Source: Agelas oroides
Lineage: Eukaryota > Porifera > Demospongiae > Agelasida > Agelasidae
Length of the DNA: 64,000 nucleotides
Direction: 5' to 3'
Assembly: GCA_949130485.1 (NCBI GenBank)
Contig: OX422191.1
Location: 685,441-749,440 of the forward strand
The notes beneath the pieces were generated by a model that worked only from the letters and a program-made list of their open reading frames with translations, ran no database searches and was not told the origin of the DNA. The position numbers and the translations under genes were made by a program. Positions 1 through 64,000 of this stretch are shown here, piece by piece (within the stretch, counting starts at the first letter, position 1; each line of letters starts with the position of its first letter).

Positions 1-397
1 AGTTCCCCTGTTACCATTGTGATTACATGTGTGCACACGTACACATAGCTAGGTCCTGCATTATTCTAATTGTTGCATCCTCTCTGTGACATGACATCAT
101 ATATACCATGATACTGTTACTATAGTGGAGCACCCCAAGTGAGTTATCTGTGTCTACAGTGTCCGGTGGAGCACTGACTTAACTTCCCGTGTGGTTAGAC
201 CCCGCCCTCTGCTTATATTAACTCACGCTAAAATCACCAGTGACTGTAACACAGGGAGTACTCCTCTACTTGACTAGCTGACACACAGTGTCTGATACTG
301 TGTGTCAGTAGTGAAGTATCGAGACCAAATATACCTCACACAAAGTGAAGAGGTTTGTTGAACCACCTCTCATCTCTTGTTCTCTGACATTCTGCAG
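1..397 (+). repeat. Intron part of a ~950-bp LRR unit
   Basis: This matches the intron preceding every other tandem LRR exon, including the GGAGCACCCCAAGTGAG stretch, the hairpin at 286-316 and the pyrimidine-rich acceptor. It shows that the array continues to the left of the window. Confidence 0.85.
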
Positions 398-481
398 CCT
401 CAGTTGGAACCAGATCTCAGATGAAGGTGCTCGTGAATTGGCTGCAGCGTTACAAGTGAACCAGAGCCTTCAGACGCTAGA
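398..481 (+). CDS. LRR exon 1
   Basis: 84 bp, open, donor GTGAG at 482. The variable LRR core reads LSWNQISDEG. Its segmental-duplicate partner is the exon at 25158 (core LSGNQISAKG), so the pair differ in the core. Confidence 0.85.
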
Positions 482-3400
482 GTGAGTCCAGCCATTCCTA
501 GACTTGTGTTATATTGAGGACTTGATGATGCCACAGAAACTCACTAGTATTCCGGTTTTTGTGTAAAGACCTAACACTGTTTTACTCCCTATCTTGATTT
601 CCATGGTGAGCATCTTCTACAATATCTCACATGATATGATATGGCTTCACGTCAGTAAAGCTGGTTTGAAGCTTTTAGTTTAGTGAACACAGTTATCATT
701 TTCTTCTGAACACATACTCACATGGAACCACTAGCCTCATTCCCAGGCCACCACCCAGATATTTGTTACTTGCAGTATGAAACTTAAGAATCAGTCTCAA
801 CTATACTCGATGAGGCCCATGAGAGAACTCGGGCTACTGACGTCCTCACGGGGTTGATCAAAGAGGTGACTATGTGCGTAACTCCTAGGCCTGCTTTTCA
901 AGGTTTATACGTGTACATGCCAGAACTGGTAGATTAGTAGCATCAAGAGAAAAGAAAGCACAAAGCCAGCTCAACTCTAGTTCAATGACTGTTCAAAAGC
1001 CTAATATTTGAGTAAAAGTCCTCTCGCTCATGCTCGCCCCAATTAAGAGCTCCTCATTTGTGACCAAAACTGAATGTGCATGTCAAAATATTGATCACAA
1101 TCTATAATCTGTTTCGAGCAAAGTAACCACACCCCAAGATGCTTATAAGAGGTAATGTTTGCTGGTAGGCCACTGCTACTTAGCTACAAGACCTGAAGTA
1201 GGTTTTAGAGATCAGGATTTTGTGCTGCCTGAAGTGGAAAGCCTTAGAGTTCAGAGTTTTGTGGTTTCTTAAAAAAGCTTTACCCTCAAGGGAGGAGCCA
1301 GACATCAGTTTATCAATTGTGAATAGCGAGGCACGCCTTCACCTCCTTTATACTCGCGCGCATTACGCACGTAATATCAGCCCGAAGCGCGGTAGCGCAC
1401 TCAATACACACAATGATTTTATACGTAGTATATTGAACGTGTGACGTCACGTAAGCGGAAAAATCGCTACGGGAGTCGCTGTGAGGGGTGACAGTGGTGT
1501 AGCTGGTGAAGGGAGAGTTGTTGGTGTACCAAAGTTTCATTCCTGGGGTAAGTGCACTATGCCATTAACGAATATCAACTCAGATTGGATGTTCAACGCT
1601 TCCTCCGGCCTGTGTATTATATTGGGTTAGTTATACGAGCAAAGTAACCGCACCCCAAGATGCTCACGGATGGTTAGAGCTGCAGGCTTACCTTGGCTCG
1701 AACATTAGAGTTCAGTGCTATACGTAGGTAAAATCTGTTAGTAGGCTTTAGGAGAAAAAAAGTTCACTGCTACTTAGCTACAAGACCTGAAGTAGAAATC
1801 AGGGTTTTGTGCTGAAGTAGGAAGACTTAGAGTTCCGAGTTTTGTGGCTTCTTGAAAAAAGCATAACCCTCAAAGGAGGAGCCAGACAACAGTTTAGCAA
1901 ATCGTGAACAGCGAGGCACTCCTTCACCTGCTTTATACTCGCGCATTAAGGTGGCGGGTAAATCTGCCATATATAAAATGTCTCATCTTACTAGTTGTGC
2001 AATCACTTACAGCCAAACTTGATATTCAAGTACTGTATGGCAAGTACTATCTGTGTAACAAATCTTGATACAATGCTACAAAGAATAGCGCGGAGAGCAG
2101 TGGTTGAGTTTTACAATTTTTCATCACGTTTCACTCGCACGGTATGAGAGCCACATACTCCATTCTTGGCGAGGAGAAAGTTCGACAGTCGCTAGAGGGG
2201 GCTACATAGAGTTTTGGTCATAAGCTGTAAAGCTTAACGGATGGCGAGTTGAAACTGTTATTGGAAAGTCACTTTTTGTGGCGTTTCGCGGCACGATCTC
2301 TCCCTGGCGTTTGTTAATCACGAATACTTTACGTTACCCCCTCGACTAACCACTGGAGAAGCTGTTTATAGTAAGGAGAGTTGCTAAAGTCGTTTACCTG
2401 ATTCACGAAGCGTCACGAAAAAAATGCATCCATGGCCTTCTTGGTGGGTGTGGCCATTGGTGTACGGCGATCGACGACGTAGAAACTTCTCAGGCCTTCC
2501 TTCATGCTTTTGTTGCTTGTAGTACGCCTGTACGGCTACGTAGCTCTTCGATAAGCTACTGAAGCAGCTGCTACAGTGATTTGCTTCGTTCAAGAAGACA
2601 AACCAGCTGTACAATGGTGGGCGTAAACGGGAAACAATTATTTCGCTTGCGTGGATAGCTTACCCGCCACCTTAAGTGCGGTAGCGCGCTCAATACACGC
2701 AATGATTTTATACGTAGGTATATTGAACGTGTGACGTCACGTAAGCGGAAAAATCGCTTCCGGAGTCGGTGTGAGGGGTGACAGTGGTGTAGCTGGTGAA
2801 GGGAGAGTTGTTGGTGTACCAAAGTTTCATTCCTGGGGTAAGTGCACCATGCCGTTAACGAATATCAACTCAGATTGGATGTTCAACGCTTCCTCCGGCC
2901 TGTGTATTATATTAGTTAATTATTTACGCTGTCCTTTAAGTTGCATCTTGGGGTGTAACTTGGGTTTTGATTCTTCCTCGTTGTTTGTGTATACAGTAAT
3001 GGAACCACTTACCTTTCTTTTTGTTCACTTCTGCAGCCTCAGGAACAATAAGATCTCAGCTGATGGTGTGTTGGTACTGGCTGGAGCTTTGATAGTGAAC
3101 AAGAACCTTAAACTAGAGTGAGTCCGGCTACTTATGTACTACAGGCACATGGATGGTTCCATGTACCCTGTCCCATGATCACGACTCTAATAGGAGCTCT
3201 CTATTTGTGACCAACAACTGAATGTGTATGTCAAAGTCTTATGTGTTTGACCACAAGTAAACATTATTTGCCGAGCCCCTTAACATGAGGCAAGTAATCG
3301 TGCAGTGGTGAGATCACATGCATGTGTCTGTAATGCTTTAGGAATTGAAGATTTGTCAGTATATGACATATGTTTATATGCATAGACTGTGCACACGCAC

Positions 3401-6400
3401 ATGCACTCTGAATTGGATTCATATCGTCGGAGGTAACTAGCCTCGTACCCAGGCTCCTCCCCATGCCGAAAAGTGGGGAGAGAGCCTGGACGATCTGATC
3501 ACGTGCCCCGTGATGTACTATGTGTGGTCTTATGTGTGGTTTTGATAATCGAATTATTGCCCACGCTGTCTGTACTCAGCATTATAAGCGGTACTCGTGT
3601 GTTGTAGCCGTTGTTGGAGTTCTGGATCAGTGGATGTCGCTGAGACTACAGACGGGCACTGGAAGGCTGTTTCACTGTTATCTAGCTAGCTGGTAAGCAG
3701 TGTAGCTTCTACTCTACACCTCACTGGAAGACAGTCGCTTTAGCGACGTTCACAGCGCTGGCTACCGCTCACTATGACAGCATGCTAGGAGTATACAGAA
3801 CTCACAGCTGTTCACAGAGGCCTTCCAAAGACTCCTTGCTGACACAGTGAGCAATATCCAACGCTGTCAACGTCGATAAGGCGACTGCCTCCTGCGTCGT
3901 TTGAACGAAACGACGTCGTGGCAGCGTAAAACTTGGCGCTACGGTAGAAGCTATAGTTGAAATATCATACTGGGAGCTTGAGTCTAGCTAGATAATAGTG
4001 AACAGCCTTTCAGTGCCAATCTGTAGTCTCAGCGACATACAACAACGGCCGTGTCAGTGCTTATAACGCTGAGTACGGACTGCGTGGGCAATAATTCGAT
4101 TATCAAAACCACGCATAAAACCACACATAGTACGTCACGGGGCACGTGATCAGATCGTCCAGGCTCTCTCCCCGCTTTTCGGCATGGGGAGGAGCCTGGG
4201 TACGAGGCTAGGAGGTACCTTAGTGGAGACACACACAGTGGTACAGGAAGTGAAGAAGAGAGAGCTCGAAAGAGGCAGGTAGAGGCAGGGAAGAGGAGCT
4301 AGGAGTGTGTGTCACCAAGAGACTAGCATATGGTGATCTCAGCTTCTTTTAGCTATAAAACAGGGAGAGGCATACACGGGAGTCTCTTTGACATAGGTAC
4401 ATACCGTATTCTCTCTAAAATAGTGGACACTTTAATTGTCCGGATACCTCAATTATGAATTTTTTGTCTCTCTAATTAAACCAGACAGCAGAAAAATTGA
4501 GGGATTTTCCCTCTCTAATACATGCGAACACTAGCGATGTCACTGATGCTGAAATCATTTGTTGGAGTGTTGGCTAGTCAAACGAAGCTCTACAGAGTGA
4601 AACAAGGAACAGAGGGAGGCTCACAAGGTTATTTCAACAAACTGTATGCTCTGAAATGATTTGTTATCCGTTTACAGAGAACGCTTACCAGCTGTGTGTC
4701 GTGTTTGTCATCTTGCGTTGATAGCAAGGTGCAACTCCGACATTTATGAAGCCCAAGTACTGCTGTACCTGTTAGTGTTGTGCTTCTGTGCTTCTGCTTG
4801 TTGGTGTTGAAACACCCCCAATAAGTTGTTTTTATGATCAAGGCGATCGACAATGACCTTGGCTTCGGTCGCTATGCTTCACCACTTCGAAAGGTGATGC
4901 TCAGTACGTGTCTTTGTGGGTCCTGACCGATGCACACAGAAGGTGGCAATAGTTGGACATGGTAGTTCACAAAAACTGGTGCTATAAAACTCTCTAGTTC
5001 ACACCAGACACTTCTGTTAAAAAATTAATAACTCTCTAAAATTTCCAGACACTCCCATTTTGAATTATATTTTGCTGTCCAATATTTTAGAGAGAATATG
5101 GTAAATATACTACAATACATACATGAAACAATAACGTACACTGCCTGTTTCGAGCCCTTCTTCAATTTAGTGGTTCCTGTACCTCCGTGTGCACACTCTC
5201 AACACGAGTAGTGACTTCATCTGCACATGCATATACCTAGTCATGAGTTAGGTGCCTTTGTTTTGATTCTTCCCCATATGTAAGTTTATAATATTATGAT
5301 TTTTGAACTATGTGCCTGGCATTTTTGTTCTCTAACATTCTGCAGCCTCAGTAAGAATGGAATTTCATATGAACGTGTGTGTGTACTGGTGGAAGCTTTA
5401 AAAGTGAACCAGAGCCATCAGAAGCTTAAGCTAAAGTAAGTTCAGCCATTCATGTCCTATACTTTCAATTGGTATACACAGAGCCTGTAGGCCTAAGGTT
5501 ATTTCCGGGCCTGGGCTGCAATAGTAGGGAGGGCATGTGACACTTGCAAAACATTTGTGTGTACTAGCATGGATCGATGGTTGTGGGCTTCCCTGACTCA
5601 TGATCACGACTGGAATAAGAGTTCATCATTTGTGACCAACAACTGAGTGTGCATATCAAATTATATTGTTTATGCTGGGGCGTAGACAACTTTTGAGAAG
5701 TGGGGGAGCTTAGCCTCTAGGATCGAGTTTGTTGCTCGTAAACGAGAGTCGAATTCATATATTTGGACACTTCTAAGCTTTGATCTTTGTATGTCTAACA
5801 CTGCTTATAACCTGAAAGCTGTTTTTACCTCTCTTGCTTTTCTAAATTTTGGACGTCCTTTTGCGGTAACTGCTTGTACACATAGTAACATGAGCTTAAA
5901 ATCTGGGGGGGCTTCAGTCCCCCAGCCCCCCCACCCCCCCCTTGCCTACACCCTTGTTATGACCTCAACAAATCATGACCCTTGGTTTTTGAATCTTCCT
6001 TGTATACTGTTGTTAAGTATATAATTGTGTCCACGAACCCTTTTTGAAGCACTTCCCTTTATTTGTTGTCTAACCTCCTGCAGCCTCAGTGGGAATGAGA
6101 TAACAGACAAAGGTGCTTGTGCAATCGCCACAGCTTTACGAGTGAACCAGAGCCTTCAGGAGCTAAGGTGAGCTTTGTCAACATTGACCAAATGGGAATT
6201 GACCAAATGGGAATTGACGAAGTGGGAAGTTGACCAAATGGGAATTGACGAAGTGGGAATTGACAAAGTGGGAATTGACGAAGTGGGAATAAACCCAACC
6301 ATTCATGTCCTACTTCTTAAGAAGTGTACACTGGTACTGCAGTGGTAGTTGTGTACACTCTGTATCTCAACTAGTGTAGCATTACAGGAGTCAAATGAAA

Positions 6401-9400
6401 GGCACTGAAGTGCCAAACCCTCGGCGCAGCAGTGCATGTGATTGTACTTGTGTGTTAACTAGAATCGATCACTGTCTCGTGAACAATAGTATCATGACGT
6501 TTGCTCTCGAGTTGATATGGCATGCCTTTCGATATCAATTCATTCGTAGCATCCAAAACCATAATGATGAATAGACCTTTCCCACTAACATCAAAATATG
6601 TGCGGAATACGTGACGTCACGTCTGGGGTGCCTCGGAAGGCTTGCTGGGGCGAATTCTCCATTGCTATATACGGGAACGTAGCCTACGTTCAGACGGCTG
6701 CTGCCTTCGCGTACAGGGGAATCCCAAGCTGCCTAGACGCCGACCTAGAGTTCCAGCATCGGCCTATTCAACAGTGGTAGTTTGAACTCCGTGCGTCTTT
6801 TTTCGACACTGCCGTGGAGCTGTTAGATGAACGTGTCTTGTGTACGCCCAACGGTTTGTGGTGGCTACTAAGTGTCTACAAACGTCATAAGTTCTGGTCA
6901 AGTATAACTTGCAGCAGTGTGCACCAACCCAAAGTGTCTGTCGTCCAGTGTTGTCCTACATAGCATAGCTTTGCGCTGCCTGACATCCGCGAAAGCGTGC
7001 GAGTAAGCTATGTACTCGAGAAAAGCTATCTAGTAGCTACATGTAGATACTCGAAGCTAAGCTAGGTAGTGACTGGTAAGTAGTACGTATAAATGTACAT
7101 TTTAGACATTTTAACTAGCTCTACAGCTCCGCTCGCCGATAGTAATCCCTCCTGTACCTGGAGGTAGCCAACCGCTCTGTCCAGCGTCAAACAAGTCGGA
7201 CGGAGTTCGAACTACCACTGTTGAAAAGGCCGATGCTGGAACTCTGGATCAGTGTCGAGGCAGCTCGGTATTTCCCCTGTACACGAACCAGCAACCGTCT
7301 GAATGTAGGCCATGTTCTCATATAATAACAATGGAGAATTCGCCCCAGCAGGCCTTCTGAGGCACCCCAGACGTGACGTCACGTATACTGCATTCCATTG
7401 CGTCTTAATGGGAAAGGTCTATTACAGGTACAGCAGCTTTACACTGCGGGCATACCTTTGTTGGAGGCATACTTACTGCCAATGGCCAATAATCGAACTG
7501 GCAAGGAACGTCTCTCCCAAGAACAAAATGGCCACTAGCCACGTGGTCCCAGATTCATACGCATGCACGTTTTCCGTGGAGTAAAAAATGGCCGACTTAT
7601 CATGTCGCCGTACCAACAGGAAACGCTCTAGCTTCGCAACAAAGCATTTTCAGAGAAAATCGCTTAAAATTTCGACCTTCATCCGCCACTGAGAAGGTTA
7701 GTATCGTTTGTGGCACGAATAATCACGTGAAAAGTGAGATGTTGAGTAACAGACACACACACAGACCAACTACTGTAACCCTCGCTGTGCATGCGCGCTG
7801 AGGGTTAATTACTACAAGGTGCACTACAGTTGAAATTGCCAATAGGTTAAATTTTTGAATTACAACTTTAAAAATGTCACAGCAAGAAAAGGTTTTAGCA
7901 AGTTTGGGATGATCTAAAGTGTGCCTTTAAAATTATATGTGTAAACCTACATTCTTAAGAGGTGTATACTGAGAGGTATCATTCCCAGGCCTGTGCTGAT
8001 ACCGGTATTGTCCCAGGCAAGTGCCCATGGGTGCTCGCAGCTCAAGCACCAAAAATTGAGGGTGGGCGGTTACACAGAGGTGGTGCTTGAATGATCCAAC
8101 TATCTCCGGCATGCGTGATCATGAGGTAGAAATGCAGAGAGGAGGAGGAGATTAACCAGTTTATGAGTGCAGCGAGAGGCTGAACAACGTAGGCACAACC
8201 TCATTCGTGCCTCCGTCGATCAGCCTCTCGTTGTTGCTTCCTCTGGGAATCATCCTCTTCTCAACAGTGTCACTGCACCCGTATCCTGGTTAATCTACGA
8301 GTACAGTGACAGCATTGAGCAGAGGATGATTCCCGGAGGCAGTAATGACGAGAGGCTGACCAACGTAGGCACACAAAGTAGCTCAATCATTATCTTGCTT
8401 CCCACGAGCCTCTCCTGCATGCATTCACGTATGCCCTTGTACAGCTACTAGTGGAGCACCCCAGGTGACTTATTAGTGTGCACAGTATCCGGTAGAGTGC
8501 CTGACTGGACTCCCCAGCTGGTTAGACCCCGCCCTCTGCTTATATTAAAATCACCAGTGACTGTAACACAGGGAGTACTCCTCTACTTGACTAGCTGACA
8601 CACAGTGTCTGATACTGTGTGTCAGTAGTGAGGTACCGTGAGACCAAATATACCCTTACACAAAATGAAGAGGTTTGTTTAACCACCTCTCATCTCTTCT
8701 TCTCTGACATTCTACAGCCTCAGTGTGAACCAGATTTCAGACGAAGGTGCTCATGAATTGGCTGCCGCGTTGCAAGTGAACCAGAGCCTTCAGACACTAA
8801 AGTGAGTCTAACCCTTCATGTCCTACTTCTTAAGAGGTGTACAATGGGACTGCAGCAATGGTTGTGTACTCTCTCAACTGGTGTAGCAGTACCAGTGCAG
8901 TGCATGGTTGGTTTTGGTTGGAGCTATTGAAATGCATGGTACAGTTTAGCCTCGTACCAAGGTTCTCAGTGGGCGGGGAAAACGAGAGCCTGGTATGAAC
9001 TGTTTGCGCATGTGCTTAATTTCTCAGAAATCTTGGGAGATCGGGAACTATCGTGTTATATCTGTACAACCGTGACTTTCATAACATGTACTTACTACTA
9101 CACCGCCCGCACATTTTCTGACCAATCATGAAGCTCTTTTGATTGAGGGAGGGACAGCCATCTTAGTGATGCAGCATTTTCTGGTTACTTCCTCTGGACA
9201 ATATTCTTGTCCCCCCACCACTCCCTCTTTCTTGAGACTGTGAGCACTGGTAATTTTAAGGGTGGGGCTAGGAGTGCACAAGTTCCCCTGTTATCATTGT
9301 GATTACATGTGTGCACACGTACACATAGCTAGGTCCTGCAATATTCTAATTGTTGCATCCTCTCTGTGACATGACATCATATATACCATGATACTGTTAC

Positions 9401-12400
9401 TATAGTGGAGCACCCCAAGTGAGTTATCTGTGGCTACAGTGTCCGGTGGAGCACTGACTTAACTTCCCGTGTGGTTAGACTCCGCCCTCTGCTTATATTA
9501 ATTCACACTAAAATCACCAGTGACTGTAACACAGGGAGCAGTCCTCTACTTGACTAGCTGACACACAGTGTCTGATACTGTGTGTCAGTAGTGAGGTACC
9601 GAGACCAAATATACCTTACACAAAGTGAAGAGGTTTGTTGAACAACCTCTCATCTCTTGTTCTCTGACATTCTGCAGCCTCAGGCACAACCAGATCTCAG
9701 ATGAAGGAGCTCGTGAATTGGCTGCAGCGTTGCAAGTGAACCAGAGCCTTCAGACAATAGAGTGAGTCCAGCCCTTCATGTCCTACTTCTTAAGAGGTGT
9801 ACACTGCGACTGCAGCAAGGGTTGTGTACACTCTCAACTGGTGCAGCAGTACCAGTGCAGTACATGGTTGGTTTTGGTTGAAGCTATTGAAATGCATGGT
9901 ACAGTTTAGCCTCGTACCAAGGCTCTCAGTGGGCGGGGAAAACGAGAGCCTGGTATCATCTGTTTGCACATGCGCTTAATTTCTCAGAAATCTTGGGAGA
10001 TCGGGAACTATCGTGTTATGTTATATATAAACCATGGTAAGGAGGTGTATATGGCGAATATACTACCCGAGACCGAGGTCAGAGGAAGTTTGCAGTAGAT
10101 ATACCCCGAGCCGCAGGCGAGGGGTATATCTACTGCAAACTTCCGATGACCGAGGTCGAGGGTAGTATGATTCGCCATATACACCTCCTTACCATGGTTT
10201 ATATAATATATACTTATGGTGCGTGGGCGGATTACGTAAGCGGTTCCGTTTCCGGTATTGCATTTTTGAATTTGAATCGACGAGGCTAGTGTCGTTGTGC
10301 GTTGCTGCTGCTTTTTGACTGGAAAAGGATGAGTTTTAGTACGCTTAGGCGACCAAAAGACCCCCGAAACATCTCTGCAGTCAAGGCAGAGTCTGAGCCA
10401 TGACGATGGGCCTTTCGCTCGTGTCGACTTGAAACCAAGATGCTACTGGCGCTCGGCCATGATGCCGATGGGCAGCTAGCTTGCTACCTAGCCGCTCTTG
10501 GTCGGAAGCTGGCGATCATGAAACAATGGTTCGAGCTGGCAGTAGAACGCCCAGCCTCACAGTTCAGCTAGCAGTTGTCCTAGCGCTATCCCTGGATCAA
10601 CCGCCTGGCGAGTGAAGTATTATCGTCAGCATCCGTCAGGGTAGTGCCAGCTGCCGGAGAGCAGTAGCGTCTGTCCAGCCGTGCGTGGTTCAACACACCA
10701 AGTAAGCACTATTGCTGCACGAATAACCTGGCAAGTTTGTGCGACGCTTTGGCTGTTGTGCTAATACTGAGTACGGGGGCTCTATAGTGCTGGCAATGGC
10801 TCTTGAGGACTGGGGGGAATTGGCCATTCCATTGCAAAACAAAAACCGTTTCTTTGTGCTGCAGTTATGACTGATTGCCAAATATACACCCCTGACTCAG
10901 CAATATACTCCCTTGCGGTTGAAATATACACTCCTGACTCAGCAATATACTCCCTGCGGTCGCAGCTGCGCGGTCTATATGCCATATATGACCCCATGCG
11001 GCACCTTTCATCCGCCCACGCACCATAGTATATATCTGTATATACAACCGTGACTTTCATAACGTGTAGTTACTACTACACCACCCACACATTTTCTGAC
11101 CAATGATGAAGCTCTTTTGATTGAGGGAGGAACAGCCATCTTAGTGATGCAGCATTTTCTGGTTACTTCCTCTGGACAATATTCTTGTCCCCCCACCACT
11201 CCCTCTTTCTTGAGACTGTGAGCACTGGTTGGGGCGAGCCTGAGGGAGCCCCACACTAGCGGGACTGCATTGCAGAAGTGTGTGTGTATACGTACGTACG
11301 TACGTACGTGCTTGCTTGCGGCCCAGAGGAGGGAGGACATGACGTCACAATGTAGCGACAATTAGTGCGCTCTGATGACATTCCAAGAGCAAGAATCGTG
11401 GATGAAGCTACAAGGATTGCTCTATGGGCTAAGTCACGATGGGCGCATAGAGTTTTCGACTAAGTTGAAGCTATCTGGCTAGTCAAAATTGGTTAATATG
11501 ACTCACCTCGCAGGCTAAGCTTGTAAGTTGCCAGTTTGACGCAAGGTGAGTCACAGGAGGCCAGTTTAGGTGCCAAACATCTTCAACCTTGTCGAAAACC
11601 ACGTACGCCCATTGTGCCCATTGCGACTTTGTCCATATAGTCGTTCGTTTAGCTTGCATCCACACTTCTTGGCCTTGGAATGTCAGTTAATAGTCGTCAT
11701 CACGTGATCGCGTCCCACCTCCTCTGCTTGCGGCCATATACCGTAAATTTTAAATGAGCGCATTCAAATATTTCACGAAGACCGATCTCGTGTACGAAGC
11801 ATGTTATGTGTGCGCTACTGCCCGAGTGCAGCATCGGAGGCCCGGAGCGAAGACAACTGAAGGTAAAGCACGCAACGTTCTTCTGGTTTGTACTTCTTCC
11901 GACCATCAACGGCAGGCCGCTCTCACAGGCGGTACAAATATGGACAGTGGAGTTGATGTCGCTTCAGGTAAAAGCCAGTCATGCATGGCATGAACGGCAC
12001 TCACAAACGCCAGAAAATCAGCTCATGATTTAGCTTAGTCCATGCATGTATAGCTACATTAGCTGCCCTGGCTGGAGAAATGGCTGGCATACGTGACACT
12101 AAGCTATCTCGGGTGAGGACTTAGCTACTTATGCGTTTTGAAATATACCACGACAAATTAGTAAACCAGCAGTGTGCTGCTCGTTCAGGCTCGCCCCAAG
12201 ATGATGAATCATCCCACTAGTAATTTTAAGGGTGGGGCTAGGAGTGCACCAATTCCCCTGTTACCATTGTGATTACATGTGTGCACATGTTACACATAGC
12301 TAGGTCCTGCATTATTCTAATTGTTGCATCCTCTCTGTGGCATGACATCATATATACCATGATACTGTTACTATAGTGGAGAACCCCAGTGAGTTGTTAT

Positions 12401-15400
12401 CTGTGTCTACAGTGTCCGGGGGAGCACTGACTTAACTTCCCGTGTGGTTAGACCCCGCCCTCTGCTTATATTAATTCACGCTAAAATCACCAGTGACTCT
12501 GACACAGGGAGTACTCCTCTACTTGACTAGCTGACACACAGTGTCTGATACTGTGTGTCAGTAGTGAGGTATCGAGACCAAATATACCTTACACAAAGTG
12601 AAGAGGTTTGTTGAACCACCTCTCATCTCTTGTTCTCTGACATTCTGCAGCCTCAGTCACAACCAGATCTCAGATGAAGGAGCTCGTGAATTGGCTGCAG
12701 CGTTGCAAGTGAACCAGAGCCTTCAGACACTAGAGTGAGTCCAACCCTTCATGTCCTACTTCTTAAGAGGTGTACACTGGGACTGCAGCAATGGTTGTGT
12801 ACACTCTCAACTGGTGTAGCAGTACCAGTGCAGTACATGGTTGGTTTTGGTTGAAGCTATTGAAATGCATGGTACAGTTTAGCCTCGTACCAAGGTTCTC
12901 AGTGGGCGGGGAAAAGGAGAGCCTGGTATCCACTGTTTGCGCTTGTGCTTAATTTCTCAGAAATCTTGGGAGATCGGGAACTATCGTGTTATATCTGTAC
13001 AACCGTGACTTTCATAACATGTACTTACTACTACACTGCCCACACAATTTCTGACCAATGATGAAGCTCTTTTGATTGAGGGAGGGACAGCCATCTTAGT
13101 GATACAGCGTTTTCTGGTTACTTCCTCTGGACAATATTCTTGTCCCCCCACCACTCCCTCTTTCTTGAGACTGTTAGCACTGGTAATTTTAAGGGTGGGG
13201 CTAGGAGTGCACCAGTTCCCCTGTTACCATTGTGATTACATGTGTGCACACGTACACATACCTAGGTCCTGCATTATTCTAATTGTTGCATCCTCTCTGT
13301 GACATGACATCATATATACCATGATACTGTTACTATAGTGGAGCACCCCAAGTGAGTTATCTGTGTCTACAGTGTCCGGTGGAGCACTGACTTAACTTCC
13401 CATGTGGTTAGACCCTGTCCTCTGCTTATATTAATTCATGCTAAAATCACCAGTGACTGTGACGCAGGGAGTACTCCTCTACTTGACTAGCTGACACACA
13501 GTGTCTGATACTGTGTGTCAGTAGTGAGGTATCGAGACCAAATATACCTTACACAAAGTGAAGAGGTTTGTTGAACCACCTCTCATCTCTTGTTCTCTGA
13601 CATTATGCAGCCTCAGTGGGAACGAGATCTCAGCTGAAGGTGCTCGTGAATTGGCTGCAGCGTTGCAAGTGAACCAGAGCCTTCAGACACTAGAGTGAGT
13701 CCAACCCTTCATGTCTACTTCTTAAGAGGTGTACACTGGGACTGCAGCAATGGGTTTATCTGTACAACTGTTACTTTCATGACGTACACTCACTGCTTCA
13801 CCGCCCACACATTTTCTGACCAATGATGAAGCTCTTTTGATTGAGGGAGGGACAGCCGTCTTAGTGATGCAGCATTTTCTGGTTAATTCCTGTGGACAAT
13901 ATTCTTGTCCACCCACCACTCCCTCTTTCTTGAGACTGTGAGCACTGGTAATTTTAAGGGTGGGGCTAGGAGTGCACCAGTTCCCCTGTTACCATTGTGA
14001 TTACATGTGTGCACACGTACACATAGCTAGGTCCTGCATTATTCTAATTGTTGCATCCTCTCTGTGACATGACATCATATATACCATGATACTGTTACTA
14101 TAGTAGAGCACCCCAAGTGAGTTATCTGTGTCTACAGTGTCCGGTGGAGCACAGACTTAACTTCCCGTGTGGTTAGACCCCGCCCTCTGCTTATATTAAC
14201 TCACGCTAAAATCACCAGTGACTGTAACACAGGGAGTATACTCCTCTACTTGACTAGCTGACACACAGTGTCTGATACTGTGTGTCAGTAGTGAGGTACC
14301 GAGACCAAATATACCTTACACAGAATGAAGAGCCACCTCTCATCTCTTGTTTTCTGATATTCTGCAGCCTCAGTAGGAACGATATCTTAGATGAAGGTAC
14401 TCGTGAATTGGCTGCAGCTTTTCAAGTGAACCAGAACCTTCAGACACTAAAGTGAGTCCAGCCCTTCATGTCCTACTTCTGAAGAGGTGTACACTGGGAC
14501 TGCAGCAATGGTTGTGTACACTCTTAACTGGTGTAGCACTACCAGTGCAGTACATGGTTGGTTTTGGTTGAAGCTATTGAAATGCATGGTACAGTTTAGC
14601 GTCGTACCAAGGTTCTCAGTGGGCGGGGAAAAGGAGAGCCTGTTATCCACTGTTTGCGCAAGCGCTTCAATTCCCAGAAAACTTAGGAGATCAGGAACTA
14701 TCGTATTATATCCATACAACCATGACATCATAACGTGTACTTACCACTACACCATCCGCACATTTTCTGAGCAATAATGGAGCTCTTTTGATTGAGGGAG
14801 GTACAGCCATCTTAGTGATGTAACATTTCCTGGTTACTTCCTCTGGACAATATTCTTGTCCCCCCACCACTCCCTCTTTCTTGAGACTGTGAGCACTGGT
14901 AATTTTAAGGGTGGGGCTAGGAGTGCACAAGTTCCCTGTTACCATTGTGATTACATGTGTGCACACGTACACATAGCTAGGTCCTGCATTATTCTAATTG
15001 TTGCATCCTCTCTGTGACATGACATCATATATACCATGATACTGTTACTATAGTGGAGCACCCCAAGTGAGTTATCTGTGTCTACAGTGTCCGGTGGAGC
15101 ACTGACTTAACTTCCCGTGTGGTTAGACCCCGCCCTCTGCTTATATTAATTCATGCTAAAATCACCAGTGACTGTGACACAGGGAGTACTCCTCTACTTG
15201 ACTAGCTGACACACAGTGTCTGATACTGTGTGTCAGTAGTGAGGTACTGAGACCAAATATACCTTACACTAAGTGAAAAGGTTTGTTGAACCACCTCTCA
15301 TCTCTTGTTCTCTGACATTCTGCAGCCTCAGTGGGAACCAGATCTCAGCCAAAGGTGTTCATGAATTGGCTGCAGTGTTACAAGTGAACCAGAGCCTTCA

Positions 15401-18400
15401 GACACTAGAGTGAGTCCAACCCTTCATGTCCTACTTCTTAAGAGGTGTACACTGGTACTGCAGCAATGGTTGTGTACACTCTCAACTGGTGTAGCAGTAC
15501 CAGTGCAGTACATGGTTGGTTTTGGTTGAAGCTATTGAAATGCAGGGTACAGTTTAGCCTCGTACCAAGGTTCTCAGTGGGCGGGAAAAAGGAGAGCCTT
15601 GTATCCACTGTTTGCGCATGCGCTTCAATTCCCAGAAATCTTGGGAGATCGGGAACTATCACGTTGTATCTGTACAACCGTGACTTTCATAACGTGTACT
15701 TACTACTACACTGCCCGCACATTTTCTGACCAATGATGAAGCTCTTTTGATTGAGGGAGGGACAGCCATCTTAGTGATGCAGCATTTTCTGGTTACTTCC
15801 TCTGGACAATATTCTTGTCCCCCCACCACTCCCTCTTTCTTGAAACTGTGAGCACTGGTAATTGGGGTGGGGCTAGGAGTGCACAAGTTCCCCTGTTACC
15901 ATTATGATTACATGTGTGCACGCGTACACATAGCTAGGTCCTGCATTATTCTAATTGTTGCATCCTCTCTGTGACTGACATCATATATACCATGATACTG
16001 TTACTATAGTGGAGAAACCCAAGTGAGTTATCTGTGTCTACAGTGTCCTGTGGAGCACTGACTTAACTTCCCGTGTGGTTAGACCCCGCCCTCTGCTTAT
16101 ATTAATTCACGCTAAAATCACCAGTGACTGTAACACAGGGAGTACTCCTCTACTTGACTAGCTGACACACAGTGTCTGATACTGTGGGTCAGTAGTGAGG
16201 TACCACGAGACCAAGTATACCTTACACAAAGTGAAGAGGTTTGTTGAACCACCTCTCATCTCTTGTTCTCTGACATTATGCAGCCTCAGTCGGAACAAGA
16301 TCTCAGATGAAGGTGCTCGTGAATTGGCTGCAGCGTTACAAGTGAACCAGAGCCTTCAGACACTAAAGTGAGTCCAGCCCTTCATGTCCTACTTCTTAAG
16401 AGGTGTACACTGGGACTGCAGCAATGGTTGTGTACACTCTCAACTGGTGTAGCAGTACCAGTGCAGTACATGGTTGGTTTTGGTTGAAGCTATTGAAATG
16501 CAGGGTACAGTTTAGCCTTGTATCCACTGTTTGCGCATGCGCTTCAATTCCCAGAAATCTTGGGAGATCGGGAACTATCACGTTGTATCTGTACAACCGT
16601 GACTTTCATAACGTGTACTTACTACTACACTGCCCGCACATTTTCTGACCAATGATGAAGCTCTTTTGATTGAGGGAGGGACAGCCATCTTAGTGATGCA
16701 GCATTTTCTGGTTACTTCCTCTGGACAATATTCTTGTCCCCCCACCACTCCCTCTTTCTTGAAACTGTGAGCACTGGTAATTGGGGTGGGGCTAGGAGTG
16801 CACAAGTTCCCCTGTTACCATTATGATTACATGTGTGCACGCGTACACATAGCTAGGTCCTGCATTATTCTAATTGTTGCATCCTCTCTGTGACTGACAT
16901 CATATATACCATGATACTGTTACTATAGTGGAGAAACCCAAGTGAGTTATCTGTGTCTACAGTGTCCTGTGGAGCACTGACTTAACTTCCCGTGTGGTTA
17001 GACCCCGCCCTCTGCTTATATTAATTCACGCTAAAATCACCAGTGACTGTAACACAGGGAGTACTCCTCTACTTGACTAGCTGACACACAGTGTCTGATA
17101 CTGTGGGTCAGTAGTGAGGTACCACGAGACCAAGTATACCTTACACAAAGTGAAGAGGTTTGTTGAACCACCTCTCATCTCTTGTTCTCTGACATTATGC
17201 AGCCTCAGTGGGAGCCAGATCTCAGATGAAGGTGCTCGTGAATTGGCTGCAGCGTTACAAGTGAACCAGAGCCTTCAGACACTAAAGTGAGTCCAGCCCT
17301 TCATGTCCTACTTCTTAAGAGGTGTACACTGGGACTGCAGCAATGGTTGTGTACACTCTCAACTGGTGTAGCAGTACCAGTGCAGTACATGGTTGGTTTT
17401 GGTTGAAGCTATTGAAATGCAGGGTACAGTTTAGCCTTGTACCAAGGTTCTCAGTGGGCGGGGAAAAGGAGAGCCTGGTATCCACTGTTTGTGCATGGAC
17501 TTAATTTCCCAGAAATCTTGGGAGATCGGGAACTGTCGTGTTGTATCTGTACAACCGTGACTTTCATAACGTGTACTTACTACTACACTGCCCGCACATT
17601 TTCTGACCAATGATGAAGCTCTTTTGATTGAGGGAGGGACAGCCATCTTAGTGTTGCAGCATTTTCTGGTTACCTCCTCTGGACAATATTCTTGTCCCCC
17701 CACCACTCCCTCTTTCTTGAAACTGTGAGCACTGGTAATTGGGGTGGGGCTAGGAGTGCACAAGTTCCCCTGTTACCATTATGATTACATGTGTGCACGC
17801 GTACACATAGCTAGGTCCTGCATTATTCTAATTGTTGCATCCTCTCTGTGACTGACATCATATATACCATGATACTGTTACTATAGTGGAGAACCCCAAG
17901 TGAGTTATTTGTGTCTACAGTGTCCGGTGGAGCACTGACTTAACTTCCCGTGTGGTTAGACCGCGCCCTTAGCTTATATTAATTCACGCTAAAATTACCA
18001 GTGACTGTAACACAGGGAGTACTCCTCTACTTGACTAGCTGACACACAGTGTCTGATACTGTGTGTCAGTAGTGAGGTACCACGAGACCAAGTATACCTT
18101 ACACAAAATGAAGATGTTTGTTGAACCACCTCTCATCTCTTGTTCTCTGACATTATGCAGCCTCAGTGGGAACAAGATCTCAGATGAAGGTGCTCGTGAA
18201 TTGGCTGCAGCGTTACAAGTGAACCAGAGCCTTCAGACACTAAAGTGAGTCCAGCCCTTCATGTCCTACTTCTTAAGAGGTGTACACTGGGACTGCAGCA
18301 ATGGTTGTGTACACTCTCAACTGGTGTAGCAGTACCAGTGCAGTACATGGTTGGTTTTGGTTGAAGCTATTGAAATGCAGGGTACAGTTTAGCCTTGTAC

Positions 18401-21400
18401 CAAGGTTCTCAGTGGGCGGGGAAAAGGAGAGCCTGGTATCCACTGTTTGTGCATGCACTTAATTTCCCAGAAATCTTGGGAGATCGGGAACTGTCGTGTT
18501 ATATCTGTACAACCGTGACTTTCATAACGTGTAGTTACTACTACACCGCCCACACATTTTCTGACCAATGATGAAGCTCTTTTGATTGAGGGAGGGACAG
18601 CCATCTTAGTGATGCAGCATTGTCTGGTTACTTCCTCTGGACAATATTCTTGTCCCCCCACCACTCCCTCTTTCTTGAGACTGTGAGCACTGGTAATTTT
18701 AAGGGTGGGGCTAGGAGTGCACAAGTTCCCCTGTTACCATTGTGATTACATGTGTGCACACGTACACACAGCTAGGTCCTGCATTATTCTAATTGTTGCA
18801 TCCTCTCTGTGACATGACATCATATATACCATGATACTGTTACTATAGTGGAGCACCCCAAGTGAGTTATCTATGTCTACAGTGTCCGGTGGGGCACTGA
18901 CTTAACTTCCTGTGCGGTTAGACACCGCCCTCTGCTTATATTAATTCACGCTAAAATCACCAGTGACTGTAACACAGGGAGTACTCCTCTACTTGACTAG
19001 CTGACACACAATGTCTGATAGTGTGTGTCAGTAGTGAGGTATCGAGACCAAATATACGTTACACAAAGTGAAGAGGTTTGTTGAACCACCTCTCATCTCT
19101 TGTTCTCTGACATTATGTAGCCTCAGTTGGAACCAGATCTCAGCTGAAGGTGTGTGTGCACTGGTAAGAGTTTTCCAGGTGAACCAGAGCCTACAGAAGC
19201 TTAAGCTAAGCAGGTGAGTCAGCCATTCAGGTCTTGTTTTTAAGAAATGCATATACACATGAAACCATAGTGTCATTACCAGTCCTATGTTGAAATATTA
19301 GGAGACACTTGGAAACATTTGCATGGATGGTTGTGTGCATTCCTGACTCAAGATCACAGCTCTAATAAGAGCTCCCCATTTGTGACCAACGACTGAATGT
19401 GAATATCGTGTTTGACAACAAGGAATCAATTGTGTTCATTGTTTTTTTTTAAATACCGTCATTATTCTAATAGAACAGTATATCCAATCGAGCGGAAGAA
19501 ATTCAATTCTTGGGATTTTTGCTAATCCAATTATGCGGAAGGCTGCTGCACTAGTATTTTCGAGTTAATCCAATTTAGCGAAAGAGTAGGTACCATGAAG
19601 CGTTCTCAACAGCAACAACAAAAAAAAAAAACAGCGAAGTCATGGGCAGACAGAAGCCGTTTAGTGCACCAGGAAACGTTCTTATCAAAACAACACTCCT
19701 GAAGTCACTGGCAGAGGCATTGTATAGTGCACCCAGGCGGTATTCTTATCAAAACAAGTATGAAGAAAGACTGCAGAGGGTGGAAGTTCCCTGCACTCTG
19801 CACTTGCACACTTCAGGGGAAGTGTCTTAGTACTGCAAGCAGTTGAAACACTGAGGTAAGGAGGCCTCCGTGGGTGGAGTGATTTTCTTAGAAGATGTGC
19901 TTCCAGTGCAGCAATGAATCTGATCTAGTGGAAGAGATTCGGTTCTTAGAGTTTTTTGTGAATCAATTCTAGCGGAAGCCAGATTTTAGAATAGTGATGG
20001 TATATTTTCCTTGTATACTACTGTAAATGTGTATACAAGCAAGTGCCCATTCCTGTGCATGCCCCATGCCCTCCATTTTGACAGTTCTGTGGTTTAGTGA
20101 GGTCCTCTGTGTAACCACCAAGCATTTCTAAGGTGACAGGCTAGTCACACATGATTGGGGCGAGCCTGAGCGAGCCCCACACTAGCATGACTGCATTGCA
20201 CACACGTGTGTGTATGCTTGCTTGTTGGTTTGTTGGTTTGTTGGTTTGTTTGGACCGACCACTTACCGTAAATTTTAAATGAGCGCATTCAAATATTTCA
20301 CGATGGTTGAATGTCCATGCACGCTGGCGTGGACTTCAGCTAAGCCATTGAGAACGAGCGTGAAGGGCTACTGCCAGACTGCAGGGTCGGCGTGAAAGAA
20401 AGCGAGAGTGAAGATGATTCAAGTTGAATGCATTGGCAGCACGCACGGCATCTTACTTTCTGAACTATGGTACAACCCTGACGATCGCGTGACAAGGCAG
20501 GCTGTGAGTGACAGACAGCAGGATGTACGCTGGCTTCAGGTACGCGCCTGGCATGACCGCTCATACATAGCACGGATTCCCCTGCTAGCACATTGTTTTG
20601 ACTTTGAAGCTTAGCCCATGCCCGTGTAGCCATAGTAGTGCGGCTGGACGAATAGCTGCATGTCTGTGTGGGCATTCCAAATGCAATTTGCTACTCGCTC
20701 AGGCTCGCCCCAGGATGATTCAGCATCTTTCTAGTACTACTTTTTGCATGAGCTTCAAGTTCTCTTAGTTTGCATCATGGCACTTCACAGGTTCACATGC
20801 ACCAGTCATTTTTTGGTCTTGGACGCAAGGCTTTATCAAAAGTTGTGCAAATTTGCCAGCAATTACCAAATCTACCCACATCATACATTCACCTATGCTT
20901 CTGGTAAATCACTAGCATGTGGCACGGAAATCCAAGAACATGGAGTTGATTATATATGCTAGCACTTTGTGGATTTGGATTAGGGGTGGAGCTTGCACAG
21001 AGGTAGTTAAACCATTCAAGTGCTTCCTCCATACAAGTGAGCTACAGTGCCATAGGAGATTGGATGAGGCAATACAGTGTACGTTTATGAAAATGTCATG
21101 AACCACCTCTCTGTCTCTTTTGTTTTTACATTCTGCAGCCTCAGTAAAGACGAGATCGCAGATGAACTTGTGTGTGCACTGGTTAGAGAGTTGCAAGTGA
21201 ACCAGAGTCATCAGAAGCTAGAGTGAGTCTAGCCATTCATGTCCGACTTTTCAAGAGGTGCTTGCTGAGACTGTAGTGTCATTCCATGCCTGTGCACTGA
21301 AATATGAGGGAGGACCTGCATGCATGGTGACACTTGCAAACATTGTCCTATACATTTGTCACTACACACATGCATGGATGGTTGCGCACATCCCTGACCT

Positions 21401-24400
21401 GTGATCACAATCTAATAAGAGTTGGCTATTTGTGGTCAACAACTTGATGCGCAGTATCAAAGTATATTTTGTTTGACCACAATGAATAAATTTTATGCTG
21501 CTTGATTTATGATTCACTCTTGTGCACTGTTGTTTAAATAATAGATGGTGAGTCTGAGGGATTTACATGATTTACAAATCTGAGGGCTCGAGGCTGTAGC
21601 AACCTGAGCACAGCAAGGTTGCTACTAAGGGCCAGAAGGTTTCTAAAGAACGTAGATCCCGTTGGACGAAGCATCTAACTTATTTAGAGTATGACCGTCG
21701 GCAACGACGCATCTTTTTTTTTATTCGAGTCGATTTATCGGCGACTTGCTACTGGTTTTTGTTGCTGGACTACTGTGAATTTGTAACAAGACGCATGTAA
21801 ATGACAGACTACTATTGACGGCTGCTCGCTGCTGTGGTAGCATGCGTGTGAGGATGCATAGCTCACTTGCTCCGCCCAGTAAACTGCCACTCCCATAGGC
21901 GCCATTAGTGGTAAGGACTATTAAATGAAGCTTCATCTCACAGATTTCACAGCAATTTAAACAAACAAGACAGAAAGTCACGGATATCAATCTCCATTTT
22001 TCTAAAATTAATATAATCTTTGGTTACTGTTGTATACCATACTGTCGGTTGCATAGTAACTGTATATAGCTAGAGGGGAAGCATCTATCATATATGCTTT
22101 CCCTCAAGCCTCAATGAGATTTAGTTACTTGGTATTGACGAATCAAGTTTTTAGTATTCTCACTAATTATACTCTAAGTATAGATAAATTTTACACAAAG
22201 TGGGTTCATGAACATTTCTTGACTCCCTCCTTCTTTTGTTGTCTGTCATTCTGCAGCCTCAGTAACAAAACGATCTCAGATGAAGGAGCTTGTGCACTTA
22301 GTGCAGCTTTGCAAGTGAACCAGAGCCTTCAGGAGCTAAAGTGAGTCCAGCCAGGATTTTCTGAAGGGGGGGTTATGTGGATGTGCATACGTATGTATGC
22401 ATAAACATGCAAGACTAGGTGGGCCTGGTGGCATGGTCTCCCAGAAATTTTTTAGAAATTAGGTGTTCTGAGACTGCTTCTGAGGCCATTTTGGGACAGA
22501 AGCAGCCTCAGAGCAATTTTTGGATGCAATACTGTAGAATCGGGTTATTAGGCGCATGCGCTTAATGGGATAGCAGTAAAATAATATGTGCTACATATCA
22601 AAGTGTGCCAAATAGCAAGGGTTGAAGGTTGACCACGCCTCTAAAAGTATGACATCATTGGCGATTGAGGTCAGAACCGGTTTACGAGGCGCTTGTCAGG
22701 CGGCTATAAAAGATGAATGGAGTCGTGCACACAAGTTATTCTTTAAGAATGGAAGGGCAACTTGAACTCTCTAGTGTAGCTCTTCCTATGAATTGTGTAT
22801 TTTCCACAAGAGTTCCAGTGAGTGTAAGCTGAGAGTGAGATGCAGGTTTTGAGGTAGAGAGCAGTGAGTCAACGGAATTCACAGTCGATGAGCGCGTCGA
22901 GGATGGCGAATGGCGATGACGAATGTTTCAACCAACTCTATGAGAAGCAGTGCCATATAGTTTATTGTTTTAATAGTCCTTTTTCACATTTCTAGCGCAC
23001 TTTTGATTTGTTATTTGCAAAAAGTGATCCCCATTGGTGTGATCCTCGTTCGCACTACCTTCGCGTGCTTGCTCTAACTTGTCCACTTGTGGAATATTTC
23101 GCATCGCCCACTCCAAACTTTTGTTTAATTAGAGTAGTGCGCTTCTTATCGAGGGTCTAGACACATTTTGTCAATAAGACAGCATGTGCCTAATAAGTGG
23201 CGTCCACTAAATAATGATGTGCGCCTGATAACCTGATTCTACGGTACTGCATCAATTTTCTACAAGGAGGTATTACGGTTGGCAGAACAGCAGATGTGGT
23301 GAAAGATGATGAAATACCGTATAGCGGGAAATTTTCGAGGGGTCCAATTTTCGCGGTTTTCGCGGTGGATTGGCAAACCACGAAAATTAAACCTGTAGAA
23401 TAAAAACCTATACGTAAGTTCTCGCACGTGATTAAGAGGGGGCGTGGCCATTGTGATTTGCATGCTGCTCAATAGGTCAGCTGGTCTACTTCACACCAGT
23501 TCGTTGTTGTTGAACTTCTACAGGAATGTCTCTGTTACGCTATTTTAAAGCATCTAGCGATACTACCAAGCTTCAGCTAATGCAGAAGTGAAGCGAGTGA
23601 TCGAAGCCGCTACAGCGAACGCATCACGATAGTTCTCCACTTCTCTCATGCAAGATAGCTCTTCTCCAACAGCAGCACACCAAATTTCCATGTACATATG
23701 ATAACTGGTTCGAGCCCGCGTGCGCATGCGGTAAGAGACGGAGTCAACCAGGTATTGTGGGCGGAGCAGTTCTGGAACGGCCATCCCCGAAAATTAGACC
23801 GAGAAATCTTTGAAGATTCCCCTTCCGCGAAAATTGGACCCCTCGAAAATTTCCCGCTATACGGTGGTACGAAGAGCATCAAGCTTATATGACAGCAAGT
23901 TCTCTATAGAGTACCGTAAAATACCGTATGTTTGCATGTGTTTTGGTATGTACTATATACTTGCGTGGATGATTAATTGTCTGCATCCCTAGTCTTGTGC
24001 CCAGCTAGATATAACTACGGAAAATTGTTGCACACTCTTCTTGCACACATTCACAATGATTTGTATCAACTGTTTGGGCGGGGAAAACGAGAACCTTATA
24101 TCAACCTTGGAATGAGGCTAGATTGTATGCATCTTTTACACACAAAATGGAAAGGTTTGTTGTACCACCTCTCATCTCTTGTTCTCCGACATTCTGCAGC
24201 CTCAGTTTGAACCAGATCTCAGATGAAGGTGCTCGTGAATTAGCTGCAGCTTTGCAAGTGAACCAGAGCCTTCAGACACTAAAGTGAGTCCAACCCTTCA
24301 TGTCTACTTCTTAAGAGGTGTACACTGGGACTGCAGCAATGGTTGTGTACACTCTCAACTGGTGTAGCAGTACCAGTGCAGTACATGGTTGGTTTTGGTT

Positions 24401-27400
24401 GAAGCTATTGAAATGCATGGTACAGTTTAGCCTCGTACCAAGGTTCTCAGTGGGCGGCGAAAATAAGAGCCTGGTATCCACTGTTTGCGCATGCACTTAA
24501 TTTCTCAAAAATCTTGGGAGATCAGGAACTATCGTGTTATATCTGTACAACCGTGACTTTCATGACATGTACTTACTACTACACCGCCCACACATTTTCT
24601 GACCAATGATGAAGCTCTTTTGATTGAGGGAGGGACAGCCATCTTAGTGATGCAGCATTTTCTGGTTACTTCCTCTGGACAATATTCTTGTCCTCCCACC
24701 ACTCCCTCTTTCTTGAGACTGTGAGCACTGGTAATTTTAAGGGTGGGGCTAGGAGTGCACAAGTTCCCCTGTTACCATTGTGATTACATGTGTGCACACG
24801 TACACATAGCTAGGTCCTGCATTATTCTAATTGTTGCATCCTCTCTTTGACTGACATCATATATACCATGATACTGTTACTACAGTGGAGCACCCCAAGT
24901 GAGTTATCTGTGTCTACAGTGTCCGGTGGAGCACTGACTTAACTTCCCGTGTGGTTAGACCCCGCCCTCTGCTTATATTAATTCACGCTAAAATCACCAG
25001 TGACTGTAACACAGGGAGTATACTCCTCTACTTGACTAGCTGACACACAGTGTCTGATACTGTGTGTCAGTAGTGAGGTACCGAGACCAAATATACCTTA
25101 CACAAAGTGAAGGTTTGTTGAACCACCTCTCATTTCTTGTTCTCTGACATTCTGCAGCCTCAGTGGGAACCAGATCTCAGCCAAAGGTGCTCGTGAATTG
25201 GCTGCAGTGTTGCAAGTGAACCAGAGCCTTCAGACACTAGAGTGAGTCCAGCCATTCCTAGACTTGTGTTAAAATATTGAGGACTTGATGATGCCATAGA
25301 CACTCACTAGTATGCCGGTTTTTGAATATACACTCTCCCCACTCTTGCCAGTTTGTGTAAACACCGAACAGTGTTTAACTCCCTATTTTCATTTCCATGG
25401 TGGGTTTATCTTCTATCTCACATGATATGATGTGGCTTCACGTCAGTAAAGCTGATTTTGAAGCTTTTAGTCAAGTGAACACAGTTATCATTTTCTCCTG
25501 AACACGTACTCACATGGAACCACTAGCCTCATTCACAGGCCACCACCCAGATATTTGTTACTTGCAGTATGAAACTTAAGCATTGTCTCACATTACCACT
25601 GAAGATGCAAATTACAGTAGTGTACTAGGTGTACATATTCGCAGTATATGCCTCGCGCGCGTGCATCTTACCTTTGAACCGACACGTGACATTACATTCA
25701 GTAGGCGTGGCATGTTGACAGTTGGCCATGTGCAAGAGCAGTGTGAACAGTGCGGTCAGTGTGAGCTGTTGTTGCTCGGCCTGTAGCCTGGCGGATCTAG
25801 GGGATGGTCGGCGTTCCTCAAGACAGCCATACGCTTTCTTCGTTTCGCTAGTCGCAGCTCCTCTCTCTCGCTCGCACTCATCAATCCGGACTTCACGGGG
25901 TGGACCCTTTGTCGTTGCTTTCGTTTTCGCACCAGTCTCCTACCTCTTCCTCGCTCTCCTCACAATTCTCCACTATTTTGACGTCGCAACAATGAGACCG
26001 CTCGCGCCCTACAGCGCTGGATATGATAAACTTACGTAAGTGTACACGTTTTGTCTTTCCTAAACGGGACGGATGTTTGCGCACAAACCACACCTTTGCA
26101 TTCCTGAAGCGTGACAAATTGCATTCCTGAAGCGTGACAAATTGCATTCCTAAAGCGGGACGGAAGTCAAAGCCACACCCCACCAACCGAGAACGCACTG
26201 CAAGATTAGTAGTCTCACGCCAAGGCGCTCGGCAACAAGTACCAACAGACACTGGAAATTTATTGTGGTACATGACTGGCAATGTTACTGCTCTTCAGGA
26301 TGACAAAATCATTGTGAATATAATTAGTTGACCCCACATTGAACCAGGGGGCGTATAGTTGAGACTGATTTAATATTTGAGTAAAAGTCCTCTCGCTCAT
26401 GCTCGCCCCAATTAAGAGCTCCTCATTTGTGACCAAAACTGAATGTGCATATCAAAATATTGATCGCAATTAATCTATAATCTGTTTCTTGTGTTTTGAT
26501 TCTTCCTCGTTGTTTGTGTATACAGTCATGGAACCACTTACCTTTCTTTTTTGTTCTCTGATGTTCTGCAGCCTCAGGAACAATAAGATCTCAGCTGATG
26601 GTGTGTTGGTACTGGCTGGAGCTTTGATAGTGAACAAGAACCTTGAACTAGAGTGAGTCCGGCTACTTATGTACTACAGGCACATGGATGGTTCCATGCA
26701 CCCTGACCCATGATCATGATTCTAATTGGAGCTCTCTATTTGTGACCAACAACTGAATGTGTATGTCAAAGTATTATGTGTTTGACCACAAGGAAACATT
26801 ATTTGCCGAGCCCCTTAACATGAGACAAGTAATCGTGCAGTGGTGAGATCACATGCATACATATATGTAATGCTTTAGGAATTGAAGATTTGTCGGTATA
26901 TGACATATGTTTATATGCATAGACTGTGCACACGCACATACACTCTGAATTGGATTCATATTGTAGGAGGTAACTTAGTGGAGACACACACAGTGGTACA
27001 GGAAGTGAAGAAGAGAGAGCTCGAAAGAGGCAGGTAGAGGCAGGGAAGAGGAGCTACATGTAGGAGTGTGGGTCACCAAGAGACTAGCATATGGTGATCT
27101 CAGCTTCTTTTAGCTATAAAACAGGGAGAGGCATACACGGGAGTCTCTTTGACATAGGTACATACTGTATTCTCTCTAAAATAGCAGACACTTTAATTGT
27201 CCAGACACCTCAATTATGAATTTTTTGTCTCTCTAATTAAACCGGACAGCAGAAAAATTGAGGGATTTTCCCTCTCTAATACATGCAAACACTAGCGATG
27301 TCACTGATGCTGAAATCGTTTGTCGGAGTGTTGGCTAGTCAAACGAAGCTCTACAGAGTGAAACAAGGAACAGAGAGAGGCTCATAAGGTTATTTCAACA

Positions 27401-30400
27401 AATGGTATGTTCTGAAATGATGTGTTATCCGTTTACAAAGAACGCTTACCAGCTGTGTGTCGTGTTTGCCATCTTTCGTTGATAGCAAGGTGCAACTCCG
27501 ACATTTATGAAGCCCAAGTACCGCTGTGCCTGTTAGTGTTGTGCTTCTGTTTATTGGTGTTGAAACGCCCCCAATAAGTTGTTTTTATGATCAAGGTGAT
27601 TGACAATGACCTTTGCTTCGGTCGCTGTGCTTCACCACTTTGAAAGGTGATGCTCAGTATACGTGTCTTTGTGTGTCCTGACCGATGCACACAGAAGGCG
27701 GCAATAGTTGGACATGGTAACTCACAAAAAAAGCACGCTGAAACTGGTGCTATAAAACTCTGTAGTTCACACCAGACACTTACGTTCAAAAATTAATAAC
27801 TCTCTAAAATTTCCGGACACTCCCATTTTTAATTATTTTTTGCTGTCCAATATTTTCGAGAGAATATGGTAAATATACTACAAGACCACTCTGAATTAAT
27901 TGTTTGTTTGAACTAACCCGACTGACCTGAAGTTTTAAAAGTGCCTCATAGTTGGGTAACAATTGTTATATGCACCGCCTCAAACATTTTAGCACAAGTA
28001 GGATAAATTGTTTATTTAGGCTACCGTTTCAGAACCAAGCTGCCACGTGTTGTAGTTATTAATGGGCCTAAATAAAATATTACCCACCCGACCGACCGAC
28101 CCAACATTCTTGTGGTCATGTTAGTTCAAACAAACAATTAATTCAGAATGGCCCAATGCATACATAAAACAATAACGTACACTGCCTGTTTCGAGCCCTT
28201 CTTCAATTTGGTGGTTCCTGTACCTGTGTGTGCACACTCTCAACACGAGTAGTGACTTCATCTGCAAATGCATATATACCTAGTCATGAGTTAGGTTCCT
28301 TTGTTTTTGATTCTTCCTCATATGTAAGTTTATAATATTATGATTTTTGAACTATGTGCCTGGCATTTTTGTTCTCTAACATTCTGCAGCCTCAGTAAGA
28401 ACGGAATCTCAGATGAATGTGTGTGTGTACTGGTTGAAGCTTTAAAAGTGAACCAGAGCCATCAGAAGCTTAAGCTAAAGTAAGTTCAGCCATTCATGTC
28501 CTATACTTTCAATAGGTATACACAGAGCCTGTAGGCCTAAGGTTATTTCTGGGCCTGGGCTGCAATATTAGGGAGGGCATGGGACACTTGCAAAACATTT
28601 GTGTATACTAGCATGGATCGATGGTTGTGTGCTTCCCTGACTCATGATCACGACTGGAATAAGAGTTCATCATTTGTGACCAACAAATGAGTGTGCATAT
28701 CAAATTATATTGTTTATGCAGGGGCGTAGACAACTTTTGAGAAGTGGGGGGGGCTTAGCCTCTAGGATCGAGTTTGTTGCACGTAAACGAGAGTCGAATT
28801 CATATATTTGGTGAGTCCAGCCATTCATGTTCTACTTGTTAAGAAGTGTACACTGGTACTGCAGTGATAGTTGTGTACACTCTATATCTCAACTAGCGTA
28901 CCATTACAGGAGTCAAATGAAAGGCACAGAAGTGCCAAACCCTCGGCGCAGCAGTGCATGTGATTGTACTTGTGTGTTAACTAGAACCGATCACTGTCTC
29001 GTGAACAATAGTATCATGACGTTTGCTCTCGAGTTGATGCGCAGCGAGGGTTAATTACTACAAGGTGCAGTACAGTGTTGTTTGGTTTTAGTTGAAGGTC
29101 TCCAACTGCTACAGTTGAAATTGCCGATGGGTTAAATTTTTGAATTACAACTGAGGTAAAAAATGTCACAGTAAAGTTTGAAGGGGGCTTTAAAATTATA
29201 TCCTAAGAGGTGTATACTTAGACTGTAGTGTCATTCTCAGGCCTGTGCTGATACCGTATTTTCCCGGGAAAGTGCCCATGGGCGCTCGCAGCTCAAGCAC
29301 CAAAATTGAGGGTGGGCGGTTACACGAAGGAGGTGCTTGAATGGTCCAACTATCTCCGGCATGTGTGATCATGAATGCAGAGAGGAGGAGGAGATTAACC
29401 AGGGTACGAGTGCAGCGAGAGGCTGAACAACGTAGGCACAACCTCATTCGTGCCTCTGTTGGTCAGCCTCTCATTGTTGCTGCCTCTGGGAATCATCCTC
29501 TTCTCAACAGTGTCACTGCACCCATATCATGGTTAATCTACAAGTACAGTGACACCATTGAGCAGAGGATGATTCCAGGAGGCAGTAATGACGAGAGGCT
29601 GACCAACGTAGGCACACAAAGTAGCTTAATCAATATCTCGCTTCCCACGAGCCTCTCCTGCATGCATTCATGTATGCCCTTGTACGGCCACTAGTGGAGC
29701 ACCCCAGGTGAATTATTAGGGTGTACAGTATCCGGTAGAGTGCCTGACTGAACTCCCCGGCTGGTTAGACCCCGCCCTCTGCTTATATTAAAATCACCAG
29801 CGACTGTAACACAGGGAGCAGTCCTCTACTTGACTAGCTGACACACAGTGTCTGATACTGTGTGTCAGTAGTGAGGTATTGAGACCAAATATACCTTACA
29901 CAAAGTGAAGAGGTTTGTTGAACCACCTCTCATCTCTTGTTCTCTGACATTCTGCAGCCTCAGTCGGAACCAGATCTCAGATGAAGGTGCTCGTGAATTA
30001 GCTGCAGCGTTGCAAGTGAACCAGAGCCTTCAGACACTAGAGTGAGTCCAACCCTTCATGTCCTACTTCTTAAGAGGCGTACACTGGGACTGCAGCAGTG
30101 GTTGTGTACACTCTCAACTGGTGTAGCAGTACCAGTGCAGTACATGGTTGGTTTTGGTTGAAGCTATTGAAATGCATGGTACAATTTAGCCTCGTACCAA
30201 AATTGTCAGTGGGCGGGAAAAATGAAAGCCTGCTATCAACTGTTTGCGCATGCGCAGAAATCTTGGGAGATCGGGAACTATCGTGTTATATCTGTACAAC
30301 CGTGACTTTCATAACATGTACTTACTACTACACCACCCACACATTTTCTGACCAATGATGAAGCTCTTTTGATTGGGGGAGGGACAGCCATCTTAGTGAT

Positions 30401-33400
30401 GCAGCATTGTCTGGTTACTTCCTCTGGACAATATTCTTGTCCCCCCACCACTCCCTCTTTCTTGAGACTGTGAGCACTGGTAATTTTAAGGGTGGGGCTA
30501 GGAGTGCACCAGTTCCCCTGTTACCATTGTGATTACATGTGTGCACACGTACACATAGCTAGGTCCTGCATTATTCTAATTGTTGCATCCTCTCTGTGAC
30601 TGACATCATATATACCATGATACTGTTACTATAGTGGAGCACCCCAAGTGAGTTATCTGTGTCTACAGTGTCCGTTGGAGCACTGACTTAACTTCCCATG
30701 TGGTTAGACCCCGCCCTCTGCTTATATTAATTCATGCTAAAATCACCAGTGACTGTAACACAGGGAGTACTCCTCTACTTGACTAGCTTACACACAGTGT
30801 CTGATACTGTGTGTCAGTAGAGAGGTATCGAGTCCAAATATACCTTGCACAAAGTGAAGAGGTTTGTTGAACCACCTCTCATCTCTTGTTCTCTGACATT
30901 CTGCAGCCTCAGTCGGAACCAGATCTCAGATGAAGGTGCTCGTCAATTGGCTGCAGTGTTGCAAGTGAACCAGAGCCTTCAGACGCTAAAGTGAGTCCAG
31001 CCCTTCATGTCCTACTTCTTAAGAGGTGTACACTGTGACTGCAGCAATGGTTGTGTACACTCGTAACTGGTGTAGCAGTACCAGTGCAGTACATGGTTGG
31101 TTTTGGTTGAAGCTATTGAAATGCACGGTACAGTTTAGCCTCGTACCAAGGTTCTCAGTGGGCGGGGAAAATAAGAGCCTGGTATCCGCTGTTTGCGCAT
31201 GCGCTTAATTTCTCGGAAATCTTGGGATATCGGGAACTATCACGTTGTATCTGTACAACCGTGACTTTCATAACGTGTTCTTACTACTACACCGCCCACA
31301 CATTTTGATTGAGGGAGGGACAGCCATATTAGTGATGCAGCATTTTCTGGTTACTTCCTCTGGACAATATTCTTGTCCCCCCACCACTCCCTCTTTCTTG
31401 AGACTGTGAGCACTGGTAATTTTAAGGGTGGGGCTAGGAGTGCACCAGTTCCCCTGTTACCATTGCGATTACATGTGTGCACACGTACACATAGCTAGGT
31501 CCTGCATTATTCTAATTGTTGCATCCTCTCTGTGACATGACATCATATATACCATGATACTGTTACTATAGTGGAGCACCCCAAGTGAGTTATCTGTGTC
31601 TACATTGTCCGGTGGAGCACTGACTTAACTTCCTGTGTGGTTAGATCCCGCCCTCTGCTTTTATTAATTCATGTTAAAATCACCAGTGACTGTAACACAG
31701 GAAGTACTCCTCTACTTGACTAGCTGAAACACAGTGTCTGATACTGTGTGTCAGTAGAGAGGTATCGAGTCCAAATATACCTTACACAAAGTGAAGAGGT
31801 TTGTTGAACCACCTCTCATCTCTTGTTCTCTGACATTCTGCAGCCTCAGTGGGAACAAGATCTCAGATGAAGGTGCTCGTGAATTGGCTGCAGCGTTGCA
31901 AGTGAACCAGAGCCTTCAGACACTAAAGTGAGTCCAATCCTTCATGTCCTAGTTCTTAAGAGGTGTACACTGGGACTGCAGCAATGGTTATGTACACCCG
32001 TAACTGGTGTAGCAGTACCAGTGCAGTACATGGTTGGTTTTGGTTGAAGCTATTGAAATGCATGGTACAGTTTAGCCTCGTACCAAGGTTCTCAGTGGGC
32101 GGGGAAAATAAGAGCCTGGTATCCACTGTTTGTGCATGCGCTTAATTTCTCAGAAATCTTGGGAGATCGGGAACTATCGCGTTGTATCTGTACAACCGTG
32201 ACTTTCATAACGTGTACTTACTACTACACCGCCCACACATTTTCTGACCAATGATGAAGCTCTTTTGATTGAGGGAGGGACAGCCATCTTAGTGATGCAG
32301 CATTTTCTGGTTACTTCCTCTGGACAATATTCTTGTCCCCCCACCACTCCCTCTTTCTTGAGACTGTGAGCACTGGTAATTTTAAGAGTGGGGCTAGAAG
32401 TGCACCAGTTCCCCTGTTACCATTGTGATTACATGTGTGTGCACACGTACACATAGCTAGGTCCTGCATTATTCTAATTGTTGCATCGTCTCTGTGACAT
32501 GACATCATATATACCATGATACTGTTACTATAGTGGAGCATCCCAAGTGAGTTATATGTGTCTACAGTGTCCGGGGGAGCACTGACTTAACTTCCCGTGT
32601 GGTTAGACCCCGCCCTCTGCTTATATTAATTCTCGCTAAAATCACCAGTGACTGTAACACAGGGAGTACTCCTCTACTTGACTAGCTGACACACAGTGTC
32701 TGATACTGTGTGTCAGTAGTGAGGTACCGCGAGACCAAATATACCTTACACAAAGTGAAGAGGTTTGTTGAACCACATCTCATCACTTGTTCTCTGATAT
32801 TCTGCAGCCTCATTGGGAACCAGATCACAGATGAAGGTGCTCGTGAATTGGCTGTAGCTCTACGAGTGAACCAGAGCCTTCAGACACTAGAGTGAGTCCA
32901 GCCCTTCATGTCCTACTTCTTAAGTGGTGCACACTGAGACTGCAGCAATGGTTGTGTACACTCTCAACTGGTGTAGCAGTACCAGTGCAGTACATGGTTG
33001 GTTTTGGTTGAAGCTATTGAAATGCATGGTACAGTTTAGCCTCGTACCAAGGTTCTCTGTGGGCGGGGAAAATAAGAGCCTGGTATCCACTGTTTGCACA
33101 TGCGCTTAATTTCTCAGAAATCTTGGGAGATCGGGAACTATCGCGTTGTATCTGTACAACCGTGACTTTCATAATGTGTACTTACTACTACGCCGCCCAC
33201 ACATTTTCTGACCAATAATGAAGCTCTTTTGATTGATGGAGGGACAGCCATCTTAGTGATGCAGCATTTTTTGGTTACTTCTTCTGGACAATATTCTTGT
33301 CCCCCCACCACTCCCTCTTTCTTGAGACTGTGAGCACTGGTAATTTTAAGGGTGGGGCTAGGAGTGCACCAGTTCCCCTGTTACCATTGTGATTACATGT

Positions 33401-36400
33401 GTGCACACGTACACATAGCATTATTCTAATTGTTGCATCCTCTCTGTGACTGACATCATATATACCATGATACTGTTACTATAGTGGAGCACCCCAAGTG
33501 AGTTATCTGTGTCTACAGTGTCCGGTGGAGCACTGACTTAACTTACCGTGTGGTTAGACCCCGCCCTCTGCTTATATTAATTCTCGCTAAAATTACCAGT
33601 GACTGTAACACAGGGAGTACTCCTCTACTTGACTAGCTGACACACAGTGTCTGATACTGTGTGTCAGTAGTGAGGTACCACGAGACCAAATATACCTTAC
33701 ACAAAGTGAAGAGGTTTGTTGAACCACCTCTCATCTCTTGTTCTCTGATATTCTGCAGCCTCAGTGAGAACCAGATCTCAGACGAAGGTGCTCGTGAATT
33801 GGCTACAGTGTTGCAAGTGAACCAGAGCCTTCAGACACTAGAGTGAGTCCAGCCCTTCATGTCCTACTTCTTAAGAGGTGTACACTGGTACTGCAGCAAT
33901 GGTTGTGTACACTCTCAACTGGTGTAGCAGTACAGCAGTACCAGTGCAGTACATGGTTGGTTTTGGTTGAAGCTATTGAAATGCATGGTACAGTTTAGCC
34001 TCGTACCAAGGTTCTCAGTGCGCGGGGAAAAGGAGAGCCTGGTATCCACTGTTTGCGCATGGACTTCAATTCCCAGAAATCTTGGGAGATCGGGAACTAT
34101 CGTGTTATATCTGTAGAACCGTGAATTTCATAACATGTACTTACTACTACAACGCCCACACATTTTCTGACCAATAATGAAACTCATTTGATTGAGGGAG
34201 GGACAGCCATATTAGTGATGCAGCATTTTGTTGGTACTTCCTCTGGACAATATTCTTGTCCCCCCACCACTCCCTCTTTCTTGAGACTGTGAGCACTGGT
34301 AATTTTAAGGGTGGGGCTGGGGGTGCACAAGTTCCCCTGTTACCATTGGTGATTACGTGTGTGCACACGTTACACATAGCTAGGTTCTGCATTATTCTAA
34401 TTGTTGCATCCTCTCTGTGACATAACATCATATATACCATGATACTGTTACTATAGTGGAACACCCCAAGTGAGTTATCTGTGTCTACAGTGTCCGGTGG
34501 AGCACTGACTTAACTTCCCGTGTGGTTAGACCCTGCCCTCTGCTTATATTAACTCACGCTAAATCACCAGTGACTGTAACACAGGGAGTGCTCCTCTACT
34601 TGACTAGCTGACACACGGTGTCTGATACTGTGTGTAAGTAGTGAAGTATTGAGACCAAATATACCTTACACAAAATGGAAAGTTTTGTTGAACCACCTCT
34701 CATCTCTTGTTCTCTGACATTATGCAGCCTCAGTTGGAACCAGATCTCAGATGAAGGTGCTCGTGAATTAGCTGTAGCGTTGCAAGTGAACCAGAGCCTT
34801 CAGACAATAGAGTGAGTCCACCCCTTCATGTCCTACTCCTTAAGAGGTGTACACTGGTACTGCAGCAATGGTTGTGTACACTCTCAACTGGTGTAGCAGT
34901 ACCAGTGCAGTACATGGTTGGTTTTGGTTGAAGCTATTGAAATTCATGGTACAGTTTAGCCTCGTACCAAGGTTCTCAGTGGGCGGGGAAAAGGAGAGCC
35001 TTGTATCAACTGTTTGTGCAGTGCTTAATTTCTCAGAAATCTTGGGAGATCGGGAGCTATCACATTGTATCTGTACAACCGTGACTTTCATAACGTGTAC
35101 TTACTACTACACTGCCCACACATTTTCTGACCAATGATGAAGCTCTTTTGATCGTTCGTACTCCTGCACTCTTTAGCGCCCTCCACTGGTAGGTATTTCT
35201 GATATGAGTCTTAAGACAGTACAGGTAGCTTCCATTTTGGACGTTTGCTGGTGAAATATGACAGCTACTGGAAAGTTTGTGTGATACGAAGTGTTACCGT
35301 TTGTCATAGACTGTAATTTAGCAATAGATGATAGTAAATCAGGGCATTGTAGTGCTAGTTGTAATGTAGTTGTCGCTCTTTGCTGCACGGTACTATTAGT
35401 AGAGTTCATACTTGCTAAAACGTACGTTACACTATCAACCATGTGGATGCATATTACGTTTTCCCCTCCCACTATTGCTTGAACATGTGTACAGCAGTGG
35501 ATAATTATGTGCATGCACATGCACAAACAGTAGATATCAGGCTCTTTTTCTCCCCGCCCACCAAGAGGCTGAATTCGAGGCTAGGTACAATTAATATCGT
35601 CAAACGTCAGATTTTGAATTCACAATCCAGGTAGAATAGTCAGAGATTTCAAAGTGTGCTTTTATGAATACACACAAAGTGATGTATAGAACTATGAGTA
35701 AATTATAAATAACAATTAATTGCAAAAATAATCATGCTATACATAGCAGTGTATGAAGCATTTTGAAAGTGATGCACTCCAGTACAGCTATGGGGGTGGG
35801 GGTCTGTGGGGTTTGGGGGTGCACAGGCCCCCCTCAGTCTCCATCAAGACTATGACATACATACACCACGTACATCCTGCATTACTCTAATTGATGCACC
35901 CAGGATAATTCACAAAGACCTAATAACTTCACAGGGAGTACAGTGGAACCTCTCTTAAAGGACACCCCTGAAAAAAGGACACCAGGTTAAATCTGGACAC
36001 CTTACCGAGTCCCAACTTTATATAAATACATATTATGCTCCCCCTGAAATAAGGACACCTCACTAATCAGGACAAGTATTTTGGTCCCAAGGGTGTCCGT
36101 ATTAGAGAGGTTCCACTGTAGTCCTCCACTTCACTAACTAACAAACTGACACACAGTGTCTGATACTTGATACTGCGTCTCAGTAGTGAGGTACCGAGAC
36201 CAAATATACCTTACACAAAGTGAAGAGGTTTGTTGAACCACCTCTCATCTGTTGTTTTCTGACATTCTGCAGCCTCAGTGGGAACAAGATCTCAGATGAA
36301 GGTGCTTGTGAATTGGCTGCAGCGTTGCAAGTGAACCAGAGCCTTCAGACACTAGAGTGAGTTGAAAGTGATGCACTCCAGTACAGCTATGGGGGTGGGG

Positions 36401-37312
36401 GTCTGTGGGGTTTGGGGGTGCACAGGCCCCCCTCAGTCTCCATCAAGGCATATGACATACATACACCACGTACATCCTGCATTACTCTAATTGATGCACC
36501 CAGCATAATTCACAAAGACCTAATAACTTCACAGGGAGTACAGTGGAACCTCTCTTAAAGGACACCCCTGAAAAAAGGACACCAGGTTAAATCTGGACAC
36601 CTTACCGAGTCCCAACTTTATATAAGCACATATTATGCTCCCCCTGAAGTAAGGACACCTCACTAATCAGGACAAGTATTTTGGTCCCAAGGGTGTCCGT
36701 ATTAGAGAGGTTCTACTGTAGTCCTCTACTTCACTAACTAACAAACTGACACACAGTGTCTGATACTTGATACTGCGTCTCAGTAGTGAGGTACTGAGAC
36801 CAAATATACCTTACACAAAGTGAAGAGGTTTGTTGAATTCAGTGTTTGGGTGATATTAAAATAATGATGCAAAGAAATGGCAGAAGGTGTGTGTGTGTTT
36901 CGTAAATATGAATATAACCTGTTACAATATAACTCTCTGTACATGCAGGGGTGTTGCTCCTCCCTGGGTGGGGGGAGGGGGGGTTGTATTGGTCTCAGGC
37001 AACACTCTTGTAAATTTAATTTGTACTCAGCTGCAGTTATCTGCTAGTCTCGTTCACGAGTTATCTGCCACATTACTACGCTATTAGTGTACCACATGTT
37101 AATACATTATTGTATTTCTGCGATCGGACGTTGCAGCTACTATTCAAAGGTGGCATCTAATCCAAAGTAAATGGTACAGTGCAGTAGTTGTGCCTGAATC
37201 TCAGTTGTTTCTCTCATTTCTCCTCCAGTGTTGAGTACAATCGTATCTCCTCCCGAGGACGCTCTGCCCTCAGGGAAGCTCAACTCAAGAGAAAGAATCT
37301 CCAGATAAAAGG
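398..37312 (+). CDS. NLR-like LRR gene, 3' part: 28 single-LRR exons
   Basis: Seen: 28 exons, each flanked by a pyrimidine tract plus AG and by GTGAGT or GTAAG, each encoding one LRR of the pattern L-S-x-N-x-I-S-D-E-G-A-R-E-L-A-A-A-L-Q-V-N-Q-S-L-Q-x-L. Typical length is 84 bp (28 residues); others are 81, 90 or 93 bp. Every exon starts with one base of a split codon and ends with two bases of the next, so any subset can be joined in frame. No exon has a stop. Known: 28-residue ribonuclease-inhibitor-type LRRs on 84-bp exons are typical of NOD/NLRC3-like receptors, which sense ligands in the cytoplasm; sponges have large NLR families. Inference: this is the C-terminal sensor region of such a receptor. 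The NACHT part and promoter would lie upstream. It could instead be a NACHT-less LRR protein. The order of use of the exons in mRNA is not visible. Confidence 0.8.
1020..2920 (+). repeat. Tandem intronic duplication (about 1.1 kb) with possible 5' exon
   Basis: A block at about 1125-1625 recurs at 1636-2920 (TTAA element excluded). The best kept part is 1435-1625 versus 2725-2915: a CRE-like GTGACGTCAC, GC-rich sequence, and an open stretch ending at a good donor (GGG|GTAAGTG at about 1546 and 2836). It resembles a duplicated internal promoter plus first exon, but no product is recognised. The duplicate segment near 26340 lacks most of it. Confidence 0.45.
1950..2671. mobile_element. TTAA-flanked DNA transposon, non-autonomous
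   Basis: Inverted ends GGTGGCGGGTAA and TTACCCGCCACC, directly flanked by TTAA on both sides (1946-1949 and 2672-2675), within one copy of a tandem duplicate whose sister lacks it. TTAA targets fit piggyBac or Kolobok-type elements. 722 bp, no transposase seen. Confidence 0.75.
3037..3117 (+). CDS. LRR exon 2
   Basis: 81 bp, one codon shorter than usual in the last helix. Core LRNNKISADGVLVLAGAL, ending NKNLKLE. Near-identical partner at 26572-26652. Symmetric phase is kept. Confidence 0.8.
3438..4210. mobile_element. MULE-like foldback element, 9-bp TSD
   Basis: Ends TAGCCTCGTACCCAGGC and its inverse; inverted arms are over 150 bp long. Flanks are GGAGGTAAC (3429-3437) and GGAGGTACC (4211-4219). 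The duplicate locus at 26966-26974 has a single GGAGGTAAC and no insert, an empty site. 773 bp, no coding capacity. Confidence 0.9.
4404..5101. mobile_element. TA-flanked CCGTATTCTCTC element, copy A
   Basis: Inverted ends CCGTATTCTCTCTAAAATAG, with two mismatches at the other end, flanked by TA. Tc1/mariner-style non-autonomous element. It is also present at the same place in the duplicate (27175-27869), so it predates the segmental duplication. Confidence 0.8.
5346..5435 (+). CDS. LRR exon 3
   Basis: 90 bp (two extra codons, QKLKL). Core LSKNGISYERVCVLVEAL, donor GTAAG. Partner at 28390-28479 reads LSKNGISDECVCVLVEAL. Both are open. Confidence 0.8.
6084..6167 (+). CDS. LRR exon 4
   Basis: 84 bp. 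Core LSGNEITDKGACAIATAL, then RVNQSLQEL. The donor is AG|GTGAGC. The duplicate segment B has lost this exon. A short repeat of about 20 bp (GGGAATTGAC-type) follows at 6180-6290. Confidence 0.8.
6180..6295. repeat. Short tandem repeat, GGGAATTGACRAART
   Basis: Six or more copies of a 14-15 bp unit just downstream of LRR exon 4. Confidence 0.8.
6416..7806. mobile_element. AACCCTCGGCGC element, copy A (interrupted)
   Basis: Inverted ends AACCCTCGGCGCAGCA and its near inverse at 7775-7806. Interrupted by the foldback element at 6574-7419. Full-length copy is 37558-38099; a deletion derivative is 28938-29052. True outer ends may extend about 20 bp left. Confidence 0.65.
6574..7419. mobile_element. 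Foldback element nested in 6416-7806
   Basis: Ends GACCTTTCCCA and inverse, flanked by TA. Arms of about 190 bp are inverted copies of each other (GTGACGTCACGT, GAATTCTCCATTG). The homologous element at 37558 lacks it. Confidence 0.8.
8080..8455. repeat. Foldback repeat with conserved open frame, copy A
   Basis: Near-identical to 29290-29695. Contains inverted pieces (GAGAGGCTGA and TCAGCCTCTC; GGGAATCATCCTC and GAGGATGATTCC). An open frame, on 8167-8451, is shared by both copies but no family is recognised; the palindromic make-up argues for a mobile element rather than an exon. Confidence 0.5.
8718..8801 (+). CDS. LRR exon 5
   Basis: 84 bp. Core LSVNQISDEGAHELAAAL, with a Val at the variable site and His in place of the common Arg. 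Confidence 0.85.
9678..9761 (+). CDS. LRR exon 6
   Basis: 84 bp. Core LRHNQISDEGARELAAAL, His at the variable site; ends QTIE. Both the Ser and the following codon are changed. Confidence 0.85.
10029..10207. repeat. 180-bp near-perfect palindrome
   Basis: Arms start ATAAACCATGGTAAGGAGG and end with the inverse; central GAGCCGCAGGCGAG loop. Inserted in the intron between LRR exons 6 and 7, at the left edge of another insert. Confidence 0.85.
10210..11032. mobile_element. TIR element, TATGGTGCGTGGGCGGA ends
   Basis: Inverted ends at 10215-10232 and 11011-11028. The array unit resumes at about 11033. Inside is a ~48-bp tandem duplication (10872-10965, AATATACTCCC). No transposase recognised. 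Confidence 0.65.
11231..12197. mobile_element. GGGGCGAGCC element, copy 1
   Basis: Ends GGGGCGAGCCTGAG and inverse; outer tips include a small GATGATNNATCATC palindrome, so true ends may be up to 20 bp further out. Inserted at the GAGCACTGG/TAATTTT junction of an array unit. Shares CGTAAATTTTAAATGAGCGC with the copies at 20157 and 52268. Confidence 0.7.
12651..12734 (+). CDS. LRR exon 7
   Basis: 84 bp. Core LSHNQISDEGARELAAAL, His at the variable site. Confidence 0.85.
13611..13694 (+). CDS. LRR exon 8
   Basis: 84 bp. Core LSGNEISAEGARELAAAL; Gly and Glu at the two variable sites. The downstream unit has lost about 200 bp. Confidence 0.85.
14368..14451 (+). CDS. LRR exon 9
   Basis: 84 bp. 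Core LSRNDILDEGTRELAAAF; the most diverged exon of array I, with changes also at the helix (F, N in QVNQNLQ). Confidence 0.85.
15326..15409 (+). CDS. LRR exon 10
   Basis: 84 bp. Core LSGNQISAKGVHELAAVL. Confidence 0.85.
16284..16367 (+). CDS. LRR exon 11
   Basis: 84 bp. Core LSRNKISDEGARELAAAL. Its flanking intron from about 15640 to 16280 is repeated almost exactly at 16560-17200. Confidence 0.85.
17203..17286 (+). CDS. LRR exon 12
   Basis: 84 bp. Core LSGSQISDEGARELAAAL. Here the otherwise constant LRR Asn is Ser, which could weaken the Asn ladder of the repeat. Confidence 0.85.
18161..18244 (+). CDS. LRR exon 13
   Basis: 84 bp. Core LSGNKISDEGARELAAAL. Confidence 0.85.
19121..19213 (+). 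CDS. LRR exon 14
   Basis: 93 bp, donor AG|GTGAGT; acceptor is TAG rather than CAG. Core LSWNQISAEGVCALVRVF, ending LQKLKLS. Upstream intron is array-like; the exon itself is of the diverged VCALV class. Confidence 0.8.
19456..20000. mobile_element. TA-flanked CCGTCATTATTCTAA element
   Basis: Ends CCGTCATTATTCTAA and TTAGAATAGTGATGG, flanked by TA. Internal repeats of a GCGGAAGAAATTC-type sequence. No transposase. Confidence 0.75.
20157..20711. mobile_element. GGGGCGAGCC element, copy 2
   Basis: Ends GGGGCGAGCCTGAGCGAGC and inverse, 555 bp. A (TTGG/TTTG) repeat lies at 20220-20250. The internal segment is related to the copy at 11231. Confidence 0.75.
21139..21222 (+). CDS. LRR exon 15
   Basis: 84 bp. 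Core LSKDEIADELVCALVREL; diverged class, ends QKLE. Intron sequence on both sides is unrelated to the tandem units. Confidence 0.8.
21223..22256. other. Intron between LRR exons 15 and 16
   Basis: Unique sequence apart from a small hairpin at 21594-21626 (GTAGCAACCT and AGGTTGCTAC). Nothing coding recognised. Confidence 0.6.
22257..22340 (+). CDS. LRR exon 16
   Basis: 84 bp. Core LSNKTISDEGACALSAAL, ending LQELK. Resembles exon 4 more than the tandem set. Confidence 0.85.
22532..23244. mobile_element. TA-flanked CTGTAGAATCGGGTTAT element
   Basis: Ends CTGTAGAATCGGGTTATTAG and inverse (CTGATAACCTGATTCTACGG), flanked by TA. 713 bp, non-autonomous. Confidence 0.75.
23317..23864. mobile_element. 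CCGTATAGCGGGAAATTTT element
   Basis: Inverted ends CCGTATAGCGGGAAATTTTC; left flank TA, right flank TG. Carries CGAAAATT-rich repeats like the elements at 48122 and 53467. Confidence 0.75.
24200..24283 (+). CDS. LRR exon 17
   Basis: 84 bp. Core LSLNQISDEGARELAAAL, Leu at the variable site. Start of the second run of array units. Confidence 0.85.
25158..25241 (+). CDS. LRR exon 18
   Basis: 84 bp. Core LSGNQISAKGARELAAVL; partner of exon 1. Confidence 0.85.
25600..26340. repeat. Segment-B-only insert, dispersed repeat
   Basis: Absent from segment A. Contains GACAAATTGCATTCCT in tandem (26110-26155) and CACTGCAAGATTAGTAG, both also at 44490-44590 and 62530-62645 in RPE introns. The longest open frame is 25722-26039 and matches nothing I know. 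Confidence 0.55.
26572..26652 (+). CDS. LRR exon 19
   Basis: 81 bp partner of exon 2; differs at the end (NLELE in place of NLKLE). Confidence 0.8.
27175..27869. mobile_element. TA-flanked CCGTATTCTCTC element, copy B
   Basis: Orthologous to 4404-5101 in segment A, 695 bp, with ends slightly more decayed. Confidence 0.75.
27885..28150. repeat. TIR insert, AATTAATTGTTTGTTTGAAC ends
   Basis: Inverted ends near 27896-27915 and 28125-28145, inserted in segment B only. About 260 bp, non-coding. Confidence 0.6.
28390..28479 (+). CDS. LRR exon 20
   Basis: 90 bp partner of exon 3; core LSKNGISDECVCVLVEAL. Keeps the consensus SDE that exon 3 has lost. Confidence 0.8.
28938..29052. mobile_element. 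115-bp deletion derivative of AACCCTCGGCGC element
   Basis: Keeps about 95 bp of the left end and the final GCGCAGCGAGGGTT of the right end of the 542-bp element at 37558. Confidence 0.7.
29290..29695. repeat. Foldback repeat with open frame, copy B
   Basis: Partner of 8080-8455; open from 29341 to 29694. Substitutions between the copies include several conservative amino-acid changes, but the region is palindromic and no splice sites frame it. Confidence 0.5.
29958..30041 (+). CDS. LRR exon 21
   Basis: 84 bp. Core LSRNQISDEGARELAAAL. Confidence 0.85.
30907..30990 (+). CDS. LRR exon 22
   Basis: 84 bp. Core LSRNQISDEGARQLAAVL; same variable pair as exon 21. Confidence 0.85.
31844..31927 (+). 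CDS. LRR exon 23
   Basis: 84 bp. Core LSGNKISDEGARELAAAL; same core as exon 13 of array I. Confidence 0.85.
32808..32891 (+). CDS. LRR exon 24
   Basis: 84 bp. Core LIGNQITDEGARELAVAL, then RVNQSLQ. Ile replaces the usual Ser. Confidence 0.85.
33759..33842 (+). CDS. LRR exon 25
   Basis: 84 bp. Core LSENQISDEGARELATVL; the only acidic residue at the first variable site. Confidence 0.85.
34728..34811 (+). CDS. LRR exon 26
   Basis: 84 bp. Core LSWNQISDEGARELAVAL; ends QTIE. Confidence 0.85.
35154..35760. other. Intron, unique sequence
   Basis: About 600 bp between array II and exon 27. Short open frames on both strands, no recognised product. A decayed TAGCCTCG-type end lies near 35575. Confidence 0.5.
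35941..36118. mobile_element. CAGTGGAACCTCTC mariner-type MITE
   Basis: Ends CAGTGGAACCTCTCT and inverse, flanked by TA. 178 bp. Duplicated with its host segment at 36541-36718. Confidence 0.8.
36273..36356 (+). CDS. LRR exon 27
   Basis: 84 bp. Core LSGNKISDEGACELAAAL. The donor GTGAGT is followed directly by the duplicated segment. Confidence 0.8.
36541..36718. mobile_element. CAGTGGAACCTCTC MITE, second copy
   Basis: Copy made by the local tandem duplication, not by a new insertion. Confidence 0.75.
37229..37312 (+). CDS. LRR exon 28, probable C-terminal cap
   Basis: 84 bp, acceptor CTCCTCCAG, donor GTAAG, same phase as the other exons. Translation begins VEYNRISSRGRSALREAQ and continues LKRKNLQIKG: an LRR without the DEGA helix start and with charged residues, as end-capping repeats often have. 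The next exon was not recognised in the following 3 kb. Confidence 0.75.
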
Positions 37313-37557
37313 GTAAGCTTAGTTACACTTAACTGGGCTTAAGTGTTGTCATGTATGCACACGAGAACATTGCAGAACTGTATTTATGTACACAATGCAT
37401 CAACCAAAATATCACACAAATGAACCGGTTAAGTGTGATATTTATTATAAATTAATGTGAATTATCACGCTATACAAGGGAGACCCATAGTCTCATGCCC
37501 AGACCTCACCCTCTCACAATGAAATGATGAAAGGCACTGAAGTGCCAAACCCTCAGT

Positions 37558-38099
37558 GCAGCAGTGCATGTGATTGTACTTGTGTGTTAACTAGAATCGA
37601 TCACTGTCTTGTGAACAATAGTATCATGACGTTTGCTCTCGAGTTGATATGGCATGCCTTTCGATATCAATTCATTCGTAGCATCCAAAACCGTAACGAT
37701 AAATTACAGGTACAGCAGCTTTACACTGCGGGCATACCTTTGTTGGAGGCATACTTACTGCCAATGGCCATTAATCGAACTCGCAAAGAACGTCTCTCCC
37801 AAGAACAAAATGCCGCTAGCCATGTGGCCCAGATTCATACGCATGCGCGTTTTCCGCGGAGTAAAAAAATGGCCGACTTATCATGTAGCCATACCAACAG
37901 GAAATGCTCTAGCTTTGCAACGAAGCATTTTCAGAGAAAATCGCTTAAAATTTTCGACCTTCATCCACCGCTGAGAAAGTTAGTATCGTTTGTGGCACGA
38001 ATAATCACGTGAAAAGGAGTAACAGACACACAGACAAACACACACACAGACACACAGACCAAGTACCGTAACCCTCGCTGCGCATGCGCGCCGAGGGTT
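37558..38099. mobile_element. AACCCTCGGCGC element, full copy
   Basis: 542 bp, with ends AACCCTC and GAGGGTT in inverted order and a GC-rich ATGCGCGC near the right end. The internal open frame (37524-38012) is shared with copy A only as far as repeat ancestry goes; no family recognised. Confidence 0.65.
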
Positions 38100-38244
38100 A
38101 ATAATGGTCTAGGGACTGTTAACATGTTCAGTGCTTTCTTGGTTGGAAGTCAGCAGTATTGATTTTGACAAGCTAATCAGATAGCGCTATGTCCTGTGAG
38201 CATTAATGTGGAAATATTGACTTGAAATGTTCAAATCAATGTGC

Positions 38245-38440
38245 TTATAGATGGTTTACAAATGTCAATTAAGCATCCTACTTTCAAAGGGCAAACACAT
38301 GATCAAGAGACAGCTGTGCAGCGGACCTTTCACCTTGTTCTTTTATCTTTCGGCACTGATGATAAGGACATGATGTAGTGCTTACTTGGCAGTATTTTAC
38401 ACAGTTAACCCTTGAACACTTATAGTGCACTTTTGGATAC
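38245..38440 (-). mobile_element. ATAGATGGTTT MITE, truncated
   Basis: Inverse relative of the pair at 42534-43046; shares CCTTTCACCTTG and GTCAATTAAG. Confidence 0.7.
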
Positions 38441-38520
38441 GTCAGTACTGCACAATGTCCAATTAAAATAGTCTCTGTGGTGTTAGCAGGGTGGGACAGG
38501 GGGCCACTAAGTTGCCGGGT

Positions 38521-38594
38521 GACTCGGTAGCTCAGTTGGTTAGAGCATGGCAGGCCATTTGCCAGGTCATGGGTTCGAGTCCCTCCCTGAGTCA
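38521..38594 (+). tRNA. tRNA-like sequence, likely SINE head or tRNA pseudogene
   Basis: Box A (TAGCTCAGTTGG) and box B (GGTTCGAGTCC) are present, and the acceptor arms GACTCGG and CTGAGTC pair with one G-T. D stem (GCTC/GAGC) and anticodon stem (TGGCA/TGCCA) pair. However, the loop GGCCATT has G where U33 is expected, and the T stem pairs only three bases plus one extra base. This is more like a SINE or decayed tRNA than a working gene. Confidence 0.5.
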
Positions 38595-38599
38595 CTGTC

Positions 38600-40730
38600 A
38601 CTTTCTTTTCTTTATTTCTTTCCTTCTCACTGACTTTGACTTAGGCTAAGGTCTGACTGTCAGGTCTGGAGCATGTCTAAAATCTGAGCCTATGCCTCGC
38701 GCTTTGCACTCACCACCCCCCCACCCCAGATGAAAAGCACATAGTTGGTTCTGACTATAAGCTCACTAATGAGTGGGTATAGTAGTCACTATAGGATGGC
38801 TGCAAGTGCATGGTCTTGGGTCAAGTTTTGAAGTCAAATCTCCGACAGAATTGAATAGGCTAAGATCAACCCAAATAGAGTTAATCAGATGATTTCCTGC
38901 CACTTCAATGTGCAGCTGTTGTAAATGTTGTCTAGATGCATGTAGCTGACAGCATGTCAAAGGGACCACTATAGCAAAGTTATTTGACTGATTAACAGCT
39001 ACCAAGAAGTATAAATTTCCACAAATACATATGGGAAGGAGAAGATGGGAGGGGAAGGGGAGCATATTATGTTACTGCTTTGATACACTCCCAGCCCCTC
39101 CCCCTACTTTAACATTTGCAGCTCAATAATTACCAAAAGTAAAGCCAAGGGGGTTCACATGAGCAAGGCCAAGCATGTCGCACAAAGCAAACAGAACCAT
39201 GTCTCCGGTACTTACAATCTATCCCAAAGTATCAGGTGGCAAGGTACTATAAGGTACTATACCAGCCAGTCTTTCAGTGGTCAGTCTAGGATATTAACTG
39301 CCAATCATTATTAAGATGACTGCCGCTTCCTTGGGCCATCCTCAAACTAGCTAGAAGTAACCTGCTCATTTGTGTAAATAGCCCTAGCCCTAGCCTCGTT
39401 CCCAGGCTCTCCCCTCGTCCCGACGAAAAATAAAAATGGAACGAGGCTACCCTAGCCCTACATACACACATCATTTGGAACCATTTGTGATTTCAGTCCT
39501 CAATCTTGGAGGGGCAATTACAGGATACCAAAGTGGAAACTAAGGGCAGAAGGTGGATCTCAAATAGGGCACTTGTAACATTACTTGTGTCATACATGTC
39601 ACGGTCAACCCACACCAACAGGCAATGAGGTTGTTCATGTACCATTTTCTGCAGGTTGCATTTTCAGCGGCGTTGACCTGACGCAAGTTTGTGCATGTGA
39701 CCACACAAGTACAGGTGTGAACCAGAGGAGGGTCAGATCAGACATCCATCACTGAAAACTGGCAAGAACTAGTCAACTTGACACTCATTCTTTGTATAGT
39801 TTAACTTTAAGTCATTTTTGTATAATTTGATGACATGGGAACTCAATAATCATAAAAAAGCAAAACTGTTTAAGTCAATTAATGTTGCTGCTTGATCACT
39901 TGTTTGTTGAATGTTCATTCAGTTTTGTTAGCATAAGCTAATGATCACTGAACCCAGTCAGTTTAATTTAGCCTCGTTCCCAGGCTCCTCCCCAGTTTTT
40001 CAATCGCATGTAGCTGGAAAAGATGGGAAGTATCAAGGAATGAGGCAAAGTCAGTTGGTAACATGACATAGCTATAATCATTATGACGTAGTGTTATCAG
40101 AGGCCAACAGATTGGCAGCTGAGACCATCAAGAAGCTTTCCAACAAAGTGAATTATTGAAGGACTGATATACATACATGCATCACTAGAGACCACCAAGG
40201 CCCAATGAATCAGCCCACAGAAGTAGTCAGGCTTCCTCCAATAAGGGACATGGCTATAGTGGTATCCCATGCAGCACAATGCTATGATACATGAACTCAT
40301 ACCCAGATTGCTTTTCTGGTCTGGGAACAAGACTATATATATAGCTCATGGTCTGGGGTCTGGGAATGAGACTAGCTAGCCATACTAAAGCACTGTGAAC
40401 AGACCTTGTAGTCTCAAGTCGCAGACCCAAACTAGATTTGTAAACTAGACCTTTTCCGTTCCACAGCACCAGTTGCCTTCAGTATGCAGCATCCATGCCA
40501 ATACTGAAAGCAATCAGTGCTGTTGAGCAGAAAGGGTCTGGCTTGTGAGACTAGATACAAACCAACAGCAGGCACACACAGGTTGAGTTAGGAATTTGTG
40601 TTGACAATAATACACATGGTGGCATATATCCTCTTCTATTGGTACAATAACGCCCACTTGCACACAGCAGACTCCTGATAAACAAAGCCAGTATGTACAC
40701 CAAAACACGTCCATTTTCATTACTTGTATT
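38600..40730. other. Intergenic, no gene recognised
   Basis: Contains the 59-bp MULE-like element at 39391 and decayed TAGCCTCG or GAGACTA ends near 39968 and 40318-40375. Open frames are short and unmatched. Confidence 0.5.
39391..39449. mobile_element. 59-bp MULE-like micro-element with 9-bp TSD
   Basis: TAGCCTCGTTCC to GGAACGAGGCTA; perfect flanks CCCTAGCCC at 39382-39390 and 39450-39458. Confidence 0.85.
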
Positions 40731-41165
40731 TCATTGTTCTTCCTGCCTCATGGCAGCTGTCTTTCTAAGAGTCTCTTTCAAACAGTGACCACACAAAACG
40801 TGCAGTAACTTCAAATTTTGACATTTTGGGCATGTTGTGTAGTGCTGGATAGGCTTCAGATACTTGTGTGTCATGCGCATTCTCTTCTTAGAATGTGAAG
40901 TCCTTTTCTTGGGTACTGCCCAAAGAAAGCTATCCCAGTCCCTGCAGTCTACCTCTGAAATAAACTCCCCCCCATCCAGTAACGGTAAGGGACTGTCCTC
41001 CAATCCAGGTACATCAGTTCTGCAAGTTTGAATCGCTATGGGCGGCCTCACGACTCCAGAAAAGACCAAAATTCTGCAGAGGATGCTTCTGTGCAGCAAA
41101 CCTACTCCAATGGATCCGTTTCTAACCGAAATACCAGACTGCTTTCTCCAGAAATGACCTAACAC
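40731..41165 (-). CDS. MRPL32: Mitochondrial ribosomal protein bL32m
   Basis: Component of the mitochondrial large ribosomal subunit. Seen: 144 codons from a GTG at 41165 to TGA at 40731. The basic WAVPKKRTSHSKKRMR segment (residues 82-97) begins the mature L32 domain, followed by a zinc ribbon with Cys112, Cys115, Cys125 and Cys128 (CPKC, HVLCGHC). Residues 1-80 are the basic or hydrophobic leader expected for import; bL32m is known to be matured by the m-AAA protease. No in-frame ATG exists before the conserved part; an in-frame TAA lies at 41178-41180. The leader GVLGHFWRK resembles the human N-terminus as I recall it, so only a few residues are missing: a short 5' exon or a non-AUG start. 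Single exon as seen. Head-to-head with RPE. Confidence 0.9.
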   Translation of the reverse strand: MLGHFWRKQSGISVRNGSIGVGLLHRSILCRILVFSGVVRPPIAIQTCRTDVPGLEDSPLPLLDGGEFISEVDCRDWDSFLWAVPKKRTSHSKKRMRMTHKYLKPIQHYTTCPKCQNLKLLHVLCGHCLKETLRKTAAMRQEEQ

Positions 41166-41310
41166 ACCAGCAAGTAGTTACTGCGGCTGGAAAGAGTTAA
41201 AACAGTTTATTACCACTTCACATATACATCCGGGATAACCGGAAGTAAAAAGGGGCCGGATTTGCATCCAGCAGCCCTTGCATGTATCATTTGCAGCTCA
41301 GAGGTCAAGA
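41166..41310. promoter_or_regulatory. Shared MRPL32/RPE bidirectional promoter
   Basis: Only 145 bp separate the divergent reading frames. CCGGAAGT (41239-41246) matches the ETS/GABP core, which is known to drive compact bidirectional promoters and mitochondrial ribosomal genes in animals. No TATA box is obvious. Function is inferred. Confidence 0.55.
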
Positions 41311-41435
41311 ATGTGTACGTGCAAGTGTCAGATAGGCCCGTCCATCCTGAATGCAGACCTCTCCTGTCTGGCTGAGGAGTGCCAGAAGATGTTGGACAGC
41401 GGTGCAGACTACCTGCATCTAGACGTCATGGACGG
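41311..41435 (+). CDS. RPE: RPE copy 1 exon 1
   Basis: Codes through VMDG, ending in phase 2 at GG|GTGAG. Contains the His and Asp metal ligands. A near copy lies at 60127. Confidence 0.9.
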
Positions 41436-44400
41436 GTGAGCTCACGTGAAGCATGAGTCCTATCCTACTGGGTACAGTCTGTTTTAGTTCAGTCCTGTGC
41501 GTGTGTGGGATGGAGAGTAACAACAGGAGACTATAGCTTCTGTTCCAGGCTCTCTCCATGTGACTGTGCTGCAAGTAAAGAGGAACTGGCAGGTGGGACT
41601 GGGATCGTATAGTACTCCCTATAGAGCGATTGCACGTGACGTCATTACGTTCGAGATTACGAAAGAAAACAGAAAACAGCCGCCAATTTGGTGCACAACG
41701 AGATAGGAGCTTCTATGGCGATCTTTAGTCTCGTGCCCAGACTATTTTTCGCACGCGGAGGGGAAAAATAGTCTGGTCAACTGCCTATTCAATTTTTGTT
41801 CTGTGCGATTTATAAATTGGTGATGCAACGTCTTCAAAAATGTATTATGTGACGTCACACAAAGCTTGAAACTACGAAAGAGCTCTAAAGAGACGGTTTG
41901 TTGCAGGGATCATCATTCTTGGAGCTTCCGAACGCCAAGAAACGAAGATTCACAAAACACGAAGCCTCTGCCAACCTCAGATAGCCCTGAGACAATCTTA
42001 TCGACATTTGAAAGCCTCAGGAACTTCACACTGCCAGTTTTCAAGCTCAGAAACACACACCGCCCGTTCACAGAAGTCCTGGCATTCCTTTGCCGGTCGT
42101 TCTCTGGTTCTACAAGGCTTAGTCTCCTGCATAGCGCTTCAACTGCCTAGCCAGCTTTGATAGCCATCTAGTGCTGTACGTGACGTCATTCGCATGAAGC
42201 AATCTGATTGGAGCGCCACGAACGTGGCGCTTGGAACAAAAATTGAATAGGCAGTTGACCAGACTATTTTTCCTCTCCGCGTGCGAAAAATAGTCTGGAC
42301 ACGAGACTAGGCGATCTTCACGAAATGAGTGATATACTTATAATGCTTCTAATATGTGTTGAATCGGACAAAATACCATTGCTACATAAGGTAAAACAGC
42401 TACATAAACACTTACCTGTGGGTGTTTTAATCGATATCGCATATACTGCTAATAACATACTGTACAAGTTGTGCACCAAGATGGCGGTTTATTTCTAGTA
42501 TACGGAATTGTGATCACGTGCTGAGAACGCTCTATAGATGGTTTTCATGGGGCGTGGTCTCACTTCCGGAGGGCAAAAGTCGGGGTCTGTGTTTAGCGCA
42601 GCTGTGTGCAAAATGCAGCCTGTTAAGCGCTACATCAAGTCCTTACCATTAGTACTGAAAGATAAAAGAAGCTGCTTCTCACAAGGTGAAAGGTCCGCTG
42701 TACAGCTGCCACTTGATCGCACGCTTGCCCTCTGGAAGTAGGATACTTAATTGACATTTGGAAACCATCTATAGGAGGTGTATTTCTTAAACAAAATAAA
42801 GGGTAGGATATAGATGGTTTTTCATAGGGCGTGGCTTCACTTCCAGAGGGCAAGAGTCGGGGTCTGTGTTTAGTGCAGCTGTGTGCAAAATTCAGGCTAG
42901 TAAGCACTATATCGAGTCCTTATCATTAGTGCTGAAAGATAAAAGAAGCGGCTTCTCTCAAATTGAAAAGTCTGCTGTACAGCTGCCTCTTGCGTGTTTG
43001 CCCTCCGGAAGTAGGACGCTTAATTGACATTTTGGAAACCATCTATAGGGTCAGGCAGGGGGTTCATTTCCAGTTTGTTCAAAACAGTGCGGGGGAGGTC
43101 ATGGGTCACTGTACACCTATTTCTCCAACTTAGTTGCTAGAACGAGGCTACCTGGAGAACATATACCCCTCCCCCCGGGTATTCTCCTCCCACATGCAAT
43201 CTTAATGTTCTATTGGTCATTGCAGACATTTTGTACCTAACCTTACATTTGGAGCTCCTGTTGTGAAATGTCTGCGGAAGAGAATACCAGATGCTTTCTT
43301 TGGTAAGAAACTTAGACTGAACACAGAATTACGGAACTCATGATGCCGGTGAACTTTGGTTTGTTCTGCCATTGACTTGTTTCTTTGCTCAGATATTCAC
43401 ATGATGGTTTCGGAGCCAGAAAAGGTGAGGAGGATTGCCTTCAGTTTTTAACTGTATATTGTCAGATGTTCATGATCAAGTTGGTTTTGTTCTAGCAACT
43501 AACCTGAAGAATGTTGTTAGTGTACCCCAGACAATCCCCTCCCACGCCCATGCATTGCTTCCAGTAATATTGCACCTCATGTCTCCAGCTTTCCACTGCT
43601 TGCGGTAGCTGACAATAGACCCCTTTCTGAGCATTCGGCTCCCATGGTATTACGTCATATTGGAGGTCAAGGGACATATATGAAACTCAGTGAGAAGTTC
43701 AGTGAAAAATGTCAATAACTTGTGTATACCACTCCCTGTTTGGCTTTCCAAAAATTGCTGTACAGTGCATGTTCATGTCACCCACATCAGCGTGAGTACT
43801 GACCTCTATAGTTAGTATTCGACCTCCAATATGATATATTACCATGGGAACCGAATGCTCAGAAAGGGGTCTATATGATGTTTATTCTTTTTCAATATGG
43901 CTGACAATATTACTTGTTCTCTAGTGGGTGGATGATTTAGCTGATGCTGGAGCTAACCAGTACAGCTTTCATCTGGAGGCCACGAGTAAGTTCAATAGTC
44001 TCATTCCACGTCCCCAGATGCAGTCCCAATGCCAGGTTTTCATGGTTTGCAGGAAAATCAAAGTTTGTACTGTAGTCTCATTCCCAGTTCCAGTACTGGT
44101 GGTGGGTAGCTGGTGGGTGATCCTGAACACAACACTGTAACTGTAATCGATACCTGCTACCAGTATCATACTAGGTGTATGCAGCGCAGACTAAGCCTTG
44201 CAGACACAAGACGCATATATAGACACAGTCAATGACTGAAGAGGACAGAGCTTGAGGCATGAACGAAGGGTGACAAAGTGTGTTCTTGAGGGGTTTGCAG
44301 ACATTAGTGAGGTGTTGCAGCCCTCGCTAAAATGGCATTGCGTAGTAACTTCACTGTCGCTGTCTTTTCGCTTTGCAAGATGTAGATCCGCTCTGCTCGT

Positions 44401-46753
44401 CCCTCGGACTCCACTTCCTCGAGCTTCTGTTTTTTTTTTGCTGTCTGTCTAGCTCTCTGCCTTCACTTTGTTAGCACTGATGGGGACAAATTGCATTCCT
44501 AAGCGTGACAGATGTTTGTGTGACGGATGCATAATTATGAAAGCCACACCCCACTAACTCAGAACAGACACTGCAAGATTAGTAGCCTGCTGTGATTGGA
44601 CCTCCTGTGTGCTATAACATGATGACATTTCATTCTGTTGGCAGAGAATCCGACTGAACTGATCAAGAAGATCAGGGAGAAAGGAATGAAGGTCAGATTG
44701 ACGTCGCTGTCTCTCCCTCCCACTCTCCCATCCTCTCCCTCTCTCTCCTGCTCACTATTCTCTCACCCCTCCTTCAATCCAAGCCTCAAAGCCAGACTAT
44801 CTGTTCTGGATCCTTTGTTATTTTTCTCCTATCCTCCTTCCCCTCCCTCCCCTTTCCTCTCCCCTTCCTCCCCTTTCCTCTCCCCTCCCTCCCCTTTCCT
44901 CTCTCCTCCCTCCCTCCCCTCCCCTCCCCTCCCCTCCCCTCCCCTCCCCTCCCCTCCCCTCCCCTCCCCTCCCCTCCCCTCCCCTCCCCTCCCCTCCCCT
45001 CCCCTCCCCTTCCATCCCTCCCCTTTCCTTTCCCCTCCTTCCTCTTTCCCCTCGCCTCCCCTTCCCTCTCCCTCCCCTTTCCCTCCCCTTTCCCCTCACC
45101 TCTCCTTCCCTCTCCCTCCCTCTCCCTCCCTCTCCCTCCCTCTCCCTCCCTCTCCCTCCCTCTCTTTCACTCTCTTCTCCTTTCCCCTCCCTCCACCCCC
45201 TCCCTAGGTTGGTATTGGCATCAAGCCAGGGACACCAGTGGAGGAGGTGGTTCCCTTTGTCTCTCTTGTGGACATGGTTCTGGTGATGACCATCGAGCCT
45301 GGTTTTGGTGGACAGAAGAAGTTCATGCCTGACATGATCCCTAAGGTATGGGGGGCGTGTCACATTCATCCCTGGACTGGCCCACACTTGCTATATATTC
45401 AGCTTTGTCTTGGTTGGAAGTGAAGAATACTCTAGGACCCAGATCCCCCCTAAAGAAAAAATTGTACAACACAGCTCCTACTACCACTGAATTTCTGTGA
45501 CACTGTACTTCTTTACCACAAACCACTCATCACACCTTCACAGACCTCCTTAGTAACTTGAGCTTTGTTGACAAAGAAAATGAAAACAGTTCATAGGAAG
45601 GAGTGGTAGCCTCGTTCCCAGGCTCTCCCCGCTAAGAGAGCCTGGGAACGAGGCTAAAGGAGTGGAATGAAATCCAAACAGCCTGCATCGAGGACGCCAC
45701 AGCAAATACAGCGCAAATGCTTTGGAAAAATGACTGTATTCGAGCTGGTTGACATCACTTACACATTTAGTGCTGACAAGTTACATTTTCGTCACATGAC
45801 ATTGACAATAGTTGACTCACTCACCTCATACTAGTTGTAACACTCACAACAATAAACTGGTGGGGACCTGGAAGTAAATCCCACCCCCCATCCTACATAT
45901 CTCTTAAGTTTTGTCTTGCTTGGAATACTCCCAGAACCAGCTGCCCCCCTCCTCCCCAAATATGGGTTTGGTGATGTGAGGTAATCTCATTCTCAAGCTC
46001 TTTACCAGCTCTTCCATCAAGAAGTGTCATTGAGCCAGCGGTCCAGATAATTGGATTTTAAAGCAAGAACCCGGGAAGCTTCATTCCAATGTGTAATTAG
46101 CATGCCGCTTACTTCCTGCCTTTTCCAACAGACAGCTCTCTCAAACCATGGCCGAATCAAGCCGGACTTGCACTTGTTTCTATAAAACAGTACCCTAGCT
46201 TTACGGAAATCCATTTTTGGTTGGCATCAGGCAAGGTTAGGTGGCGTACAAGTGGCTCTTGTCAGCATTGTCGCGCGCAACATCCCCGCACGAAAAGTTT
46301 GGAACATTTTGTTATGCCTGGACCGAGCTGCACGATCTATATATCAATGCTAAGTCTGCCAATTTTGACCAGCCAGGTGGCTTTAGTTTTGTTAAAAACC
46401 TTGTGTGCCCATTGTAACCTTGTTCATAGAGCCATTCAGTTGGAGCTGTAGCTATCATGTGACTGCGTTCTCCCTCCTTCATGGTGGTCTAGACCCATAT
46501 GAACTGTGCACCTATACCTTCTATCATTACCTCACATCACCACCTGTGGTGAGGTCTCCCAGGCCTTCTTCCTCCCTCTTTGCACACTGGAAGTGATCAG
46601 ATACTGGAGGTGGCAGAGACCTGGGAACGAGGCTATGATTGATGTGTTGCTTCTTTGTAACTGCAGGTGCAGTTTCTTCGTGAGAGGTTTTCTAGTTTGG
46701 ATATCGAGGTGGACGGCGGGCTTTCTCCCTCTACCATTGACACTGCAGCACAG
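41311..46753 (+). CDS. RPE: Ribulose-phosphate 3-epimerase, copy 1 (exons 1-7)
   Basis: Interconverts ribulose-5-P and xylulose-5-P in the cytosolic pentose phosphate pathway. Exons: 41311-41435, 43226-43302, 43393-43424, 43925-43985, 44645-44691, 45208-45345, 46667-46753; all junctions GT-AG and in frame. Reading starts at ATG 41311 ([18 protein letters not shown]). The four metal ligands of the (beta/alpha)8 fold are present: His and Asp in LHLDVMDG, His in [10 protein letters not shown], Asp in DIEVDGG. The flexible loop region reads [14 protein letters not shown], one Lys more than copy 2 and than the family's GGQKFM. The C-terminal part (AGAN..VSG.A phosphate site) was not found downstream, so the gene as seen is incomplete. 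Exon 4/5 joins as EATKNPTEL. Confidence 0.9.
41624..42532. mobile_element. AGAGCG...CACGTGA element in RPE intron 1
   Basis: Inverted ends AGAGCGATTGCACGTGA and TCACGTGCTGAGAACGCTCT, flanked by TA. Carries the nested MULE-like element. Absent from RPE copy 2. Confidence 0.65.
41726..42309. mobile_element. MULE-like element, 584 bp
   Basis: Ends TAGTCTCGTGCCCAGACTAT and GTCTGGACACGAGACTA; perfect 9-bp duplication GGCGATCTT at 41717-41725 and 42310-42318. Subterminal arms run on through CAACTGCCTATTCAA. Confidence 0.9.
42534..43046. mobile_element. Two adjacent ATAGATGGTTTTC MITEs
   Basis: 42534-42773 and 42810-43046, same orientation, each with inverted ATAGATGGTTT ends. Both carry GGTCTGTGTTTAG and AAAGATAAAAGAAGC. 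A third, inverted and truncated, is at 38245. Confidence 0.75.
43226..43302 (+). CDS. RPE: RPE copy 1 exon 2
   Basis: 77 bp; [19 protein letters not shown] then IPDAFF. Confidence 0.9.
43393..43424 (+). CDS. RPE: RPE copy 1 exon 3
   Basis: 32-bp micro-exon coding [11 protein letters not shown] with the second metal-ligand His. Confidence 0.9.
43618..43871. mobile_element. GACCCCTTTCTGAGC MITE in RPE intron 3
   Basis: 254 bp with inverted ends GACCCCTTTCTGAGCATTCG, flanked by TA. The same insertion is in RPE copy 2 at 61662-61917. Confidence 0.85.
43925..43985 (+). CDS. RPE: RPE copy 1 exon 4
   Basis: [20 protein letters not shown], ending in phase 1. Confidence 0.9.
44645..44691 (+). CDS. 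RPE: RPE copy 1 exon 5
   Basis: [15 protein letters not shown]; phase 0 end at AAG|GTCAG. Confidence 0.9.
44700..45205. repeat. Pyrimidine microsatellite (CCCCT)n filling RPE intron 5
   Basis: Almost pure C/T for 500 bp, with a regular CCCCT core at 44905-45010; it runs straight into the exon 6 acceptor. Copy 2 has the same tract, shorter (62780-63132). Confidence 0.95.
45208..45345 (+). CDS. RPE: RPE copy 1 exon 6
   Basis: 138 bp, [17 protein letters not shown] through [17 protein letters not shown]. One AAG codon more than copy 2. Confidence 0.9.
45607..45656. mobile_element. 50-bp MULE-like micro-element with 9-bp TSD
   Basis: Perfect 19-bp inverted ends TAGCCTCGTTCCCAGGCTC with a 12-bp centre; perfect duplication AAGGAGTGG at 45598-45606 and 45657-45665. 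Confidence 0.9.
46667..46753 (+). CDS. RPE: RPE copy 1 exon 7
   Basis: 87 bp, [18 protein letters not shown] through TIDTAAQ; contains the catalytic Asp. The donor is followed by a poly-G run (46768-46782). Confidence 0.9.
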
Positions 46754-47025
46754 GTTTGTGTGGAAGGGGGGGGGGGGGGGGGTGAGGGGAGAGGGGAGGG
46801 AGTAAGTGGGAGGATGGATGTAACCTTCGTCCCAGGTCATGTACAGGTATTAATAAAGTGCCTTTTTGTACGTAGCTTGGTAATTAACAGTGACCTAGAG
46901 GCCAGTGGCTTCACATAAACCTCCCACCCCCTCCTATCAATGTTTAGGCGCATTGAGGGGACCAAGGATGGAGTACATTTATTTCTAAAACAAGGCTAGC
47001 ATACGTGTATGGGAGTGTGAGTGCA

Positions 47026-47216
<191 letters not shown>

Positions 47217-47467
47217 GCGGTCTCACAAGCCAGACCCACCTCCACAAAAAAAGGAAGAGTCTGGTGAACTGCATTTACAAGCCGTGTCCTGTCCTGCGGT
47301 CCATTACATCACTGTTTGAGTAGCAATGGCAGTCTTGAAAACAGTGAAAGAGAAGAACATCTTTTCCACTACTATAGGAGCTGTAAAAACACTTTGACTG
47401 TACTTCTCTGGGAGTGTGCTTACTCTGCAAGAGGTAATTCAAGAGTGCATTACTTGAAATTTGGTTA

Positions 47468-47899
47468 CCGTATTTCTTCGATCAGATGCGGCTACTATTT
47501 ATTTTGCTGCTCGTTTTGTGCGGCTACTATTTGAGGGCAGCTACTGTTCGAGGGTGGCGTTTCTTTATTTGGAAAGCCTGGAGACATCGACGACAGCTGG
47601 ATACAGTACGTACGAGTGAGACGGTGACGATTGCTATATGCTGTCAGTAATACGCGCAGCCTCTCAGTTCTGCTGTCAGCCGTGGGAACGGCTCGTACAA
47701 CACAAACAGTCCTAGTGCTAGTGTAGTGACCATCGTCAGAAATTATTCGCACACGTGTGCGTGTGCCGCGTTTACTAGCCGCGGCTACTATTCGAGGGCG
47801 GTGTTTATTTCGTTCAGAGTTTCGGATTGTGCAGGTACTATTTGAGGGCGGCTACTATTCAAGGGTGGCGACTATTCGAGGGCAGCATCTGAAATATGG
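47468..47899. mobile_element. TA-flanked element with GCGGCTACTATT repeats
   Basis: Ends CCGTATTTCTTCGATCAGAT and inverse-like ATCTGAAATATGG, flanked by TA. Contains at least six GGCTACTATTYGAGGG units. A fragment is at 37127-37165. Confidence 0.75.
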
Positions 47900-48121
47900 T
47901 ACATGATCTAGCTAATTGCATTCCAGTGGCACATGGCTTGTATACATAGTTCACCAGACCCTTCCCTTTATTTTTACATCATTGAAGATTACAATCTGCT
48001 AGCAACATGGATACTGATTGGGCAATCCTCGCTGCCTTGTGTATACTAGGCTATTACCGTAATATGAAAGTAGGCCCACCCTTGAAAATAGTCCCACCCC
48101 CTCCTTTTTTGAATGAAGTTA

Positions 48122-48375
48122 CCGTATAGCTCCAAAGTTTCGTGGTTCGAAAATTTCGTGAATCTCTCCAAATTAGCGTTAAAGTAAATTTTCGTGATAA
48201 AATTTCGTGATCACTTTAAATTTTCATGATTCAATGTTGTCCCGCCCATTTTTCAGTGAGCGTGCTATATAGGCCACCTCGTGACCTCCATTTTCATGAA
48301 TAAAATTTTCGTGATCTCAAGGTTAATCACGAAATTCACGAAAATATTGTGCCACGAAAATTTGGAGCTATACGG
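48122..48375. mobile_element. TA-flanked CCGTATAGCTCC element
   Basis: 254 bp with ends CCGTATAGCTCC and GGAGCTATACGG, flanked by TA. Interior made of TTTCGTGA-type repeats. Confidence 0.85.
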
Positions 48376-49600
48376 TATTGCTTCCTCTATAAAGCACACC
48401 TACCTGTTTATGCTGTAGTACATGCCATTATTGAATTAGCACTTATTGTGAAGAGGTGGGACTAGCAAATGAAGGCAGGCACCATTTGTTGCTTGTGTAC
48501 AAGCAGATGCATGACGAAAGAGGGATTGCAGAATCACTGCATGTGTACATCTACAAGGCTAGACTAACTGTGTGTGAAGTGGGAGTGTTTTAGAAAGAAA
48601 TATCATAACTCTCAAAAATACCCCCTTCTTTGAGGAGCCACTTGAGTTCATCACCCACTTGTTTTCAACAGATTACAGTGTGTCTTCAGAAGGGGAATAA
48701 GAGTAGGCTGTCCCAGAGTTCACTGTTAGCAAGAATGTTTGTTTTTTCAACTTTTTTTGAATTCACAATCCAGTTTACGTGACATATCAGTGATTTAAAA
48801 ATATTGGAACCAAAATGATATAGGCAGTTGACCAGACGATTTTCCTGCCCGGCGAAAAGTAGTCTGGGTATGAGACTACATTAAAGCTACCGCATAGCTG
48901 CCTACACATGGTTTTCACAGGTGGATGAGAAACTACAATTTAGTTTAAAGTGGCCTTATGTATAGAACTTCCACTTACCATTTTGGAGGTCAAGGAGCAT
49001 TTGTACAGTTGCAATTCAGAAAATAAAATTCCTCTGACCGTCACGCACCATGCTGTACAAAAAGTAAAGACAAAATTGCTGTTCAATCCACGTCTGGTTC
49101 CTCCCTTGAGCATGAAGCTTGAAATTTTAGGTAAAACAGCACTAGACTCTAGTTTCTGTGAACATCTTGGGGTGTGGTTTAGGTTTGTAGGAAAGACAAG
49201 ACCAATGTAAGGAGAAATGCTTCTATACTAAGAATTCCGGCTATCAGACTGGGGTGTCCACCAACTAATCATGATTGTGTAATGACCACTTCAGCACTAG
49301 TATGTAGTACGTATTATACTGTAAGTGTTTAGCTAACTTGTACCCTACCCCCTGATCCCCTCTTGTAGCCAGAGTTCCACCCCTTTTTGGCACAAACATG
49401 CAATTACAAAATGAATTTCATTTGCAACCAAATTCATATTTTGCTGGAATGCTTGACAGGACAAGGAATGTAAACAGTGCCAAGAGGAGGTGGGTCACCA
49501 CCTGGATGAACCCAGACTGCAACATTTTTGGGTTAAAATCAACCTCCAATGTTTTTACTGTCATAGCTAACTTGTTCCTTAACCTCTTGATCCCTCTTCT
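48376..49600. other. Non-coding, between RPE exon 7 and exon 2 relic
   Basis: No recognised gene. A decayed MULE-like end lies at 48824-48880. Confidence 0.5.
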
Positions 49601-49624
49601 GATTGATTCCCCTTCCCATTCATC

Positions 49625-50035
49625 TCCTCTCATCTTTATCCTTCCCTCTCCCCTCCCCCCTCTCGTCTTCATCCTTCCCTCTCCCCTCCCCCCTCTCGTC
49701 TTCATCCTTCCCTCTCCCCTCCCTCCTCTCGTCTTCATCCTTCCCTCTCCCCTCCCTCCTCTCGTCTTCATCCTTCCCTCTCCCCTCCCTCCTCTCGTCT
49801 TCATCCTTCCCTCTCCCCTCCCTCCTCTCGTCTTCATCCTTCCCTCTCCCCTCCCTCCTCTCATCTTCATCCTTCCCTCTCCCCTCCCTCCTCTCGGCTT
49901 CATCCTTCCCTCTCCCCTCCCTCCTCTCGTCTTCATCCTTCCCCCTCCCCTCCCTCCTCTCGTCTTCATCCTTCCCCCTCCCCTCCCTCCTCTCATCTTC
50001 ATCCTTCCCTCTCTCCTCCCTCCTCTCATCTTCTC
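49625..50035. repeat. 33-bp minisatellite, about 12 copies
   Basis: Unit CTCTCGTCTTCATCCTTCCC plus CTCTCCCCTCCCT; copies differ by single bases. Because 33 is a multiple of 3 it gives false open frames on both strands. Confidence 0.9.
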
Positions 50036-50189
50036 AACCGGTCCTCCCATTTCCCCAATACAAGCCAACCACTACAGAACCCCATACTCAAGGACCACAA
50101 TTTAACACAAGGGCTCTATGCTCAATATTGATTGTCCTCACCTGAGTGGTTGGTTTCGAGCCTTGTCCTAGTACTGTATACCTTAGGGT

Positions 50190-50475
50190 TACTATTATTA
50201 ACGGTTACAAATTTTAGCGGTTTCGAAAAGTAGCGGATTTAGCGGGTATTCATTTTAGCGATTTTGAAATTTTAATCTAGCTATTGGAATGAATGTAGCA
50301 ATGAATTTAATATCGGCAAGTACAATTTTTAGCGAAAAATGGGTTATTCGCTAAAATCGCTAAATTAAATACCCGCAATCAATAGTGCCCTTGAGGTAGC
50401 TAGAAAATTTGACGAGGAATTAAATTAATTTGGCGGTTGGATTGAAACCGCCAAATTAAAATCCGCCAATGTTAT
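50190..50475. mobile_element. Probable TTTTAGCGG-repeat element
   Basis: Inverted TTTTAGCGG and CCGCCAAATTAAAA motifs at both sides, similar in style to 48122 and 53467. Ends not resolved. Confidence 0.45.
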
Positions 50476-50610
50476 TTTGTACGTTGATTAGTAAACTTGT
50501 ATCCTACCATTTTGTTTCTGCAAATAAAACGAACCAGATGTTTCATACACAATTTACTGGAAACCTTAGTCATGTGGGATGCTCAGAAGGGGGGTTACAA
50601 ACTGTAACAC

Positions 50611-50720
50611 TAGTCTCGGTCCCACACCCAAACCAACCCTGTCACAAATCACTTTCAGTATCATACATAGGTTATACTTGAAGCAATATACGTGCTGGGT
50701 GAGGTCTGGGAACGAGACTT
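50611..50720. mobile_element. MULE-like element, 110 bp
   Basis: TAGTCTCGGTCCC to GGGAACGAGACTT; flanks CTGTAACAC and CTTTAACAC (8 of 9 match). Confidence 0.75.
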
Positions 50721-51568
50721 CTTTAACACATGAATTCACTTGAGAAGACTTGTAGCCGTACCAATTTTACGTGGGCACCAGGCTAGTGAAATGTTCTCTC
50801 CCATCAAGCTTCTCATCACTTGCAATATGAATATGGTAGCTTGTTCCCACTCTCCCCTGTCCTAGTTATGGAAGCAGAGCCTCGATAAATTGATAAGGAG
50901 GGTCTGGTAAATAGGCTGGGGCAGAAGTGTACACTGCACTTGGAATTCAGGCACACTTCTGACTGGCTTTTGATTATTGGAAATGCTAACCACAGGAAAG
51001 TCATCTTTACAAGTGGCCACATTTTGCTTTGTACATTATAGAAAGTTTTGGGCACTAGGCAGAAACATTGCTACATTTCTGTGTCTTGTCCAGCAGAAGA
51101 ATCTACCAGTGACAGATGATTCAGCAGCTATTAAAATTCCTAACATTCCGCAATGTACGCTTCCGCCCCATTTCCCCTCTTTTTTGTTTTTTGGGAGGGT
51201 CTGGGAATGAGACTATCTCCTTCCATCCTTTTGTCAGTTTACGGTACTGCCAGCAGCAAAAGCTGGTGGGGGTCTGGGAGGCTAGGCCTGTGCAACATTT
51301 GTCATTTGCAGTGCAAATTTCCTACTGTAAGTGCCAAAAGCTGCAGAGACCTAGGAAAGAGACCACTGGTAGGGAACACATAATCATACAAATGTATTGC
51401 ATTCCTGCAGTGGTATGCGGTGGTATACTGTGGCATGATAGCCTCCCTTCCCCCTCCCCCCTCCCCCCTCCCCCCCCTCCCCCCTCCCCCCTCCTCCTCT
51501 TCCCCTACATTCTCTCCCACTACACTACTGATCTTTGTGTATTAACATTATACTATTTGTTGTTGCAG

Positions 51569-51655
51569 GCATTTTGTACCCAAACATTACATTTGGAGCT
51601 CCTATTGTGAAATGTTTGCGGAAGAGAATACCAGAATCTGCTGATGGTTTCTTTG
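51569..51655 (+). pseudogene. Relic RPE exon 2
   Basis: Acceptor and donor kept; codes [16 protein letters not shown] then ESADGFF (three codons more than the other copies). One extra A near the start (CCCAAACATT versus CCTAACCTT) puts it out of phase with RPE exon 1. No exon 3 follows. Confidence 0.8.
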
Positions 51656-51984
51656 GTAAGTATCAACTACACATTGTGTTTCTGGCCTCATTCCCTGGCT
51701 CCTCCCCAGCAGCTGAAATGCTGTGGAGGAGCCTGGGAATGAGGCCTGGGAATGAGGCTACAGTGTTTCCCCATGATTACAGTTGTCTTCACAGTAGACT
51801 TGTTTGTTAGGCTACATGATTACTGAACTCTGTCACTTGCATGTGGACTGTAAAAAACCGTAAAAAATTGATTTTAGCTCCAGACAGGCCATCAGCTGCC
51901 AGTTGACTTTATCCAGGCCCAGGTGATGCCCACCTTCTTTTGTCATGGTTATATTTGTTATCCACTTAAGGTTCCAGTAAAAAA

Positions 51985-52143
51985 TACTAGTCAGACACTC
52001 TTACCGCTAAGCCGCTTAGACCGCTGGCAGAGGAGTGGAAGACAAGCTACGTAAGCAGCCTCTGCCAGGGGTCCAAGAGGCTCAATGGTAAGAGTGTCTG
52101 ACTAGTATTCAGAAGGTCTTGGGTTTGAATTTCAGCTGGATCC
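51985..52143. mobile_element. Snap-back tRNA-derived SINE
   Basis: A tRNA-like body (52070-52143, box B GGGTTTGAATTTC, tail GGATCC) preceded by an inverted copy of its own 5' half (51985-52021). Confidence 0.65.
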
Positions 52144-52267
52144 TGAAATTTTTTCAGTCATAGCTACTCATGGTATTATCCTACCACCTGCACAATAATC
52201 TCACTGCCCAGAGGGAAGAAAAACACAGACCATGAAATAACTAGTAAGATGATTCATGCATCATCGT

Positions 52268-52871
52268 GGGGCGAGCCTGAGCGAGCAATGCATTACTGAT
52301 TTAATGGTTTGTCATGGCACACAAACCATGCACTGTTAGTAACAGCATAGATAGTAGAGTGAACAGCAGGATTCATCACTGCATGTCTGCTGTTCCATGA
52401 GCGTGGCCAGTAAGCAAAACTTCACGTAGCCAAGCAGTAGCTATAGTTCTCACCACATCTCCGGTCAAAGAAGCTACTACCGCTACACACACGCTTGGAC
52501 TAAACTTCACACTGAAGTTATGAGCTGAATTTCTGGCGCTTATGAGTGTCGATTATGCATGGCCCTTACCTGAAGCGAACTCGACTACTGTGCGTAATTT
52601 GTACCATCTGTGAGCAGCCTGCCCTTGTCTGTCATGGTCCGCAGTTGCCATACATGCGTTAACTTGAGCAATCTTCGCTCCGGGTTTCTTGCACGCCGAC
52701 GCTGGGCTCTGGCTGTGGCCCTTCACTGCTGTACCGTCTTCGAGAAATATTTAAATGCGCTCATTTAAAATTTACGGTATATGGCCGCAAGCAAACAAGC
52801 AAGCAAGCAAGCATACACACGCACGTGCGTAATGCAGTCACGCTAGTGTGGGGCTCGCTCAGGCTCGCCCC
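52268..52871 (-). mobile_element. GGGGCGAGCC element, copy 3
   Basis: GGGGCGAGCCTGAGCGAG to GCTCAGGCTCGCCCC; internal segment in the opposite orientation to copies 1 and 2. A (CAAG)n run lies near 52795. Confidence 0.75.
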
Positions 52872-53466
52872 AATTATAATTCCGAGGCTTGATGTTATTT
52901 ACTGTATGTGACAGTAGGCACTCATGAATATTGATATTTTTGGCGGAGAGAGCAAGAAATAAATCCACAACAGTCATTGTACAGTTCTCCACACTGCACA
53001 GTGGCCTTTGTGCGTTGTGAGTGAACTGTGGCCACAGATAATCTGCAGTTGTCATAGCTACAAATTACCACAGATAATTAATTGACTATCAGATGGTGCA
53101 CATGATGGAAGGTTTTATATATGTGTTGGCAATAAACACCTTGAAGTGCATTTGGATGTGCGCATTTAGAAAGGACTACCCCCCCCATCAAAACGTTAAA
53201 GTGAATACACTCCAAACGTGCTATTTGCCCAACTCAAATATTAGTCACCGTAGACTTAGCTAATATGATGGCAATTAATGCAGCAAGCAACAATATTTTT
53301 GTGGAACGTAGTCTGCCACAGCCTTGGTCTCGTCCTGGGCCTGATGCTAAATCTGCCAAGGCCTAATCTTAGTGCAGGTGGTATACTCTGGTGAGGTGCT
53401 AATGTTGCCAACCCACTCCAAGCATGCAGCAAGAAGTGACACAAGTTGGGTGAGATGTCACTCATA
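52872..53466. other. Non-coding, nothing recognised
   Basis: Open frames here are short and match no family. Confidence 0.5.
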
Positions 53467-53981
53467 CCGTGTGGTTGGTAACTTGGTGATTTTCACGGGT
53501 ACAAATTTTTGCGAAACAGGCCAAAATTCGGGTTTTAGAAATTTTCGAGGTTTTAATTTTCGCGGTCGGTTAATCTGGGACCCGTGGGTTAGTTAGCGGT
53601 ACAGCTAAAAGCTGAGTGAATGTCAAGAATTGTTTACAGAGAGAGATTGCAATCTTTGTTCCAGTGTGGCGAGAAGAGTAGCCTCGTACCCAAGACGTTT
53701 GTAGAAACGCTTGCTTCCATTCTCAGCCTTGTGCCACCATCCGGTTCATGCGTCTGTGCTTACGTGGGATGGCTTGAGCAATAGCCGTCAAAGGCACACT
53801 TGCAGACAGGAATCTGTTGGAGTTAGGACGGCTAGACAGTTTGAATTAGGCCGGATTGAAACACGGTTTGCTCGCTTTGCATGTGGAGAACATAAATTTT
53901 GCAGTTTTAATTTTCGCAAATGGCTCTTGACTCGCGAAAAATGCGAAGATAAATCCCTCGCGAAAATTACAAACCATACGG
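53467..53981. mobile_element. TA-flanked CCGTGTGGTTGGTAA element
   Basis: Ends CCGTGTGGTTGGTAA and TTACAAACCATACGG, flanked by TA. Interior has TTTTCGCG repeats. Confidence 0.75.
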
Positions 53982-54458
53982 TATCAGTACAGATCTAGCA
54001 TGGTGGCTAAAGGGGTGCATGTACTGGGTAATGTACTCTTCTGTTGTTTGACCTTGGAAAATGATACTCCTGGAAATTGCATACTTGTGACAGGGGTGGC
54101 TGTGGTCTCTTTCATTATTGATTTTCAGCTATGATTGCCTTGTGCAGGATGCTCTCAGAAGACAGCTTATTTGCATATTGCGTTTCATTCTTTGCTGGTG
54201 GATTTTTCCTCCCAGTGGAGTTTTTCTTGGGGGAGGAGGGGGGAGGGGTATTTTACCTAAGGTTATGGGCCTCCCAAATTTGTTTCTTTTTGACCCCCAG
54301 GCTCTGCTTGAGCAGGTGGTAGAGTACTACCATGTGTAGCTATGACAACAGTACTCCAATCAGGTCACCACAGATAGTCACATGTCTGCCAGTGGCCTTT
54401 GTGTTGTGTAAATTGTGTAGTAAACACATGAAAACCATCGCTATATATGGTATGATTG

Positions 54459-54646
54459 TTATGAAGCTCTGTGTTGGCAGGAATAAACTTGATGTAAGCT
54501 TTGGAGAGAGAGAAAGAAAAAGTGGTAAGAGCGTCCGTCTAGTAATCGGAAGGTCCCGGGTTCGATTCCCAGCTGGATCCCTGTGGATTTTCCTTCCTCT
54601 CCAAAACTTACATCAAGTTCGTTCTTGCCTACACAGAGCTTCATAA
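54459..54646. mobile_element. Foldback element carrying a tRNA-SINE
   Basis: Inverted arms ATGAAGCTCTGTGTTGGCAG and the reverse at 54646, reading inward through ACTTGATGTAAG and CTCTCC. The centre (54527-54582) is a tRNA-like 3' half with GGTTCGATTCCC and GGATCC. Confidence 0.7.
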
Positions 54647-54982
54647 AAAACCACAGAGATTCCTATACATTTGTCTCCATGGATGTCAGCATTCGAGGCT
54701 TATTGTAGAACAGGCAACAATGCATTGGGAGATAATTGAGCCAGAGGCTGGGGTGGTGGATAGTGAGAGTATCTGCTCAGGCAATGTGCTTGTACAGTCA
54801 ATCCACTCCAGCCCCACAACCCTGTCCACTTGGGATCTCCATTCACAATAAGGCAGTGTATTTGACGGTGAGAGAAAGAAAGACAGCTGGAGTCGGCTAA
54901 GGCCTCTAGCCTGGCTTTTATAAGCAGACTTGCTTCTACTCCTTTGCCATGGATCCAGTGGCTCAGTGGTGAGAGCATAGAA

Positions 54983-55829
54983 CAGGGCCGTAGCCACCGG
55001 TCCGGTTAGTCCGGTTTCAACCGGACCACTTTTTCCCTCACCCATGGCTTGCTTGGTGTCGCCAAATAGGCCAATGCTCGGCAAACGCCCATGGCACGCA
55101 CACAGCGTGGTGACATGTTGCAACATAATACGAGATGGCTGCGAACAGTGCGAAAGACCGAGTCTTCCAACAATTTTCCATTCTTCCAACCGAACGATCG
55201 GAAAGTCGAAACCATGCAGTGCTATATGGCGCAACGGGCAGAAAGGGTAGATGTTCATGCATGTAAAACTCTGTCGTCTGGCCTCCGAGAAGCATCGTTT
55301 TGGCCCAAAAATGGTCTCAGAAGCAACCTCATAGCCTTTAAATTCAAAAAATTTTCTGGGGGGGCATGCCCCCAGACCCCCCTAGTCTTGGAACCAGACC
55401 CATGACAAATCGAAAAGGAGGGTCTGGTAAACGGGGCGGGGTGGAAGTGTACACTTCGGAATGTTAGGAATTTTATTAGTTGCTTACCTTCTGTAGCCAG
55501 TTAGAGCTTTCTGCTGAACCAGACACTCAAAAAAGTGTTCTAATCTTTCCCGCTTGACGTTCACAGCTTTCTGAAACGAAGCTAAACGCGAAGACGGCTC
55601 TCGTGCGGTTAGCATTTCTAATAAACGCACATCAGAATGCTAATCAAAAGCCAATCGGAAGTGCGCCTGCATACCGGGCGCAGTGTACACTTCCACCCCA
55701 GCCGATTTACCAGACCCTCCTTTTCGATTTTTCGAGGGTCTGGTTCCGAGACTAAGACCCCCCTAGCTGTTGTGTGCTTACGCACGCACCACTAACCTGA
55801 CCACTCCAAATTTGATGGCTACGGCCCTG
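54983..55829. mobile_element. hAT-like element, 5-bp TSD
   Basis: Perfect ends CAGGGCCGTAGCC and inverse; duplication TAGAA at 54978-54982 and 55830-55834. Non-autonomous; itself holds the MULE-like insert. Confidence 0.85.
55383..55754. mobile_element. MULE-like element nested in hAT
   Basis: Ends TAGTCTTGGAACCAGACCC and GGGTCTGGTTCCGAGACTA; perfect duplication AGACCCCCC at 55374-55382 and 55755-55763. Arms continue through GGAAGTGTACAC. Confidence 0.9.
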
Positions 55830-55870
55830 TAGAAGGTCCCAGGTTCGATTCCCAGTTGGATTGGATCCCT

Positions 55871-57200
55871 TCTTTCTCTCCCTCCTACTTTTATATGGCA
55901 TGATTGGAAAACTGTAGTATGTTGGCAATAAATAAATGCACCAGAAATGCAGGATAAATGGTACTTACTGTTGATTTCGCCTCACTTCAAATAGGCGTGA
56001 CATGAAGTGTAAGCATAGAGTGTCAACACTCAGTGTGCTAGTACTAGCAAGTACATGCTTGCACTTGTACAAACATACACATGTTGATATGCTCATGCCA
56101 TGCTATTCAAAGCGAGGCAAAATCAACAGTAGACAGTGCCCGAGAGTGACAGGATGAATAGTTTAGAGTATATCGATTTATTACTCTCTCACTGAGTATC
56201 ATCTTGCCTACTTATCCTAGTCAAAAGAGGTTGGAAACTAGTAATTGGTCTTCCTCACTCGTAAAGTATTTGAACGGTTCCGTAGGAACACCTGTGGAAT
56301 ATTCTGCACATTGGAATATATAGCTGTGCCCCTTGAACTCACCTGCCTGAGTGAGTAACTGTTCCATTCCAGACAAGGGAAGGCAGATGTCATTGAATAT
56401 CACCTCTCATTAATGGGTGCTATGTGACTACAGCATTCATGTACAATGTAACAGTAACAACCTTGTGCGTACACTAAATACTTGCTTCAAATCTCATCTG
56501 TATCCCAGTAATGTGATGAGCACCATATAGCCGGAAATTTTCAATGGGTACAAATTTTATTCCTTCCTCAGTGGAAATGAGATCATGGAAGACTGTCTGA
56601 GAGTGACCTGCTTCCCAAGCACATGATAAAAGTTCCAGAGGTATACAAACAGTCACATTCACTATATTGTCAGTCATCATATGGAGAAGGGGAGAGGGGA
56701 GGAGATGGAGAAGGGGAGGAGAGGGAAGGGAGAGAGGAGGGAAGGGAGAGAGGAGGGGAGGAGGGGAGGGGAGGGGGGAGGGGAGGAGATGGAGAGAGTA
56801 CACATTCACCGTATTGTCACAATATATCTCTGTCTTTGCAGTTATGTGAAGAAGAGCTGAAAACTGAACATGTCATTCACCCTTCGTGTATACTTTTCCT
56901 GTCATATACCAGAGCAGGCTGGGAGTACAATGATGCAGTGTTGTTCTTGTAAAGAGTGGTTAAGATTTCACATTGACATTAATTTTGTGTAAATGTACCC
57001 CCTCAAGTGTTTGACAAAATGGTTTTGTAACACGTGTACTTAGTAACATGTAGACACTCGGGCTGCATTATTATTGTATTGGCTGTCACTAGGGGGGAGA
57101 CTGGTTCGTTGATTGTAATGTGACAGCAGTTTGAATAGTTTCAACAGGTTGAATATCAAAGGTGGTTATACGATGTATATCCAGGGCCGGAGTCTATATA
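55871..57200. other. Non-coding with one weak exon candidate
   Basis: 56221-56403 (- strand) is open and rather protein-like (PLSGMEQLLTQAGEFKGHSY) with a TGA end, but has no ATG and matches no family I know. A GGGGA/AGGGG purine microsatellite is at 56685-56795. Confidence 0.4.
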
Positions 57201-57334
57201 TCAAAACAGATCGAGACTATATAATTCTGATGTGCACAGTTCAAGGGGTCGGTGTAAAACTTTGGGGGACCGGTGGGAATTTTATATGAAGGTTCCCGTA
57301 TTTGTGGGAGCGTTTTGTATGTTCGTACCTTCCC

Positions 57335-57545
57335 GAGGGGTCCGTCACGGCGCGGTTCGGCGTACGAGATTTCGAAATCCAGTGGATTTAGGTGGATTTA
57401 GGTGGATTTCTGGATTTCAGTTTGGATTTCTGGATTTCAAAGTGGATTTCTGGATTTCAAAGTGGATTTCTGGATTTCAAAGTGGATTTCTGGATTTCAA
57501 GCGGATTTCTTGATTTCAAAGCGGATTTCTGGATTTCGCTATTTC
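57335..57545. repeat. GGATTTCTGGATTTCAAAGT minisatellite element
   Basis: 18-20-bp units next to GAGGGGTCCGTCAC and CGTACGAGATTTCG. Related loci at 59860 and 60502. Confidence 0.75.
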
Positions 57546-57629
57546 TGAAGATACAGCTCATGAACAATCATGAACCACATTCCTCTCAGCCTATATGCTA
57601 ACAGAATACAATGTCACAGGCAGTTCACC

Positions 57630-57712
57630 GCTACATAGCGCATAGGCAGCGTGTTCGTTGATTGTCATACATATACATACGCATACTGCGTGTTCGTTGA
57701 TTGTCATACATA
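57630..57712. repeat. Tandem GTGTTCGTTGATTGTCATAC
   Basis: Two copies with 36-40 bp spacing; a related stretch is at 59610-59665. Confidence 0.7.
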
Positions 57713-58354
57713 CAAGACTTAAAAAACATTAAAAATGTAAAAAGATGTAGGGATGGCATGCCAAAAAGTATGCAAACAAGGTAGGGATAATGAAAGCAAA
57801 GGTCAACATATTGGCAAAGCCCCATCCCTACATCTTTTTCACACTGCAGTTAGCGTGCTTGAGTTGAGAGCTGAATCTGCACCCATCCATGCAGTTATGC
57901 TGTGCATGAGTACTTAAGTTTACACACTGTCTATGACTAGTCTTCAGCCCACTCAAGCTCAGTGTCTAGGTGGTATCAGAAAGGGTGCCACTGTCACTAC
58001 AAGTAGTATGTGGACAGTAAAGCTACTTGGTAGCTATCTGATAGCTACGTACGTATAGGCTATACAGACACAGATGCTGGATCATACTCCTCGTTCCCAG
58101 GCCATGTGGGAGGAGCTAGGAAGTGGCCTGAGAACGAGGCTACAGCCATGATGAACTGCCAATAAAGGTTGGAGTAAACTTGTGGTACGTTTAGGAAGAC
58201 CCCCATGCACTGTCTAACTGCAGTGTGAAAAAGATGTAGGGATGGGGCTTTGCCAATATGTTGACCTTTGCTTTCATTATCCCTACCTTGTTTGCATACT
58301 TTTTGGCATGCCATCCCTACATCTTTTTACATTTTTAATGTTTTTTAAGTCTTG
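57713..58354. repeat. Perfect 141-bp inverted repeat, 360-bp spacer
   Basis: 57713-57853 and 58214-58354 are exact inverse copies. Each arm also contains an inner element with ends AAAAAGATGTAGGGATGG. Confidence 0.9.
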
Positions 58355-58664
58355 TTTCTGTACTTTTTTGATGTTAATCTCAGTTACAGTTAGACCTAAG
58401 CCTAAGAAGAACACCAGAACTTAAAATGGCGTTGACAGTAATAGTAGTAGTTCCAGGCATGTAATAATAATGTGTAATATAGCCAGCTAGAACCTGGTGA
58501 AGGGCCAACCGCTCTCCCTACCAAACTTCGTGAAACCAATTTCATGATTCAGTTGTCAATCACATGACGACTGACCAGCTGCAGCACAGAAAACTATCAT
58601 ACTGACAACTTACAGTTCACTAAAGCTGTGAGTAGGCTATTTTTAGTGTAGCTACAAGTAGGTA

Positions 58665-58994
58665 CACAGCAAAATCGTACGTTTTGAATCAGAACTGGAA
58701 CCAATCTGATCCAGATCTGTACCCAGAAACGCAACGGAACTTTTTGGCAACGGGTCTGATACCGAACTGTAAATCGGATCTGTATCAGTTCTGCAGCTCT
58801 GTATCAGTTCAGCTCGTATCAGTTCAGCAAAATAGCCCTAAGACATGCTATTCGTACTGGTCTGATACAGATATGTGCGTACTGATCTGATACTGTCCTG
58901 ATGCTACTGCGGTACTGATTCAGTTCCGAAAATACGACCGTAACAGAACTTTTTGGCAACGGAACTGTATCGGGTCAGAATATTTTTGGCTGTG
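58665..58994. mobile_element. TA-flanked CACAGCAAAAT element
   Basis: Ends CACAGCAAAAT and ATTTTTGGCTGTG, flanked by TA. Interior dense in CTGATAC and GTATCAG; GGAACTTTTTGGCAACGG occurs twice. Confidence 0.7.
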
Positions 58995-59226
58995 TAGCGC
59001 CTTACCTACGTGGTGTTCATAAGCCTTGCCCAATGCCGCGAGGGGAAAGACAGTGCCAGCTAGTCGCGTACTAGTCTCGCTTCCAGACCAATGACCGTGG
59101 TCTTTGGTCTGGGAACGAGACTTCGTGTGCGCATGCGTACAAAATTTGAAAATGGCGTCCTAAGCAACGGACAGCAGCCTCAGTGTGTTGTGAATCGCTT
59201 TTCTTGACCAGGGTAAATTTGAAGTA

Positions 59227-59292
59227 ATGAAGACGCTGAGTGGTTGGGAAGCTGCGCGCTGTGATGAACATCAGTTTCGTGCTAAAATCAAG
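59227..59292 (+). CDS. Candidate first exon of an unrecognised gene
   Basis: ATG followed by 21 codons (MKTLSGWEAARCDEHQF...) ending at AAG|GTGAGT. Upstream 59105-59118 is TGCGCATGCGTA, an NRF1-like motif common in animal CpG promoters. No second exon identified and no homology recognised; could be a non-coding first exon or chance. Confidence 0.4.
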
Positions 59293-59859
59293 GTGAGTAC
59301 TTGAGCTGTTTTCGAGTTATCGTCGTTTTGACAAGTGGTCTGAACAAAGAAAGAAGAAACAAGAAAGAAAGAATACGAAAAATGGCACTTTCATGACCGC
59401 ACACTCTTGCGTTTAGCTATCTTCCGCGTGGCTTTTGGCCACTTATATGAGCCTTGCTGATCACAAAGCCACTCAAAGAGGAAGCCTGGGCGCTTAAATA
59501 AGCTTTTAGTGTGTTTGTGGTGAAGTTATACGGCTTTTGCTTAAGTATTGCATATATTGCGCGTCGGCGCCATCCCTACATAGAGAGTCTACCGACTCTC
59601 TGATTCATACGCATACTGCGTGTTAGTTTACATACATATTCATACCGTACTGCATGTTCGTCATACATAATACATCCATTACATCACCTTGGAAGAATGA
59701 CCTTTGTACCCGACCGCGAAGATCGGCCGCGTATATACAAAGGTCATTCATTGTGGTGACGTTCTATTACGTCATAGAAAATCGGTGCACGTGCACGTCC
59801 TTGTAGTACAGTGTAATTAATGTAAAGTATACGGATATTTGCGGAGTATTTTAATAGAA

Positions 59860-60055
59860 TCCTGAATTGGATTTCCGGATTTCAGTGGATTTCTGGATTT
59901 CAGAGTGGATTTCTGGATTTCAGATTGGATTTCTGGATTTCAGAGTGGATTTCTGGATTTCAGATTGGATTTCTGGATTTCATAGTGGATTTCTGGATTT
60001 CTGGATCTCACAGTGGATTTCTGGATTTCAGTTTGGATTTCTGCCGACGGTGTAC
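59860..60055. repeat. GGATTTCTGGATTTCAGA minisatellite, ~10 units
   Basis: Same family as 57335; ends at GTACGAGATTTCTTTCGTG, about 70 bp before the second RPE exon 1. Confidence 0.9.
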
Positions 60056-60378
60056 GAGATTTCTTTCGTGACGGACCCCTCGGGCTGCATGCAACCCTTG
60101 TATCGTTTGCAGCTCAGAAGTCGAGAATGTGTACATGCAAGTGTCGGATAGGCCCGTCCATCCTGAATGCAGACCTCTCCTGTCTCGCTGAGGAGTGCCA
60201 GAAGATGTTGGACAGCGGAGCAGACTACCTGTGAGACGTCATGGACGGGTGAGCTTACGTGAAGCATAAGTCCTACTGCGTACAGTCTGTTTTGGTTCAG
60301 TCCTGTGCGTGTGTGGGATGGAGAGTAACAACAGGAGAATATAGTTTCTGTTCCCGGCTCTCTCCATATGATTGTATT

Positions 60379-61007
60379 CAGTGGCGGATCTAGAAATTTA
60401 GAAAGGGGGGTTGAATTCGCGCGCCGGAAATTTTTGGGGTTGCCACGCCCACTTTCGGTCACGTGAACGCATTCATACAATAATATAGCTGGAAGGCCGA
60501 ACCGAAGGGTCCGTCACAAAAAAAATCTCGTACACTGTCCGACAGTGTTGTTTTAGTTAACTATAACTTCATTTTAGTATGGCCTTTTTAAAATTTAGTT
60601 AACCAAAACTACAACTAACTAAAATTTTTGCTAAGCTGGGAACAATATCCTAGAACATACAAGAAGAAACCTGTCGGCAGAAATCCAAACTGAAATCCTG
60701 AAATCCAGAAATCCACTCTGAAATCCGTGAAATCCAGTGGATTTCGAAATCTCGTACGCCGAGGCGCGCCGTGGCGGACCCCTCGGGCCAAACTGAATAT
60801 CTCAAAGCAACTCTAGGCCTAGCCAAACGTCTGGAGATCAGTAAGGAACTGATATGTGAGTGTGTAACTGTGCCTGGTTGTTGTTGCTGCATGCCACTGC
60901 TGCATAATCATTTGATGGACTCATGCAGTTATGTACGCAAAATACATTACTAGCCGCCAAAGGGGGGTGCATTTGCACCCCCCTTACCCCCCCTAAATCC
61001 GCCAGTG
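60379..61007. mobile_element. hAT-like element in RPE copy 2 intron 1
   Basis: Ends CAGTGGCGGAT and ATCCGCCAGTG; duplication GTATT at 60374-60378 and 61008-61012. Absent at the matching point of copy 1. Confidence 0.85.
60502..60788. mobile_element. GAGGGGTCCGTCAC element nested in hAT
   Basis: Ends CCGAAGGGTCCGTCAC and GTGGCGGACCCCTCGG. The inside holds a short GGATTTC minisatellite (reverse), tying the minisatellite to this transposon family. Confidence 0.7.
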
Positions 61008-61661
61008 GTATTGCAAGTAAAAAGAGCTGGGGGTGGGACTGAGAACATATAGTACTCTCTACCAGAGGCATGTTTCTGAATCAAGGGTATAGGGTCGGGC
61101 AGGGGTTTCATTTCCGGTTTGTTACAAAACAGTGCGGGAGAGGTCATAGGTCACTGTACACCTATTTCTCCATTATTTGCTAGAATGAGGCTACCTGGAG
61201 AACATGTGCCCTTCCTCCCGGGTATCCTCCTCCCACATGCAATCTTAATGTTCTGTTGGTCATTGCAGACATTTTGTACCTAACCTTACATTTGGAGCTC
61301 CTGTTGTGAAATGTCTGCGGAAGAGAATACCAGATGCTTTCTTTGGTAAGAAACTTTGACTGAACACAGAATTACGGAACTCACGATGCCGGTGAACTTT
61401 GGTTTGTTCTGCCATTGACTTGTTTCTTTGCTCAGATATTCACATGATGGTTTCAGAGCCAGAAAAGGTGAGGAGGATTGCCTTCAGTTTTAGCTGTATA
61501 TTCTGTCAGATGTTCATGATCAAGCTGGTTTTGTTCTAGCAACTAACCTGAAGAATGTTGTTAGTGTACCCCGGACAATCCCTTCCCACGCCCATGCATT
61601 GTTTCAAGTAATATTAAACCTCATGTCTCCAGCTTTCCACTGCTTGCAGTAGCTGACAATA

Positions 61662-61917
61662 GACCCCTTTCTGAGCATTCGGCTCCCATGGTATTACGTC
61701 ATATTGGAGGTCAAGGGACATATATGAAACTCAGTGAGAAGTTCAGTGAAAAATGTCAATAACTTGTGTATACCGCTCCCTGTCTGGCTTTTCCAAAAAT
61801 TGCTGTACAATGCATGTTTCATGTCACCCACATCAGCGTGAGTACTGACCTCTATAGTTAGTACTCGACCTCCAATATGATATATTACCATGGGAACCGA
61901 ATGCTCAGAAAGGGGTC
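61662..61917. mobile_element. GACCCCTTTCTGAGC MITE, RPE copy 2
   Basis: Same insertion as 43618-43871, inherited through the RPE duplication. Confidence 0.85.
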
Positions 61918-62139
61918 TATATGATGTTTATTCTTTTTCAATATGGCTGACAATATTACTTGTTCTCCAGTGGGTGGATGATTTAGCTGACGCTGGAGCA
62001 AACCAGTACACCTTTCATCTGGAGGCCACAAGTAAGTTCAATAGTCTCGTTCCCAGGTCCCCAGATGTAGTCCCGAGGCCAGCTTTTCATGGTTTGCAGG
62101 GAAGTTTGTACTGTAGCCTCATTCCCAGTTCAAATACTG

Positions 62140-62540
62140 GTGGTGGGTAGCTGGTGGGTGATCCTGAACACAACACTGTAACTGTAATCAATACCTGCTA
62201 CCAGTTCCAGTACCGGTGGTGGGTAGCTGGTGGGTGATTGTAGCCTGATTCCCAGTTCCAGTAGTGGTGGTGGTTAGCTGGTGGGTGATCCTGAGCACAA
62301 CACTGTAACTGTAATCAATACCTGCTACCAGTATTATACTACACCACTTCCTCGAGGTTCTGTTTTCACTCCACTCTGTCTAACTCTCTGCCTTCACTTT
62401 GTTGGTACTAGCATCCACTGGCTGTGCTGTGCTGATCCCGCTATGAAACAATGAGACCACTAGTGCCGCTGCATGCTGCAGTGCTGATCGCGCTATGAAA
62501 CAATGAGACCACTAGTGCCGCTGCATGCTGCAGTGCAGGG
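62140..62540. repeat. Local tandem duplications in RPE copy 2 intron 4
   Basis: GGTGGTGGGTAGCTGGTGGG units repeat at 62146, 62214 and 62266; a 50-bp CGCTATGAAACAATGAGACC unit repeats at 62438 and 62490. Confidence 0.8.
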
Positions 62541-62779
62541 GACAAATTGCATTCCTAAGCGTGAGGGATGTTTGTGTGACGGATGTTAGTGCATATGTAT
62601 GTAAGCCACACCCACCAACTGAGAACAGACACTGCAAGATTAGTAGCCTCAAGCTAAAGCGCTCGGCAGCCATGTGATTGGTCTTCCTGTGTGCTGTGAT
62701 ATGATGACATTTCATTTTATGGGCAGAGAATCTGACTGAACTGATCAAGAAGATCAGGGAGAAAGGAATGAAGGTCGGA

Positions 62780-63132
62780 TTGACGTCACTGTCTCTCCCT
62801 CCCACTCTCCCATCCTCTCCCTCTCTCTCCTTCTACTCCTCAAATACTCTATTCTCTCCCTCTCTCTCCTTCTTTCATCCCAGCCTCAAAGCCAGACTAT
62901 CTGTTCTGGATCTATTGTTACATGGATATTTTCCTCCTTTCCTCTCCCCTCTCTCCCCTTCCCTCCCCTCTATCCTTTCCCTTCCTTCCTTTTCCCCTCC
63001 CCTCCCTCGATCCCCTCCCCTCCCTTCCTCTTTTTCATCACCTCCCCTTCCTCTCCCTCCCTCTCCCCTCCCTTCCCCCTCTCCTCCCTCCCCTTTCCCC
63101 TCCTTTTACCCCCTCCCTCCACCCCCTCCCTA
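62780..63132. repeat. Pyrimidine tract in RPE copy 2 intron 5
   Basis: Shorter and less regular than the copy 1 tract; also abuts the exon 6 acceptor. Confidence 0.9.
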
Positions 63133-63569
63133 GGTTGGTATTGGCATCAAGCCAGGGACGCCAGTGGAGGAGGTGGTTCCCTTTGTCTCTCTCGTGGACA
63201 TGATTCTGGTGATCACCATCGAGCCTGGTTTTGGGGGACAGAAGTTCATGCCTGACATGATGCCAAAGGTATGGGGGGCGTGTCGCATCAATTCCTGACC
63301 TGACCCACACTTGCTATTCAGCTTTGTCTTATTCTCAGAACCAGCCCTCCTCCCCCCCTCCTCCCCCCCTCTCCAAATGCTAGAAAATGTAGAACATTGT
63401 GGGGGCGAGCCTAAGCAAGCTGAGACAGGAACAGTGTTATATCACTAACACAATCAATCCTCCTACATGCACATCCATTCACCATTCACAGGGGGGTTTA
63501 AAAGTGCTTTTTTAAAAAAAGGTGAAATGAGAAGACATGCTCTGCATATATACACAATCATAATGCATA

Positions 63570-63991
63570 AGGCCATTCCAACCGGTATTCCTGTTTCTGG
63601 TCAGGGGTTTTTGCTGGCATTGACGCGGGCGGGTGGGGACTTAGCAACCTAGAAACCAAGTACTTCTACACAAAACACTACAGTTCACTAACGCCATACA
63701 CAACAGCCAAGTGCGATACCTACAAAAAGGCACAAAAAGAATGAATAAAACGAACTGAAGCCTACAAATATGACAGACACGTTTCCTATTTCGCTTAGTT
63801 TGCTGGACTGATGGCGATAGATACAACCGATCTACAACTCACCGCTGATGGCGATAGATACAACCGATCTACAACTCACCGCGAATCCACCATACTGTGC
63901 ATGCGCAGAAGTTGAGTTGCTGAAATTGTGTAAGACGTAATTATTGATGTGGGTGGAGGACCAGAAACAGGAATACCAGTTGGAAGGGCCT
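63570..63991. mobile_element. AGGCCATTCCAACCGGTATT element
   Basis: Inverted ends over 30 bp (GGTATTCCTGTTTCTGGTC and inverse). Holds a 37-bp tandem duplication GGCGATAGATACAACC at 63809 and 63846. Confidence 0.75.
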
Positions 63992-64000
63992 AACAGTGCC

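Follow-up and report, generated by a model that had tools for sequence, protein, structure and literature searches.

The closest relatives of the system analysed here are the brown-algal ROCO LRR-exon genes and the repeat-diversifying NLRs of fungi. ROCO genes of brown algae, in which single-LRR exons have been shuffled, were reportedly described by Zambounis in 2012. According to passages of PMC11378527, the single-LRR exons of these genes are all of phase 2, shuffled and alternatively spliced, and diversifying selection acts at four sites which are called concave. For the fungal NLRs, passages of PMC4986451 and PMC12222747 describe high internal conservation of the repeats, with presumed concerted evolution, and diversifying selection at a small number of hypervariable codons on the binding side; high internal conservation is defined there as more than 85% repeat identity over at least 100 aa (PMC4986451). 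Highly variable NLRs of plants are defined, in the sections concerned of PMC8226289, by 10 or more positions that exceed 1.5 bits when alleles are compared; their high-entropy LRR positions, such as 3, 5, 7, 8 and 10, are taken as binding sites, and bulky aromatics such as tryptophan are often found among the high-entropy residues. Animal NLRs are characterised in a passage of PMC4986451 as being activated by relatively invariant microbial patterns.

In our study, we used a window of 64,000 nucleotides from the sponge Agelas oroides (GenBank assembly GCA_949130485.1, contig OX422191.1, positions 685,441 to 749,440 of the forward strand). It contains, just where an earlier note on this DNA had located them, 27 exons at 398-36356, each encoding a single LRR: 19 of a core type and 8 of other types, with an AG acceptor at every one of them. 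The exons are 81, 84, 90 or 93 bp long, which is a multiple of three in 27/27 cases, and joined together they give one reading frame with no stop. The array makes up the downstream portion of a gene predicted to be Death-NACHT-LRR; relative to the window, this gene starts about 31 kb and its LRR array about 26 kb upstream. Death is matched in Pfam by the ORF lying about 31 kb upstream (E=1e-6; 29.2 bits against a cut-off of 22.6) and again by the next large exon (E=3.5e-6; 27.5 bits), and a NACHT match is also located upstream (E=8.4e-12, 45.7 bits, cut-off 26.7). Nine window exons, when joined, match Pfam LRR_6 (E=2.2e-64), and also several NLRPs and the ribonuclease inhibitor 1dfj (E=5.4e-51). 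ROC and COR were absent among Pfam matches at E up to 0.01 for the Death, large and NACHT exons of the predicted gene and for the next NACHT gene, and NB-ARC was not among the matches at E up to 0.01 where NACHT was found. As read from the sequence, the splice phases of the Death, NACHT and LRR parts are compatible; we assumed that Death, NACHT and about 50 LRRs would be spliced as one transcript, and we predict the array to be the LRR part of a Death-NACHT-LRR immune receptor gene. A search for homologous proteins with this region gave 40 proteins, and the six examined were either different LRR proteins or single repeats that continue into intron.

The hypervariable position, x8, is the LRR position encoded by the codon after CTC-AGT (codon 3 of the core exon), and x10 is the residue following the conserved Asn. 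The LRR exons of the window are as follows:

398..481, + strand: core single-LRR exon, 84 bp, 28 aa; x8 codon TGG (W) at 405-407
3037..3117, + strand: LRNN-type LRR exon, a non-core control type
5346..5435, + strand: LSKNG-type LRR exon, non-core
6084..6167, + strand: ITDKG-type LRR exon, non-core
8718..8801, + strand: core LRR exon; x8 is V (GTG)
9678..9761, + strand: core LRR exon; x8 is H (CAC)
12651..12734, + strand: core LRR exon; x8 is H (CAC)
13611..13694, + strand: core LRR exon; x8 is G, x10 is E
14368..14451, + strand: core LRR exon; x8 is R (AGG), x10 is D
15326..15409, + strand: core LRR exon; x8 is G
16284..16367, + strand: core LRR exon; x8 is R, x10 is K
17203..17286, + strand: core LRR exon; x8 is G, with Ser in place of the conserved Asn
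18161..18244, + strand: core LRR exon; x8 is G, x10 is K
19121..19213, + strand: delta-type LRR exon; donor position provisional
21139..21222, + strand: epsilon-type LRR exon, control; x8 codon identical in 4/4 copies
22257..22340, + strand: zeta-type LRR exon, control; x8 codon identical in 5/5 copies
24200..24283, + strand: core LRR exon; x8 is L (TTG)
25158..25241, + strand: core LRR exon; x8 is G
26572..26652, + strand: LRNN-type LRR exon
28390..28479, + strand: LSKNG-type LRR exon
29958..30041, + strand: core LRR exon; x8 is R
30907..30990, + strand: core LRR exon; x8 is R
31844..31927, + strand: core LRR exon; x8 is G, x10 is K
32808..32891, + strand: core LRR exon; x8 is G
33759..33842, + strand: core LRR exon; x8 is E (GAG)
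34728..34811, + strand: core LRR exon; x8 is W
36273..36356, + strand: core LRR exon, the last found in the window; x8 is G, x10 is K

The search for further LRR-like exons ran to about 66 kb in window numbering. For the comparisons, a core set of 66 exons from about one fifth of the surrounding 1-Mb cluster of one assembly was used, all open and with AG/GT borders (66/66), each repeat being one symmetrical in-frame exon. The mean repeat identity is 83.7% for the 19 window core exons and 84.0% for all 66, which falls just short of the fungal 85% cut given in PMC4986451.

As described in passages of PMC11378527, the brown-algal ROCO genes share with this locus one LRR per exon, uniform phase, shuffling and selected codons, but the algal exons have 72 bp, encode 23-aa LRRs and go together with ROC-COR, while ours are 84-bp core exons combined with NACHT. 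The algal selected sites 14, 16, 18 and 19 correspond by register to x3, x5, x7 and x8, whereas in our exons x8 is dominant and there is little change at x3 or x7. Near-identical repeats with hypervariable codons under diversifying selection (here by counting methods) are common to our array and the fungal NLRs, although the fungal repeats are WD40, ANK or TPR, with no LRR motifs found according to the passages of PMC4986451, and ours are LRRs, one per exon. The LRR exon arrays of Tetrahymena are likewise tandem, uniform in length, with phase 2 introns, and expanded by shuffling (PMC6564038). Their exons, however, are of 90 bp and 30 aa, neither per-codon selection nor a link to NACHT is reported in main-text passages, and the terms 'positive selection' and 'hypervariable' are absent from the main text of that paper. 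The zebrafish NLR-B30.2 genes, as portrayed in parts of PMC4852459, resemble ours in being a large animal NLR family with NACHT on one large exon, LRRs and other domains on single exons, and gene conversion; the zebrafish LRRs, though, are described as showing no particular variability, and B30.2 is where positive selection is seen, while here the LRR is variable and the diversifying signal sits in the LRR module itself.

The 66 core exons carry 11 codons and 9 amino acids at x8, with an entropy of 2.71 bits, all other positions remaining below 1.4 bits. The residues previously listed for this codon are indeed varied in the core exons, except that K and N in the window come from non-core types (LSKNG, LSKDE, LSNK, LRNN). 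High-entropy residues at predicted LRR binding positions recall the plant highly variable NLRs, but the plant case described in PMC8226289 concerns differences between alleles and NB-ARC, while ours concerns repeat units of one genome and an animal NACHT, with x8 as the only one of 28 positions above 1.5 bits across repeat units.

Given the close similarity of the exons, their introns, their silent sites and the sister exon types act as internal controls. Pairwise diversity at base 1 of x8 is 0.715, reached by 0 of 890 alignable intron columns in 65 core units (65/66 had 450 bp on both sides and one was dropped), which bears out the exceptional status that had been given to the codon. For the pair test, disjoint unit pairs were chosen on one flank and the intron was measured on the other, in four sets. 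The codon differed in 7/12 pairs against 1.01 expected from introns (p 1.6e-5), in 9/16 against 1.47 (p 2.9e-6), in 5/10 against 1.07 (p 0.0022) and in 11/16 against 2.06 (p 3.7e-7), respectively; in the comparison with introns proposed by the earlier note, x8 thus exceeds the intron expectation 4.7-6.9 fold. On trees of 26 units, parsimony assigned 24 and 23 steps to codon 3, matched by 0 of 448 intron triplets on either side. The ratio pN(x8)/pS(exon) was 6.0 (bootstrap 4.8-7.2), the bootstrap and the pair tests both treating related units as exchangeable, and selection was inferred by counting methods (pairs, parsimony, pN/pS) between repeat units of one genome. Changes at base 1 of x8 are transversion-rich (169 transversions, 58 transitions), while introns are transition-rich. 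Neighbouring units differ at x8 in 36 of 51 adjacent pairs against 42.3 expected on shuffling; they share x8 more than shuffled units, which gives no indication that diversity within the array is selected for.

Some early comparisons were dropped. The first comparison of diversity in exon and intron (exon 0.093, intron 0.047; 26 units) and the first x8 pair tests (13/20, 15/20 and 18/23 pairs differing) were biased, because choosing units with similar introns lowers intron diversity. The overall exon pN/pS of 0.94 was dropped as a test because it masks x8.

Outside x8 the picture is more moderate. The variation noted earlier after the Asn proved to be mild: x10 is Q in 54/66 core exons (0.97 bits), G and T in the window come from non-core types, it varies no more than codon 8, codon 13 or split codon 28 does, and its pN/pS interval (0.86-2.81) includes 1, so that it is not individually significant. 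The split codon of x5, lying across the splice junction, had been overlooked; it encodes D in 34, N in 27, H in 3 and Y in 2 exons, with pN/pS(exon) of 1.7-2.9. The neighbouring codons, taken before as nearly identical, are not all so, since the remainder of the exon shows roughly the same divergence as the intron in disjoint pairs (0.031-0.056 vs 0.029-0.045), with 1.4-2.0 times the parsimony steps per site relative to intron. For the remainder of the exon, pN/pS is 0.7 (0.55-0.86), i.e. net constraint. The reported near-identity of about 900 bp of flanking intron applies within families, 31/65 units forming one cluster with a mean difference of 4.6% over 450 bp on each side, but over all unit pairs the median difference is 27%.

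For the structural context, the predicted structure of a homologue, P0091, stands in for the LRR domain of the window; its mean pLDDT is 64, with 83-93 by blocks over residues 171-310, and it matches NOD2, NLRP1 and ribonuclease inhibitor. In this model x5 is within the beta-strand, and x8 and x10 are in the loop directly after it, in agreement with the ligand-side location suggested earlier, but several variable codons (8, 13, 16, 17, 19) fall in the helix, with part of the variation at two of them, 8 and 17, being silent. The contact hotspots of pig ribonuclease inhibitor, Tyr430/Asp431/Tyr433, align to x7/x8/x10 in a register inferred by homology. The side of the LRR horseshoe predicted to touch ligands would include x8.

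Taken together, x8, with x5 and possibly x10, is probably kept diverse by natural selection on the predicted ligand-contacting face of a predicted Death-NACHT-LRR receptor. New x8 states would arise through point mutation, short gene-conversion-like exchanges would carry them between units and paralogous genes, and duplication with conversion would hold introns and scaffold codons alike. The focused diversification of a sensor surface proposed before is supported by the excess at x8 but weakened at x10, and part of the variant spread is probably due to short exchanges from exon to exon; neither of the two refuting conditions set out in the earlier note came true. Among pairs with introns more than 2% apart, exon divergence holds at 8-9.5% for intron differences anywhere from 4% to 33%, linkage between variants within the exon fades over about 4-15 bases, and units 677218 and 682003 (genome coordinates), a recent duplicate pair, have a block of 7 exon differences against only 7 in the introns, the exon of 682003 being closer to a nearby exon than to that of its duplicate. 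These observations would also fit an old exon pool shuffled by gene conversion, with introns homogenised later and x8 as its most polymorphic old site under no continuing selection. We find this unlikely: shuffling lifts all exon sites equally, yet x8 stands 6-fold over exon silent sites; the only exon difference of the pair 1036330/1269435 (genome coordinates) is x8, at two bases; and in the 26-unit set x8 is the sole exon site showing four bases. An old pool accounts for the spread of variants, not for which codon is affected.

Neutral drift of x8 as the freest position of this LRR type, with the scaffold kept, seems very unlikely, as drift cannot exceed introns or silent sites and x8 is about 5-7 times above both. 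It is true that x8 is a non-consensus position, and that it varies elsewhere in the genome too, in 5 repeats from 3/8 loci, a small sample in which x3, x5, x7 and x10 vary as well. However, other non-consensus positions are steadier in core exons (x2 is Q in 66/66, x3 T in 65/66, x7 S in 58/66), and x8 is unchanged in 25 pairs of six non-core types (alpha, beta, epsilon, zeta, LRNN, ITDKG). It does vary in two others, delta (8/10 pairs) and LSKNG (4/10 pairs); with all control types pooled and introns less than 8% apart, x8 differs in 3/18 pairs, all delta or LSKNG. The same fixation in six types speaks against a mutation hotspot or directed mutator at this codon, which we regard as highly improbable. 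AGT-CGG-AAC does hold a CpG, and in introns diversity is higher at CpG-capable columns (0.135 vs 0.036), but CpG transitions cover just 24 of 273 x8-differing pairs, the silent third base in CGN/GGN boxes is G in 23/24 distinct exons, and the adjoining Asn codon is AAC in 57/58. Assembling long arrays of nearly identical units is difficult, and the flank distance is 0 in two unit pairs; even so, collapsed or mis-joined units are barely credible as the source of the pattern, as such errors would not cluster in two bases of one codon while leaving frame and splice borders intact in 66/66 exons.

With selection on x8 as the preferred reading, the obtained results raise the question of specific recognition through diversified LRR surfaces in invertebrate NLRs, and of whether individual repertoires come from alternative splicing or from unequal exchange of cassettes. 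It is rather doubtful that the 1-Mb cluster serves as a germline library, made up of hundreds of single-LRR cassettes that are in frame, interchangeable and diversified at their binding codon, about 50 per NLR gene, with subsets spliced differently between cells or individuals; if true, cassette splicing would give a combinatorial receptor repertoire in an animal without antibodies. The same cluster holds 7 NACHT exons, at least 92% identical, with dN/dS of 0.42 between the two copies compared.

The window covers C9:685441-749440, and along its positions 398-36356, on the plus strand, there are 27 LRR exons: 19 of the core type (84 bp, 28 aa, a single LRR) and 8 of other types. Each LRR exon opens with the last base of a codon whose other two bases lie before the intron, and the core repeat therefore reads LQTL-[D/N]-L-S-x-N-x-I-S-D-E-G-A-R-E-L-A-A-A-L-Q-V-N-Q-S. 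Numbered as L1..L4.L6..N9.I11, this repeat has x5 at the split codon, x8 at the codon following CTC-AGT (codon 3 of the exon), and x10 at the one following the constant Asn. Since the length of all 27 exons is divisible by three and all join in a single frame, any subset of them could in principle be spliced in frame. The chain extends about 26 kb upstream of the window, with 23 further intact-looking exons and 2 decayed ones; on the same contig, C9, an LRR-like stretch present in two copies (genome positions 660602 and 668249) has no AG acceptor and carries a stop codon, being a decayed exon. Ahead of the chain lie these further exons of the predicted gene:

C9:653996-654445, same strand as the LRR exons, Death exon (Pfam Death, E=1e-6)
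C9:655274-657415, same strand as the LRR exons, large exon with a second Death match (Pfam Death, E=3.5e-6)
C9:657439-659001, same strand as the LRR exons, NACHT exon (Pfam NACHT, E=8.4e-12)

Read in the sequence, the NACHT exon closes on two bases of an unfinished codon, which fits the single completing base at the head of each LRR exon, and if all exons join, the predicted gene would span about 68 kb and encode about 50 LRRs. Just upstream of the Death exon, C9:649017-652978 holds open frames recalling reverse transcriptase and a tyrosine-recombinase-like protein, presumably a retroelement.

A protein search, with 83 of 246 candidates scored, placed at least seven NACHT exons (the predicted gene's own included; 92-100% identical, each without a stop codon) at C9 0.66-1.63 Mb, together with at least four diverged ones (32-36% identical). 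Genome-wide there are at least 105 NACHT matches, with scores for 105 out of 314 candidates. In a DNA search with the core exon the best 40 of 436 candidates all lie on C9, at 0.68-1.61 Mb, in an assembly of 259 Mb and 141 contigs. Between two compared NACHT copies dN/dS is 0.42, a sign that these are working genes.

For measurements of variability we examined about 334 kb of DNA: 214 kb that take in the window, 80 kb covering the cluster's far end and DNA past it, and four intervening stretches of 10 kb each. About 213 kb of this falls inside the 0.657-1.63 Mb cluster (22% of the cluster). With nhmmer, 103 exons with an alignable start were obtained, matches beginning later in the profile being left out; 66 follow the core pattern, and the 37 others include two core-like exons with one pattern residue changed and a truncated one. 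For 65 of the 66 core exons 450 bp was present on both sides.

The hypervariability that the earlier note ascribed to x8 was confirmed against introns and silent sites alike. The 66 core exons (58 distinct) have 11 codons and 9 amino acids at x8 (R 19, W 14, G 12, E 8, Q 4, N 3, V 2, H 2, L 2), with an entropy of 2.71 bits, followed by x5 (1.38) and codon 8 (1.18). Diversity at the first base of x8 is 0.715 across 65 units (exon plus flanking intron), higher than in any of 890 intron columns. When 26 units are placed on trees built from their introns, codon 3 takes 24 or 23 steps, reached by 0 of 448 intron triplets each way. In disjoint unit pairs, picked by the similarity of one flank with divergence measured on the other and related units treated as exchangeable, x8 differs in 7/12 (1.01 expected, p=1.6e-5) and 9/16 (1.47, p=2.9e-6) when picked on the upstream flank, and in 5/10 (1.07, p=0.0022) and 11/16 (2.06, p=3.7e-7) when picked on the downstream flank, the larger two sets overlapping the smaller two. 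Pairs removed for an unalignable measured flank numbered 6/18, 8/24, 1/11 and 5/21, respectively, and with them put back x8 differs in 13/18, 17/24, 6/11 and 14/21. Adjacent units differ at x8 in 36 of 51 cases against 42.3 expected if shuffled, neighbours thus being more alike.

Most weight falls on the comparison with silent sites of the exon, because exchange between units raises exon diversity generally. Here pN at x8 is 6.0 times the exon pS (95% bootstrap 4.8-7.2, related units treated as exchangeable), and the range for x5 is 1.7-2.9. For x10, which the earlier note names together with x8, the range of 0.86-2.81 is not significant alone. With x8 left out the ratio is 0.55-0.86. The near-identity noted for the neighbouring codons is partial, steps per site in the rest of the exon being 2.0 or 1.4 times those of the intron on the 26-unit trees. 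Some silent exon sites are strongly variable; at core codons 14, 17 and 18 silent TTG/TTA and GCG/GCT changes are common, above most intron columns of the 26-unit set, candidate reasons being CpG and exon exchange.

Neutral drift as the source of x8 diversity is argued against by these rates, since it is unable to outrun silent and intron change and x8 lies above both. A mutation hotspot at this codon would be expected to strike the silent base too, yet in the CGN and GGN boxes 23 of 24 distinct exons have G as the third base, and 57 of 58 have AAC as the following codon. CpG transitions account for only 24 of the 273 differing pairs at x8, and its first base is transversion-rich (169 to 58) whereas introns are transition-rich (7812 transitions vs 5369 transversions). 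Sister LRR exon types serve as a natural control: in alpha, beta, epsilon, zeta, LRNN and ITDKG x8 differs in 0 of 25 pairs, which include pairs with widely diverged introns, and it varies in two non-core types, delta (8/10 pairs) and LSKNG (4/10). Among control pairs with introns less than 8% apart it differs in 3 of 18.

As for the spread of variants between units, exon divergence is 8-9.5% once the introns of a pair differ by more than 2%, the same for 4% or 33% intron difference, and 1.4% in the 10 closest pairs. Linked site pairs within the exon (permutation p<=0.05) make up 57% at 1-3 bases, 12% at 4-14 and 7% farther. Of four unit pairs compared in a duplication of recent origin (offset 4.8 kb), three have identical exons; the fourth (677218/682003, genome coordinates) has 7 intron changes as well as 7 exon changes, the latter all within bases 7-42, and its changed exon differs by two bases from that of a third, nearby unit. 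The pair that follows at this offset, 681054/685838, falls outside the block that was duplicated, and its introns are unlike (28%). In the pair 1036330/1269435, with 19 intron changes, the sole exon difference is x8, at two bases. From pairs 677218/682003 and 1036330/1269435 and the decay of linkage, it seems that core exons undergo point changes as well as short exchanges.

In the predicted model of P0091, a homologue used for fold comparison, strands occupy positions 3-5 or 3-6, x8 and x10 lie in the loop after them, and the helix starts from 12-13; Foldseek matches of this model include NOD2, NLRP1 and ribonuclease inhibitor. The proposed contact-side location of the variable residues would fit x8 and x10 in this model; variable codons 8, 13, 16, 17 and 19 fall in the helix part. 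Interface hotspots of pig ribonuclease inhibitor, according to PMC9939524, are Tyr430, Asp431 and Tyr433. Counted on through the alternating 28- and 29-residue repeats from alignments that end at residue 420, they would correspond to x7, x8 and x10.

Related systems are described in the literature. In brown algae, ROCO genes carry each LRR on an exon of its own, with shuffling, splice variants and selection at concave sites (PMC11378527), and in fungal NLRs hypervariable codons occur within repeats that are otherwise near-identical (PMC4986451, PMC12222747), those repeats not being LRRs, unlike the ones of Agelas oroides. Plant hvNLRs vary at the same LRR positions, but as measured between alleles (PMC8226289). 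For zebrafish NLRs, PMC4852459 calls the LRRs not particularly variable. The main text of a sponge NLR paper (PMC12909245) contains neither words starting with "exon" or "intron" nor "positive selection", and no report of an x8-type pattern in an animal NLR was found in the open-access literature surveyed, which is a weak negative.

Two introns carry elements noticed by eye. The one at window 1948-2675, an insertion (about 730 bp, inverted ends aggtggcgggtaa / ttacccgccacct), looks like a small DNA transposon, and the sequence of about 1390-1617 recurs past it, at about 2676-2910; the other, at 3438-4210, is about 770 bp long, with inverted ends tagcctcgtacccaggctcc / ggagcctgggtacgaggcta. Near-identical open frames flank the NLR gene about 122 kb apart, window 60028-63255 with C9:623608-626829 and C9:632192-635572 with 754088-757468, which suggests that the spacer around the gene may be duplicated; the gene as a whole was not simply copied, the next gene's NACHT being only 35% identical. 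To the right in the window, where LRRs are absent, lie long C/T-rich simple repeats and 33-bp tandem repeats (44839-45160, 49624-50033 and 62932-63128).
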